Origin: Streptomyces sp. QL37
GTDB lineage: Bacteria; Actinomycetota; Actinomycetes; Streptomycetales; Streptomycetaceae
NCBI RefSeq assembly: GCF_002941025.1
Contig: NZ_PTJS01000001.1
Span: 1,674,001 to 1,738,000 of the forward strand
Length of the DNA: 64,000 bases
Reading direction: 5' to 3'
How positions within the stretch are numbered: the stretch's first letter is position 1; the number at the start of each line of letters is the position of its first letter. The translations under genes were made by a program, and so were the position numbers. The notes beneath the pieces were generated by a model. That model was not told the DNA's origin. It made no database searches and worked only from the letters and a program-made list of their open reading frames with translations. Below are positions 1 through 64,000 of the stretch, piece by piece.

Positions 1-51
1 GCGATCACCTCCGCCTGGGCCCAACGGCCCGCGGAGGACGAGGGCGGCTGA
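1..51 (+). CDS. possible 3' end of a gene entering from the left
   Basis: Reading frame 1 is open from the first base for 16 codons and ends in TGA at 49-51, giving a tail rich in Ala, Glu and Gly. It is too short to assign a family. The following 168 bases up to the next start show no other open frame that looks coding. It could equally be non-coding sequence, since the opposite strand is also open here. Confidence 0.25.
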   Translation, partial: AITSAWAQRPAEDEGG

Positions 52-219
52 CCGTCACCGCCGGCCGCCTGTTGGGCGTCTCGGGTCGGGCGTCTGGCAA
101 TCGCCTCAGCGGGCACCAGGTACGCGTTACGTGCGGGCAGGCGGTGGTACGGATTCCCCCGCGGCGCCGTCGCCCCGCCCGTGACCGCCTGCGACGCCAG
201 CACATGAGAGGAACGTCAG

Positions 220-2037
220 ATGAAGGTGTCCGACTACGTCCTGCAACGCCTGCGCGAGTGGGAGGTCGACCATGTGTTCGCCTACGCGGGCGATGGCATC
301 AACGGGCTCCTGTCGGCGTGGGGCCGTGCCGAGAACAAGCCGGAGTTCGTTCAGGCCCGGCACGAGGAGATGGCCGCGTTCGAAGCCGTCGGCTACGCCA
401 AGTTCTCCGGCAGGGTCGGTGTGTGTGCCGCGACCTCGGGGCCCGGCGCGATCCATCTGCTCAACGGCCTGTACGACGCGAAACTGGACCACGTCCCCGT
501 GGTGGCGATCGTCGGGCAGACCGCCCGCAGTGCCATGGGCAGCTCCTACCAGCAGGAAGTCGATCTGCTGAGCCTGTACAAGGACGTCGCCTCGGAGTTC
601 TGCGAGATGGTGACCGTCCCCGAACAACTGCCCAACGTCCTCGACCGTGCGATGCGCACCGCCTGGAGCAGGCGGACGGTGACGGCCGTGATCATCCCGG
701 CCGACGTCCAGGACCTCGACTACACCCCGCCCACCCACGCGTTCAAGATGGTGCCGTCCAGTCTGGGCATGCCCTCGTACGCGCCGGTCCCGGCCGACGC
801 GGACCTCACCCGCGCGGCGGGAGTCCTGAACGCCGGTGAGAAGGTGGCCATCCTGATCGGCCAGGGCGCGCGGGGCGCCCGGGCCGAGGTGGAGGAGCTC
901 GCCGACGTCCTCGGGGCCGGCGTCGCCAAGGCGCTGCTCGGCAAGGACGCTCTGCCTGACGACCTGCCCTACGTCACCGGAGCGATCGGCCTGCTCGGCA
1001 CGCGGCCCTCCTACGAGCTGATGCAGGACTGCGACACACTCCTCATGGTGGGTTCCAGCTTCCCCTACAGCCAGTTCCTGCCGGAGTTCGGTCAGGCGCG
1101 CGCCGTCCAGATCGACATCGACCCCCACAACGTCGGAATGCGCTATCCCTTCGAGGTCAACCTCGTCGGGGACGCCCGGGAAACGCTCAGGGCACTGCTG
1201 CCGCGGCTGGAGCGCAAGAAGCACGGCGCCTGGCGCAAGAAGATCGAGAAGGACACCGCCCGCTGGTGGGACGTGATGGAGCGGCGGGCCGCCGTCGAGG
1301 CGGACCCCGTCAATCCCGAGTACGTCGTACACACCCTTGACGCACTGCTGCCCGACGACGTGATCCTGGCGGCCGACTCCGGCTCGGCCGCCAACTGGTA
1401 CGCGCGCCATCTGCGCATCCGCGGAACGATGCGCGGTTCCCTGTCCGGCACGCTCGCCACGATGGGACCGGGCGTGCCGTACGTCATCGGAGCGAAGTTC
1501 GCCCACCCCGGGCGCCCCGCCATCGCGATCGTCGGCGACGGCGCCATGCAGATGAACGGCATGGCCGAACTCATCACCGCCGCCAAGTACTGGCAGGAGT
1601 GGCAGGACCCGCGGCTGATCGTCGCCGTACTGAACAACCAGGACCTCAACCAGGTGACCTGGGAGATGCGCGCCATGTCCGGCGCCCCGCAGTTCCTGCC
1701 CTCCCAGGCGCTCCCCGACGTGCCCTACGCCGACTTCGCCCGGTCCATCGGTCTCGATGGCGTCCGCGTGGAGAAGCCCGGCCAGGTGGAGGCGGCATGG
1801 AGGCAGGCCCTCGGCGCCGACCGCCCCTTCGTGATCGACTTCTGTACCGACCCGGCCGTGCCGCCCATTCCCCCGCACGCCACCCGGGAACAGGCCGAGG
1901 CGGTGGTGTCCTCCATCGTCAAGGGGGACAGTGACCGCGGAGGCATGATCAGGCAGGGGCTCAAGGCCAAGGTGCAGGAGATGCTCCCCGGACGCCGCCA
2001 CCGCGACGCCGCCCCGGGCACGGAGACCGAGAAGTGA
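220..2037 (+). CDS. thiamine-diphosphate-dependent enzyme (pyruvate oxidase / acetolactate synthase-like)
   Basis: A 605-aa protein of the usual length for the pyruvate oxidase / acetolactate synthase / glyoxylate carboligase superfamily. The N-terminal Pyr domain carries the conserved Glu in ARHEEMAAFEA (about residue 50), which activates the cofactor. The C-terminal PP domain has the GDG...NN ThDP-Mg motif (VGDGAMQMNG then LNNQDLNQ). Start: ATG preceded by GAGAGGAACGTCAG. The missing Ala-Ser-rich regulatory features and the sequence around QVTWEMR fit the broad 'thiamine pyrophosphate-requiring protein' group rather than true biosynthetic IlvB. It faces the pyrimidine catabolism operon; this pairing is common in Streptomyces as I recall, but the substrate is unknown. 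It may act on a keto acid released by the neighbouring aminotransferase (inference). Confidence 0.85.
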   Translation: MKVSDYVLQRLREWEVDHVFAYAGDGINGLLSAWGRAENKPEFVQARHEEMAAFEAVGYAKFSGRVGVCAATSGPGAIHLLNGLYDAKLDHVPVVAIVGQTARSAMGSSYQQEVDLLSLYKDVASEFCEMVTVPEQLPNVLDRAMRTAWSRRTVTAVIIPADVQDLDYTPPTHAFKMVPSSLGMPSYAPVPADADLTRAAGVLNAGEKVAILIGQGARGARAEVEELADVLGAGVAKALLGKDALPDDLPYVTGAIGLLGTRPSYELMQDCDTLLMVGSSFPYSQFLPEFGQARAVQIDIDPHNVGMRYPFEVNLVGDARETLRALLPRLERKKHGAWRKKIEKDTARWWDVMERRAAVEADPVNPEYVVHTLDALLPDDVILAADSGSAANWYARHLRIRGTMRGSLSGTLATMGPGVPYVIGAKFAHPGRPAIAIVGDGAMQMNGMAELITAAKYWQEWQDPRLIVAVLNNQDLNQVTWEMRAMSGAPQFLPSQALPDVPYADFARSIGLDGVRVEKPGQVEAAWRQALGADRPFVIDFCTDPAVPPIPPHATREQAEAVVSSIVKGDSDRGGMIRQGLKAKVQEMLPGRRHRDAAPGTETEK

Positions 2038-2091
2038 CGCCACCGGTCACCGCGCACACCCGGATCGCTCCCCCGGCAGGCCCCCGGCGAT

Positions 2092-2133
2092 GACCAGGGC
2101 CGGTTCCGGACACCTCCGAGACCGGCCCTGGTC
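2092..2133. terminator. bidirectional terminator hairpin
   Basis: Perfect 13-bp inverted repeat, GACCAGGGCCGGT at 2092-2104 and ACCGGCCCTGGTC at 2121-2133, with a 16-nt loop. It lies between two convergent genes, so it probably ends both. No U-tract, as is usual in Streptomyces. Confidence 0.75.
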
Positions 2134-2210
2134 CATGGCCTGCTCCAGCCGGTCCGAGGGGCGTTGTGAAGCCGTGGCAAGCAGTCGATGGAGGGGCGGT
2201 GCCCCGGGGC

Positions 2211-3611
2211 TCAGCCCAGGTACTGGCACAGGCCACGGGGGACGTAGGCCCCATGGCCCGTATGGCCGACGTAGGCGCCCTTCTCGATGACCGGGACGCC
2301 ACGCGACAGGACCGTCTCGACCCGCCCGGTGATCCGCTTGCCCTCGTACGCCGAATAGTCCACGTCCATGTGGTGCGTCTCGGCCGACAGCACCTGCTCG
2401 GTCCCCGGGTCGTACACCACGATGTCCGCGTCCGCGCCCGGCGCGATCGTCCCCTTCCTCGGGTAGAGGCCGAACATCCGCGCCGGGCCGGCGCAGGCGA
2501 TCTCGATCCAGCGCCGGCGGGAGATGTGGCCGTCGACGACGGCCTGGTGGAGGAGGTCCATGCGGTTCTCCACCCCCGGAAGGCCGTTCGGGATCTTGGA
2601 GAAGTCGCCGCGGCCCAGGTCCTTCTGCCCGGTGAAGCAGAAGGGGCAGTGGTCGGTGGAGACCACCTGGAGCTCGTTGTTCCGCAGACCCCGCCAGAGC
2701 GCCTCCTGGTGCTCCCGGGGACGCAGCGGGGTCGAACAGACGTATTTCGCCCCCTCGAAGCCGGGCTCGGCGAGATTGTCCGTGGAGAGGAAGAGGTACT
2801 GCGGACAGGTCTCGCCGAAGACCGGGAGCCCTCTGTGGCGGGCGGCCGCGATCTCGGCGACGGCCTCGTCGGCGGAGACATGGACGACGTACAGCGGCGA
2901 TCCCGCCACCCTCGCGAGCTGGATCGCGCGGTGGGTGGCCTCGGCCTCCAGGGCCACCTTGCGCACGTCGCCGTGGTGGCGCGGATCGGTCCGCCCCTCC
3001 GCGAGCGCCTGCTCGACCAGTACGTCGATGGCGATGCCGTTCTCGGCGTGCATCATGATCAGGCCGCCGTTGCCGGAGGCCCGTTGCATGGCGCGCAGGA
3101 TCTGGCCGTCGTCGCTGTAGAACACCCCCGGGTAGGCCATGAACAGCTTGAACGAGGTGACGCCCTCCGCCACCAGGCGGTCCATCTCCTTGAGCGAGGA
3201 CTTGTTCACATCCGAGAGGATCATGTGGAAGGCGTAGTCGATGGCGCACTTGCCGTCGGCCTTGACGTGCCAGGCGTCGAGCCCCTCCTGCAGCGAGCGG
3301 CCGACGGTCTGGATGGCGAAGTCGACGATCGTGGTGGTGCCGCCCCAGGCCGCGGCCCGGGTGCCGGTCTCGAAGGTGTCGGCGGCTCTGGTCCCGCCGA
3401 ACGGCATCTCCATGTGGGTGTGCGCGTCGACACCGCCCGGGATGACGTACTTCCCGGTGGCGTCGATCCTCCGGTCGGCGCTCCAGCCGGCCGCGACGTC
3501 GGTGCCGTGTGCGGCGAGTGCGGCGACGCGCCCGCCCTCGATGAGTACGTCGGCGTGGATCTCGTCCGACGCGGTGACGACGAGGCCGCCGTGGATGACG
3601 GTGCGGCTCAT
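2211..3611 (-). CDS. dihydropyrimidinase / D-hydantoinase
   Basis: A 466-aa amidohydrolase that opens the dihydrouracil or dihydrothymine ring to the N-carbamoyl-beta-amino acid. Visible motifs in order: metal-binding AHTHMEMPFGG near residue 60; SFKLFMAYPG near 150, containing the Lys that is carboxylated to bridge the two zinc ions; His in MHAENG; His in VVHVSADEA; and the final Asp in STDHCPFCF. Length is typical for the family. Start ATG has GGAGAGG upstream. It is the last gene of the operon, 115 nt after the aminotransferase, with a hairpin in the gap. With the neighbouring beta-ureidopropionase it gives the second and third steps of reductive pyrimidine breakdown. The first enzyme, dihydropyrimidine dehydrogenase, is not in the window. 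Confidence 0.93.
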   Translation of the reverse strand: MSRTVIHGGLVVTASDEIHADVLIEGGRVAALAAHGTDVAAGWSADRRIDATGKYVIPGGVDAHTHMEMPFGGTRAADTFETGTRAAAWGGTTTIVDFAIQTVGRSLQEGLDAWHVKADGKCAIDYAFHMILSDVNKSSLKEMDRLVAEGVTSFKLFMAYPGVFYSDDGQILRAMQRASGNGGLIMMHAENGIAIDVLVEQALAEGRTDPRHHGDVRKVALEAEATHRAIQLARVAGSPLYVVHVSADEAVAEIAAARHRGLPVFGETCPQYLFLSTDNLAEPGFEGAKYVCSTPLRPREHQEALWRGLRNNELQVVSTDHCPFCFTGQKDLGRGDFSKIPNGLPGVENRMDLLHQAVVDGHISRRRWIEIACAGPARMFGLYPRKGTIAPGADADIVVYDPGTEQVLSAETHHMDVDYSAYEGKRITGRVETVLSRGVPVIEKGAYVGHTGHGAYVPRGLCQYLG

Positions 3612-3690
3612 GTACCTCTCCTCGCGGTGGCGGGACCGGCCTGCGCACGCAAGCCGGGTGCGTGATGACGACGTACGGGGAAGCGGGCCG

Positions 3691-3717
3691 CCCCGCGGCC
3701 GGGGAGGTGCCGCGGGG
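3691..3717 (-). terminator. intra-operon hairpin
   Basis: 9-bp perfect inverted repeat (CCCCGCGGC, 9-nt loop, GCCGCGGGG) in the 115-nt gap between the aminotransferase and dihydropyrimidinase genes. It could be a partial terminator or a processing site that sets lower expression of the last gene. Confidence 0.4.
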
Positions 3718-3726
3718 CTCCCGCGC

Positions 3727-5010
3727 TCAGGTGGCCGTGTGCAGTGCCTGGCCCAGGATCTCCGCGCCCTCCTCGGCCTCGGCGACGGTGAGCGACAGCG
3801 GCGGAGCGATCCGCAGGACGCTGGTGTTGTGGCCGCCGCCCTTCCCGATGAGCAGCCCGCCCGCGCGGGCAGCTTCGAGTACGGCCGCCGCCCGGTCCGG
3901 GTCGGCCTCGTCGGTGCCGGGCCTCACCAGCTCGATGCCGATCATGAGCCCTCTGCCGCGCACCTCGCGTACGGCCGGTGAACCGGCGCCGACCGCCCGG
4001 AGCCGCTCGATGAGCAGGCCGCCGACCCGCCGGGCGTTGCCCTGGAGATCGTGCTCCAGCAGGTAGGAGAGGTTGGCGAGCCCGGCGGCCATGGTGACCG
4101 GGGAGCCGCCGAACGTCGAGATGGAGTTGGCGTCCAGGCAGTTCATGACGTCGGCGCGGGCGACGACTCCGCCGATGGACATGCCGTTGCCGATGCCCTT
4201 GGCGAAGGTGAGGATGTCCGGCGGCCCGCTCGAAGCATGCGCCTGCCAGCCCCAGAAATGGTCGCCCGTGCGCCCCCAGCCGGTCTGCACCTCGTCGGAG
4301 ATCCACAGGATGCCGTGCCGGTCGAGGACCTCCCGGAAGGCGGCGTACAGCCCGTCGGGCGGCGCGGTGAACCCGCCGACCCCCTGCACGGGTTCGGCGA
4401 TCAGCGCCGCGACGCCCCGGGTGTGGCCGAGGAGGTCTTCCAGGTCGGCCACGCAGGCCTTGATGAACCGTTCGTCGCTCAGCTCCGCGTACGGGCCCCT
4501 GGTGCGGACCCCGCCGTGGACGTACAGCGTCTGCAACGGGGACAGGCTCGTCGTCGACCAGGACCTGTTGCCCGTGATGGACACGGCCGAGAACGACCGG
4601 CCGTGGTAGCTGTTGCGCATCGCCAGGATCTGGTTCGACCCTCGGTGGGCGGTGGCGAGCAGCAGGGCGGTGTCGTTGGCCTCGGTGCCCGAAGTGGTGA
4701 AGAAGACCCGGGCGTCGGGGATGCCCGAGAGCGCGGCGACCCGTTCGGCGAGCTCGACCATCGGGCGGTTGAGGTAGAGGGTCGAGGAGTGGATGATCCG
4801 GCCGGCCTGCTCGGAGACGGCCTTGGTCACCTCCGGCAGGGCGTGCGCGGTCATCGTGGTGAGGATGCCGCCGAAGAAGTCGAGGTAGCGGTTGCCGTCC
4901 GCGTCCCAGACGTGGCGGCCCTCCCCGTGGGTGAGCTCCAGGGGGTGCCGGTAGTAGAGGGCCAGCCAGTCGGGGCTGACGGCCAGGTGCCGCTCGTGCA
5001 GTCCGGTCAC
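3727..5010 (-). CDS. class III aminotransferase (beta-alanine / omega-amino acid type)
   Basis: A 427-aa PLP-dependent class III aminotransferase. Motifs: SSTLYLNRP and FFTTSGTEANDTALLLA (cofactor phosphate binding), ISDEVQTGWGRTG (Asp contacting the PLP pyridine N), and FAKGIGNGMSIGG with the Schiff-base Lys. The open frame extends further 5', but the GTG at 5010 is chosen because the family homology begins there and it overlaps the stop of the upstream gene by 4 nt (GTGA), a typical coupling arrangement. In this context it most likely deaminates beta-alanine or 3-aminoisobutyrate, products of the upstream ureidopropionase, to malonate semialdehyde or its methyl analogue (inference from operon). 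The annotated alternatives in the family are alanine-glyoxylate and acetylornithine aminotransferases. Confidence 0.9.
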   Translation of the reverse strand: MTGLHERHLAVSPDWLALYYRHPLELTHGEGRHVWDADGNRYLDFFGGILTTMTAHALPEVTKAVSEQAGRIIHSSTLYLNRPMVELAERVAALSGIPDARVFFTTSGTEANDTALLLATAHRGSNQILAMRNSYHGRSFSAVSITGNRSWSTTSLSPLQTLYVHGGVRTRGPYAELSDERFIKACVADLEDLLGHTRGVAALIAEPVQGVGGFTAPPDGLYAAFREVLDRHGILWISDEVQTGWGRTGDHFWGWQAHASSGPPDILTFAKGIGNGMSIGGVVARADVMNCLDANSISTFGGSPVTMAAGLANLSYLLEHDLQGNARRVGGLLIERLRAVGAGSPAVREVRGRGLMIGIELVRPGTDEADPDRAAAVLEAARAGGLLIGKGGGHNTSVLRIAPPLSLTVAEAEEGAEILGQALHTAT

Positions 5011-5849
5011 GGCTCCACCAGCCCGTCGTACGCGTCCGGTCTGCGGTCCCGGTAGAACGCCCATTGCTGCCGCACCTGCTCGATCAGCCCGAAGTCCAGG
5101 TCGCGTACGACGAGTTCCTCCTCCTTGTCGCTCGCCACCTCCCCGACGAACTGCCCGCGCGGGTCGACGAAGTAGCTCGTGCCGTAGAAGTCGTTGTCGC
5201 CGTACTCCTCCCGGCCGACCCGGTTGATCGCCGCGACGAAGTACTCGTTGGCGACGGCGGACGCGGGCTGTTCGAGCTGCCAGAGGTAGCCGGAGAGACC
5301 GCGCGAGGTGGCGGACGGGTTGTACACCAACTGGGCTCCGTTGAGCCCGAGTTGACGCCACCCCTCGGGGAAGTGCCGGTCGTAGCAGATGTAGACGCCG
5401 ACCTTGCCGACAGCGGTGTCGAAGACCGGCCATCCGACGTTGCCGGGCTTGAAGTAGTACTTCTCCCAGAACCCCTTGACCTGCGGGATGTGGTGCTTGC
5501 GGTACTTGCCGAGGTACGTGCCGTCGGCGTCGATCACCGCCGCGGTGTTGTAGTAGAAGCCGGACTGCTCGACCTCGAACACCGGCACGACGATCACCAT
5601 GCCCGTCTCCCGGGCGAGATCGCGCATGCGCACGACCGTCGGCCCGTCCGGGACGGGTTCCGCCCAGCGGTAGTGCTCGGGTTCCTGGACCTGGCAGAAG
5701 TAGGGGGCGTTGAACACCTCCTGGAAGCCGATGATCTTCGCACCCTGCCGGGCGGCCTCGCGCGCGTGTTCCTCATGCTTGGCGATCATGGATTCGGTGT
5801 CGCCGGTCCAGGTCGCCTGGACGAGTGCGGCGCGTACGACGTGGGACAT
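5007..5849 (-). CDS. beta-ureidopropionase / N-carbamoyl amino acid amidohydrolase
   Basis: A 280-aa nitrilase-superfamily amidase that removes carbamate from N-carbamoyl-beta-alanine, releasing CO2 and ammonia. The catalytic triad is complete: Glu44 in GFQEVF, Lys118 in KYRKHHIP, Cys155 in YICYDRHFPEG. The length is that of bacterial beta-ureidopropionases. Start ATG is preceded by GAAGGAGCAGCTC. First gene of the operon, translationally coupled to the aminotransferase. A nested dyad lies just upstream (5884-5928). N-carbamoyl-D-amino acid hydrolase is an alternative, but the aminotransferase neighbour favours the beta-amino acid route. Confidence 0.92.
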   Translation of the reverse strand: MSHVVRAALVQATWTGDTESMIAKHEEHAREAARQGAKIIGFQEVFNAPYFCQVQEPEHYRWAEPVPDGPTVVRMRDLARETGMVIVVPVFEVEQSGFYYNTAAVIDADGTYLGKYRKHHIPQVKGFWEKYYFKPGNVGWPVFDTAVGKVGVYICYDRHFPEGWRQLGLNGAQLVYNPSATSRGLSGYLWQLEQPASAVANEYFVAAINRVGREEYGDNDFYGTSYFVDPRGQFVGEVASDKEEELVVRDLDFGLIEQVRQQWAFYRDRRPDAYDGLVEP

Positions 5850-5883
5850 GAGCTGCTCCTTCGACGCGGCGTCAGAGAGCCTC

Positions 5884-5928
5884 TACGTTCTCTACGCCCG
5901 TAGACACGGTGCATAGGAGGAGAACGTA
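5884..5928 (-). promoter_or_regulatory. nested inverted repeat, candidate operator of pyrimidine operon
   Basis: Outer perfect 9-bp inverted repeat TACGTTCTC (5884-5892) / GAGAACGTA (5920-5928), enclosing an inner dyad TCTAC-GCCC-GTAGA (5891-5904). On the coding strand CGTAGAG also occurs twice in tandem, 2 nt apart. It sits 35-80 nt before the start codon, where a promoter is expected. No regulator gene is adjacent in the window. Confidence 0.55.
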
Positions 5929-5929
5929 A

Positions 5930-5949
5930 GCCCCGTCACACAACGGGGC
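5930..5949 (-). terminator. terminator hairpin after the serine hydrolase gene
   Basis: GCCCCGT, 6-nt loop CACACA, ACGGGGC: a perfect 7-bp stem 37 nt past the stop codon at 5987 and before the next operon's operator region. Confidence 0.6.
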
Positions 5950-5986
5950 AAGACCATCGCCGTGAACCGGCGGAGTCGATCATGTT

Positions 5987-7015
5987 TCACACCCGAGCGG
6001 TCCACACCCTCCCGGAGGGGGCGGCGTCCAGTCCTCGCAGGGCTCCGTAGGCGGACTGGACGAACGGTGCGAGCGGGGTCGGAGCCGTGTTCGTGAGGGC
6101 CACGAGGCCCGTGGCCGAGCCGGGGAGGAAGCCCGCGAAGGCGGTGAAGCCGCGGGTGCCCCCGGAGTGGTGGAGCAGCGCGCCGGACGGGCGGGGACGG
6201 AGGTTCCAGACGAGACAGAGCCGGGAACCGGTTCTGGGGATGCTCAGCCGGGGCCGCTGCACCTCGGTGAGCGCGGTGCGCAGCGCGGGATCCGGGGCGG
6301 TTTCCGGGTCCAGGAGCGCGGTCAGGACGCGCAGCAGGTCGCGGGGGCTGGACCGCACGGCTCCGGCGGCCGTCAGTCCGGGCATGAGCAGGGCGGGGCG
6401 CGGGCGGCCGTGCCAATACCCGGTGACCTGGCGGCGGTTGGGGTCGCAGTCCGTGTCGGTGAGGCCGAGCGGGCCGGTGACGCGCTCGGCCAGCAGGGCC
6501 GGATAGTCGCTGCCGGTCCCGCCGGCCGCTCTCGCGAGTACGTGGCCCAGCAGGCCGCCGCCGAAGTTGGAGTACAGGACCCGGCTGCCGGGCCGGTGCC
6601 GCAGCCGGGTACGGCGCAGCGAGGCGAGCAGGTCGTCCTCGAAGAAGCCGGCGTACGGGTTGCTGAGCCACCCGCTGCGCACCGCCCGGCCGAGCAGCCC
6701 CGGGGGCAGCCGCGGCAGACCGGAGGTGTGGGTGGCGAGGTGGAGGAGGGTGAGCGGCGGCCCGGGGAGCCGGAAGGGCAGGTAGAGGTCGGCGCGGTCG
6801 CCGTAGCGGACCTCGCCCCGGGCGGCGAGCTCGGCGAGCAGCAGGGCGGTGAACGTCTTGGTCAGGGAGCCCGTCTCGAAGCGGCTGTCCTCCCCCGCCG
6901 CGCCCCGGCAGAGCACCGCACGCTCGGCGCCCCGCACCGCCGCGACCACCGCCGCCGGCCCCTGGGCCGCGGCCAGGAGAGGCTGGAGGACGGTGGTCAG
7001 CGGCGGCGGTGTCAC
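5987..7015 (-). CDS. class C beta-lactamase-like serine hydrolase
   Basis: A 342-aa protein of the beta-lactamase class C / esterase / D-aminopeptidase family. The nucleophile motif SLTK (Ser50-Lys53), the Tyr motif YSN (RVLYSNFGGG, near residue 155) and HSGG (LLHHSGGTRGF, taking the KTG position) are all present. No convincing signal peptide follows the chosen GTG at 7015, which lies 4 nt after the preceding stop, so the enzyme may be cytoplasmic. An upstream in-frame extension to 7195 overlaps the previous gene and is rejected. Last gene of a four-gene overlapping operon of unknown role; it might hydrolyse an amide or ester in that pathway rather than a beta-lactam (inference). Confidence 0.82.
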   Translation of the reverse strand: MTPPPLTTVLQPLLAAAQGPAAVVAAVRGAERAVLCRGAAGEDSRFETGSLTKTFTALLLAELAARGEVRYGDRADLYLPFRLPGPPLTLLHLATHTSGLPRLPPGLLGRAVRSGWLSNPYAGFFEDDLLASLRRTRLRHRPGSRVLYSNFGGGLLGHVLARAAGGTGSDYPALLAERVTGPLGLTDTDCDPNRRQVTGYWHGRPRPALLMPGLTAAGAVRSSPRDLLRVLTALLDPETAPDPALRTALTEVQRPRLSIPRTGSRLCLVWNLRPRPSGALLHHSGGTRGFTAFAGFLPGSATGLVALTNTAPTPLAPFVQSAYGALRGLDAAPSGRVWTARV

Positions 7016-7019
7016 GGAG

Positions 7020-7940
7020 TCACCGCTGCCCCGCCGCCCGGGCGAGCGCGATGGACCCGGCGACGGCCGCGACGACGACGGTGTGCTGGTGGTCCGTGAA
7101 GCGCCGCTGCGGGTCGTCGTCCACCGGGTCGCTGTCCCGGGGCACGAGTCCGTCCTCGTGCTGGAGCGCCGCGACGGCCTCCCAGTCCTCCGCACGGCAG
7201 TAGGGGTCCTCGATCGAGGCGCCCACGACGAGCAGTTCCGTGACCAGGTCCCACTGGCCCACCTCGCGCCAGATGTCGATCCAGACGGGGAGCCAGGTGC
7301 GTACGTAGTCGGCGAGTTCGGGCGGCAGTCCGCCCGGGTTGCCGCCCCAGTCGGTGAGGTGGAAGACGGTGTGGGTCATCGCGTAGGCGGTGATCCAGTT
7401 GATGGCCCACGGTTCCGGCCGCGCACCGAGCCAGGTGGCTCCGGCCAGCGCGTCCAGGTCCTCGGTGTGTTCCAGGCCCACGACCCGCGCGGCGTTGGCG
7501 ACGGCGAGCCGCCGGTTCGGCAGGACCTCGACGCTGCTCACGGACCGCATGCGGGAGCGGTGGACGAGGAGGCGGTCCAGTGCCTCGTGGCGGTAGCCGC
7601 ACCGGACGAAGGGCGCGTACATCTCCAGCGGGTCCGTCATCAGCGTGTGGCGGAGCTGGCGTTCGTAGATCATGTCGCCGCGCCTGAACTGCTCCCAGGT
7701 GAAGTCCATCAGGCTCTGGGCGGCGGCGAGGCGGCCCGGTCCGGCGACACCGTCACGCAGGATCAGGGAGGCCGCGAGGGTGGTCTCCCCCAGGGGCTTG
7801 TAGACGCTGTCGGGGTCGGCCATGGTCTCGGTCGTGCCCGGCGGCAGGCCGCCGAGGTTCCGGTTGGCGTGCAGCCATGACAGTGCCCGGTCCGCCATGG
7901 TGCGGGCGGCCCGGGTGACCGGCTCGGGGATCGTCGTCAT
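7020..7940 (-). CDS. uncharacterised helical protein (DUF6895-like)
   Basis: A 306-aa, mainly alpha-helical protein with many Trp and His residues (SWLHANRN, HTLMTDPLEMYAPF, HTVFHLTDWGG, FTDHQHTVVVAAV). It resembles what I recall as the DUF6895 family of actinobacteria, but that is from memory. The alternating helices and conserved His/Trp/Asp could suit an alpha/alpha-toroid enzyme fold; there is no recognised active site. The ATG at 7940 overlaps the preceding gene's stop (ATGA) and the following gene starts 4 nt after its stop, so it is translated as part of the unit. Confidence 0.72.
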   Translation of the reverse strand: MTTIPEPVTRAARTMADRALSWLHANRNLGGLPPGTTETMADPDSVYKPLGETTLAASLILRDGVAGPGRLAAAQSLMDFTWEQFRRGDMIYERQLRHTLMTDPLEMYAPFVRCGYRHEALDRLLVHRSRMRSVSSVEVLPNRRLAVANAARVVGLEHTEDLDALAGATWLGARPEPWAINWITAYAMTHTVFHLTDWGGNPGGLPPELADYVRTWLPVWIDIWREVGQWDLVTELLVVGASIEDPYCRAEDWEAVAALQHEDGLVPRDSDPVDDDPQRRFTDHQHTVVVAAVAGSIALARAAGQR

Positions 7941-8668
7941 GTGTGTGCCGCCTTCCTGGGGGCCGTGCCGGGCCGCTGTTCGAGGAAGTGGCGGGCGATC
8001 GCCAGGTCCAGGGCGGCGCGCGGACCCGGTCCGCCCACCAGCCGTACGTGCTCGGCCGCGATGTCCGGGTCCAGGGGCAGTTCCACGCCCTCGTACCGCA
8101 GCCAGGCCAGCCAGCGGACGAGACGCACGGCGGTGGGGAAGTCGCGGCGCAGGATCGAGCGGCTGACTCCTCGGCTCAGCGCCAGGACGCCCCGGCGGGC
8201 GGACTCGTGGACCGGGCTGTCGAGGCCGAGCGTGGCGAGCGGGGCGAGTTGTGCCATCCGGACCGACCAGCCGCTCCAGTCCTCGGCGGGGCCGGGTGCG
8301 GTGTCGTCCGCCGGCGCGGGCGCGACCGTTCGCAGGGTGTCGTCCCCGGAGAGCCGGGCGAGCAGGACCGCGGTGGCGTGGTCGCGCCGGGCGACCACCG
8401 CCTCTTCGGGGGCGTCGGACGGCGGGAAGGCGTCGAAGGCCTTGACCACGACGGCGGCGTCCTGCGCCGGGAGCGGGTGGCCTGCCAGGAGATGGGGACT
8501 GAAGACGTCCGCCCCCAGCACCCGGACGGCCGCCAGCGCCGCGAGGGTGTCAGGGGCGTCGTCGACGTACCGCGCCAGCTGCACAGCGCCCCCGGTGCCG
8601 CTGAGGGCACCGAGGACACCGTCTGCCAGGGCGTCGGCCGCCTCGGCGAATGCGGAGTGGGAACTCAC
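7937..8668 (-). CDS. uncharacterised operon protein, 243 aa
   Basis: I do not recognise a family. The protein is predicted to be helical and acidic at the N-terminus, with a basic, Arg-rich helix near residues 170-195 (SRSILRRDFPTAVRLVRWLAWLRYEG). The GTG at 8668 was chosen because it overlaps the stop of the 60-aa peptide gene by 4 nt (GTGA); the longer open frame 5' of it lies over that gene and has no coding character. Its own stop overlaps the next start (ATGA). It probably works with the DUF6895-like partner. Confidence 0.7.
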   Translation of the reverse strand: MSSHSAFAEAADALADGVLGALSGTGGAVQLARYVDDAPDTLAALAAVRVLGADVFSPHLLAGHPLPAQDAAVVVKAFDAFPPSDAPEEAVVARRDHATAVLLARLSGDDTLRTVAPAPADDTAPGPAEDWSGWSVRMAQLAPLATLGLDSPVHESARRGVLALSRGVSRSILRRDFPTAVRLVRWLAWLRYEGVELPLDPDIAAEHVRLVGGPGPRAALDLAIARHFLEQRPGTAPRKAAHT

Positions 8669-8847
8669 TTGCCCCGGGGCTCCTTCGGCTCCTTGGGGGA
8701 CAGGAGGAGGAGCGCGAGCAGGAAGCCCGCCGCCTCGGGGGTGTAGAGCGGGGCGTCGCTGACGGCTGCCTCGGGCTCGGCCATCAGTGCGCTCAGCGTG
8801 GTGGTCTGGGCCGGTGTCGCGGTGAGAGTGATCTCCTGGGTAAGCAT
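8665..8847 (-). CDS. small operon-leading peptide, 60 aa
   Basis: A 60-residue product starting with ATG behind a strong GTGGAGG ribosome site 5 nt away. The N-terminal half is polar and Thr-rich (LTQEITLTATPAQTTTLSALM), followed by an acidic stretch, a hydrophobic segment AAGFLLALLLL, and a Pro/Lys tail (SPKEPKEPRGK). It has no Cys and no clear signal sequence. It may be a RiPP-like precursor, a small membrane-associated partner, or a regulatory peptide. It overlaps the next gene by 4 nt, which argues for a real translated product. Confidence 0.65.
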   Translation of the reverse strand: MLTQEITLTATPAQTTTLSALMAEPEAAVSDAPLYTPEAAGFLLALLLLSPKEPKEPRGK

Positions 8848-8905
8848 GGTGCCTCCACATCACTGGGGGGACATGTGCCACTTGTGCGGCTCTGCCTCGA
8901 CCGAC

Positions 8906-8930
8906 GATAAAGGGTGATTTCGGATTTATC
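8906..8930 (-). promoter_or_regulatory. AT-rich promoter region of the four-gene operon
   Basis: In a locally AT-rich patch, GATAAA (8906-8911) and TTTATC (8925-8930) form a 6-bp dyad about 60-80 nt upstream of the peptide start. A 10-bp palindrome GTGCATGCAC lies at 8957-8966, between it and the upstream gene. No convincing -35/-10 pair can be fixed. Confidence 0.3.
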
Positions 8931-8982
8931 TCGCCGAGCCCACGCCTACTGGTGACGTGCATGCACCACACTCCGGGCGGCC

Positions 8983-10347
8983 CTACGGCGCCGCGATACC
9001 CGCGACCCGCAGCGCGTGGACCACATCCCACTCACGCGCCGCCGACACCTCCCGGGCGGCGGCGAGCAGCCTGGGGACGAGGTGGCGCTGTCCCCCCTCG
9101 GCGATCCGTGCCGCGTCCTGCGGCGTCCGTACGCGCACGAACGCGCCCAGCAGCGCCCGCGCCTCCGGCTCCAGACCCGCCCGGTCGAGTGCGACCACGG
9201 CGTCGGCGATCTCGCCGGCGGGCCGGGCGACGCCCTGCCGGAGCAGCTGCCCGCAGTCGTCGGCACGGCCGGCGGCGGCCAGTGCGCCCGCGGCGGCGGC
9301 GAGTTGGGCGGGCGGCAGCGAGGACACCTCCCACAGCAGGGTCGCCCGGTCGGCGTCCAGGCCGGCCCCGTGCAGCGCGCCGGCGAGCACCGGCAGATGC
9401 CCGGCGGGCCACGCGGCGGCCTCGCAGAGCACGACGTGCGCCTCGCCGGTGCGGCCCTCCGCGCGCAGCCGTACGAGCAGCGCGACGGCGTCCTCGGCGG
9501 CCCGGCGGGCGGCGGGGTCGGCTTCCGCCACAGGCGACGCGGCCGGGCCGGTGACGCCCTCGGCCGGGGCGCCGCCGAAGCGGGCCCCGCGCGGGACGGA
9601 GGCGGCGGGCGAGGGGGACGGCAGCACGGGCACGCCGGACGGAGCCGGCACGGCCTCCGTGTCGTCCTCGATGTCCAGACCCGCGAAGCGCGCCCCGCCG
9701 GCCTTCCGGCGCTTCCTCACCGGGGCCCGCCCCGCTTCCGGACCGCGCTGCACGCCGTGGGCCCCGGACTCCTCCGGGAGGCGGGGGCCGGGAACCGTCG
9801 GCGCGCCGCCGGGGCCCGGCGCGTCCCCCCGGCCCCGGAACCGGTCGTCCGGGACCGTCCTCTCCACGGCCGCCAGCCGGTTGCGGAGTTCGGCGCAGCG
9901 GGCCGTGGCGCGGGCGTGATCGTCCCGCGCCCAGGCCATCGCATCCGTGTCCCCGTATGCCTCACGCGCCCCGTCCGCCCCGGCCGCCCGCATCCGCCGG
10001 GCCGCGTACGACTGCTCCCGGAGCATCACGCCCAGCCGGTCGACGAGGGCCTGCCGCCCGCCCGGCCGCCTGTCGTGGGCGGCCGCCGACGCGGCACACA
10101 GCGCGGCGGCGCGTACGGACTCCCGCGCGGCGTAGGCGGTGCCGCGCACTGCGGCGAGGTCCTGGAGCAACGACTCGACGACGTCCCAGGGCGGGACCTC
10201 CGAGCCGTCGAAGCAGGCGCGCATACCGTCGGGGTCGCGCGCGCAGAAGACTCCGTACCAGCCCTGCCCGGGATCGAGCAGATCGGCCAGGTCTCGTAGG
10301 TACTCCGCGAACGCCCTTACTTCCACCGCGTGCTGATCCACTGTCAC
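8983..10347 (-). CDS. uncharacterised 454-aa protein with helical-repeat C-terminus
   Basis: Not recognised as a named family. N-terminal domain (about 1-190) is helical and begins VTVDQHAVEVRAFAEYLRDLADLLDPGQGWYGVF. A low-complexity Pro/Gly/Ala/Arg linker (about 190-290) follows. The C-terminal 160 residues form repeated helical pairs of TPR/PPR character (LVRLRAEGRTGEAHVVLCEAAAW, LHGAGLDADRATLLWEV, LAAAGRADDCGQLLRQG). Start GTG at 10347 has GGTGAGGG 5 nt upstream; the longer frame to 10431 has no such site. Similar proteins are frequent in Streptomyces as hypothetical or 'UL36-like' entries. Probably a scaffold or protein-interaction protein. Confidence 0.7.
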   Translation of the reverse strand: MTVDQHAVEVRAFAEYLRDLADLLDPGQGWYGVFCARDPDGMRACFDGSEVPPWDVVESLLQDLAAVRGTAYAARESVRAAALCAASAAAHDRRPGGRQALVDRLGVMLREQSYAARRMRAAGADGAREAYGDTDAMAWARDDHARATARCAELRNRLAAVERTVPDDRFRGRGDAPGPGGAPTVPGPRLPEESGAHGVQRGPEAGRAPVRKRRKAGGARFAGLDIEDDTEAVPAPSGVPVLPSPSPAASVPRGARFGGAPAEGVTGPAASPVAEADPAARRAAEDAVALLVRLRAEGRTGEAHVVLCEAAAWPAGHLPVLAGALHGAGLDADRATLLWEVSSLPPAQLAAAAGALAAAGRADDCGQLLRQGVARPAGEIADAVVALDRAGLEPEARALLGAFVRVRTPQDAARIAEGGQRHLVPRLLAAAREVSAAREWDVVHALRVAGIAAP

Positions 10348-10369
10348 CGTCGCCCTCACCGGTCGCCAG

Positions 10370-10389
10370 GGACTGGAGCGTTCCAGTCC
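10370..10389 (-). promoter_or_regulatory. inverted repeat upstream of the 454-aa gene
   Basis: GGACTGGA-GCGT-TCCAGTCC, a perfect 8-bp stem with 4-nt loop, 22 nt before the GTG start and about 95 nt after the preceding oxidoreductase gene. It could be an operator or the terminator of the upstream pair. Confidence 0.4.
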
Positions 10390-10447
10390 GCGGGCATTCG
10401 ACCGCAGGCGTGTTACGGGCGGACTACGCACGCTTTTCCGGCAGGGT

Positions 10448-10469
10448 GCGGCCGGAGCGCGGCCGGAGC
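10448..10469. repeat. tandem 11-bp repeat
   Basis: GCGGCCGGAGC occurs twice head to tail just downstream of the oxidoreductase stop codon. No function evident. Confidence 0.7.
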
Positions 10470-10482
10470 GGGCGCGCCCCCG

Positions 10483-10863
10483 TCAGAGAGTGACGGCGAT
10501 CCCGGTGTGGGGCCGCTTGCCGAGCCGCGCGACGGTGGCCGGCCAGTCCACGAGCCAGAATTTCCAGGTGTACTTGCGGGCGAGGATCTTGCGGACGGCC
10601 GCGGTCCCGGGGACGTCGAGCAGCCGGGCCGTCCCCTCGGCACTCGGCGCGCCCTCGGCGACACGGCCGCGCGCGTCGCAGACGGTGACGAGGACCCGGC
10701 TGTCGTTACGCAGCCGCTTGACCTTCCAGGAGTCGGACCGCGTCCAGACGTACAGCACACCACCGTCCGCGGCGGCCCAGACGGGCGTGGCGACGGGTGT
10801 GCCGTCCTTCCGGTAGGTGGTCAGGCTGACGTACTCACTGCGGGCGAAGTCCTGGAGAGTCAC
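10483..10863 (-). CDS. PPOX-class (F420-type) oxidoreductase
   Basis: A 126-aa single-domain split-barrel flavin/deazaflavin reductase of the pyridoxamine-5'-phosphate oxidase superfamily. It shows the start-of-fold pattern ARSEYVSLTTYRKDGTPVATPVWAAADGGVLYVWT and the KVKRLRNDSRVLVTVCDARG segment characteristic of the actinobacterial 'PPOX class F420-dependent' group; the YTWKFWLVDWP tail is also typical. Substrate unknown. The GTG at 10863 is supported by AGTAGGG upstream and by homology starting there; the longer frame is Arg/Ser shadow sequence. It follows the XRE regulator gene by 19 nt and is probably cotranscribed and controlled with it. Confidence 0.85.
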   Translation of the reverse strand: MTLQDFARSEYVSLTTYRKDGTPVATPVWAAADGGVLYVWTRSDSWKVKRLRNDSRVLVTVCDARGRVAEGAPSAEGTARLLDVPGTAAVRKILARKYTWKFWLVDWPATVARLGKRPHTGIAVTL

Positions 10864-10882
10864 GGGCGCGACCCTACTCGCC

Positions 10883-11176
10883 CTACGCCGTGAGCGGCAG
10901 CTCCCCCGGCTCCGGCAGCGGCCCGGCGACGGGCACCGGCACGCACAGCGCGAGCAGCTCGTCCATCGACAGTCCGAGGGCTCCCGCCAGCGCCGCGACC
11001 GTGAAAAAAGCGGGGGTGGGGGCCCGGCCCGTCTCGATCTTGCGGAGCGTCTCGGCCGAGATTCCCGCGCTCGCCGCGACCGCGACCATGCTGCGACCAC
11101 CGCGTGCCTCGCGCAGCACTTCGCCGAGCCGCTCGCCGCGACGGCGCTCTTCGGGTGTCAGGGGGTTCCGTACCAT
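10883..11176 (-). CDS. XRE-family helix-turn-helix regulator
   Basis: A 97-aa DNA-binding protein. The HTH spans about residues 14-70 (LGEVLREARGGRSMVAVAASAGISAETLRKIETGRAPTPAFFTVAALAGALGLSMDEL), the Cro/C1-type pattern with the recognition helix around AETLRKIETG. The remainder is a short Pro-rich tail, so it has no sensor domain. No Shine-Dalgarno precedes the ATG, but a -10-like TAGAAT ends 6 nt before it, suggesting a leaderless mRNA. A dyad within the promoter spacer suggests autorepression. It probably also controls the PPOX gene downstream. Confidence 0.88.
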   Translation of the reverse strand: MVRNPLTPEERRRGERLGEVLREARGGRSMVAVAASAGISAETLRKIETGRAPTPAFFTVAALAGALGLSMDELLALCVPVPVAGPLPEPGELPLTA

Positions 11177-11182
11177 GCCGTC

Positions 11183-11212
11183 ATTCTAATACCGCCCGGC
11201 CCGGTATTGTAA
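11183..11212 (-). promoter_or_regulatory. leaderless promoter with operator for the XRE gene
   Basis: On the minus strand: -35 TTACAA (11207-11212), 18-nt spacer, -10 TAGAAT (11183-11188), then GACGGC and the ATG. The spacer is almost filled by the inverted repeat AATACCG (11188-11194) / CGGTATT (11202-11208). A bound XRE dimer would cover both boxes. Confidence 0.6.
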
Positions 11213-11300
11213 TTGGAATGATGCGACCCGGGTCGGCCACATCCGTCCCGGGCCCCACATCCTGACGGCGCTCCGACCGCGGGGCCACGCCGCGCGCCGC

Positions 11301-11975
11301 TCAGGCTCCCCCGGCGAACTTCCGGGCGAGCGTCTCGCCGGCACTCACCGCGGCGGCGCGGCTCTCGATCGGCGACACCCGGGAGTTCTTGAAGAGGATG
11401 TAGGTGACGCCGGACGCCGTGCCCCCGGTCCTGGGGTCCGGATCGATGCCGAGCTCCTCGGCCAGGGCGTACGAACCCTCGCCGATGATTCCGGTGGGCC
11501 CCGTGTCCCCCACGACGGCGTAGCGGACCTTGCCGTCGTGGATGACGGCGGCCACCCCACCGCCCTTGATCCCCGACCCGGTGTGGTTCCACAGCGGCCC
11601 GGGGCCGGGGACGACGACGTACGGCACCCGGGCGGAGTCCAGGGGTTTGCCGTCCGACCCCTGGAAGGCCGTCTGGGGCTGGAACGCGGGGTCGGTCCTG
11701 GTGTTGCAGGCGGTCGTGATCCGGCCGTCGCAGTCGATGTCCATGTCGGCCTCCCAGAACACGGCCTCGTCGGTCCCGCAGACCGGGACCGTGGCGGCGG
11801 CGCCCTGGTCGGTCCGGTACTTCCCCCGGGAGACCTGGGTGCACTTCTTCACCTTGGCCAGCAGTTCGGCCGCACCGATCGGGTTCCCCCCGTCCCCGGC
11901 CGCGGCGGCGGGGAGTGCCGAGGCGAGCAGAGCGGCACCGGAGAGCGCGGAGAGGACCAGCATTCGCGTACGCAC
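11301..11975 (-). CDS. secreted chitosanase, glycoside hydrolase family 75
   Basis: A 224-aa secreted endo-chitosanase. A signal peptide VRTRMLVLSALSGAALLASALPAAAA ends near residue 26 with an A-x-A site. The mature protein has the GH75 hallmark FWEADMDIDCDG (acidic catalytic residues) and the downstream PYVVVPGPGP and YAVVGDTGPTG motifs. GTG at 11975 is preferred over the ATG four codons later because GAAAGGG lies 11 nt before it and it provides the basic n-region. It hydrolyses beta-1,4-glucosamine polymers outside the cell, giving sugars from fungal walls. It stands alone downstream of the gamma-glutamyltranspeptidase gene, separated by a terminator. Confidence 0.88.
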   Translation of the reverse strand: MRTRMLVLSALSGAALLASALPAAAAGDGGNPIGAAELLAKVKKCTQVSRGKYRTDQGAAATVPVCGTDEAVFWEADMDIDCDGRITTACNTRTDPAFQPQTAFQGSDGKPLDSARVPYVVVPGPGPLWNHTGSGIKGGGVAAVIHDGKVRYAVVGDTGPTGIIGEGSYALAEELGIDPDPRTGGTASGVTYILFKNSRVSPIESRAAAVSAGETLARKFAGGA

Positions 11976-12070
11976 GGTCGTGGATGCCCTTTCACTGGAC
12001 GCGAGGAACCCAGGCGGGCTCCTCCTCGCGGACGGCGGCCGCGCCGTGGACGCGGCCGGCCGTGCAAAGA

Positions 12071-12118
12071 CCTCGGGGCCGGCACGACGCTGCTGAGCGC
12101 GACATACCGGCCCCGAGG
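12071..12118 (-). terminator. terminator after the gamma-glutamyltranspeptidase gene
   Basis: Perfect 12-bp arms CCTCGGGGCCGG (12071-12082) and CCGGCCCCGAGG (12107-12118) with a 24-nt loop, starting 20 nt past the stop at 12139. Confidence 0.65.
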
Positions 12119-12138
12119 CCACTGCTACCGCCGGCCGG

Positions 12139-13944
12139 TCACGAACGACCGCCCGGATGCACCACCATGGCCGAGCCACCGCCGCGCCGCACCTTTTCGG
12201 CGGCCGCGAGCCAGCGCCCGTCCGGAAGCCGCTGGACGCCCGTGGCGGCCCCGATCTCCGGATTCGCCTTGAACACGTGCCCGAGGGCCTCCAGCTTTCC
12301 GCGCACCGGGCTGTCCCACAGCCCCGGCTCGATCTCGGTCGTCGCCGAGTTGCGCTGGCTGGCACGGGGCGCTGCGATCGCGTCGACCAGCGGCAGTCCC
12401 CGGTCCAGGTGGCCGGTCAGCGACTGGAGGACGGTGGTGATGATCGTGGCACCGCCCGGTGACCCGAGGGCCAGCACGGGCTTCCCGTGCTCCAGCACGA
12501 CGGTCGGCGAGATCGACGAGCGAGGGCGCTTGGACGGGCCCGGCAGGTTCGGGTCGTGGACCGCCGGGTCGGCGGGCGCGAAGGAGAAGTCGGTCAGCTC
12601 GTTGTTGAGCAGGAAGCCCCGCCCCGGCACGGTGATGCCGCTGCCGCCCGTCGACTCGATCGTCAGGGTGTACGCGACGACGTTGCCCCACTTGTCGGCG
12701 GTCGTCAGGTGCGTCGTGTTCTCACCCTCGTACGTCGTGGGGGCGGCCTTGCCCCCCGTGGCGCAGCGGGCCGGGTGGCGCGGGTCGCCCGGGGCGAGCG
12801 GGCTGGTGAGGACCGCGTCGTCCTTGATGAGGCACTCCCGCGAGTCGGCGAAGCGCTGGCTGAGAAGCTCCCGCGTCGGGACGTCCTCGAAGGCCGGGTC
12901 GCCCACCCAGCGCCCCCGGTCGGCGAAGGCGATCCTGCTCGCCTCGATCAGGCGGTGGAGGTACTGCGTCCCGCTCGCCTTCGAAAGGTCCGTCGACTCC
13001 AGGATGTTGAGGGCCTCGCCCACACTCGTGCCCCCTGACGAGGACGGCGCGATGCCGTACACGTCGAGGCCCCGGTAGGCGGTCCTCGTCGGGGCCTGGC
13101 TCAGCGCGCGGTAGGACTTCAGGTCCGCGGTCGTCAGATCTCCCGGACGCACCACACGTGTTGCCGCAGGGTCCACGGGCGGCTTGCGTACCGTCGACAC
13201 GATGTCCCGGGCCAGGTCGCCCCGGTACAGCTCGTCGACGCCCTCGCGGGCCAGCGTCCTGTACGTGCGGGCGAGGTCGGGGTTCTTGAACACGGATCCC
13301 GTCACCGGCAACTCACCGCCGGGCAGGAAGAGTTCCGCGGACGCGGGGAAATCGGCGAACCTGGCCTCGTTGGAGGCGGTCTGGGAGCGGAAGGTCTCGT
13401 CCACGACGAAGCCGTCGCGCGCCAGCCGCTCGGCCGGTTCGAGCAGCCGCCCGAGCGGCTTGCTGCCCCAGGCGTCGAGGGCCTTCTCCCAGGTGGCGGG
13501 CGTGCCGGGCGTGCCGACCCCGAGTCCGCTGGTGACGGCGTCGGCGAAGGGCACCGGTTTGCCGTTCTCCAGGAAGAGCGAGGAGTCCGCGCTGCGGGGC
13601 GCGGTCTCGCGGCCGTCGATGGTCTGTACCCTGCCCGTCCTCGCGTCGTAGTGGACGAAGTAGCCGCCGCCTCCGATGCCCGCCGAGTAGGGCTCGGTGA
13701 CACCCAGCGCGGCGGCGGTGGCGACCGCCGCGTCGACGGCGTTTCCTCCCTTGCGGAGCACCTCGATACCGGCCGCCGAGGCGTCCGCGTCGACACTCGA
13801 CACCGCTCCCCCGTACCCCGCCGCCACCGGGGACTTGGGAGGCGGCACGGGTGGCGCCGCTGCCGCGGGGGCCGCGGCACCGAGCGAGCCGATGACGGCG
13901 ATCACGACTGAGAACGACACATTCCGGCCGATGGAACGACGCAT
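12139..13944 (-). CDS. ggt: gamma-glutamyltranspeptidase, secreted
   Basis: A 601-aa N-terminal nucleophile hydrolase that cleaves or transfers the gamma-glutamyl group of glutathione and related amides. A signal peptide (RRSIGRNVSFSVVIAVIGSLGAAAPAAAA) ends near residue 30. The autoprocessing and catalytic Thr410 lies in ENTTHLTTADKWGNVVAYT, so cleavage should give a 40-kDa large and a 20-kDa small subunit. Substrate loop motifs RETAPRSA and SSGGTSVGEALN, and oxyanion/alpha-amino motifs LNNELTDFSF, RPRSSISPT and LGSPGGATI are all intact. ATG with an AGGAGG site 6 nt upstream. Monocistronic by spacing and terminator. Unlikely to be part of the PKS pathway. Confidence 0.93.
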   Translation of the reverse strand: MRRSIGRNVSFSVVIAVIGSLGAAAPAAAAPPVPPPKSPVAAGYGGAVSSVDADASAAGIEVLRKGGNAVDAAVATAAALGVTEPYSAGIGGGGYFVHYDARTGRVQTIDGRETAPRSADSSLFLENGKPVPFADAVTSGLGVGTPGTPATWEKALDAWGSKPLGRLLEPAERLARDGFVVDETFRSQTASNEARFADFPASAELFLPGGELPVTGSVFKNPDLARTYRTLAREGVDELYRGDLARDIVSTVRKPPVDPAATRVVRPGDLTTADLKSYRALSQAPTRTAYRGLDVYGIAPSSSGGTSVGEALNILESTDLSKASGTQYLHRLIEASRIAFADRGRWVGDPAFEDVPTRELLSQRFADSRECLIKDDAVLTSPLAPGDPRHPARCATGGKAAPTTYEGENTTHLTTADKWGNVVAYTLTIESTGGSGITVPGRGFLLNNELTDFSFAPADPAVHDPNLPGPSKRPRSSISPTVVLEHGKPVLALGSPGGATIITTVLQSLTGHLDRGLPLVDAIAAPRASQRNSATTEIEPGLWDSPVRGKLEALGHVFKANPEIGAATGVQRLPDGRWLAAAEKVRRGGGSAMVVHPGGRS

Positions 13945-14034
13945 CCGTACCTCCTGTGAAGGACTGTCCGCGCAGGGTAACGCCGCATCGGCCGTACCGT
14001 CAGGACCGCCTCGGGCACATGTACGGACGGGCTG

Positions 14035-14802
14035 TCAGGCCGTGCCCGTGGGTACGGCCGCCCGCTCGGCGATCAGCTGGAGGATCTCCTGCCGGTGCGC
14101 GGCCAGGTAGAAGTGACCGCCCTTGAAGACGCGGAACTCGAAGGCCGCCTCCGTGTGCCTCGACCAGGCCTGTGCCTCCTCGACGCTCACCTTGGGGTCG
14201 TCGTCGCCCACGAGGCTCCACACGGGGCAGTGCAGCGCGGGACCCGGCTCGTAGACGTAGGTCTCGGCGGCGCGGTAGTCGGCTCGGATCGCCGGCAGGG
14301 CCATGCGGATCAGTTCCGGATCATCGAGGATCGCCGAGTCCGTACCGCTCAGCAGCCTCATCTCCTCGACGATGCCGTCGTCGTCCCGCAGGTGGACGAC
14401 CTCCGTGCGGGGTGCGGACGGCGCGCGCCGCGCGGAGGCGAACAGGGCGTGCGGCACGACACCGTGGTCGCGCTCGAGCCGGCGCGCGACCTCGAAGCCG
14501 AGGGTCGCGCCCATGCTGTGCCCGAACAGGACCAGTGGGCGGTCCGTCCACTCCAGGAGCACGGAGGTCACCTGGTCGGCCAGTTCGGCGATCGTGGCGA
14601 CGCAGGGCTCGGCCCGCCGGTCCTGGCGCCCCGGGTACTGCACGGCGAGCACGTCGATGCCGGCGGGCAGGCCCGCCGACACCGGCTGGTAGAAACTCGC
14701 CGAGCCGCCCGCGTGCGGCAGACACACCACCCTGACCGCCGCGTCCGGGCGGGGGTGGTAGCGGCGTATCCACAGGCGGTTGTGTTCGGCCGACGTGGTC
14801 AT
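14035..14802 (-). CDS. type II thioesterase
   Basis: A 255-aa alpha/beta-hydrolase of the GrsT/RifR type, which removes stalled or misprimed acyl groups from PKS carrier proteins. Motifs: CLPHAGGSASFY (oxyanion loop), LFGHSMGA (nucleophile Ser), an Asp in VGDDDPKVS, and His in KGGHFYL. The ATG at 14802 follows GAAGGGA; the in-frame upstream extension is Arg/Pro-rich shadow. It has its own upstream region containing a box that matches one before PKS gene B (see 14889-14908), suggesting coregulation with the PKS. The lid segment lacks anything unusual. Confidence 0.92.
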   Translation of the reverse strand: MTTSAEHNRLWIRRYHPRPDAAVRVVCLPHAGGSASFYQPVSAGLPAGIDVLAVQYPGRQDRRAEPCVATIAELADQVTSVLLEWTDRPLVLFGHSMGATLGFEVARRLERDHGVVPHALFASARRAPSAPRTEVVHLRDDDGIVEEMRLLSGTDSAILDDPELIRMALPAIRADYRAAETYVYEPGPALHCPVWSLVGDDDPKVSVEEAQAWSRHTEAAFEFRVFKGGHFYLAAHRQEILQLIAERAAVPTGTA

Positions 14803-14888
14803 GGGGTGCGGGTTCCCTTCGTGGCGGCGGCGCGGACGGGCCGCACCGGGCATGCCCGAGCAGTCTCACCCCTCGGGGCCGGCGGCAC

Positions 14889-14908
14889 ACACCCCTACCG
14901 CCCCCAGG
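14889..14908 (-). promoter_or_regulatory. candidate activator box upstream of type II thioesterase
   Basis: On the coding strand CCTGGGGGCGGTAGGGGTGT, 87-106 nt before the thioesterase start. It matches 18 of 20 bases of the box at 50877-50896 before PKS gene B, in the same orientation relative to the gene. It overlaps the hairpin at 14898-14919. Confidence 0.5.
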
Positions 14909-14919
14909 TCCGGGGGCGG
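14898..14919 (-). terminator. terminator of the two-component operon
   Basis: CCGCCCCC-AGGTCC-GGGGGCGG, perfect 8-bp stem, 11 nt past the response-regulator stop codon. Confidence 0.55.
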
Positions 14920-14930
14920 CAGGCGGGACC

Positions 14931-15575
14931 TCACGCGTTGAGGTAGGCCAGCACCGCCAGGACGCGGCGGTTGTTGTCACTCGACGGGGGGAGCATCAGC
15001 TTGGAGAAAATACTGGAGATGTGCTTGGCCGCCGCCCCCTCGGTGACGGTCAGCCGTTGGGCGATGGCCGTGTTGGAGCAGCCTTCCGCCATGAGTTCCA
15101 GCACGGTGCGCTCCCGCGCGGTGAGCGCGGACAGCGGCTCGTCACGGGAGTGGGACGTCATCAGCTGGGCCACGACGGTGGGGTCCATGGCCATGCCGCC
15201 GGCCGCGACCCGGCGGACGGCGTCGATGAACTGCCTGTCGTCCAGGACGCTGTCCTTGAGCAGATAGCCGATGCCGCCGGTGCCGTCCGCCAGCAGCTCG
15301 CGGGCGTACATCTGCTCGACGTGCTGGGACAGGACGAGGATCGGCAGACCGGGCCGCTCGCGGCGGGCCAGAAGGGCGGCCTGCAGGCCCTCGGTGGTGA
15401 ACGTGGGCGGTAAGCGGACGTCCACCACGGCCACGTCGGGACGGTGTTCGGCGATGGCCCGCCCCAGGTCCGTCCCGTTGTCGACGGCGGCGACCACCTC
15501 GCAGTCGTAGGCCTCGAGCAGTTGGATGATTCCCTGCCTCAGGAGGAAGAGGTCTTCGGCGAGGACAACGCGCAC
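14931..15575 (-). CDS. NarL/LuxR-family response regulator
   Basis: A 214-aa regulator. Receiver domain: acidic pair ED (7-8), phospho-acceptor Asp52 in DVAVVDVRLPP, Ser/Thr and Lys switch residues in LVLSQH and YLLKDS. C-terminal LuxR HTH about residues 150-205 (LTARERTVLELMAEGCSNTAIAQRLTVTEGAAAKHISSIFSKL). GTG start with GGAG 6 nt upstream; it overlaps the 3' end of the sensor kinase gene by 37 nt. It is the partner of that kinase and probably controls the ABC exporter next door; a 9-bp palindrome in that exporter's promoter is a candidate site. Confidence 0.93.
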   Translation of the reverse strand: MRVVLAEDLFLLRQGIIQLLEAYDCEVVAAVDNGTDLGRAIAEHRPDVAVVDVRLPPTFTTEGLQAALLARRERPGLPILVLSQHVEQMYARELLADGTGGIGYLLKDSVLDDRQFIDAVRRVAAGGMAMDPTVVAQLMTSHSRDEPLSALTARERTVLELMAEGCSNTAIAQRLTVTEGAAAKHISSIFSKLMLPPSSDNNRRVLAVLAYLNA

Positions 15576-16813
15576 GGCAACTCCATTTTCATGACGGTCG
15601 GCCCGCCCCGGGGACTGTCGATCTCCAGGACGCCGTCAAAGGATGCCAGCCGCCGCCGGATCCCCTCCAGGCCGCTCCCGGCCGACATCTCGGCTCCTCC
15701 TCGGCCGTCGTCGGTGACCTGCCCGTGCAGGACGCCGTCCGCGTAGCGCAGGGCCACCTCGACCCGTCCGGCGTCGGCGTGCTTGAGGGCGTTGGTGAGC
15801 AGTTCCGACACCGAGAAGTAGATGGCGGACTCCACGGGATCGGGCAGTTTTCCGGGAAGAGCCGCGACGACCGTGACGGGCAGTGGACTGGCCAGGCCCA
15901 AAGCCCTTACGGCGTCGGCGAGTCCGCGCTCGGCGAGCACCGGGGGGTGGATGCCCCGGACCAGACCGCGCAGCTCACGCAGAGCCTGTACGGAGGAACT
16001 GCGCGCGTCGTTCAGCAGCCTGCGTGCCTCGTCGGTGTCCCGGTCCAGCTGCCGGTCGACGGCGCCCAGGGTGAGGCCGAGACTGACCAGCCTGGCCTGG
16101 GCGCCGTCGTGCAGATCGCGTTCGATGCGGCGCACCTCGGCTGCCTGGATGTCCAGAGCGCCGGAGCGCGTCTCCGACAGGTGCCGGACCCGGGAGGCCA
16201 GGCGGGCGCCCTGGGTCGGGCCCAGCAGGAACAGGACGAAGTAGGCGTGGCCCTTCAGGATCCAGGGGCTGAGGTGGAGCCAGCCGGCGAACACGGCGAG
16301 GGCGGCCAGGGCCGCGCCGAGGGCGGCGGGCCAGCTGTCGACGGTGATGAACGCGTACCAGCGGCCCACTCCGTCGGAGGCGACGGGCCGCCACAGGCCG
16401 CAGGCCAGCGCCAGCCCCTCCCCCGCGTAGTAGAGCAGCGCGGCCGGGGCGCTGCCGAGCAGCAGGCCGACAACGCTGTTGAGGAGCAGCCACAGCAGGT
16501 CACGCCAGCTCGCCGGGTCGGCCAGGATCCATTTGCAGCGGCGCACCCAGCCGACGATGTCCCGTTCGATCTCCTCCGGTTCGGGCCGGTAGGGCCGTTC
16601 CACCGGGACTCCGGAGCGGGCGGCGGCACGGCGGTTCAGGTCGCAGACCCAGCGCACCGCGGTGGTCAGGTGGGGCAGCGCGAGGAAACCGATCCCGATG
16701 AGGCACAGGATGACGAAGTACGTGGTCGTGACGAAGAGCACGACCGAGGCCAGGGCTCCGGCGGCGATCAGTGCGCCGACCAGTGTGTCCTGGGCGGCCC
16801 GGCTCAGTCGCAT
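15539..16813 (-). CDS. membrane sensor histidine kinase (NarL/DesK-like)
   Basis: A 424-aa kinase. The N-terminal half carries several membrane spans (TLVGALIAAGALASVVLFV, FVILCLIGIGFLALPHL, LLWLLLNSVVGLLLGSAPAALLYYAG, and further hydrophobic segments near 150-195). HisKA_3 domain has phospho-acceptor His235 in RIERDLHDGAQARLVSLG. The ATPase domain has the N-box (SELLTNALKHA), G1 (VTDDGRGGA) and G2 (GSGLEGIRRRLASF). ATG at 16813 has GGGAGG 8 nt upstream; longer frame rejected. No extracellular sensing domain, as is usual for intramembrane-sensing kinases linked to ABC exporters. The pair is 86 nt downstream of the exporter genes, separated by a strong hairpin. Confidence 0.92.
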   Translation of the reverse strand: MRLSRAAQDTLVGALIAAGALASVVLFVTTTYFVILCLIGIGFLALPHLTTAVRWVCDLNRRAAARSGVPVERPYRPEPEEIERDIVGWVRRCKWILADPASWRDLLWLLLNSVVGLLLGSAPAALLYYAGEGLALACGLWRPVASDGVGRWYAFITVDSWPAALGAALAALAVFAGWLHLSPWILKGHAYFVLFLLGPTQGARLASRVRHLSETRSGALDIQAAEVRRIERDLHDGAQARLVSLGLTLGAVDRQLDRDTDEARRLLNDARSSSVQALRELRGLVRGIHPPVLAERGLADAVRALGLASPLPVTVVAALPGKLPDPVESAIYFSVSELLTNALKHADAGRVEVALRYADGVLHGQVTDDGRGGAEMSAGSGLEGIRRRLASFDGVLEIDSPRGGPTVMKMELPCALSSPKTSSS

Positions 16814-16850
16814 GCGCCCATCCTCCCACTCGCGGGGACGGGCGGGGGAA

Positions 16851-16885
16851 GGACCGTCCCCGGACGGGGGTGCCGGGGACGGTCC
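16851..16885 (-). terminator. strong terminator between exporter and two-component genes
   Basis: Perfect 13-bp arms GGACCGTCCCCGG (16851-16863) and CCGGGGACGGTCC (16873-16885), 9-nt loop, 15 nt past the permease stop codon. It implies separate or attenuated transcription of the kinase-regulator pair. Confidence 0.8.
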
Positions 16886-16899
16886 GGTTCGCGGAAGGC

Positions 16900-19410
16900 T
16901 CACGCGGCCTTCACCGTGTCGACGGCGGGCGTGCGCATCCCGCGCCAAGAGGGAAGGAGCGTGGCGCCGAAGACCAGCACCAGGGACCCTCCGACGATGG
17001 CGATGTAGATCCCGGGGGATCCGGAGGGCAGATAGGAGTCGGACTTGACCATGCTGTACGGCACGATGGTGGTCGCCGCGGCGATCGTGCCGAGGACGGT
17101 GGCGATGATTCCGATGAGGACGCCCTCGACGGTCAGCATGCCGAGCACCTGGCGGCGCGTCGCGCCCGTCAGCTGCTGGAGGCCGAACTCGGCACGGCGC
17201 TTGCGGGTCACCGCCACGAGGGTGTTGACGACGGTGATGGCGGCGTATCCGACGATCATGGCGACGATCGTATAGTTCGCGGCGACCAGGATCTGCTGGA
17301 TCTGGTTGTTGCGGCCGGCCAGTGAGTCCCCGTCGTCCAGTTCGGTGCCGGGCACGCTCGCGGCCAGCCCGGCCAGTGCCTCACGGAGTCCGGCGGGGCC
17401 GCCCTGTTCGGAGCGGACCAGGATCTGGTGCGGAAGCCCGTCACTCGTGTGCGGGGCCAGGGTCGCCGCGGGCAGGGTGACGTACTGCTGCTTGGGGTTG
17501 TCGGCGTAGAGGGCGACGACGGTGGGACGTACGGCGGTGCCGTCGCCGAGGTGCAGCGGAAGCCGGTCCCCGACTCCCACGCCGTATTCCTCGGCCTTCT
17601 TGTCGGAGAGGGCGACCGTGTCTCCGCGCAGGCCGGACAGGGACCCGGCGACGGGCCTCAGATCGAGGCTCTCCCGCACGCCTTCGGCGGACACGCCCCG
17701 CAGTTCGGTGTCGGTACGCCCGTCGGGGGCGTCGACGAAGCCGCGGCTGGTGACGAACTCCGAGGCGGCCGCCACGCCGGGGGTCGCCCGGACCTGGTCG
17801 ACGACGGCGGGGGCGAATCCGCCCGTGGTGGAGTCGAGGACGTAGTCGGCCAGGACGTTCTGGTCGTAGGAGCTCTGGGAGACGTGGTCCTCGGTGGCCT
17901 GCATGTAGAGGGTGCCGGTGGCGATGCCGATGAGCAGGACGATGGGCGCGACGGCTCCCGCCATACGGACGTTGGCCGTGGTGGCGTTGCGCAGGGCGAG
18001 CATGCCGGGGATGCCGGAGAAGGCGCGCACCGGCAGGTGCAGCAGGGCGACCATCACCTTGGTGATGCCGGGGGCGAGCAGCGCCAGTCCGATGCAGAAC
18101 AGCACGGAGGCGGGTCCCGCGGTGCTGGCCAGGGTGGGGCCGTCCTCCATCACCGTGGCGGTGGCGACGGCGAGGCCGATGCCGTTGGCGAGGAAGAACA
18201 GCGCGATCAGCAGGCGCGGCACGCTGAACCAGCGGGTGCCCGCGGCGGACTCGGCCAGAGCGGCGACCGGTTCGGTGCGGGCGGCGCGGCGGCCCGCGAA
18301 GCGGGTGGCACCGGCCGCGGCGAGCACCGTGACGAGGGCACCGACGGCCATCGGAACCCAGCCCGCGTGGTAGACGATCGCCGACGAGACGACGCCGCTG
18401 GAGGTGAGCACGCCGAAGAGCAGCCGGCCCAGCAGATATCCCGGGTACAGGGCGAGCAGTACCGAGGCGACCGAGAGGACCGCGGTCTCGATGAGGATCA
18501 TCCGGCGCAGTTGCTGCGGGGTGGAGCCCACGGCCCGCAGGAGGGCCATCTCCCGGGTTCGCTGCTGGAGAGACAGTCCGAGCGTGGAGGCGACGCCGAA
18601 CATCACGATCAGCACCACGGACGAGCCGAAGATGGCCGCGAGGATCACGACGGTGCGCTGGCTGGAGAGGGTGCCGGGCAGTTCCGCCAGGCCGCGCCGC
18701 TCGCCGGTGAGCACCTCGGCCCGGTCACCGACGACGGACCGCACCGCGTCGGCGACCGCCGCCGTGTCCGCGCCGTTCTCCGGCAGCACGCCGATCGAGT
18801 CGATCCGGCCGCCGGCCAGGGTGCGGGCCTGCTCGTCGCTGAAGAACAGCGCGGCGTCGGGGTTGCCGTCGCCGCGCTGGCCGGCGACACCGCTGACCGT
18901 GAACCGCCGGGTGTCGCCGCCCACGACGATCTCGACGACGGAGCCCGGTCCCGCACCGGCGCGCTCGGCGAGCCCGGAGTCGAGTACGACCTCGCCGCCG
19001 GCGACGGGGGAGGCGCCGGCGGCGAGGGTATAGGGGGTGAGCCGGGCACCGGCCCAGCCGTGGCCGTACGAGGCGTCCTCGCCGGTCAGCGCCTTGCCGT
19101 CCTTGAGGACGGTGGCGGGGAAGGACACGTCGCCGACGGCGTCGCGGACGCCGTCCGCACGCGCCACCTCACCGGCCAGCTCCGGGTCGATACGGTGCCG
19201 TTCGGTCAGGGCGGCACCGTCGTAGGACTGTTCGCCGGTGACCACGACCGGGGCGCTGTTCAGGCGCAGCGGGTCGGCGGCCATCCGGACGCCGGTCTCC
19301 ATCAGGCCGCCGCAGCCGATGACGATCGCGGCGCCGAGGAACATGGCGAGGAAGGTCGCGACGAAACTGGTCCGCCGGAACTTCAGGGTGCGCAGGGCGA
19401 GCCGCCACAT
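16900..19410 (-). CDS. MacB/FtsX-type ABC transporter permease
   Basis: An 836-aa permease with two FtsX repeats. First TM after a short N-terminus (FVATFLAMFLGAAIVIGCGGL), then a large extracellular domain of about 200 residues, a group of TMs (VVILAAIFGSSVVLIVMFGVAST and following to about residue 480), a second extracellular domain, and three C-terminal TMs ending GIYIAIVGGSLVLVFGATLLPSW. The cytoplasmic coupling motifs RTREMALLRAVGSTPQQLRRMI and RRAEFGLQQLTGATRRQVLGML are both present. The family exports antibiotics, lipids or peptides, or releases lipoproteins. Its ATG overlaps the ATPase stop by 1 nt. Position beside a PKS suggests product export or self-protection (inference). Confidence 0.92.
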   Translation of the reverse strand: MWRLALRTLKFRRTSFVATFLAMFLGAAIVIGCGGLMETGVRMAADPLRLNSAPVVVTGEQSYDGAALTERHRIDPELAGEVARADGVRDAVGDVSFPATVLKDGKALTGEDASYGHGWAGARLTPYTLAAGASPVAGGEVVLDSGLAERAGAGPGSVVEIVVGGDTRRFTVSGVAGQRGDGNPDAALFFSDEQARTLAGGRIDSIGVLPENGADTAAVADAVRSVVGDRAEVLTGERRGLAELPGTLSSQRTVVILAAIFGSSVVLIVMFGVASTLGLSLQQRTREMALLRAVGSTPQQLRRMILIETAVLSVASVLLALYPGYLLGRLLFGVLTSSGVVSSAIVYHAGWVPMAVGALVTVLAAAGATRFAGRRAARTEPVAALAESAAGTRWFSVPRLLIALFFLANGIGLAVATATVMEDGPTLASTAGPASVLFCIGLALLAPGITKVMVALLHLPVRAFSGIPGMLALRNATTANVRMAGAVAPIVLLIGIATGTLYMQATEDHVSQSSYDQNVLADYVLDSTTGGFAPAVVDQVRATPGVAAASEFVTSRGFVDAPDGRTDTELRGVSAEGVRESLDLRPVAGSLSGLRGDTVALSDKKAEEYGVGVGDRLPLHLGDGTAVRPTVVALYADNPKQQYVTLPAATLAPHTSDGLPHQILVRSEQGGPAGLREALAGLAASVPGTELDDGDSLAGRNNQIQQILVAANYTIVAMIVGYAAITVVNTLVAVTRKRRAEFGLQQLTGATRRQVLGMLTVEGVLIGIIATVLGTIAAATTIVPYSMVKSDSYLPSGSPGIYIAIVGGSLVLVFGATLLPSWRGMRTPAVDTVKAA

Positions 19411-20213
19411 CAGTACAGCCCTCCGGACGTCATCGGTGCGGCCTGCTGGCGGTTCTCGTCCTCCCAGGCACCGAGCCGTGTCATCCGCGCCGCGACCGCG
19501 TCGGCCGTCGGCCGGTGCAGTTCGCCGGCGAGGGCGCCGTCGGCGAGGAAGACGACCCGGTCGGCGTACGAGGCGGCCACCGGGTCGTGGGTGACCATGA
19601 CCAGGGTCTGGCGGGCCGTGTCGACGGACTCGCGCAGCAGGGAGAGCACGGCCGAAGCGGTACGGGTGTCCAGCGCTCCGGTGGGCTCGTCGGCGAAGAC
19701 CACGGCGGGCTGGGTGACCAGGGCGCGCGCGATGGCGACGCGCTGCTGCTGACCGCCGGACAGCTCGGACGGCAGGTGGCCGAGGCGGTCGGCCAGGCCC
19801 ACGCGCTGGACGACGGTGCGGATCAGGTTCTTGTCGGGGCGCTTTCCGGCGAGTTGCAGCGGCAGGGTGATGTTCTGCATCACCGTCAGGGCGGGCAGCA
19901 GGTTGAACGACTGGAAGATGAAGCCGATCCGGTCGCGGCGGAGCATGGTCAGCTGGGTGTCGTCCAGGCCGGCGAGGTCGGTGCCACCGACGGTCACGGA
20001 TCCGGACGTGGGCCTGACGAGGCCCGCGGCGCAGTGCAGGAAGGTGCTCTTGCCGGAACCGGACGGTCCCATCACCGCGGTGAAGGTGGCGTCGGCGAAG
20101 CTCATGGAGAGTTCCCGGAGTGCGGCCACCTGGCTGTCCGCTCGTCCATAGATCTTCGACACGGTGTCCAGTCGTACCGCCTCCGTCCGACGGAGGTCGT
20201 GTGATGTGTGCAT
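19410..20213 (-). CDS. ABC transporter ATP-binding protein (MacB/LolD type)
   Basis: A 267-aa ATPase. Walker A GPSGSGKST (49-57), Q-loop FIFQSFNLLPALT, signature LSGGQQQR, Walker B VVFADEPTG with D-loop ALDT, and switch His in VMVTHDP. The ATG at 20213 is selected because GGGGAG lies 4 nt upstream; a longer frame would need an ATT start. It energises the adjoining permease, with which it is translationally coupled. A hyphenated 9-bp palindrome lies about 100 nt upstream. Confidence 0.94.
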   Translation of the reverse strand: MHTSHDLRRTEAVRLDTVSKIYGRADSQVAALRELSMSFADATFTAVMGPSGSGKSTFLHCAAGLVRPTSGSVTVGGTDLAGLDDTQLTMLRRDRIGFIFQSFNLLPALTVMQNITLPLQLAGKRPDKNLIRTVVQRVGLADRLGHLPSELSGGQQQRVAIARALVTQPAVVFADEPTGALDTRTASAVLSLLRESVDTARQTLVMVTHDPVAASYADRVVFLADGALAGELHRPTADAVAARMTRLGAWEDENRQQAAPMTSGGLY

Positions 20214-20714
20214 CGTGCTCCCCAATGAAATGACGCGCTTCCCACGCGGTGTCTGTGGATCAGATTAGGAGCGGCGAGGCCGTCGCACATTGGCCTTATA
20301 CCGCCGATTCGAGGTAGAGGTTTCTCTACCTCCGTAGGCATGTATGTGGAGTCGCGCAGCAGTTCCATACGATGGAGCTTTTCGCGAGTTCACGTCGAAA
20401 CGCCGTGAAGAGGGACTACGGGCTTCGGGATTTCGGTGACCCTGGGGGCACCTGCGGCGGTTTCCGCAGCAGGCGCCGGGCGCCTTCGAGCCGGTGCGCA
20501 CACCTCTGTCCCGGACCGGACCCGGAACACGATTTTCCCGAAAGAAATACCGACTCCTTGTCAAGGGGGCAGAAATACCCGCAGGACAGTGCAGTCGCCA
20601 CACGTTTGTCCGAATCGTTTACCCCACCGTAAAAGTGCGGCCATTGCCAGTGCCACAATGCGAATGAGCGGGTAACGTCTCAGTATCCGAAAACACGTCA
20701 AGGGATTGGATTCC
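20214..20714. other. intergenic region between exporter and PqqD-like gene
   Basis: About 500 nt with no convincing gene. It holds the divergent promoters for the exporter (minus) and the PqqD-like gene (plus). Local GC drops around 20590-20700, which is normal for promoter DNA here. The only clear element is the palindrome at 20311-20332. CCTGGGGGC at about 20450 resembles the first half of the 14889/50877 box but lacks its second half. Confidence 0.6.
20311..20332 (-). promoter_or_regulatory. palindromic operator upstream of the ABC exporter
   Basis: GAGGTAGAG-GTTT-CTCTACCTC, perfect 9-bp arms. On the minus strand a -10-like TATAAG (about 20295-20300) follows it, so the palindrome would cover the -35 region. 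A dimeric LuxR-type response regulator is the obvious candidate ligand. Confidence 0.5.
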
Positions 20715-21035
20715 ATGTGTCCAGGACAGCCGGCCTCCCCACGGCCGAGAGGCATGACGGCGCCGCATACGCGAGGCCGGTGCGGCATGGGGCGTGACCA
20801 CGGGCTCATCGCCAGCGTGCGGCCCGACGGGTACCTGGACCTGTTCGTGCCGCTCACCGGGAAGCGCCACAGGTGCGGTCCTCGTGGTACGACGATGTGG
20901 CTCGCGCTGCAGCGCAGTGACTGGCAGACGGAACTCGCCGCGGAAGATGTCGCTGTGCGACTGGGGGTACATCCGGACAGTATTCGATGTGATATCCAGG
21001 CATGGATGTCGCATTTCCGTGAGGCGAGTCGGTGA
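20715..21035 (+). CDS. PqqD-like / RRE-type small protein
   Basis: A 106-aa protein whose last 75 residues follow the PqqD fold pattern: beta-hairpin residues (GLIASVRPDGYLDLFVPLTGKRHRCGP), then RGTTMWLALQRSDWQTELAAEDVAVRLGV with the conserved small residues and Trp, then DSIRCDIQAWMSHFRE, matching the final helix with its conserved Asp. PqqD-like domains are peptide- or carrier-binding modules, known as RRE domains in RiPP pathways. No RiPP maturase lies nearby; instead the gene converges on the PKS terminal gene. ATG at 20715 has AAGGGA upstream; ATG at 20754 is possible. Its role could be as a PKS accessory or regulator (speculative). Confidence 0.6.
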   Translation: MCPGQPASPRPRGMTAPHTRGRCGMGRDHGLIASVRPDGYLDLFVPLTGKRHRCGPRGTTMWLALQRSDWQTELAAEDVAVRLGVHPDSIRCDIQAWMSHFREASR

Positions 21036-21047
21036 CGAAGCCGTGGA

Positions 21048-21069
21048 GCGGCGGCCTTGCGGCCGCCGC
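21048..21069 (+). terminator. terminator after the PqqD-like gene
   Basis: GCGGCGGCC-TTGC-GGCCGCCGC, perfect 9-bp stem with 4-nt loop, 12 nt past the stop codon. Confidence 0.65.
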
Positions 21070-21083
21070 GCCCCGCCGCAGGT

Positions 21084-21115
21084 CCGGCGGCCGGTGCGGG
21101 ACGCACGGCCGCCGG
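21084..21115 (-). terminator. terminator of the PKS B-C-D-E operon
   Basis: CCGGCGGCCG / CGGCCGCCGG with an inner TGCG / CGCA pair, one bulged G and a GGA loop, 22 nt past the PKS E stop. With the hairpin at 21048-21069 it separates two convergent units. Confidence 0.6.
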
Positions 21116-21137
21116 TACCCTTCCGGTGCTCCCGGCG

Positions 21138-24100
21138 TCAGACCGCAGCGATGTCGGAGAGCCACTTCTCCACCGCTCCGGCGGTGGATTCGGCCCGGTC
21201 CTCCATGACCGTGAAGTGGGTGCCGGGTACTTCGGCGAGCTCGTGCGCGCCCTCCCAGACCGCCTGCCAGCCGTCGAGACCGGGTGCGAAGGGCTCCTCG
21301 GGCCGGACGAACAGCACCGGAGCGGTCAGCGGGCCCGGCAGGCAGTCCCCGATCAGGTCGCTGTAACGGCTCATCGCCGCGAGGCGCGCGGTGCCGAAGC
21401 CGCCCACGGACGATTCGCGGTCCAGCATGCCGTTGAACATCTCGCGCCGGAGCTGTTCGGTGCCGTCGTCCGCGAGCAGGTAGGTGTCCAGCAGGACCAC
21501 GCCGGAAGCCGGCCGGCCGGCCTTCTCCATCGCCTCGGCCGCCGCGTGGGCGAACTGCCCGCCGGAGGAGTAGCCGAGGAGCACATAGGGCCGTCCGTCG
21601 GCGCAGGCGCGCCGGATGCCGTCGACGACGACCTCCACGACCGCGTCGACGGAGCGCGGCAGCGGCTCCCCGGGCACGAAGCCGGGAACGTCCGGGACCA
21701 GCACGTCGCGTCGGCCGTGGAAGTGCCGGGCGAAACGGGCGTACTGGTGGGCGCCGCCCAGCGCCATCGGGGAGGGCAGGCAGAGCAGTCGGGGTCCCTC
21801 GTCCCCCGTCGCCAGGCGCACGGGGTCGCGCACGTCGCCGAACTCGGCTGCCGAGGAGAAGCCCGGCAGGATGTCCGCCGCGCTGTGCAGCAGCGTCATG
21901 GCCCGTTCCCAGTTGCCGTCGGCCGCCGCGCGCCGCACCAGCCCGCTGACCGATTCGATGTCGTCGTCCGCCGGCTCGGCGCCGTCCCCGGCGAGGTGTT
22001 CGCGCAGGTGGGCGGCGAGCGCGGTGGGCGTGCGGTGGTCGAAGACGACCCCGGCCGCGACGGTGACGCCGAGGGCGTCGGCGAGGGCTCCGCGCAGTTC
22101 GGCGGCGGAGACCGAGTCCATGCCGATCTCCAGGAAGGCGGCGTCGGGTTCGACGGCCTGCGGTCCCGCGTGTCCGAGGATCGCGGCGGTCTGCGCCCGT
22201 ACCAGGTCGGTGAGCAGGGCCTCCTGTTCGGCCTCCGGGGCCGCCGCCAGCCGCTCCCGCAGACCCTGCGCCTCCGGGACCGCGGCGGGGGCGACGGAAT
22301 CGGCCGGTCCGGCGGCCGGCCGCGCGGTGGGCCGGTCCATGGTGAGAGGGACGTCGGCATCCAGCCAGTAACGTTCGTGGCGGAACGCGTACGTGGGCAG
22401 CTCGGCGCGGGCCGTACCGGGGAAGAGCGCCGCCCAGTCCAGGGGCAGGCCGTCGGCGTGCAGCCGGGCGAGCCCGGACAGCAGGGCCGCCGGTTCGGCG
22501 CCGTGGCGTCGGCCGAGGGCCACGAAGGCGGCGTCGTCCTCGCCGACGCACTCCCGGACGAGACCGGTCAGGACGGCGTCGGGACCGACCTCGACGTAGC
22601 GGGTGACGCCCGACCCGGCGAGGGCGGCGACGGCGTCGGAGAAGCGGACGGTGCCGCGCACGTGCCGTACCCAGTAGCGCGGGTCGCGCAGTTGCTCCCC
22701 GGTGGCAGGAAGTCCGGTGAGCGCCGAGACCACGTCCACGCGGGGTTCGTGGAAGGTGAGCTGCGAGACGACCGCGTGGAAGTCGTCGAGCATGGCGTCC
22801 ATCAACGGTGAGTGGAAGGCGTGCGAGACGCTGAGCCGCTTGGTCTTCTCGAATCCCGCGGCGGCGGAGAGCACCGCATCGCGCTCCCCGGACAGGACGA
22901 CCGCCGACGGGCCGTTGACCGCCGCCAGGCCCACCCGTTCGTCCAGCAGCGGGCCGACCTCGTCCTCACCGGCCCGCACGGCGACCATGGCGCCGCCCTC
23001 GGGCAGGGCCTGCATCAGCCGGCCGCGCGCGGCGACCAGGGTGCAGGCGTCGGCCAGGTCCAGTACTCCGGCCACATGGGCGGCGGCGATCTCGCCGACG
23101 GAGTGCCCCGACAGCACGTCGGGCCGCACCCCCCAGGACTCCAGCAGCCTGAAGAGGGCCACCTCGTAGGCGAACAGGGCGGTCTGCGCGTACTGCGTGC
23201 GGTGCACCGCCTCGGTGTCCTCGCCGCTCAGCACACCCGCCAGGTCCAGGCCGAGGTGGGCGTCGATCGCGTCGAACGTCTCGGCGAACACCGGGTAGTG
23301 GGCGCGTAGTCCGAGCCCCATGCCGGGCCGCTGCGCGCCCTGGCCGGTGAACAGGAACGCGGTGCGGCCACCGGTTCGGGCCCGGCCGGTGACGGCGGTG
23401 GCCGAGGCGCCTCCGGCGGCGAGAGCGTCCAGCCCCGCCCTGACCTGCTCCCGGTCGCCACCGACGACCACGGCCCGGTGGCCGAAGGCCGCGCGCCGGG
23501 TGCCCAGGGCCCTCGCGACGGCGGACACCGGCAGTCCGGGGCGGGCGTCGAGGAAGTCGCGCAGCCGCGCGGCCTGCGCGGGAAGGGCACGCGCGGAACG
23601 GGCGGACAGGGGCAGCATGACGGCCGGTGCGGGGGGTTCGGGCTCCGGGTGGGAGGAGGTGTCGTCGTCGGGTGCCTCCTCCAGGATCACATGCGCGTTC
23701 GTACCACTGATCCCGAACGACGACACCCCCGCACGACGCACCCGCTCACCCCGCACCCACGGACGCGCCTCCTCCAACAACCGCACCCGCCCCGCACCCC
23801 ACTCCACCTTCCGCGACGGCTCACCCACATGCAACGTCCGCGGCAACACCCCCTCCCCCAACGCCAACACCATCTTCATCACACCCGCCACACCCGCAGC
23901 CGCCTGCGTATGCCCGATGTTCGACTTCACCGACCCCAACCACAACGGACGCCCCTCCGACCGATCCTGACCATACGCAGCCAACAACGCCTGCGCCTCG
24001 ATCGGATCACCCAACTCCGTCCCCGTACCGTGCGCCTCCACCACATCCACATCACCCGCCGACACACCCGCCGACACCAACGCCTGCCGCAACACCCGCT

Positions 24101-25019
24101 GCTGCGACGGACCATTCGGCGCCGTCAGACCATTCGACGCACCATCCTGATTCACCGCACTACCCCGCACCACGGCCAACACCCGATGCCCAAGACGCCG
24201 CGCATCCGACAACCGCTCCAACACCAGCACACCGAGGCCTTCGGAGAACCCGGTGCCGTTCGCGTCGTCGGAGAAGGACCGGCACCGGCCGTCCGGGGAG
24301 AGGGCGCCCTGGCGGCTGAACTCGACGTAGGTGCCCGGTGAGGCCATGACCGTCACTCCGCCGGCCAGGGCGAGGGTGCACTCGCCCTGGCGCAGCGCCT
24401 GCGCGGCCAGGTGGAGTGTGACCAGGGAGGAGGAGCACGCGGTGTCGACGGTGAGGGCGGGGCCCTCCAGGCCGAGGGTGTAGGCGACCCGGCCCGAGAC
24501 GACGCTGCCGGAGCCGAAGCTGCCGAAGTAGTCGTGGTACATGACGCCCGCGAACACCCCGGTGGGGCTGCCGCGCAGCGACGACGGATCGATGCCGGCG
24601 TGCTCCAGTGCCTCCCAGGACCCTTCCAGCAGGAGCCGCTGCTGCGGGTCCATCACCAGGGCCTCGTGCGGGGAGATGCCGAAGAACGCGGCGTCGAAGT
24701 CCCCCGCGTCGTAGAGGAATCCGCCCTCGCCGGTGGAGGAGCGGCCCGGGGTTCCCGGTACCGGGTCGTGCAGGTCCGGATCCCAGCCGCGGTCGTCGGG
24801 GAACGCGCCGATGCCGTCGCGGCCTTCGGCGACGAGGCGCCACAGGTCCTCGGGCGAACGGACTCCGCCCGGGTAGCGGCACGCCATACCCACGATCGCG
24901 ATCGGTTCCCGGGCCGCGGCGGTCTGCGCCCGGTTGCGCTCCCGCAGCCGCTCGATCTCCTTGAGCGAGGCGCGCAGCGCCTCGATCATCCTGGTGTCGG
25001 GCTTCTCGGACTCGGCCAT
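21138..25019 (-). CDS. type I PKS, terminal module E (KS-AT-ACP-TE)
   Basis: A 1293-aa protein that performs the last extension and releases the chain. An N-terminal docking helix ([19 protein letters not shown]) precedes KS (about 24905-23680; Cys in [11 protein letters not shown], His in EAHGTGT and NIGHTQ). AT (about 23350-22350) has GHSVGE and HAFH, both malonyl-CoA signs. There is no DH, KR or ER, so the beta-keto group stays. ACP (about 22240-22000) has Ser in [11 protein letters not shown] (about 21800-21140) has nucleophile GYSSG and His in GTHFTVMED. The start ATG has GAAGGAAGAG upstream, 14 nt after gene D. The KS 3' half (23660-24234) is a perfect copy of a tract in gene A with unlike codon use. 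Whether the TE forms a lactone, lactam or free acid cannot be read from the sequence. Confidence 0.95.
23660..24234 (-). repeat. 575-bp perfect repeat, copy 1 (KS of PKS E)
   Basis: Identical over all 575 bases to 58457-59031 by line-by-line reading, same orientation. It encodes the second half of the KS, through the HGT and NIGHTQ motifs, to the post-KS linker ending EEAPDDD. On the coding strand it uses TTG for Leu, GGT, GAT, CAT and TAT, whereas flanking sequence uses C/G-ending codons. Confidence 0.95.
24496..24554 (-). repeat. 59-bp KS patch, copy 1
   Basis: Identical to 29886-29944 (KS of module D3). It encodes the segment around [19 protein letters not shown] shorter similar stretch occurs in KS-D2 near 34945-34995. 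Confidence 0.85.
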
Positions 25020-25033
25020 GGTTCTCTTCCTTC

Positions 25034-28000
25034 TCACAGGGCGTCGTCGTCGCCGACGAGGTCGTCGAGCGCCAGGGTGATCAGACTCTCGGCATCCATG
25101 GCGTCGATCGCGGGGCGGCCGGACTCGCCGTTCGCGGACCGCTCGCGGTCGGGCCGCAGTCCGGCGAGTTCGAGCAGGCTGTCCAGCAGTCCTGCTTCGC
25201 GGATTCTGGCCACCGGAAGGGCGGCCAGTGCGGCACGGACGGTCTCCTCCTCGCGCGGGCCTTCCGTGACGGACGGCGCCAGTTCGGCGGCGAGGTGGTC
25301 GGTGAGGACGGCCGGGCTCGGGTGGTCGAAGACGAGGGTGGCGGACAGGCGCAGCCCGGTCGCCTCGTTGAGCCGGTTGCGGAACTCGACGGCGGTCAGT
25401 GAGTCGAAGCCGAGGTCCTTGAAGGCCACCTCCGCCTCGAACTCCTCGGTCCCGAGCACCTGTCGGGCCTCGTCCCGCACCAGTTCGAGCAGGCGCGCGG
25501 TCCGCTCCTCGGGCGTACGGGCGGCCAGGTCGCGGCGGAGCGCCGCCGAGGCCACGGACGCGGTGGCACCGCTGCGGCGGGGCGCGCGCACCAGGCCGCG
25601 CAGCAGTGGGGCGACGTGGCCGGCGTCCCGCGGGGTGCCGAGGTCCAGGCGGGCGGGCAGCAGGACCGGCTCCCCGCGTCCCACCGCGGTGTCGAAGAGG
25701 CCCAGGCCCTCCGCCGTGTCGAGGGCGAGTACGCCCCCGGAGGCCATGCGGCGCGCGTCGTTGTCGCCCAGGCGGTCGGCCATGCCTCCGCTGCCCGCCC
25801 AGGCACCCCAGGCGAGCGAGACGGCCGGCAGCCCCAGGGAGCCCCGGTGTGCGGCGAGGGCGTCGAGGAAGGCGTTGCCCGCGGCGTAGGCGGCCTGGCC
25901 CGGACTGCCGAACAGGCCGGCCGCGGACGAGAACAGCACGAACGCGGTCAGCGGACGGTCCGCGGTGAGTTCGTGCAGATGCCAGGCGGCGTCCAGCTTG
26001 GGCCGCAGCACCGTGTCCAGCTGCTCGGGCGTGAGGGAGGTGAGGACGGCGTCGGCGAGGACACCGGCGGTGTGCACCACCGCGGTGACGGGGTGGTCCT
26101 CCAGTACGCGGGCGAGGGCGGAGCGGTCGGAGGCGTCGCAGGCGACGAGGGTGACCCGCGCACCGAGGGCGGCCAGTTCCTCCCGCAGTTCCCCGGCGCC
26201 GGGGGCCTTGTCGCCGCCGCGGCTGAGCAGGACGAGCCTGGTGGCGCCGTGCTCGGTGGCCAGGTGGCGGGCCACCTCCCGGCCGAGAGCGCCGGTGCCG
26301 CCGGTGATCAGCACGGTGCCCGTCCAGTCGGCCGCTACGTGCCCGTCCCGGCGCGGTGCGCGGACGAGGCGCGGTGCGCTCACCGTGCCTTCCCGGAGCA
26401 CCAGTTGGGGTTCGCCGGAGGCGACGGCGGAGGGCAGCAGTCGGCGGGAGGCGTCGGTGTCGTCGAGGTCGGCCAGGGCGATCCGGTCGGGGTGTTCCGA
26501 CTGGGCCGAGCGGATCAGACCCCACGCGGTGGCGGCACCGGGGTCGGTGACCGCCGCGGCGTCGGGGCCGACGGCCCCCCGCGTGGTGACAACCAGGCCG
26601 GTGCCGGCGAACCGCTCGTCGGCCAGCCAGTCCTGGACCACGGCGAGGAGCCGCCGGGCCCCGGCGCGGATCTCTTCGGGGTTCCGTCCGCCGGGGTGCG
26701 GGACGACCAGGGTGTCGGGGGCCAGGGCTGCGGCTTCGGACAGTCCGGTGACGGTCGTGACCTCGGCGATCTCCCCGCCGAGCGCGGCGGCCAGGTCCTC
26801 GTGGCCGGAGCCGAGGACGGCCCACCGGCCCGCCTGCGGGGCGGTGGGCACCGCGACGGGAACCCAGTCGAGGGCGAACAGGTCCTCGTGCCCGCCGTCG
26901 GCCGCCGCGGCGATCCTGGCGGGGTCGACCTCCCGCAGCGCCAGCGACGCGACCCGTGCGACGGGCCGGCCGGCGGCGTCGGCGGCGTCGATGCGTACGG
27001 CGCCGGAGTCCAGGGGTGCGATCCGCACACGCAGGGCGGTCGCGCCCGCGGCGTGCAGTTCGACGCCGCTCCAGGCGAACGGCAACGCCATCCGCTCCAA
27101 GGCTCCGGCGCGCAGGCCGACGGCGTGCAGCGCGGAGTCGAGCAGCGCCGGGTGCAGTCCGAAGGCGGCACCGTCCGTGTCGACGGCGACCTCGGCGTAC
27201 ACCTCGTCATCGAGGCGCCAGGCGGCGCGCAGCCCCCGGAAGCGGGGCCCGTACTCGGCTCCCAGCGCCGCGAGCCGGTCGTAGACGTCGTCCAGGTCGA
27301 CGGCTTCGGCGCCGGCCGGCGGCCAGGACGTCAGGTCGTGGGCGGGCAGCGGGTCCGCCGGCCGGAGGACGCCGGTGGCGTGGGTGGTCCAGGGGTCGTC
27401 GTCGGCCGCCGCGTACACGGTGAAGTCCCGGGCGCCGGTGGCGTCCGGCTCACCGGCGGTGGCCTGGAGGCGGACGCCGCCGTGCTCGGGCAGCACCAGC
27501 GGTTCGGAGACGGTCAGTTCCTCCACCACGGGGCAGCCCAGCCCGGCCCCCGCGGCAAGGGCCATCTCGACGAACGCCGTGCCCGGCAGCAGCGCTACGC
27601 CGCCGACACGGTGGTCGGCCAGCCACGGCTGGGCGGAGAGCGAGAGCCGGCCGGTGTGCAGGGCCGCGTCGGCGTCGGCGCGCTCGACGGCGGCGCCGAG
27701 CAGCGGGTGGCCGACAGCGGGCCCGGGCTGCCCATGGTCGCCGGTCATCCAGTAGCGGCCCCGCTGGAAGGCGTAGGTCGGCAGGTCCGAGCCGTCGCGG
27801 TGGGGCAGCAGGTCCGTCCAGTCGACGGTGGCGCCGTGCACGTGCAGCGCGGCCAGCCCGGTGACCAGGGCCTCGGTCTCCTCGCGGTCCTTGCGCTGGA
27901 GGGCGACCACGGCGGCCGTGTCCTCGGGCAGGCAGTCACCGGCGGCCGCGGTGAGCGCGCTGCCGGGCCCGACCTCGGCGAAGTGCCGGGCGCCCGCGTC

Positions 28001-31000
28001 GTGCAGGGCGGACACGGCGTCGGCGAAGCGGACCGCCTCACGGGCGTGCCGTACCCAGTAGTCGGGGGTGGACAGTTCGTCGGCGGCCGCGGGGGCGCCG
28101 GTGAGGGTGGACACCAGCGGGAGGCGCAGCGACCCGTACGACAGCGACTCCGCGACCTCGCGGAACTCGTCGAGCATCGGTTCCATCAGGGCCGAGTGGA
28201 ACGCGTGGCTGACGGCCAGTTCCTTGCTCCGGTCGAAGCGGGCGGCGAGCGCGCGGGCCGGGCCGGCGGGGCCGGAGACCACCACGGACGTGGGGCCGTT
28301 GACGGCGGCGAGGCCGACCCCGTCCCCGAGCAGCGGCGTGACCTCGTCCTCAGCAGCGCGTACGGCGATCATGACCCCGCCGTCGGGGAGCGCCTGCATC
28401 AGCCTTCCCCGGGCGGCGACGAGCCGGCACGCGTCCTGGAGGCCGAGGACGCCCGCCACATGGGCGGCGGCGATCTCGCCGACGGAGTGCCCGGCGAGCA
28501 GGTCCGGCCTGACGCCGAACGACTCCAGCAGCCGGAACAGGGCCACCTCGAAGGCGAACAGGGCGGGCTGGGTGTACTCGGTGCGCTCCAGCAGTCCGGC
28601 GGAGTCGAGGACGTCGCCGAGCGGCCGTTCCAGCAGCGGGTCCAGGTGGGAGCGGACCTCTTCGAAGGCGGTGGCGAAGGCGGGGAACGTGATGCCGAGC
28701 CGGGTGCCCATGCCGGGCAGTTGGGAGCCCTGGCCGGAGAAGAGCAGGGCCAGCTTGCCGTCGGTCGCCGGGCCGGCCGTGCCGACCGGGGGTGTGCGTC
28801 CCTCGGCCAGCGCCCGCAGCCCGGCGGTCAGGTCCTCGCGGGTGTGCCCGACGACGGCGGCGCGGTGGCCGAGTGCGGTACGGGCGTGGGCGAGGGCGCC
28901 GGCGGTCCGGCGCGGGTCGGCGTCCGGGTGGCCGTTCAGGTGGTCCAACAGCCGGCCGGCCTGTGCCCTCAGTGCCTGGGGCGTGCGGCCGGACAGCAGC
29001 CACGGCACGGCACCCGCAACGGGCGCGGCGGGCGGCGTGGCGGGGGCGGACGGCTCGGCGGGCGGCGCCTCCACGATCACATGGGCGTTGGTGCCGGAGA
29101 TCCCGAAGGAGGAGATGCCCGCGCGGCGCGGACGGCCGGGGTCCGGCCACGGCAGGGACTCGGTCAGCGGGCGGACGTTGCCGCCCTCCCACTCCACGTG
29201 CCGGGAGGGTATGTCGATGCCGAGGCTGGCCGGCAGGGTCTCGTGGTGGATCGCCTGAACCATCTTGATGACACCGGCGACACCGGCGGCGGCCTGGGTG
29301 TGGCCCAGGTTGGACTTGACCGAGCCGAGCCACAGCGGGCGTTCCTCGGTGTGCTCCGCGCCGTAGGTGGCGATCAGGGCCTGGGCCTCGATGGGGTCGC
29401 CGAGGGTGGTGCCGGTGCCGTGGGCCTCGACCACGTCGACGTCGGCCGCCCCGACGCCCGCCGCTTCCAGGGCGCGGCGGATGACGCGCTGTTGCGCGGG
29501 GCCGTTGGGGGCGGTGATGCCGTTGGAGGCGCCGTCCTGGTTGACGGCGGTGCCGCGGAGCACGGCGAGGATCGTCCGGCCGTTGCGGCGGGCGTCGCTG
29601 AGCCGCTCCAGCAGCAGCACGCCGGCTCCCTCGCCGAAGCCGGTTCCGTCGGCGGCGTCGGCGAAGGGGCGGCAGCGGCCGTCGCCGGAGAGGCCGCGGT
29701 GCCGGCTGAACTCCACGAAGGTGCCGGGGGTGGCCATGACGGTCACTCCCCCGGCCAGGGCGAGGGAGCAGTCGCCCTGACGCAGCGCCTGCGCGGCCAG
29801 GTGCAGGGCGACCAGCGACGAGGAGCAGGCGGTGTCGACGGACAGGGTCGGCCCCTCCAGCCCCAGGGTGTAGGCGACCCTGCCGGAGACGACGCTGCCG
29901 GAGCCGAAGCTGCCGAAGTAGTCGTGGTACATGACGCCCGCGAAGACGCCGGTGTCGGAGCCGCGCAGCGTGGCCGGGTCGATGGAGGCCCGCTCCAGGG
30001 CCTCCCAGGAGGTCTCCAGCAGCAGCCGCTGCTGGGGGTCGGTGACGAGAGCCTCCTCCTCGTCCATGCCGAAGAAGGCCGGGTCGAAGTCGGCCGCGTC
30101 GTACAGGAAGGCGCCGTGCCGGGTGTAGCTGGTGCCCGGCCTGTCCAGGGTGGGGTCGTGGAGGGTCTCGACGTCCCAGCCGCGGTCCGCGGGGAACTCC
30201 CCCACGGCGTCACGGCCTTCGGCCACGAGGCGCCACAGCTCCTCCGGGGAGGAGACGTCGCCGGGGAAGCGGCATCCCATGCCGACGATGGCGATGGGCT
30301 CGTCGGCGGCTGCGCGTACGGCGGTGGCGGGCGCGGCCCGGTCGAGGGCACCGGTCAGTTCACCCAGCAGGTACCGGGCGAGTTCGGCCGGGGTGGGGTG
30401 GTCGAAGACCAGGGTGGCGGGCAGCCGCAGTCCGGTCGTCGCGGCGAGTCCGTTGCGCAGTTCGACCGCGGCCAGGGAGTCGAAGCCCAGCTCGCGGAAG
30501 GGCAGCGTACGGCTGACCTCCTGGGCGGAGCGGTAGCCGAGGATGGTGGCGACCCGGCTCTGCACGAGTTCGGTGAGGAACGGCTCGCGTTCCGGCTCCA
30601 GCAGCCCGGCGAGCCGGTCGCGCAGCGAGTCGGCCCCGCCTGCGGCCGCGTGGCCGGCGGTCGCGCGGCGTACGGGTACCAGGCCGCGGAAGAGCGGGGC
30701 CAGGGCGTCCGCCTGGCCGCGCAGCGCCGCGGTGTCCAGCCGGACCGGGAGGACGACGGGGTCGGTGCCGCGCAGGGCGGCGTCGAACAGTGCCAGTCCT
30801 TCCTCGGTATCCAGCGGGGCGACACCACCGCGGGCGATGCGCGCCCGGTCGGATTCGTCGAGGGTGCCGGTCATGCCGCTCGCCTGGGCCCAGAGGCCCC
30901 AGGCCAGGGAGTGCGCGGGCAGGCCGAGGGAGTGCCGGTGGACGGCGAGGGCGTCGAGGTAGGCGTTGGCGGCGGCGTAGTTGCCCTGGCCCGGGGAGCC

Positions 31001-34000
31001 GAGGGTGGCGGCGGACGAGGAGAAGAGCACGAACGCCGACAGGCCGAGGTCCGCGGTGAGTTCGTGCAGGTTCCAGGCGGCGTCGACCTTAGGCCGGAAG
31101 ACCGCGTCGACGCGTTCGGGGGTGAGGGAGGCGAGCACGCCGTCGGCCAGCACGCCGGCCGCGTGGATCACGGCGGTCAGCGGACGGTCGGCGGGGATCC
31201 CGTCCAGCACCCCGGCGAGGGCCTCGCGGTCGGCGGTGTCGCAGGCGACGCCGGTCACCTCGGCGCCCAGCTCGGTCAGCTCGGTGATCAGGCCGTCGTC
31301 GGCGCCGCTCCGGCTGAGCAGCAGCAGGTGGCGTACGCCGAGGGGGCCGGCCAGATGGCGGGCGATGATCCCGCCTAGGGCGCCGGTCGCGCCGGTGAGC
31401 AGGACGGTGCCGGAGCCGAGGCCGGAGTCTGCGGTGGTGGAGGACCCGGCGTCCGTAGCCGGGACACGGGCCAGACGCGGCACGTACCAGGTGCCGTCGC
31501 GCAGCGCGAGGTGCGGTTCGCCGCTCGCGAGAGCCTCGGCGAGACGGTCCGGGCCAACGTCCGTCGCGCTCTCGACCAGGACGATGCGGCCGGGGTTCTC
31601 CGACTGTGCCGAGCGGACCAGCCCGCCGACCGCGGCGCCGGCCGGGTCGGTGCCGGTGACGACGACGAGGGCGCGGTCGCCGTCCTGTTCGTCGGCGAGA
31701 CGGTCGCGCAGCCGGTCGAGGACGGTGGCGACGGCGCCGCGCGTCTCGGCGGCGCCCACACCCGCCGGGGCGCGCAGCACCTCCCCGTCCCACGGTGTGA
31801 GCTCGGTCCCCGCCGGGGCCGGTGCGGGGACCCAGTCGACGTGGTGCAGCGCGCCGGACCGGGCGGACCGGGCGGCCGTGTCCAACACGTCGGTGCGCAG
31901 CGGGCGCAGGGTGAGGGAGTCGACCGTGGCGACGGGTGCTCCGGCCGGGTCGGCCAGGGTGAGGGTGACGGTGCCCTCGCCCGTGGCGCGGACCTTCACG
32001 CGCAGCGCGGTGGCTCCGGTGGCGTGCAGTCGTACCCCGGACCAGACGAACGGCAGCAGAGCCTGGTCGCCGGCGGCGTCGGTGAGGCCGACGGTGTGCA
32101 GGACGGCGTCGGTGAGGCCGACGGTGTGCAGGACGGCGTCGGAGAGAGCCGGGTGCAGTCCGAAACCGTCGACGGGTGCCTCGGTGGCGACCTCGGCGTA
32201 CACGGCGTCCTCGGTGCGCCAGGCGGCGCGCAAACCCTGGAACAGCGGGCCGTAGCCGAGTCCGAGGGCCGCGAGTTCGTCGTACAGGCCGTCGAGGGGC
32301 ACCGGTTCGGCGTCACGCGGCGGCCAGGAGGTGAGTGGTTCGACGACGGCCGGGAGGGAGCCGGTCGGAGCGAGCAGGCCGTCGGCGTGCCGCGTCCAGG
32401 GGAGGTCCTCGTCGGTGCTCTCGGGACGGGACCACAGGGTCAGCGGGCGGGTCCCCCCGTCGGGCGGGCCGACGACGGCCTGGAGCTGGACGGCTCCGTG
32501 GTCGGGCAGGACCAGCGGGGCGTGGAGCGTGAGCTCGGCAAGGTCGCCGCAGCCGACCTGGTCCCCCGCGCGCAGGGCGAGTTCGAGGTGTCCGGTGCCG
32601 GGGAACAGCAGCCGGTCCCCGACGCGGTGGTCGTTCAGCCAGGGGTGCGTGCCCGCCGAGAGCCGGCCGGTGAGTACGGCCTCCTCGCTGCCGGCCCGCG
32701 CGATGGCGGCGCCGAGCAGGGAGTGGTCGGTGGCCGAGAGGCCGGCGGAGGTGACGTCGGCTCCGGTGGAGGTGCTGTCGAGCCAGTACCACTCACGCTG
32801 GAAGGCGTACGCCGGCAGGGGGACGAGGCGGGCGCGACGGCCCTCGGCGACCGCGGCCCAGTCGACGTCCGCGCCGTGGGTGAAGGCCTCGCCCAGACCG
32901 ACGAGCAGCCGGTCCCGGCCGCCCTCGTCGCGGCGCAGCGAGCCGACGGCGGCGACCGCGTCGTCCGTCTCCTGGATTCCGACGGTCAGCACCGGGTGGG
33001 GGCTGGACTCCACGAACAGGGTGTGGCCGCCGGTGACGGCGCCGCGTACGGCCTGCTCGAACAGCACGGTGCTGCGGAGGTTGGTGTACCAGTACTCGGC
33101 CCCGAGCTCGGCGGTGTCGATCGGGGCGCCGGTGACGGTGGAGTAGAAGGGCACATCGGTGCTGCGCGGCTCGATGCCCGCGAGGTCCTCGGCGAGGCGT
33201 TCACGCAGGGACTCCACGTGTGCGCTGTGGGAGGCGTAGTCGACGGGCAGCCGTTTGGCGCGGACCTTGTCGGCGCGCAGCCGCAGAAGGAGTTCGTCGA
33301 GGGCGTCGGAGTCCCCGGAGACGACGGTGGAGGCGGTGCCGTTGACCGCGGCGACCGAGAGCCGGCCGTCCCACTCGGCGAGCCGTGCGCGGACCGCGTC
33401 GGCGCCCTCGGCCACGGACATCATGCCGCCGGAGCCGGACAGCAGTTCGGCGATGGCCTGGGAGCGCAGGGCGACCACGCGCGCGCCGTCCGCCAGGGAG
33501 AGCGCGCCGACGGCGCAGGCGGCGGCGATCTCGCCCTGGGAGTGGCCGATGACGGCGGCCGGGGCGACGCCGTAGCCGCTCCAGGTGTGTGCCAGGGACA
33601 CCATCACGGCCCACAGCAGGGGCTGGACGACGTCGACCCGGTCGAGCCCGCCGCGCAGTTCGGTGGCGAAGTCCCAGTCGGTCCAGGGCTCCAGGGCGGC
33701 GGCGCACTCGGCCATGCGGGCCGCGAACACCGGTGATCCGTCGAGGAGTTCCGTGGCCATGCCGGACCACTGCGAGCCCTGGCCGGGGAAGACGAAGACG
33801 GGGCGGGCCCGTCCGGTGGCGGTGCCCACGGCGAGGTTGCGGGCGGTGCCGCCGTCGGCCAGTGCGGCGAGTGCCCCGCGCAGTCCGGCGGGGTCGGTGC
33901 CGGTGACGGCGGCACGGTGCGCGAAGTGGGCGCGGCCGGTCGCCAGCGACCAGCCGACGTCGCGGGGGTCGAGCTCGGGGTGCGCGTCGAGGTGACCGAG

Positions 34001-37000
34001 CAGCGCGGCGGCCTGTCCGGCGAGCGCTGCGGGCGACTTCGCCGTGAGCAGCCACGGGACGGCGTGTCCCGGGGTGTCGGAATCCGGCGCCGCGGCGGGC
34101 TCCGGGGCCGCCGGAGCCTGTTCGAGGATGACGTGGGCGTTGGTGCCACTGATCCCGAAGGAGGACACCCCGGCCCGGCGCGGCCGGCCGGCCTCGGGCC
34201 AGGTCCGCTCCTCGGTCAGCAGGCGCACCTGCCCCGCCTCCCAGTCGACCTTGCCCGACGGTTCGTCGACGTGCAGGGTCCTGGGCAGGCTGCCGTGCCG
34301 CATCGCCATGACCATCTTGATCACGCCGGCGACGCCGGCCGCGGCCTGGGTGTGCCCGATGTTGGACTTGACCGACCCCAGCCACAGCGGCCGGTCCTCG
34401 GGCCGGTCCTGGCCGTACGTGGCCAGCAGGGCCTGCGCCTCGATCGGGTCGCCGAGGGTCGTACCGGTGCCGTGCGCCTCCACCACGTCGACGTCGGCGG
34501 TGGTGAGGCGGGCGTTCTCCAGGGCCTGGAGGATGACGCGTTCCTGGGAGGGGCCGTTGGGTGCGGTCAGGCCGTTGGAGGCGCCGTCCTGGTTGACGGC
34601 GGTCCCGCGGACGACGGCGAGGACCGGGTGGCCGTTGCGGCGGGCGTCCGAGAGGCGTTCCACCACCAGGACGCCGACGCCCTCGCCCCACACGGTTCCG
34701 GCTGCCGCGTCGGCGAACGCGCGGGTACGGGCGTCGGGAGCGAGGGCGCCCTGCCGGCTGAACTCGATGAAGGTCTCCGGGGTGGCCATGACGGCGACGC
34801 CGCCGACCAGGGCGAGGGAGGACTCGCCCTGGCGCAGCGACTGCCCGGCCAGGTGCAGCGCCACCAGCGAGGAGGAGCAGGCGGTGTCGACGGACAGCGA
34901 GGGGCCTTCGAGGCCGAGGGTGTAGGCGACCCGGCCGGAGATGATGCTGCCGGAGCCGAAGCTGCCGAAGTAGTCGTGGTACTGGACGCCCGCGAACACA
35001 CCGGTCGGGCTGCCCTTGAGGGAGTGCGGGTCGATGCCTGCGTGCTCCAGCGCCTCCCAGGAGGCCTCCAGCAGCAGCCGCTGCTGCGGGTCGGTGACGA
35101 GTGCCTCCTTGGGGCTGATGCCGAAGAACGCGGCGTCGAACGCGCCCGCGTCGTGGAGGAACCCGCCCTCACCGACGTAGGAGGTGTCGGGGCGCTGCCG
35201 GGTGGGATCGACGACGCGGTCCACGTCCCAGCCGCGGTTGGCGGGGAACGGGGCGATGGCGTCGGTGCCCTCGGCGACCAGCCGCCACAGGTCCTGCGGC
35301 GTGCGGACGTCGCCCGGGTAGCGGCAGGCCATGCCGACGATCGCCAGCGGCTCGTCGGCGCTTACCCGTCCGGTGCGCCGGGTGCGGCGGACGGCGCCGG
35401 AGGCCCCGGCGACCAGGGTGCCGAGATGCGTGGCGAGCGCCTCGGGCGAGGGATGGTCGAAGACGAGGGTGGCGGGCAGTCGCTGCCCCGTCTCGGCGGA
35501 CAGGGAGTTGCGCAGTTCGATCGCGGCGAGCGAGTCGAAGCCGAGGTCCTTGAAGGCCCGGTCGGTCTCCACGGTGTCCGGTCCGGCGTGTCCGAGGACG
35601 GCGGCCACATGGGTGCGGACGGTGTGCAGCAGCGCCTCGGCCCGCTCCGTCTCACCGAGGGAGGCCACGCGTTCGGCGAATCCGGACCCGGTGTCCCCGG
35701 TGGCGGCCTCCCGGCGGACCGGGCGCCCGGCCAGGGCACGGAGCACCGGGGCGAGTTCGCCGCCCTGGGCGCGCAGCGCGGACAGGTTCAGGCGCACGGG
35801 GGCCACCGCTGGGCGTCCGGTGCCCAGTGCCCGGTCGAACAGGGCGGTGCCCTCCTCGGCGGAGAGCGGGACCATGCCGCCGCGGGACATGCGGGCGAGG
35901 TCGGACTCGTCCAGGGCGCCGGTCATGCCGCCGGTCGGGGCCCAGGGCCCCCAGGCCAGGGCCAGGGCGGGCGAACCGTTCGCGGCGCGGTGGGCGGCGA
36001 GCGCGTCGAGGCAGGCGTTGGCGGCGGCGTAGTTGCCCTGGCCGGGGGCGCCGACGGTGCCGGCGACGGAGGAGAACAGCACGAACGCCGCCAGGTCGTG
36101 ACCACGGGTCAGTTCGTGCAGGTGGAGGGCGCCGAGTGCCTTGGGGGCGAGGACGGCGTCGAGCCGCTCGGGCGTCAGGGAGGCGACCACGCCGTCGTCG
36201 AGGACTCCCGCGGCGTGGACGACCGCGGTGAGCGGACGGTCCTGTCCGAGGCAGGTGAGCAGCGCGGAGACGGCTTCGCGGTCGGCGATGTCGCAGGCGT
36301 GTACGGAAGCGCTCGCGCCGAGCGCGGTGAGTTCGGCGACCAGGTCGTCGGCCCTGCCGCCGCGGCTGACCAGTGCGAGGTGGCGCACGCCGTGGGCGGT
36401 GACCAGATGCCGGGCGAGCACGGGCCCGAGTCCGCCGGTGGCGCCGGTCAGCAGCACGGTGCCGTCGGGGTCGAGGGCCGGGGCGAACGTGCCTTCCAGG
36501 GGCTCGGCGCGTACCAGCCGGGCCGCGCGGGCGGTGCCGGAGCGGACGGCGACCTGCGGTTCGCCGGAGGCGAGGACCGCGGGCAGCAGGGTGCCGGGGT
36601 CCGCGCCGGGTTCGAGGTCGAGCAGGACGCACCGGCCGGGGTTCTCCGACTGCGCGGAGCGCGCGAGGCCCCACACCGCCGCGCCGGCCAGGTCGGGCAC
36701 GTCCTCACCGGCGGTGGAGACGGCGCCCCGTGTGACGAGGGCCAGCGGCCGGGCGTCGTCGTCCTGGAGGGCTACGAGTGCGGTGTGCAGCGCGGCGCGT
36801 ACCGAGCCGGCGTCCGCGCCGGACGGGATCTCCAGCAGGCGGTGGTCGGCGGCGGGGGCGTCGGGGTCCAGCGCAAGCGGCTGCCAGTCGAGGACGAACA
36901 GGGCCTCGCCGGCGGTGTCCTGGGCGCCGCGCAGCCGCGTCAGCGGACGGGAGGCCAGGGAGTCGACGGTGGCGACGGGAGCGCCGGTGGCGTCGGCCAG

Positions 37001-40000
37001 GTCGACGGCGAAGGTGTGGTCACCGGCGGGCGTCATGCGGGCCCGCAGGACCGACGCGCCCACGGCGTGCAGGGTGACGCCCGCGAACATGAAGGGCAGC
37101 CGGGCGGTGTCGTCACCGGAGCCGTCGCCGAGCAGGGCCAGGGAGTGCAGGGCTGCGTCGAAGGCGGCGGGGTGGAGGCCGAAGCGGGGGGCGTCCGCCG
37201 CGGGCCGCTCCGGAAGACGCACCTCGGCGTAGACCGTGTCGCCGTCGCGCCAGGCGGCGGTCAGGGCACGGAAGGCCGGCCCGTAGTCCAGGCCGGCGGC
37301 CGCGTGCCGCTCGTACAGGCCGGTGAGGTCGAGCTCCTCGGCGTCCTGCGGCGGCCAGACGTCCAGCCGGGCGCCGGGCGGCGCGGTGCCGTCGGCCACC
37401 AGACCGGAGGCGTGCAGGGTCCAGGGCTCGTCGGCGGCCTGGTTCTCGGCGCGGGCGTAGATCTGGACCGTGCGGGCCCCGGACGGGTCGGGGGTGCCGA
37501 CGGCGACCTGGACCCGGACACCGTCGGCGGGCGGCAGCACCAGGGGTGTCTCCAGGGCCAGTTCCTCCAGCCGGCCGCAGCCGACCTGGTCGCCGGCGCG
37601 GACCGCGAGTTCCACCATCGCGGTGCCGGGGACCACGACGGAACCGCCGACGACGTGGTCGGCGAGCCAGGGGTGGGTCCGCACCGACAGCCGGCCGGTC
37701 AGGACGGCCCCGTCGGAGTCGGCGAGCACGGTGGCGGCACCGAGCAGCGGGTGGTCGGCGGAGTCCAGTCCCACCGAGCCGACGTCGCCGGCCGGGGCGG
37801 CCGTCTCGGGCCAGAACCGCTCGCGCTGGAAGGCCGTGGTGGGCAGGTCGACGGTGCGGGCCCCGGTGAACAGCTCCTCCCAGCGCGGGCCGGCGCCACC
37901 GGCGTGCAGCTGGGCGAGGGCGGTGAGCAGGGTCTCGGTCTCGTCCCGGCCGCGGCGGGTGGCGGCGGCGAGGACGGCGTCGCCGTCGGTGTCGGCCAGG
38001 CACTCGCGGGCCATGGCGGTCAGCACCGCGTCGGGGCCGATCTCCAGGAAGCGGGTGACGCCCTCCGCGGCGAGGGTGCGTATCCCGTCGTGGAAGCGGA
38101 CGGCCTCGCGCACGTGCCGTACCCAGTAGTCGGGGGTGCCGATGTCCTGGGTCGCGAGCCGGCCGGTGACGTTGGAGACCACGGGGACGGTCGCCCGGTG
38201 GAAGGTCAGGGAGGCGACCACGGACCGGAAGTCGGCCAGCATGGGTTCCATCAGCGGGGAGTGGAAGGCGTGCGACACCTTCAGCCGGCGGCTCTTCTCG
38301 AAGTGCGCGGCGACCGCCTCGGCCTCGGCGGCGTCGCCGGAGACGACGACGGAGTCCGGCCCGTTGACGGCGGCAACGCCGACCCGGCCGGTGAGCAGGG
38401 GGCGTACGGCCTCCTCGGTGGCGCGCAGGGCGATCATGGCGCCGCCCTCGGGGAGGGCCTGCATGAGCCGGCCGCGCGCGGCCACCAGCGTGACGGCGTC
38501 CGCGAGGTCCAGCACGCCCGCGACGTGGGCGGCGGCGATCTCGCCGATGGAGTGGCCCGCGACGTAATCGGGGGCGAGGCCCCACGACTCCACCAGCCGG
38601 TACAGCGCGACCTCGAAGGCGAACAGCGCGGTCTGGGTACGGGCCGTGCGGTTCAGCGGCCCGGGATCGTCACCGAGGACCAGCTCGCGCAGGTCACCGT
38701 CGCCGGACAGCTCGCAGATCTCGTCGAACACGCGGGAGAAGACCGGGAAGTGGGCGTGCAGCTCGCGGCCCATGCCGGGCCGCTGGGAGCCCTGGCCGGT
38801 GAACAGGAAGGCGGTCTGGCCCTTGCGGACGCGGCCGAGCGCGGTGGCACGGCCGCCCTCCGCGAGGCGGGTCACGGCGTCGAGCAGTGTGTCCCGGTCG
38901 GCACCGAGGACCACGGCCCGGTACGGGTGGGCGGTGCGGGTGACGGCCAGCGAGTGCGCCACGTCCACGGGATGGGCATCGCCGACGGCCGCGGCCAGGA
39001 GGGCGGCCTGCTCGCGCAGGGCTCGCTCGCTGCGGCCGGAGAGCACCCACGGCACCAGTGGCGGCGCGGTGCGCGGTGCGGGGTCCGCGGCGGGTTCCCC
39101 GGAGGGTTCTGCGGCGGGTTCTTCGGCGGGGGCCTCCTCCAGGATGGTGTGGGCGTTGGTCCCGCTGGCGCCGAAGGAGGAGACCGCGGCCCGTCGCGGG
39201 CGCCCCGGGTCGGTCCAGGGGCGGTTGGCGGTGAGCAGGCGGACGTTGCCCTGGCTCCAGTCGACCTTGCCGGACGGCTCCTCGGCGTGCAGGCTCCGCG
39301 GCAGCACGCCGTGCCGCATCGCCATGACCACCTTGATGATTCCGGCGACGCCCGCCGCGGCCTGGGTGTGGCCGATGTTGGACTTCACCGAACCCAGCCA
39401 CAGCGGTGCGTCCTTCGGCCGGTCCTGCCCGTAGGTGGCGAGCAGGGCCTGTGCCTCGATGGGGTCGCCGAGCGTGGTACCGGTGCCGTGCGCCTCCACC
39501 AGGTCGACGTCGGCCGGGGTGAGCTGCGCGCCGGCCAGCGCGGCGCGCACGACCCGCTGCTGGGAGGGGCCGTTGGGGGCGGTCAGGCCGTTGGAGGCAC
39601 CGTCCTGGTTGACGGCCGAGCCCCGGATGACGGCGAGGACCTCGTGGCCGTTGCGGCGGGCGTCGCTCAGCCGTTCCAGCAGCAGCATGCCGGCGCCCTC
39701 GCCCCAGCCGGTGCCGTCGGCCGCGTCAGCGAAGGACTTGCAGCGGCCGTCCGCGGCCAGGCCGCGCTGGCGGCTGAAGGCGACGAACGAGTTGGGGGTG
39801 GACATGACCGTGGCGCCGCCCGCCAGAGCGAGGGTGCACTCCTTGCCGCGCAGCGCCTGTACGGCGAGGTGCACCGCGACGAGCGCCGACGAGCAGGCGG
39901 TGTCGATGGTGACGGCCGGGCCCTCCAGCCCGAGGGTGTAGGAGATCCGGCCGGAGATCACGGCGGCCAGGGCACCCGTGCCGAGCGCCGCCTCGGAGTC

Positions 40001-40510
40001 CTGCGGCATCCGCGCCAGCAGGTCCCGGTAGTCCTGGCCGTTGGTCCCGGCGAACACCCCGACCCGGGCGCCGTGCACCGAGTCGGGAGCGATACGGGCG
40101 CGTTCCAGCGCCTCCCACGACACCTCCAGCAGCAGGCGCTGCTGGGGGTCCATCGTGACGGCTTCCCGCGGGCTGATGCCGAAGAAGTCCGGCTCGAACC
40201 CCGCGGCGTCGCGCAGGAAGCCGCCGCGCGTGGAGTACGTCTTCCCCGTGGCGTCCGGGTCCGGGTCGTACAGCGCGTCGACGTCCCAGCCGCGGTCCCC
40301 GGGGAAGTCCCCGATGGCGTCGGTGCCCTCGTGGACCAGCTGCCAGAACTCCTCGGGGGTGGTGACCCCTCCGGGGAAGCGGCAGCTCATTCCGACGATG
40401 GCGATGGGTTCCCGGTCCTGGGTCTCCACCTCGCGCAGCCGCTGACGGGTCTGGTGCAGATCGGCGGAGACCCGCTTGAGGTAGGAGAGCAGCTTTTCGT
40501 CGTTGGTCAT
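25034..40510 (-). CDS. type I PKS, three modules D1-D3 (each KS-AT-DH-KR-ACP)
   Basis: A 5158-aa protein. The ATG at 40510 opens a docking helix ([27 protein letters not shown]); the frame further 5' overlaps gene C and is rejected. D1: KS 40420-39130 (TACSSA), AT 38820-37820 (HAFH, malonyl), DH ([10 protein letters not shown]; Asp in FDAALH), KR 36470-35870 (LDD, B-type), ACP (GFDSL). D2: KS 35345-34110, AT 33790-32790 (GHSQGE, YASH near 33230, methylmalonyl), DH 32740-31960 ([10 protein letters not shown], with Asp replacing the motif Gly, and a duplicated 10-aa segment), KR (LAD), ACP. D3: KS 30305-29060 (FFGMDEEEA instead of FFGISPREA), AT 28745-27740 (HAFH), DH ([17 protein letters not shown]), KR 26320-25720 (LAD), ACP. 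All KR have Ser/Tyr/Asn. C-terminal docking ([15 protein letters not shown]) differs in class from those of genes A-C and should pair with gene E only. Confidence 0.96.
29886..29944 (-). repeat. 59-bp KS patch, copy 2
   Basis: Identical to 24496-24554, in KS-D3. Probably recent gene conversion or strong local conservation between modules D3 and E. Confidence 0.85.
32075..32142 (-). repeat. 30-bp in-frame tandem duplication in DH-D2
   Basis: Two perfect 30-bp units (32075-32104, 32105-32134) plus 8 bp of a third. They encode [10 protein letters not shown] twice. The unit includes the second catalytic motif (D-x-x-x-H), so this Asp motif is present twice in the protein, spaced 10 residues apart. 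Confidence 0.95.
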
Positions 40511-40577
40511 CGGGTGTCGCCACTCCTGTGCGAAGAGGTGGGCTGCGGGTGGGCCGGGGTGTCGTGGGAGTGCCGGG

Positions 40578-43500
40578 TCACGCCGAGCCGAGTTCTTTGT
40601 CGATGAACGCGAAGACGTCGTCGGCGGAGGCCTCTTCCAGCCGGCCGGTGACGGCTGCCGCGTCCTGGCCGAGGGTCTTGTCCAGGTCGTTGAGCAGGGT
40701 CTGCAGCCGGGTGGTGACCCTGCTCTGCTCCAGGTCCTCGGCGGTGAGGTCGCCCAGCCGGGCGGCGACCCGTTCGAGCTCGGCGACCACGGCGTCCACG
40801 GAGGTGTCCGCGCCGGCGAGTTCGGTGCCCAGGTACTTGGCGAGGGCGGCGGGTGTGGCGTAGTCGAAGATGAGCGTGGCCGGCAGCGGCACTCCGGCGG
40901 CGCCACTGATCCGGTTGCGCAGGTCGACCGAGGTCAGCGAGTCGAAACCGAGGTCGCGGAACGCGGTGGTCGGTTCGACGGCGGAGGCGTCGCCGTATCC
41001 GAGGACGGTGGCCGCCTGGCCGCAGACCAGGTCGTGCAGGGCGCGCTCGCGTTCCCCTCCGGTGAGTCCCGCGAGCTTCTCGGCGAAACCGTCGGCCGCG
41101 TTCGCGCCGTCCGGGCCGCTCGTGGTGCGCCGCGCCTCGGGCAGTGCGGACAGCAGCGGGCTGGGGCGGGTGGAGGTGAACGCGGGGGCGAACACCGACC
41201 AGTCGACGTCGGCGACGGTGACGGTGGTGTCGCCGCCGTCCAGGGCGCGGCGCAGCGCGGTGAGGGCGGTGTCCGGGTCGAGCAGGGACATGCCCATCGC
41301 CTTGGCCGAGGCGCGCACCGTGCCGTGCGCCGCCATGCCGTCGCCGCCCCAGGGGCCCCAGGCCACGGAGGTGGCGGGCAGCCCCGCCGCGTGACGGTGC
41401 TCGGCCAGGGCGTCCAGGTAGGCGTTGGCGGCGGCGTAGTTGGCCTGGCCGGCGCCGCCGACGGTGGCGGTCAGGGAGGAGAACAGCACGAACGCCGACA
41501 GGTCGAGCCCGGCGGTCAGTTCGTGCAGGTGACGGGCGGCGTCCGCCTTGGGACCGAGGACGCGGGCGAACCGGTCGGCGTCCAGGGCGTCCAGGACGCC
41601 GTCGTCGAGGGCACCGGCCAGGTGCACGACCGCCGTCAGGGGGTGCTGCGCCGGTACGGAGTCCAGCAGGCCGGCCAGTGCGGACCGGTCGCCGGTGTCG
41701 CAGGCGGTCAGGGTGACGCCGGTACCGGTGGCGGTGAGTTCGCGGACCAGGTCGGCGGCGCCGGGTGCGTCGGGGCCCCGGCGGGAGGCGAGCAGCAGGT
41801 GCTCGGCTCCCTCGGCCGCGAGCCGGCGGGCCACGACCGCGCCGACCGCGCCGGTGGCGCCGGTCACCAGCACGGTGCCGGACGGCTTCCAGGGGGCGCC
41901 CGCGCGGGCCGGGGCGTGCTCCAGCCGGCGTCCGTGGGCGCCGGATTCGCGGATCACGACCTGGTCCTCGCCGCCGGCGTCACCGAGCAGCGCGGCCAGG
42001 CGCGCCACGGTCCGCGGGCCGGCCTCGGCGGGCAGGTCGACGAGGCCGCCCCACCGGTCGGGGTGCTCCAGGGCGGCGACCCTGCCGAGGCCCCAGAGGG
42101 CGGCCTGGGCGAAGCCGGTGACGGTGGCGCCGGCTCCGTGTGCGACGGCGTCCCTGGTGGCGCACCACAGCGGGGCGTCGGCGCCGGTGTCCCCGAGTGC
42201 CTGGACGAGCGCGGCGAGGGCGTCCGGCGGTGTCGCCGGGGCGGGCAGGTACAGGATGCCGTCGGTCGGGGTCCGGCCGGTGAGCGCGTCGGCCAGTGCG
42301 GCGCGGTCGGCGGTGTCCGGCACGGTGAGGATCTCGACGTCCAGCCCGTGGCCTGCCAGGCCTTCTGTCACCGCGCGGGTCCACGGGTCCTCCGCGGTGG
42401 ACGCGGGGACGACGGCCAGCCAGGCACCCCCGAGGGCCGGGGTGGCGGGAGGTGCCAGCGGTTCCCAGGTGACGCGGTAGCGAAGCCCGTCCGCCGCGGC
42501 GTGCGCCTGTCGCCGGCCGTGCCAGGTGGCGAGTGCGGGCACGACTGCGGCGACGGAGCTCTCGTCGTCGAGACCGAGGGTGGCGGCGACGGCACTCACG
42601 TCCTGCTCGCGCACCAGGTCCCAGAACGGGTCGCCGGCGTCGCCGCCGGAGCCGGCCTGCCGCTCGGCCTGCAGGATGGGGGCGTCCTCCCAGTGCCGGT
42701 CCCGGCGGAACGGGTAGGTGGGCAGGTCGACGGTGCGGCCGCCGGTGAAGACCGTCGGCCAGTCGGGGCCGGTGCCGGTGAGGTGGAGACGGCAGAGGGC
42801 GTCGACGAGGGCGGTGTCCTCGGCACGGTCGCGCCGCTGGGTGCCGATGGCGTCGGGGACCACGTCCTGCGCCATGGTGCTGAGCACCGAGTCGGGGCCG
42901 ATCTCCAGGAAGCGGGTGGCTCCCTCGGCGGCGAGCGTGGTGGCCCCGTCGTGGAAGCGGACGGCCTCGCGGACGTGCCGTACCCAGTAGTCGGCGTCGG
43001 CCAGGTCCTCGGCGATCCGGCCGGTGACATTGGAGACGACCGGGAGCGTGGGCTCGTGGAAGGTGAGGCCTGCCAGTACCTCGCGGAAGGGCTCGAGCAT
43101 GGGGTCCATGCGGTGCGAGTGGAAGGCGTGCGACACCTTCAGCCGGGTGCTCTTCTCGGCGTGGGCAGCGACGGCGAGGACGGCCTCCTCGTCGCCGGAG
43201 ACCACGACGGAGCGCGCGCCGTTGACGGCGGCGATGTCGACACCGTCGGTGAGGAGGGCGACCACGTCGGCCTCGCTGGCGCGCAGGGACACCATCGCGC
43301 CCCCGGCCGGCAGGTCCTGCATGAGGCGGCCCCGCGCCGCGACCAGGGTGACCGCGTCCTTCAGGTCCAGTACGCCCGCGACGTGGGCGGCGACGATCTC
43401 GCCGATGGAATGTCCGGCGAGCAGGTCGGGGCGGACGCCCCAGTGCTCCAGCAGCCGGTAGAGAGCGGTCTCGAAGGTGAACAGCGCCGCCTGGGTGTAC

Positions 43501-45328
43501 AGGGTGCGGTGCAGCGGCGCGTCGGCGCCGTCGGCGTCCTCGTCGAACATGACGTCGCGCAGGGGCAGGTCGAGATGCTCGTCGAAGGCCGCGCAGATGT
43601 CGTCGAAGGCCGCGGCGAACACCGGGAAGGCGGCGTGCAGGGTGCGGCCCATGCCGGGGCGCTGCGAACCCTGTCCGGAGAAGAGGAAGGCGAGGCGCCC
43701 GGGTTCGGGGGCCACGACGGGCGTACGCGTGCCGTCGGCGACCTCACGCAGGGCGGCCAGCAGTTCGTCCCGGTCGCGTCCCGTGACGGCGGCGCGGTGG
43801 GTGAACAGGGAGCGGGTGGTGGCCAGCGAGTGGCCGACGTCGTACGGGTCGAGGTCGCCGGCGACCGCCAGCAGCCGTTCCGCCTGGCGCTGTACGGCGT
43901 CGGCGCCCTTGCCGGAGAGCAGCCACGGCACGACGGGCAGCTCGGTGCGGTGTGGGGTGCTCCCGTCGGTCGCGGTGGGCGGGGCCTCCTCCAGGACGGT
44001 GTGCGCGTTGGTGCCGGAGATGCCGAAGGACGAGATGCCGGCGCGGCGCGGCCTGCCGTCGCCGCCCCAGGGGCGGGGCTCGGTGAGCAGTTCGACGTCG
44101 CCCGCGCTCCAGTCGACGGCGGTGCTGGGAGTGCCGACGTGGAGGGTCCGGGGAAGGGTGCCGTGGCGCATCGCCATGACCATCTTGATGACGGCGCCGA
44201 CTCCGGCGGCGGCCTGGGCGTGGCCCATGTTGGACTTGATGGAGCCCAGCCACAGGGGCAGGCCCTCGGGACGGTCCTGCCCGTAGGCGGCGATGACGGC
44301 CTGGGCCTCGATGGGGTCGCCGAGCGTGGTGCCGGTGCCGTGGGCCTCCACCGCGTCGATGTGGTGCGGCGCCAGTTGGGCGTCGGCGAGCGCCTGCCGG
44401 ATGACGCGGACCTGGGCCGGTCCGCTGGGCGCGGTCAGCCCGTTGGAGGCGCCGTCCTGGTTGACGGCGCTGCCGCGGACGACCGCGAGCACCTTGTGGC
44501 CGTTGCGGCGGGCGTCCGACAGCCGCTCGACGAGGAGCATGCCCGCGCCCTCGGCCCAGGCGGCGCCGGCGGCGTCGTCGGAGAAGGAGTGGCAGCGGCC
44601 GTCGGGCGACAGGGCGCGGCGCTCGCTGAACTCGACGAACATCTCGGGGCTGGCCATGACGGCGGCGCCGCCCGCCAGCGCGAGGGAGCACTCCCCCTTG
44701 CGCAGGGACTGGATCGCCGAGTGGAGGGCGACCAGGGAGGAGGAGCAGGCGGTGTCCATGGTGACCGCCGGGCCCTCAAGTCCGAGGGTGTAGGCGATCC
44801 GGCCGGAGACGATGCTGCCGGAGATGGTGCCGCCGATGTAGTCGTGGTGCATCAGGCCGACGAAGACACCGGTCGGGGTGCCCTTCACGGCCGTGGGGTC
44901 GATGCCGGCCCGCTCGAAGGCCTCCCAGGTGACCTCCAGCAGCATGCGCTGCTGGGGGTCCGTGCCGGGCGCGTCCTTGGGGCTGATGCCGAAGAAGGCG
45001 GGGTCGCACTCGGCGGCGTCGTAGAGGAATCCGCCGTGGCGCACGTACGTCTTGCCGGGGGCCCCGGGCTCGGGGTCGTAGAGGGCGTCGACGTCCCAGC
45101 CGCGGTCGGTGGGGAAGTCGGAGACGACGTCGACGCCTTCGTCGACGATGCGCCACAGGTCCTCGGGGGTGCGTATGCCTCCGGGGTAGCGGCAGCCCAT
45201 ACCGATGATGGCGACGGGCTCGTGGTCCTGCTCCTCCAGTTCCCGCACGCGGCGCCGGCTGCGCTCCAGCTCGGTCGTGGCCCGCTTCAGGTAGTCGCGG
45301 AGCTTGTCGGCCGTTGCCGGGTCTTCCA

Positions 45329-45329
<1 letters not shown>
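40578..45329 (-). CDS. type I PKS, single module C (KS-AT-KR-ACP)
   Basis: A 1583-aa protein. The ATG at 45329 overlaps the stop of gene B by 1 nt (TGATG). Docking helix [27 protein letters not shown], then KS 45220-43980 ([24 protein letters not shown]), AT 43690-42720 (GHSIGE, HAFH: malonyl), then a linker and structural half-KR (42480-41900) that directly follows AT, with no DH motifs, and a catalytic KR (41880-41300; [33 protein letters not shown]-type). ACP has GFDSLTSV near 40950. C-terminal docking segment ends the protein. The module should leave a hydroxyl, the only one predicted from the fully visible modules if DH-D2 works. Confidence 0.95.
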
Positions 45330-50758
<5,429 letters not shown>

Positions 50759-50836
50759 CAGCGCGCCATCCGATCGGGATCGAAAGTGGGCCTCGGTCCT
50801 GCGGACTGTCTCCGGACGGGTCCCGGTCCGCTTCCC

Positions 50837-50852
50837 CCTCCGTTGACGGAGG
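50837..50852 (-). promoter_or_regulatory. palindrome upstream of PKS B
   Basis: CCTCCGT-TG-ACGGAGG, 7-bp perfect arms, about 80 nt before the gene B start. On the minus strand it is followed by CCTAGC in a -10-like place only on loose criteria. Confidence 0.4.
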
Positions 50853-50876
50853 CTAGGCAGGGGGCGGGCGCGCCTG

Positions 50877-50896
50877 ATACCCCTACGGCCCCCAGG
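50877..50896 (-). promoter_or_regulatory. candidate activator box upstream of PKS B
   Basis: Coding-strand CCTGGGGGCCGTAGGGGTAT, about 120-140 nt before the gene B start. It matches 18 of 20 bases of 14889-14908. Its core CCGTAGGGG recurs at 51227-51236 toward the LAL gene. Confidence 0.5.
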
Positions 50897-51080
50897 GGGC
50901 CATGGACGGGGGCGCGGGCGGCCGTACGGTGTGCCCGAACGGGCAGTGTCGCGCGGGTACGTGCCCGGATCGCGCGTGCGGAGGCCCGCTTCTTTTCTTT
51001 ACTTCCCGGTAAATCAACTGACCGTGGAAAGTCACCCCGGACGGGCTTCATGAGTGAGAAGTAACTTCCGGAAAGGCCTG

Positions 51081-51098
51081 GTTGACAAGGTTGACAAG
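51081..51098 (+). promoter_or_regulatory. tandem GTTGACAAG, LAL promoter region
   Basis: GTTGACAAG is repeated head to tail. Each copy holds a consensus -35 (TTGACA). TATAGC at 51103-51108 is 15 nt after the first, a short spacing. The duplication may be two overlapping promoters or a direct-repeat activator site. Confidence 0.45.
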
Positions 51099-51226
51099 GG
51101 CCTATAGCCTCGCTGTTTGTTTGATCGATTAGCTATTTTTCCTCCCTCCGGAAAAACTTGCCGAACAGATCAGGCCACACCACGAATGACTGGCTTTCAT
51201 TCTTACTGTGCTCATACCAAGAGCAG

Positions 51227-51236
51227 CCGTAGGGGG
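51227..51236 (+). promoter_or_regulatory. GTAGGGG box upstream of the LAL gene
   Basis: CCGTAGGGGG, 163-172 nt before the TTG start, in the same orientation to its gene as the boxes at 50877 and 14889. Possible autoregulatory site. Confidence 0.35.
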
Positions 51237-51398
51237 TTGGACCGCGACATCGAGGGCTACCTCGCCGGAACTGCGGTAACAGCCCTCGAACAGAAGCAAA
51301 TGCAGGTCAAACGGGGACTCGGACCGATCCCGTGCAACAGCACTTCACCCCAGACGGGCGCGAATCCACGGACGTTAACTGGACACAGGGGGAACACC

Positions 51399-54182
51399 TT
51401 GCGCCTTTACGACCGCTCCAAAGAATTACACATACTTAACGAAGCGTTTACCGAGAGCACTCGAAGATCCGGGCGGTTCGTGATAGTCACGGGCGGTCCC
51501 GGTTCCGGGAAGACCCAGCTTCTGCACGAATTCCTGGCGGCTGCGGGCCGCTCGGGCGCACACATACTCCAGGGCACGGCACACCCGGCCGAGCGTGACC
51601 GGCCGATGAGCCTGTTGCGGCAATTGCTGCGCAACGGTGAGGTGCTGCCCGTTCCGTCGGACCCCGCTCGTCCGGCGGGCAGGCGTACGGAGCCTCTCCC
51701 CCGGAATTCCGAGCACCGGGGCGACACGCGATCAGACGATCCGGACAACGCGACGACGGAGACACTGCTGCGGCTCGCGGACGGTGAACGCCCCCTGGTG
51801 GTGGCCGTCGACGACGCCCATCTCATGGACGAGGCCTCGCTGGGCGCCGTCGTCCGCCTGCTCGACAGGAGCCGCTTCCGGCCCGTCCTCGTGGTGTGCG
51901 CCACATCCGGGCACCCGGGCACCGGACACTCCGCCTCCCACGCCGGACTGATCCGCCGGCCGCACCGCCGGGCCCGGCTCGGCCCCCTGTCGGAGCGGGG
52001 CGTCGGCGAACTGATCAGCGCCCAGTCGACAGCCGCCCGGTCCGCCGGGGTGGGCCGCGCCTTCCACCGGGCCACGGCGGGCAACCCCCTGCTGGTGCAC
52101 GCCCTGCTGGACGACAGCACCCGCCTCGGCCACGACATGGACCGCCCCCTCGCCAGCACCGCCTACCGTCAGGCGGTGCTGTCACTCGTGCACCGCGGGG
52201 AACCGCGCCACATACGGGTGATCCGGGCGCTCGCCGCCCTCGGCGCACCGGCTTCCGCCTACATCCTGGGGGAGCTGGCCGACACCACGCCCGCCGGTGT
52301 CGAGGAGGCCGTCGAGGCCCTCGGCTCCGTGGGGCTGCTCGACGGCCACGTCTTCCGGCTGCCGGCCGCGGCGACGGCGGTGCTCGAGGACATGGACGCC
52401 ACCGCGCGTGCCGCGCTGCACGGACGCATCGCCGACCTGCTGTACCGCAGCGGCGCGCCGGTGGGCGACGTGGCCCGGCACCTGCGCGCCGCCGACCGGG
52501 TCCCGCAGCCGTGGGGCCCTGGCGTGCTGCGCGCCGCCTCGGAGCAGGCCCTGGCCGCGGACGACGTGGAACTGTGCTGCGGTTACCTGAATCTGATGCT
52601 GCGCGACTGCGCCGACCCGCAGGAGCGCAACGCCCTGTCCGCCGCCCTCGCCCGAGCGGAGTGGCGGGTGAACCCCGCGGCCGCGGGCGCCCACCTGGAG
52701 CCGCTGCGCCGGCCCGCGCTGGACGGCGAGCTGAGCATGCGCGACACCGCCACCGTCCTGCGGCACATGCTGTGGCAGGGCGACACCGAACTGGCCGCCG
52801 AGACCGTCGCCACACTGGTGCCCGCGCACTCCCCCGGTGACGCGCAGATCCTCCTCGAGGTCGAGTTCGTACGGCAGTGGTTCTACGGCGTCGCGCTGCC
52901 CGCACGGAGCCCGCGGGGCGCCGGTGGCGACCCGCGCCGGCGGACTCCCGCCGACCGGTACGGCGGGCTTGCCGCGCAGGTGGCGGTCCTGGTCGGCGGT
53001 GTCGCGACGGACGACTCCGCCGCGGCCGTGGCCCAGGCGCTGCAGGGCCGCAAACTCGACCACCTCAACCTGGAACTGGTGGCGATGGCGCTCCTCGCGA
53101 TCGCCCACGCCGACCGGCCCGCGGTCGCCGCCGAAGCCTGCGACGCCCTGCTGGAGTCCTCGGTCGAGCGCCGGGCGACCACGTGGCAGGCAGTGCTCGG
53201 CAGCGTACGGGCGGAGATCGCGCTGCTCCGCGGCGACATGACCACCGCGGCCGAGGGCGCCGACAGAGCGCTGAGCAGCCTGCACGACGGAAGCTGGGGA
53301 GTCCTCGCCGGGCTCCCGCTGTCGACGGCGATCTTCGCCCACACCGCCATGGGCGCCTACGACGAGGCCGAGCGGGTGCTCAAACGGGACGTCCCCGAGC
53401 CGATGTTCCGCACCGTCTTCGGCATCCAGTACCTGCGGGCCCGCGGACACCACTACCTCGTCACGGACCGGCCGTTCGCCGCGCTCAACGACTTCGAGAC
53501 GTGCAGCAGCCTGATGCGGCAGGGGAACTCCAGCCTTCAGAAGGGCATTCCCTGGCGCTCCGACCTGGCCCTGGCCAATCTCCGGATCGGCAAGGCCCGC
53601 ACCGCCCGGGAGTGCGCCGAGGAGCAGCTGCGGCTGCCCGGCGGTCACAGCTCCCGCGCGCGGGCGATGGCGTTACGGATGCTGGCCGCCACGAGCAAGC
53701 CGCACCGCCGGGCCTTGCTGCTGCGGGAGGCGATCGACCTGCTCAAGCTCTGCGGCGACCAGCACACCCTCTCCCAGGCCTACGCCGATCTCTCCGCGGC
53801 GCACTACGAACTGGGCGAGTACGCCCGTGCCCGGCTGGTCGCCCGCCAGGCGGCCCTGGAGGCGGAGGCGTGCAGCGTCGACTCACCGGTCGACGCACAT
53901 CTGCTGGAGGACCCCGGCCAGTCCGAGGGATCCGAGGCGGAGGGCTCGGCCATCCTGAGCGACGCGGAGTGCAGGGTCGCGGGTCTCGCCGCGCTGGGGT
54001 ACACCAACCGCGAGATCAGTGGCCGGCTGCACGTCACGATCAGCACGGTGGAACAGCATCTCACCAGGGTCTACCGCAAGTTGCACGTGGCCAGCCGGGC
54101 CGAACTGCCGCCGAAGATGCTGGAGCACCGCATCCCGAAACTTTCCGACCGATGGGCGGCCAGCCACTCCTCGGCGGGCTGA
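51399..54182 (+). CDS. LAL-family LuxR transcriptional activator (pathway-specific)
   Basis: A 927-aa large ATP-binding LuxR regulator. Walker A GGPGSGKT (32-39), Walker B PLVVAVDDAH (about 132-141), a long TPR-like middle, and a C-terminal LuxR HTH (about 852-900: LSDAECRVAGLAALGYTNREISGRLHVTISTVEQHLTRVYRKL). Start: TTG at 51399 has AGGGGG 6 nt upstream and begins RLYDRSKELHIL, the usual LAL N-terminus; the open frame back to 51117 does not look coding. Codon 10 (51426-51428) and codon 759 (53673-53675) are TTA, the rare Leu codon read by the bldA tRNA, so translation should depend on development. It sits between PKS genes A and B, divergent from B and convergent with A. Members of this family activate macrolide and polyene clusters. 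Confidence 0.93.
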   Translation: MRLYDRSKELHILNEAFTESTRRSGRFVIVTGGPGSGKTQLLHEFLAAAGRSGAHILQGTAHPAERDRPMSLLRQLLRNGEVLPVPSDPARPAGRRTEPLPRNSEHRGDTRSDDPDNATTETLLRLADGERPLVVAVDDAHLMDEASLGAVVRLLDRSRFRPVLVVCATSGHPGTGHSASHAGLIRRPHRRARLGPLSERGVGELISAQSTAARSAGVGRAFHRATAGNPLLVHALLDDSTRLGHDMDRPLASTAYRQAVLSLVHRGEPRHIRVIRALAALGAPASAYILGELADTTPAGVEEAVEALGSVGLLDGHVFRLPAAATAVLEDMDATARAALHGRIADLLYRSGAPVGDVARHLRAADRVPQPWGPGVLRAASEQALAADDVELCCGYLNLMLRDCADPQERNALSAALARAEWRVNPAAAGAHLEPLRRPALDGELSMRDTATVLRHMLWQGDTELAAETVATLVPAHSPGDAQILLEVEFVRQWFYGVALPARSPRGAGGDPRRRTPADRYGGLAAQVAVLVGGVATDDSAAAVAQALQGRKLDHLNLELVAMALLAIAHADRPAVAAEACDALLESSVERRATTWQAVLGSVRAEIALLRGDMTTAAEGADRALSSLHDGSWGVLAGLPLSTAIFAHTAMGAYDEAERVLKRDVPEPMFRTVFGIQYLRARGHHYLVTDRPFAALNDFETCSSLMRQGNSSLQKGIPWRSDLALANLRIGKARTARECAEEQLRLPGGHSSRARAMALRMLAATSKPHRRALLLREAIDLLKLCGDQHTLSQAYADLSAAHYELGEYARARLVARQAALEAEACSVDSPVDAHLLEDPGQSEGSEAEGSAILSDAECRVAGLAALGYTNREISGRLHVTISTVEQHLTRVYRKLHVASRAELPPKMLEHRIPKLSDRWAASHSSAG

Positions 54183-54210
54183 CCTACGGCGCACCTCTCC
54201 GCACCGCACC

Positions 54211-54247
54211 GCCCCCTCCACGGGTCCCCACGGGCCCCGGAGGGGGC
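54211..54247 (+). terminator. terminator of the LAL gene
   Basis: GCCCCCTCC (54211-54219) / GGAGGGGGC (54239-54247), perfect 9-bp stem, 19-nt loop, 28 nt past the stop. Confidence 0.6.
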
Positions 54248-54276
54248 TCCGTTCTGCCCACCCGGTCCCGCCCGGA

Positions 54277-54306
54277 CAAGGGCAAGGGCAAGGGCAAGGG
54301 CAAGGA
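54277..54306. repeat. CAAGGG hexanucleotide tandem repeat
   Basis: Four perfect CAAGGG units and a fifth ending in A, in the convergent intergenic region. Likely slippage product, useful as a strain marker. Confidence 0.85.
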
Positions 54307-54373
54307 CGGGTGCCGGGACAGGCGCCCCGCACCTGCACCGGTGACGAACAGACGCGTCGTGCGGGGACGGGGC

Positions 54374-54418
54374 ACGGGTGAGCCCGGGGCGCGGTACACG
54401 CGCCCCGGGCTCACCCGT
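54374..54418 (-). terminator. very strong terminator of PKS A
   Basis: Perfect 20-bp stem ACGGGTGAGCCCGGGGCGCG with its complement and a 5-nt loop GTACA, starting 17 nt past the PKS A stop. It blocks read-through from gene A into the antisense of the LAL gene. Confidence 0.85.
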
Positions 54419-54434
54419 CCGTGCGTCCGGCGGT

Positions 54435-57400
54435 TCAGCCGAAGCTGCCGAGTTCGCCGTCGAGGATGCCGAAGAGCTCGTCGGCCGTGGCCGCTTCCAG
54501 CCCCTTCTCCCCGGTCTCGCCGGGCTTCCCGGGTTCCGGCCACTGCGCCGATCCGTCCCACCTGGCGGTGAGGGACCTGAGCCGCGCGGCCACCCGGGCA
54601 CGGCGCTCGTCGTCGAGCCCGTCGGAGCCGAGCACCGTACCCAGCAGCGTCTCCAGGCGTACCACCTCCGCCTCTACGTCGACGAGCTCCTCGTCGGTCC
54701 CGGCCCCGCCCAGTTCCTCGAACAGGTGATGGGCGAGGGCCTCGGAGGTCGGGTAGTCGAAGGTGAGGGTGGTGGAGAGCCGCAGGCCCGTCTCGGCGCT
54801 CAGGCGGTTGCGCAGCTCCAGTGCGGCGAGCGAGTCCACGCCGAGGTCGCCCAGCGGACGTTCGGCGTCGACGGCGCCCGCGGAACCGTGTCCGAGGACA
54901 TCGGCCACGTGCCCGCACACCGTGTCGACCAGCAGCCGCCTGCCGTCCGCGGCGCCGAGCACGGCCAGCCGCCGCGCCAACGGCTCCGGCTCCTCCGGGG
55001 CGGCCTCCACCGCCCGGACGGCCCGGCGGGCCGGCGCCGACGCCGGTTCCAGGGCGCGGACCAGGGCCGGGGCGTCCTCGGTGACCTGGACGCGGATCGG
55101 CAGCAGCGACGGTTCGCCGGTGGCCAGGGCCCGGTCGAACAGCGTCAGCGCCCGGTCGGCGGGCAGCGGCAGGATGCCGTCACGGGCCAGCCTGCGCATC
55201 TCGGCCTCACCGAGGCCGGCCGCCATGCCGTCGCCGGTGTCCCACAGCCCCCAGCCCAGTGACAGGGCGGGCAGCCCCTCCGCCCGCCGCCGGGCGGCGA
55301 GGGCGTCGAGGAAGGCGTTGCCCGCCGCGTAGTTGGCCTGACCCGCCGCTCCCAGCGTGCCGGCGGCGGAGGAGAAGAGGACGAAGGCGGCCAGGTCCAG
55401 GTCGCGGGTGAGTTCGTGCAGGTGCCAGGCGGCATCGGTCTTGGGCCGCATCACCGTCTCCGTGCGCGTTGCGGTGAGGTCGGTGAGCAGACCGTCGTCC
55501 AGGACGCCGGCCGCGTGCACGACGGCGGTCAGCGGGTGGGCTTCGGGAACGGAGGCCAGCAGCTCGGCCAGCGCGGCGCGGTCGGTGGTGTCGCAGGCGG
55601 CGAAGGTGATCCGCGCGCCGGAGGCGACGGCCTCCTCGTGCTCTCGCGCGTCCGGTGTCCGGCCGCCGCGGCCGACCAGCAGCAGGTGCCGGACGCCGTG
55701 GTGCTCGGCCAGGTGCCGGGCCACCAGGCGGCCGAGACTGCCGGTGCCGCCGGTGATGAGGACGGTGCCCCCGGGGTTCAGCGGGATGGCCGGCCCGGTC
55801 CGGGCCCCGTCGGCCCGGGTCAGCTCCGGTGTGTACACCGTGCCCCCGCGCAGGGCGAGTTCGGGTGCTCCGGTAGCGACGGCGGCCGCCAGGACGGCGG
55901 CCGACGCGGCGTCACCGTCGGTGTCGGCCAGCACGAACCGGCCGGGGTGCTCGACGGCGGCGGACCGGACCATGCCCCAGATGACGGCCTGGGCCGGGTC
56001 CGGCACCCCGTCGGGGGCGACGGCGACCGCGGACCGGGTGACGACCACCAGGGGGGCGCCGTCCGCCGGTTCGGCCAGGTGTTCCTGGAGCGCTGCGAGG
56101 GTGCGCACGGCGGTGCCGCGGGCGCGGGCCGGCAGGTCGCCGTCCGTGGCGTCGTCCAGGGTCACGGTCAGGGTGCGGGGCTCGGCGGTCACCCCGTCCG
56201 CGGTCACGTCCGCCGGGGTCCAGCGCAGGGCGAACAGGTCGCCGGAGGCGGGCGCGGCCGCGTTCAGCTGCTCGGCCGTCACCTGGCGGACGCGCAGCGA
56301 CGCCGCCTCGGCGACCGGTGCGCCCGAGGCGTCGTACAGCCCCAGGGTCATGTGGTCCGTGCCGTGCGGGGTGAGCCGCAGTCTCAGGGCCGTGGCACCG
56401 GTGGCGTGCAGGGTGACCCCCTCCCAGGCGAAGGGCAGGGTCATGACGGTCGGGTCCTGGCCGTCCAGCAGGTCGATGGCGTGCAGCGCCGAGTCGAGGA
56501 GCGCGGGGTGCAGTCCGAATCCGTCGGCCGCTTCGGCGTCGGGAAGGACGAGTTCGGCGCAGACCTCGTCGCCGAGCCGCCAGGCGGCGCGCAGGCAGCG
56601 GAACAGCGGGCCGTAGCCGTACCCCTGCTCGGCGAGGTGGTCGTACAGTCCGCTCACCTCGACGGGGACGGCACCCTCCGGCGGCCAGACGCCGACGGGG
56701 GCCGGCTCGGGCGCGGTCCGTGGGGTGAGGACGCCGGTGGCGTGGCGGGTCCAGTCGCCGCCGGTGCCCTCGGGCCGGGCGTGCACGGCCAGTTGCCTGC
56801 GCCCGTCGGCGTCGGGAGCCGCGGCGGTGACCTGGAGGTGCACGGAACCGCGCGTGGGAAGAACCAGCGGCCGTTCCAGGGTGATCTCCTCCACGTGCGG
56901 GCAGCCGGCGCGGTCGCCGGCCTGGAGGGCGAGTTCCACGAAGGCGCTGCCGGGCACCAGGACGACTCCCGCGACGGCGTGGTCGGCCAGCCAGGGGTGG
57001 GTGGCCAGGGAGAGGCGGCCGGTCAGCGCGAGGGTACCGGCGGCGGCCAGGGTGAGGGCGGCGCCGAGCATCGGGTGCCCGGCGGCCGTCTGGCCGAGCC
57101 CGCCGGCGTCGGTGGCCGCCCCGGGCCCGTCGTCCAGCCACAGCCGCTGCCGCTGGAAGGCGTACGTCGGCAGGTCGACACGCCGGGCGTCGGTGCCCGC
57201 GTGAATCCGCTGCCAGTCGACGGGCACCCCTCGGACGTGAGCGGCGGCGACGAGCGCGGCGAGCGTCATCTCCTCGTCGCGCTCGCGGCGCAGGGCCGGT
57301 ACGAACACCGACCGTTCCGGGTCGGCTAGGGCGTGCGTGCCCATGGCCGACAGGACGGCGTCGGGGCCCAGTTCGAGGAAGGTGCGGACGCCGTCGTCCT

Positions 57401-60400
57401 CCAGGGCCCGGATCACGTCACCGAAGCGGACCGCCTCCCTGACGTGACGCACCCAGTACTCGGGCGAGCACAGCTCGTCCTCGGTGGCGTACGTGCCCGT
57501 GACGTCGGAGACGACGGGGATCGTGGGCGCGGCGTAGCTCAGTTCGCGAGCGGCCTTCTCGAACTCGGCGAGCATCGGTTCCATCATGGGCGAGTGGAAG
57601 GCGTGGCTGACCTTCAGCCGCTTGGTGCGGCGGACGGCGAAGGCGGCGGCGACCGCGTCCACGGCTGCGCGCGTACCGGAGACCACGACCGCGCGCGGGC
57701 CGTTGACGGCGGCCAGGGAGACGTCGGGGCCGAGATGCGGCAGCACCTCGGCCTCGGTGGCGTCCACGGCGAGCATGGCGCCACCGGCGGGCAGGGCCTG
57801 CATGAGCCGGCCACGGGCGGTGACCAGCCGGGCCGCGTCCGCGAGGTCCCAGACCCCGGCGACGTGAGCGGCGGTCAGTTCGCCGATGGAGTGGCCGGCC
57901 AGCCGGTCAGGACGGATGCCGTAGGACTCCAGAAGGCGGTACAGGGCCGTCTCCACCGCGAACAGGGCGCTCTGGGTGTAGAGCGTGTGATCGAGCGACC
58001 CGGCCGCGTCGGTACCCGGCTCGGCCCACATGACCTCGCGCAGCGGGCGGTCCAGGTGGGCGTCCAGGGCCTCGCACACCTCGTCCAGGGCCCGCCGGAA
58101 GGCGGGGTGGGCGTCGTACAGGCCGCGGCCCATGCCGGCCCGCTGGGCGCCCTGCCCGGTGAACAGGAAGGCGGTGCGGCCGGCGACCGGCCGGCCGCGC
58201 ACGACGGTGTCGACGGTGGCGCCGTCGGCCAGCGCGGCCAGGCCCGCCAGCAGTTCGTCCCGGTCACGGGCGACGACCGCGCCCCGGTGAGTGAGTGCGG
58301 CACGGCCCGTGGAGAGGGAGTGGACGAGGTCGGTGATCCGCTCGTCGGCTACGGAGCACAGCCGGTCCGCCTGGTCGGCCAATGCCGCGGGGGTGGCCCC
58401 GGAGACCACCACGGGGAGCAGGGGAGCGGCTTCGGTACCGGGCGAGGTGTCCGCGCTGTCGTCGTCGGGTGCCTCCTCCAGGATCACATGCGCGTTCGTA
58501 CCACTGATCCCGAACGACGACACCCCCGCACGACGCACCCGCTCACCCCGCACCCACGGACGCGCCTCCTCCAACAACCGCACCCGCCCCGCACCCCACT
58601 CCACCTTCCGCGACGGCTCACCCACATGCAACGTCCGCGGCAACACCCCCTCCCCCAACGCCAACACCATCTTCATCACACCCGCCACACCCGCAGCCGC
58701 CTGCGTATGCCCGATGTTCGACTTCACCGACCCCAACCACAACGGACGCCCCTCCGACCGATCCTGACCATACGCAGCCAACAACGCCTGCGCCTCGATC
58801 GGATCACCCAACTCCGTCCCCGTACCGTGCGCCTCCACCACATCCACATCACCCGCCGACACACCCGCCGACACCAACGCCTGCCGCAACACCCGCTGCT
58901 GCGACGGACCATTCGGCGCCGTCAGACCATTCGACGCACCATCCTGATTCACCGCACTACCCCGCACCACGGCCAACACCCGATGCCCAAGACGCCGCGC
59001 ATCCGACAACCGCTCCAACACCAGCACACCGGCGCCCTCCGACAGGGCCGTGCCGTCGGCCTCCTCGGCGAAGGACTTGACGCGGCCGTCCGCGGCGAGA
59101 TTGCGCTGCCTGCTGAAGTCGACGAAGGTGTCGACGGTCGACATGACGGAGACTCCGCCGGCCATCGCCAGGGTGCACTCGCCCCGCCGCAGCGCCTGCG
59201 CGGCGAGGTGCAGCGCGACCAGGGACGAGGAGCACGCGGTGTCGACGGTGAGGGCCGGGCCCTCCAGGCCGAGGGCGTAGGCGACCCGGCCCGAGACGAC
59301 GCTGGCGAGGCTTCCGTTGCCGAGGTAGTCGCGGACGGCCTCGGGGACGTCGCGCAGCCGGCTGCCGTAGTCGTGGTACATGACGCCGGCGAACACCCCG
59401 GTGCGACTGCCGCGCACACTGTGCGGGTCGATGCCCGCGCGCTCCAGCGCCTCCCAGGAGGTCTCCAGCAGAAGCCGCTGCTGCGGGTCCATGGCGAGGG
59501 CCTCGCGGGGGCCGATGCCGAAGAAGTCGTGGTCGAAGTCGGCGGCGTCGTACAGGAATCCGCCCGAGCGGGTGCTGCAGTGGCCGGGCTTGCCGGGTTC
59601 CGGGTCGTACAGGGTGTCCAGGTCCCATCCCCGGTCGTCCGGGAAGTCGCCGATGCCGTCCGCGCCGTCGGCGAGCAGCCGCCAGAACTCCTCGGGTGTG
59701 GTGACACCGCCGGGGTAGCGGCAGGCCATGCCGACGATCGCCACGGGCTCGTCCGCCGCGGGTGCCGTCTCCGGCACCACGGCCCCGGGGGCGTCCCCGG
59801 CGTCGGCGCCGAGGAGTTCCGTCCTCAGATACCTCACCAGGGCGTCGGCGTCGGGGTGGTCGAAGACGAGGGTGGCGGGCAGCCGCAGGCCGACGGCGCC
59901 GCCCAGACGGTTGCGCAGTTCGACCGCGGTCAGCGAGTCGAACCCGGCCTCACGGAAGGAGCGGCGCGGGTCGAGCACCATGTCCGCACCGTGACCGAGG
60001 ACCGCGGCCACCTGTGTACGGATCAACTCCGACAGCTCCGCGTCCTGTTCGGCGCGTCCCAGGGCGGCCAGCCGGTCGGCGAGCGAGGACCCGGCGGTCC
60101 GGGCGGCGGCGGCCCGGCGGGCGGGAGCGGGCACCAGACCGCGCAGCAGGGCCGGGACACCGTCGGCGCCGCGCAGAGCACGCAGGTCCAGGCCGATGGG
60201 CAGCAGCAGATGTTCGTCGGCGGCGAGCGCGGCGTCGAGCAGCCGCAGTCCCTCCTCGGTGGGCAGGGGCCGGACTCCCGCACGCGTCATGCGCTCGACG
60301 TCGGCGTCGGTGAGGTGGGCGGTCATGCCGGTGCGCTGCTCCCAGAAGCCCCAGGCGAGCGAGAGCCCCGGCAGCCCCAGGGAGCCGCGGTGCGCGGCGA

Positions 60401-63400
60401 GGGCGTCGAGGAACGCGTTCGCGGCGGCGTATCCGGACTGTCCGGCTCCGTCGACGGTGCCGGCGGCCGAGGAGAACAGCACGAACGCCGCGAGGTCCAT
60501 GTCCCGGGTGAGTTCGTGCAGGTTCCAGGCCGCGTCCGCCTTCGGCCGGAGCACGGCGTCCAGGCGCTCGGGGGTCTGGTCCGTGACCAGTCCGTCGTCG
60601 AGAACGCCGGCGAGGTGCACCACGGCGGTCAGGGGGTGCGCGGCGGGCACGTCGGCCAGGAGTGCGGCCAGGTCGTCGCGCTCGGCGGCGTCGCACCGGG
60701 CGACGACGACCTGGACGCCGGACTCGGCGAGGTCGGCGAAGTCGTCCGCCGAGGTGCCGCTGCGCCCGGCCAGGACCAGACGGCGCACGCCGTGTCCGGT
60801 GGCGAGGTGCCGGGCGACCACGGCGCCGAGCACGCCGGTGCCGCCGGTGATCAGTACGGTGCCGTCGGGATCGAGCGTGGCGGCGCTCCCGCGTACGTCG
60901 GCGCGGGCCAGCCGGGGCACCCGGACGGTGTCGCCCCGCAGGGCCAGTTGCGGCTCGCCGCTCGCGGCGGCGGCGCGCACGGCGGCGGCGATCCGGTCGT
61001 CGTCCGCCGTCCCGGGGGCGGTGTCCACGAGGACGATGCGGTCGGGGTGTTCGCCCTGGGCGGCGCGGGCGAGGCCCCAGACGGCGGCGCCCGCCAGGTC
61101 GACGGGTCCCTCCTCACCGGTGGTGACCGCGCCGCAGGTGAGGACCAGCAGGCGGGCCTCGGCGGTCCGCTCGTCCGCCAGCCAGTCCTTCAGGGCGGTC
61201 AGGACCCGTCCGGTCGCCTCGCGCACCGATGCCGCCGGGTCTTCGCCGCCGGCCACCGGCAGTACCACCCAGTCGGGCAGCGGTGCGAGCTCGGCCGTGC
61301 CGCCCTCCGCCAGGACGGCGTGGGCGGGGGCCGCGGCATCCGGTACGGGCACCACGGGCCAGTCCAGCCGGTACAGGTCGTCGGCGCGGACCGGGGAGGC
61401 CAGCGCTCCGCCGTCGACCGGTCGGGAGACCAAGGCCTCGACGGCGGCGACCGGGGCACCGGTGGGGTCGGCCAGTTCCAGGGAGAGCGTGTCGCCGCCG
61501 CGGAGGCGGACCCGCAGGGCGGTGGCCCCGGCCGCGTACAGCGACACACCGGTCCAGGCGAACGGCAGCCGGGCCGTCTCCTGGCCGTGCGCGCCGAGGC
61601 CGTCGGCGTGCAGGGCGGCGTCGAAGAGAGCGGGGTGCAGACCGAAGCCGCCCGCCTCGGTGGGCAGTTCGACCTCGGCGTACGTCTCCTCGCCGCGGCG
61701 CCAGGCCGCGCGCAGGCCCTGGAAGGCCGGCCCGTAGTCGTAGCCGAGGGCCGCCAGTTCGGTGTAGGCGTCGTCCACCGGGACCGGTACGGCGCCGGGG
61801 GGCGGCCAGGCCGCGAGGTCGAAGGCGGGCGGCGCGGACTGCGGTGCGAGGAGGCCCGAGGCGTTCTGGGTCCAGGCGGCCTCGTCGGCGCTCTCGGGGC
61901 GGGAGTGGACGGTCACCGCGCGGTGCCCCTGGCCGTCGGCTGCGGCCACGTGGAGCTGGAGCTGGACGGCGCCCCGCTCGGGCAGCAGCAGGGGTGCCTG
62001 CAGGGTGAGTTCGGTGACGTGTCCGCAGCCGAGGTCGTGGCCGGCGCTCAGCGCCAGCTCGACCAGAGCGGTGCCGGGCAGCAGGGTGGTGCCGGAGACC
62101 GCGTGGTCGGCCAGCCAGGGCGTGGTGGACAGCGAGAGCCGGCCGGTGAACAGCGTGCCGCCGCCGGCGACCGGGACGGCCGCGCCCAGCAGCGGGTGGC
62201 CGGCGCTCCGGAGACCCGCGGCGGTGACGTCGCCGGCGGCCGCGGACCGGCCGAGCCAGTAGCGCTCACGTTGGAAGGCGTAGGTGGGCAGGTCCGCGGT
62301 CCGCACCTGCGTCCCGGCGAACACCGGGGACCAGTCGACCGGGACGCCGGCCACGAACGCCTCGCCCAGCGAGGTGAGCAGACGTCCGGCACCTCCGTCG
62401 TCACGGCGCAGCGAGCCGAGGCCGGTGACGGCCGCGTCGGCGGCGTCGGCGGTCTCCTCGATGCTGTTGAGCAGGACCGGATGCGGACTGCACTCGACGA
62501 ACACCCCGTAGCCTGCGGCCAGCAGGGTCCGGGTGGTCGGCTCGAACAGGACGCTCCGGCGCAGGTTGGTGTACCAGTAATCGGCGTCCAGCGTGGTGGT
62601 GTCCAGCACGCTGTTGGTGACGGTGGAGTAGAAGGGCACGTCGGCGGGGCGCGCTCGTACGTCCGCGAGGTCCGTGAGGAGCCGTTCGCGGATGGACTCG
62701 ACGTGGGCGCAGTGCGAGGCGTAGTCCACCGGCAGCCGTTTGGCGCGTCCGCCGTCGGCGACGATCGTCTCGCGCAGGGCGTCGAGGGCGTCGGCGTCCC
62801 CGGAGAGCACCACCGAGGAGGCGCCGTTGACCGCGGCCACGGCGACCCGCCCGTCGTGGGCGGCGACGAGCTCGCGTGCCCGGGACTCGGGCAGGGCCAC
62901 CGACATCATGCCGCCCTGGCCGGAGAGCGCCTCGGCGATCGCCTGGCTGCGCAGGGCCACGACGCGGGCCCCGTCGGAGAGACTGAGCGCGCCTGCCACG
63001 CAGGCAGCGGCGATCTCTCCCTGGGAGTGGCCGATGACGGCGGCGGGACGCACACCGTGCGCACGCCACACCTCGGCCAGCGACACCATGATCGCCCACA
63101 GGGCGGGCTGCACGACGTCCACCCGTTCCAGCGGGCGGCGTTCGCGCACGGTCCCGAGGAGATCCCAGTCGGTGAAGGGCGCGAGGGCCTCGGCGCAGTC
63201 GGCCATGGTGGCGGCGAACACCGGGGAGGCGTCCAGCAGGTCGGCTGCCATGCCTGCCCACTGGGAGCCCTGCCCGGGGAAGACGAACGCGATGCGGGAC
63301 TCCCCCGCCGGTGCGCCGCGCACCACGCCGGTCGCCGGGTCGCTCTCGGCCAGGGCGGTGAGGTCGGCGGTCACCGCGGCCAGGTCCGCACCGACGACGA

Positions 63401-64000
63401 CGGCCCGCCGGTCCAGGGCGGCGCGGGTGGTGGCCAGGGTGTGGGCGACGTCGGGCACCGGATCGGTGCCGGCCTCCAGGTGGTCCAGGAGGCGGCGGGC
63501 CTGGGCGGCCAGTCCCGGCTCGTCACGGGCGGACAGCACCAGGGGCAGAGGGCGGTCCCAGACCGGCTCCTCGTCGCGCGGCTCGGGTTCGGGGGCCGCC
63601 TCGACGATGACGTGGGCGTTGGTGCCGCTGATCCCGAAGGAGGACACGGCGGCGCGGCGGAGCTCCCCGGGGGCGGGCCACTCCCGCGGCTCGGCGAGCA
63701 GTTCGACGGCGCCGGCCTCCCAGTCGACCTGGGTGGTGGGCTGTCCGGCGTGCAGGGTCCGGGGCAGCCGGCCGTGGCGCATGGCCATCACCATCTTGAT
63801 GACTCCGGCGACTCCGGCGGCGGCCTGGGTGTGCCCGATGTTGGACTTCACCGAGCCCAGCCACAACGGCTCCTCGCGGTCCTGGCCGTAGGTGGCCAGG
63901 AGAGCCTGGGCCTCGATCGGGTCACCGAGCGGGGTGCCGGTGCCGTGTGCCTCGACGGCGTGGACCTGACGGGGTTCCAGGCGGGCGTCGGCGAGGGCGG
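54435..64000 (-). CDS. type I PKS A, at least two modules (5' end outside window)
   Basis: About 3187 residues are visible; the frame stays open to the window edge. A1: KS 3' part only ([17 protein letters not shown]; the active Cys lies outside), AT about 63290-62290 (RVDVVQP, GHSQGE, YASH near 62715: methylmalonyl), DH ([17 protein letters not shown]), KR 60870-60290 (LDD, B-type; SGYAAANAF), ACP (GFDSL near 59935). A2: KS 59760-58470 ([11 protein letters not shown]), AT 58175-57180 (GHSIGE, HAFH: malonyl), DH ([17 protein letters not shown]), KR 55765-55160 ([11 protein letters not shown]), ACP (GVDSLAAL near 54840) and a C-terminal docking domain of the same class as genes B and C. The KS-A2 3' half is the 575-bp repeat. 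Expected steps: a methyl-branched then an unbranched double bond. Confidence 0.95.
58457..59031 (-). repeat. 575-bp perfect repeat, copy 2 (KS of module A2)
   Basis: Partner of 23660-24234, offset exactly 34,797 bp, same orientation and same reading frame. Sequences diverge at once on both sides, giving sharp boundaries typical of gene conversion or homologous exchange. Confidence 0.95.

Follow-up and report, generated by a model that had tools for sequence, protein, structure and literature searches.

The 64,000-nucleotide stretch of Streptomyces sp. QL37 DNA analysed here (the window) contains genes of a ten-KS, macrolactam-type PKS cluster, in which Pfam searches identified KS, AT, DH, KR, ACP and TE domains. 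The PKS is adjoined by a glutamate mutase pair, a PLP decarboxylase, an AMP ligase and a VinK-type acyltransferase (VinK_C match), as in the vicenistatin-type macrolactam PKS clusters that we presume to be its nearest likeness, although the host cluster differs in having ten KS domains. Rfam ASpks matches within the cluster presumably reflect conservation of KS coding sequence. The AAA/LuxR regulator served as the marker for finding orthologous clusters among 392 genomes of the same genus, and the plasmid collection holds no record in which one place covers 80% of it. Two copies of a skewed tract lie in modules 4 and 10, i.e. within assembly-line PKS coding DNA (Table 1).

Table 1. Features of the QL37 locus, with positions numbered from the first base of the window
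Feature	Position	Strand	Description	Basis
PKS gene, KS10-AT-ACP-thioesterase	21138..25037	-		Pfam
GRINS copy 1	23660..24234	-	C-terminal half of KS10, last module, KS-AT-ACP-TE gene	exact 575-bp identity, skew, published windows method
KS10 active-site Cys codon	24435..24437	-		motif scan
KS8 C-half	34102..34676	-	closest paralog within cluster, ordinary codon style
AAA/LuxR (LAL-type) regulator	51117..54182	+		Pfam
PKS gene, modules 3 and 4	54435..64000, continues to 65099 beyond the window	-		Pfam, ORF
GRINS copy 2	58457..59031	-	C-terminal half of KS4, KS-AT-DH-KR-ACP module	exact identity, published windows method
KS4 active-site Cys codon	59232..59234	-		motif scan

Direct comparison shows that the two copies agree at 575 of 575 bases and that the match cannot be extended by a single base at either edge. 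In the coding direction the tract starts, in both KS4 and KS10, 203 nt downstream of the first base of the codon for the active-site Cys; its end lies in the KS-AT linker, short of the AT. Beyond its edges, identity between KS4 and KS10 is 79.1% in the N-terminal halves and 63.3% in the linker/AT stretch that follows. The tract includes both catalytic His motifs in intact form and, judging from this, the KS halves that carry it would not be expected to differ in enzyme function. The closest paralog in the cluster, the C-half of KS8, matches the tract at 70% of DNA and 78.5% of protein positions.

The codon style of the tract is highly distinctive. Leu is encoded by TTG in 16 of 20 cases, as opposed to 12 of 1949 in the remaining PKS, and GGT accounts for 16 of 26 Gly, GAT for 6 of 9 Asp, CAT for 4 of 5 His and TAT for the single Tyr codon. 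Third-base frequencies in the tract are 0.068 for C, 0.717 for G and 0.209 for T, against 0.604, 0.326 and 0.025 in the outside set of 16808 codons (about 140 of these lie upstream of the likely start of one gene, for which the longest ORF was used). Thus the first-pass annotation, which had described a sharply bounded identity in dissimilar surroundings, ending in the linker before the AT and written in a deviating codon style, is borne out by these comparisons. On the coding strand the GC skew of the tract is about 0.46-0.484 and the TA skew about 0.30-0.318, while 60 random recodings of its peptide with the codon usage of the cluster reach at most 0.095 and 0.041, respectively. A sliding-window check, carried out as a skew scan of 300-bp windows from 20001 to 63950, revealed GC skew above 0.25 combined with TA skew above 0.2 only over the two copies. 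The G+T content of the coding strand is 0.703, whereas the eight remaining KS segments range from 0.430 to 0.461, and the single strands of the tract fold with -93.4 and -61.7 kcal/mol, compared with -160.8 and -157.7 for KS8.

Two other physical properties were considered. The RNA:DNA minus DNA:DNA energy of the tract (-0.169 kcal/mol per step) is no outlier among the values for the other KSs (-0.140 to -0.175), and the 16 most hybrid-favoring 300-bp windows include those starting at 23774 and 58574 in the tract as well as two from KS8, so that a reading based on R-loops receives no distinctive support. The Chi octamer of E. coli is absent from both strands of all ten KS segments.

GRINS are described (PMC9899208, PMC10394414, PMC11907408, each as far as available to us) as repeats of more than 500 bp and more than 80% identity within one assembly-line PKS, with intense GC and TA skew, tied to gene conversion and reportedly commonest in actinobacteria. 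A part in diversifying ATs at a late stage is also ascribed to GRINS; the tract described here stops ahead of the AT. We ran the calling procedure on the host PKS as it is set out in the available part of PMC9899208, with an ungapped comparison in place of the pairwise alignment of that paper. Only two of 26 high-identity regions qualified, and these are the two tract regions: 58439-59158 (KS4; 720 bp, mean best identity 0.96, GC/TA skew 0.42/0.29) and 23639-24718 (KS10; 1080 bp, 0.92, 0.29/0.25, the TA value being just at 0.25). Both contain at least 500 bp with more than 80% mean identity elsewhere in the same PKS, and, next to the approximately 1 kb of GRINS, the exact core measures 575 bp and the called regions 720 and 1080 bp. 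The tract pair is therefore a GRINS, a kind of element already known. Like the elements outlined in those reports, it is a skewed repeat inside one assembly-line PKS linked to gene conversion; it differs from them, as outlined there, in that its exact core of 575 bp is sharply bounded and stays within the KS C-half and linker, in the presence of two copies only, in non-adjacent modules, and in that this exchange also occurs in relatives of the host cluster at little skew.

Three genomes of the same genus (G029, G076 and G096) possess an orthologous cluster with the tract in the same two modules, and the other KSs examined in them are of ordinary codon style, which disposes of the reservation in the first-pass annotation that the style might pervade the KS domains of relatives; it is, however, widespread at other PKS-type loci. 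Both copies are in place in G076 (3 differences) and G029 (17 differences), whereas in G096 two contigs both stop inside the tract, leaving no more than 226 nt of either copy. Such breaks show that repeats of this kind disrupt assemblies, and a collapsed repeat placed twice could mask a few differences between the host copies; it could not create the pair, as the host assembly is nearly complete (5 contigs, the one with the cluster 8.77 Mb) and the independent genomes G076 (2 contigs) and G029 hold two non-identical copies. We consider an assembly artefact scarcely tenable.

Within the tract, copy-pair identity is 100% in the host, 99.5% in G076 and 97.0% in G029, as compared to 90.9-93.5% between genomes. 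Among the tract sites of these three genomes, 50 are species-specific and common to both copies and none is copy-specific; in the adjacent flank the corresponding numbers are 2 and 35. This pattern, which supplies the association with gene conversion characteristic of GRINS, strongly supports repeated concerted evolution by conversion between the modules after the species split. Homogenization of KS and AT domains by internal recombination has been described within PKS clusters (PMC4256081, in the part available); the exchange between KS4 and KS10 resembles it, but differs from that account in being limited to one half-domain of a single, constant pair among the ten modules and in its distinct codon style. 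The proposal of a very recent conversion thus holds as to conversion but fails as to a single recent event. One duplication or conversion in the host strain only would explain the zero differences between its copies, and the latest conversion in the host lineage may well be recent, though the relation of the pair is old; as a full account it is refuted by the pattern of shared and copy-specific sites and contradicted by the occurrence of the pair in G029, G076 and (truncated where contigs end) G096, and by similar pairs in four further genomes, which leaves it highly improbable.

These four genomes (G386, G279, G205 and G401) carry sister clusters, which bring the number of genomes with a homogenized KS4/KS10 pair to seven. 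In these seven, the left edge of the shared segment falls between +202 and +213, counted from the Cys codon. The exact run of the host spans 575 bp from +203 and the longest one in G029 216 bp, also from +203; the match covers 589 bp (99.5%) in G076, 534 bp (100%) in G386, 437 bp (99.8%) in G279, 560 bp (96.4%) in G205 and 566 bp (88.3%) in G401. None of the eight copies in the sister clusters reaches the GRINS skew thresholds. Since these clusters homogenize nearly the same segment at such low skew, copying between modules 4 and 10 does not need intense skew and is independent of it here. The pairing was not observed in every cluster: in G016, none of the four other nearby KSs that the scan recognized has a full-length match to the KS at the KS4 position. 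The recurrence of the same two module types in seven genomes, together with the two catalytic His motifs inside the segment, might suggest that substrate gating demands a common C-half in both KSs and that selection keeps them alike. This we regard as improbable: selection on protein leaves silent-site identity and the G/T bias unexplained, and the tract protein is less conserved between the host and G029 (94.2 and 91.6%) than the other eight KS C-halves (96.3-100%).

Silent sites of the tract change at the usual pace, but the majority of the changes are between G and T. Between the host and G029, 35 of 218 four-fold sites differ in the tract (27 G/T, 8 C/G), compared with 1613 of 11176 outside it, of which 90 are G/T (Fisher 7e-26 for the G/T share, a pooled test of two interdependent copies); taken by itself, the KS4 copy has 19 differences, 14 of them G/T. 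The skew is thus under upkeep. A keto gain at codon positions 1 and 2 is at most hinted at, with 28 against 13 in the tract and 460 against 393 elsewhere (p 0.078). Six pairs of skewed KSs taken from other loci differ at 59 four-fold sites; 26 of these differences are G/T, 21 of them contributed by three related copies.

The first-pass annotation had taken the tract for a fragment imported from another cluster. A search for a donor in the 392 genomes, with two candidates scored in each, gave a best non-orthologous match of 85%; in 61 relatives, with ten candidates each, the best match was 83%, and the host genome outside the cluster yielded one match of 149 bp at 70% (40 of 80 candidates scored). 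Import of a GRINS-type KS half into one module of the ancestor of the host, G029, G076 and G096, followed by copying to the second and ongoing conversion, would account for the tract DNA being 80-85% identical to skewed KSs in other clusters, against 71.4-78.0% for the sister orthologs, but this closeness tracks codon style. At the protein level the closest foreign KS (L016, 81.2%) is about as similar as the sister KS4/KS10 rows (75.9-82.2%). A quick protein tree placed the tract beside G014/G013 (81-87; 100 rows, 8 of 108 KS entries being left out as too short, with stops or lacking motifs); its search was incomplete, an arrangement uniting the host and sister rows is better by 34 log units (p-AU 0.87), and a careful tree of 82 rows also contradicts this donor. 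In the careful tree, which is midpoint-rooted and whose bootstrap had not settled, the tract groups with part of the KS lineage of its own cluster (support 64/87), apart from 30 of 32 foreign KSs, the other two lying on its side. Forcing it to join all 32 lowers the score by 25.6 log units (AU p 0.06, short of rejection at the 5% level), so import appears disfavored, and the protein tree weakly favors a local origin. Nevertheless, the tract protein of the host KS4 is 75.9-80.6% identical to its sister orthologs, versus 86.6-89.6% for the N-half (KS2 and KS3 C-halves: 85.3-93.7%), so silent recoding of the sister segment does not by itself explain the segment of this clade; a donor from outside or accelerated protein change may lie behind the low identity. 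Taken together, we consider import possible but doubtful.

The origin and persistence of GRINS are said to have been described as unknown in a 2021 PNAS study. For the present locus, we regard it as very probable that a segment of two KS domains has been recoded toward G and T in its coding strand and that modules 4 and 10 keep their copies alike through recurrent gene conversion. The recoding would have taken place in situ, in the ancestor of the clade comprising the host, G029, G076 and G096, at a pair already exchanging sequence, as suggested by the four sister clusters that homogenize nearly the same segment with little skew. RecA reportedly prefers GT DNA, and G+T-rich, weakly self-folding strands may aid RecA-type strand pairing and sustain the exchange. 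A more specific order of events, which we advance tentatively and at less than even confidence, is that conversion came first and recoding second: the half-domain pair would have exchanged sequence in the common ancestor of several clusters, and a strand-asymmetric bias, active to this day, would in one clade have turned silent C (and A) of the coding strand into G and T, which now drift mostly into one another. On this view, GRINS would result from recurrent exchange at a standing site, reinforced later by GT-rich unstructured strands, with no import.

The locus goes beyond a routine GRINS in the low-skew homogenization of four sister clusters and in G/T-dominated silent change at a normal rate. 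It constitutes a natural series, in which the same half-domain pair occurs with strong, weak and almost no skew in related clusters, and thereby separates copying from recoding. The G/T-dominated silent change provides a measurable signature for asking what keeps the skew, and the junction, reused by evolution for exchange of the KS C-half, is relevant to PKS engineering.

The window covers most of a ten-KS modular PKS encoded on the minus strand (host contig 8.77 Mb, genome 8.78 Mb), with an AAA/LuxR regulator situated between the module 4 and module 5 genes. Adjoining the first PKS gene on its 5' side are genes for a glutamate mutase E chain, a B12-binding subunit, a PLP decarboxylase, an AMP ligase and a VinK-type acyltransferase; because of these genes a beta-amino-acid-primed macrolactam is indicated as the product, which we take to be vicenistatin-like. 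The Rfam family ASpks (RF01782) has eight matches over the gathering score, antisense to KS C-terminal halves, which probably reflect conservation of the KS coding sequence rather than eight sRNAs.

Features of the ten-KS PKS region
Feature	Location	Strand	Remark
Starter gene set	L011:12090-19764, L012:3261-5198		the five adjoining genes and methylmalonyl-CoA mutase
GRINS, KS4 copy	58439-59158		PMC9899208 procedure
GRINS, KS10 copy	23639-24718		PMC9899208 procedure
ASpks (RF01782) matches	23925-23999, 29315-29389, 34367-34441, 39383-39457, 44235-44309, 49631-49705, 58722-58796, 63846-63914	+	window coordinates

The first-pass annotation described a perfect repeat with G/T-ending codons in two KS domains, and this description holds: the two 575-bp copies, in the KSs of module 4 (KS4, 58457-59031) and module 10 (KS10, 23660-24234), are exactly identical and allow no extension. 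Each lies in the KS C-terminal half, starting 203 nt beyond the active-site Cys codon (counted from its first base) and stopping where the KS-AT linker begins. At third codon positions the tract has G 0.717, T 0.209, C 0.068 and A 0.005, against G 0.326, T 0.025, C 0.604 and A 0.045 in the remaining PKS codons counted (n=16808). The coding-strand skew is 0.46 (GC) and 0.30 (TA), compared with -0.14 to -0.05 and -0.19 to -0.08 for the corresponding segment in the eight remaining KSs, and random synonymous recoding with the cluster codon usage never approached it in 60 draws.

Of the 391 other same-genus genomes searched, 14 have a match to the regulator with an E value of 1e-100 or lower. G029, whose cluster is colinear with that of QL37 in two blocks at 93% identity, and G076 carry the tract at both modules, spaced much as in QL37 (34.8-34.9 kb). 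Both copies are also present in a third relative, G096, where each of the two contigs concerned (L099, end of C24; L100, end of C20) stops after 226 nt of the tract, the expected outcome if the identical remainder of the copies broke the assembly. Among QL37, G029 and G076, 50 tract sites differ between species but agree between copies and none marks a copy, whereas the flank directly upstream (-60 to +202 from the Cys codon) has 2 species-type and 35 copy-marking sites. The KS4 and KS10 copies therefore show concerted evolution after speciation, and the single very recent conversion proposed earlier is ruled out as the whole story.

Similarity between the KS4-type and KS10-type modules over nearly the same segment recurs in more distant, sister clusters (regulator match 77-85%, partial in G401): 534 bp at 100% in G386, 437 bp at 99.8% in G279, 560 bp at 96.4% in G205 and 566 bp at 88.3% in G401, with left edges at +204 to +213. 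In none of these eight copies are both mean absolute skews (GC/TA) as high as 0.15 (0.23/0.12 in G386, at most 0.133/0.137 in the others), while all six copies of QL37, G029 and G076 exceed it (0.47-0.51/0.30-0.37). Since the sister pairs are homogenised at low skew, intense skew is not a requirement for KS4/KS10 homogenisation here. The GC skew of KS4-position C-halves is 0.12 in G016, 0.04 in G170 and 0.01 in G093.

The KS4-position KS of G016 (L103, G016:C14, Cys codon 37634) has a KS10-like N-half (88.5% to QL37 KS10, 79.3% to KS4) and a KS4-like AT side (82.9%), which suggests a longer conversion in that lineage; four KSs were recognised nearby in the sequence retrieved, and none of them matches it along the whole segment. 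On G386:C2 (L101) the KSs at 7083974 and 7094337, 10 kb apart, have 100% identical N-halves; in the former, absent from the pair counts as the scan did not recover it, the tract-region reading frame seems disrupted and the downstream stretch is only 55-59% identical to others. The latter, the KS10-type KS, matches QL37 KS8 (34102-34676) at 89.0% in the C-half protein and 69.9% in the N-half, and the C-half of the G093 KS4 falls with KS7 (96/93, 82-row tree). These two C-halves suggest that the source of the half-domain varied from lineage to lineage.

Silent changes accumulate in the tract at a rate similar to that outside (QL37 versus G029, 35/218 or 0.161 and 1613/11176 or 0.144 four-fold sites). 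By type, 27 of the 35 are G/T, 8 C/G and none involves A, against 90 of 1613 G/T outside; a single copy gives 14 of 19. Majority-polarised third-position changes in the three species fall within G/T in 50 of 71 cases in the tract, a figure that pools both copies and is not independent, and in 100 of 2161 outside. In the sister clade, 266/1452 four-fold comparisons differ in the N-half and 437/1129 in the tract (299 C/G, 37 G/T), summed over ten non-independent pairs of five KS4-position copies; there the tract is faster at silent sites, yet not G/T-bound. At the protein level the QL37 and G029 tract copies are 94.2 and 91.6% identical and the other eight KS C-halves 96.3-100%; quicker protein change is not established, because against G076 the KS3 C-half (92.7%) does no better than the tract copies (93.2 and 92.7%).

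As to its origin, we favour recoding of the tract in place, as a reasonably probable reading. DNA identity between the KS4 of QL37 and of G386 drops from 87.6% in the N-half to 77.7% in the tract and recovers to 83.0% on the AT side; where four-fold sites can be compared, each of the 23 C in the G386 tract corresponds to G (18) or T (5) in QL37, and G to C occurs twice. The tract protein, too, has changed beyond expectation (QL37 KS4 is 75.9-80.6% identical to six sister orthologs in the tract, against 86.6-89.6% in the N-half; KS2 and KS3 C-halves keep 85.3-93.7%), which leaves room for a foreign source. Such an import, proposed in the first-pass annotation, is unproven and appears doubtful: a decaying import would give an ordinary substitution spectrum, but that of the tract is G/T-dominated, and forcing the tract together with 32 foreign KSs gives an AU p of 0.06. 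In a careful protein tree of 82 rows, whose bootstrap had not settled, it falls with KS7, KS8, KS9, sister KS4/KS10 and two foreign KSs (64/87), while KS1, KS2, KS3, KS5, KS6 and the remaining 30 foreign KSs lie elsewhere; in a larger quick tree, uniting it with sister rows alone scored better than the unconstrained search.

Coding-strand G+T is 0.703 in the tract and 0.430-0.461 in the other eight KS segments. As single-stranded DNA both tract strands fold far more weakly than those of KS8, the only DNA-parameter control, in agreement with RNA-parameter folding of all ten segments (antisense -120.8 kcal/mol for the tract, against -313 to -339 for the other eight); computed energetics lent an R-loop explanation no distinctive support. 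Biochemical work cited in PMC5948810 has RecA and Rad51 favouring GT repeat sequence. A GT-rich, weakly folding patch may pair easily and hence keep converting.

GRINS, a PKS repeat kind linked to gene conversion, are described in PMC10394414 as about 1 kb long with identity often >90% and skews >25%; the calling procedure given in PMC9899208 uses 150-nt windows, at least 500 bp with >80% identity inside a PKS, and mean absolute skews >0.15. This procedure, applied to 21138-76048 with ungapped comparison, yielded 26 high-identity regions, exactly two of which are GRINS. By published criteria the tract pair thus belongs to this known kind, and it comes with an informative evolutionary series.
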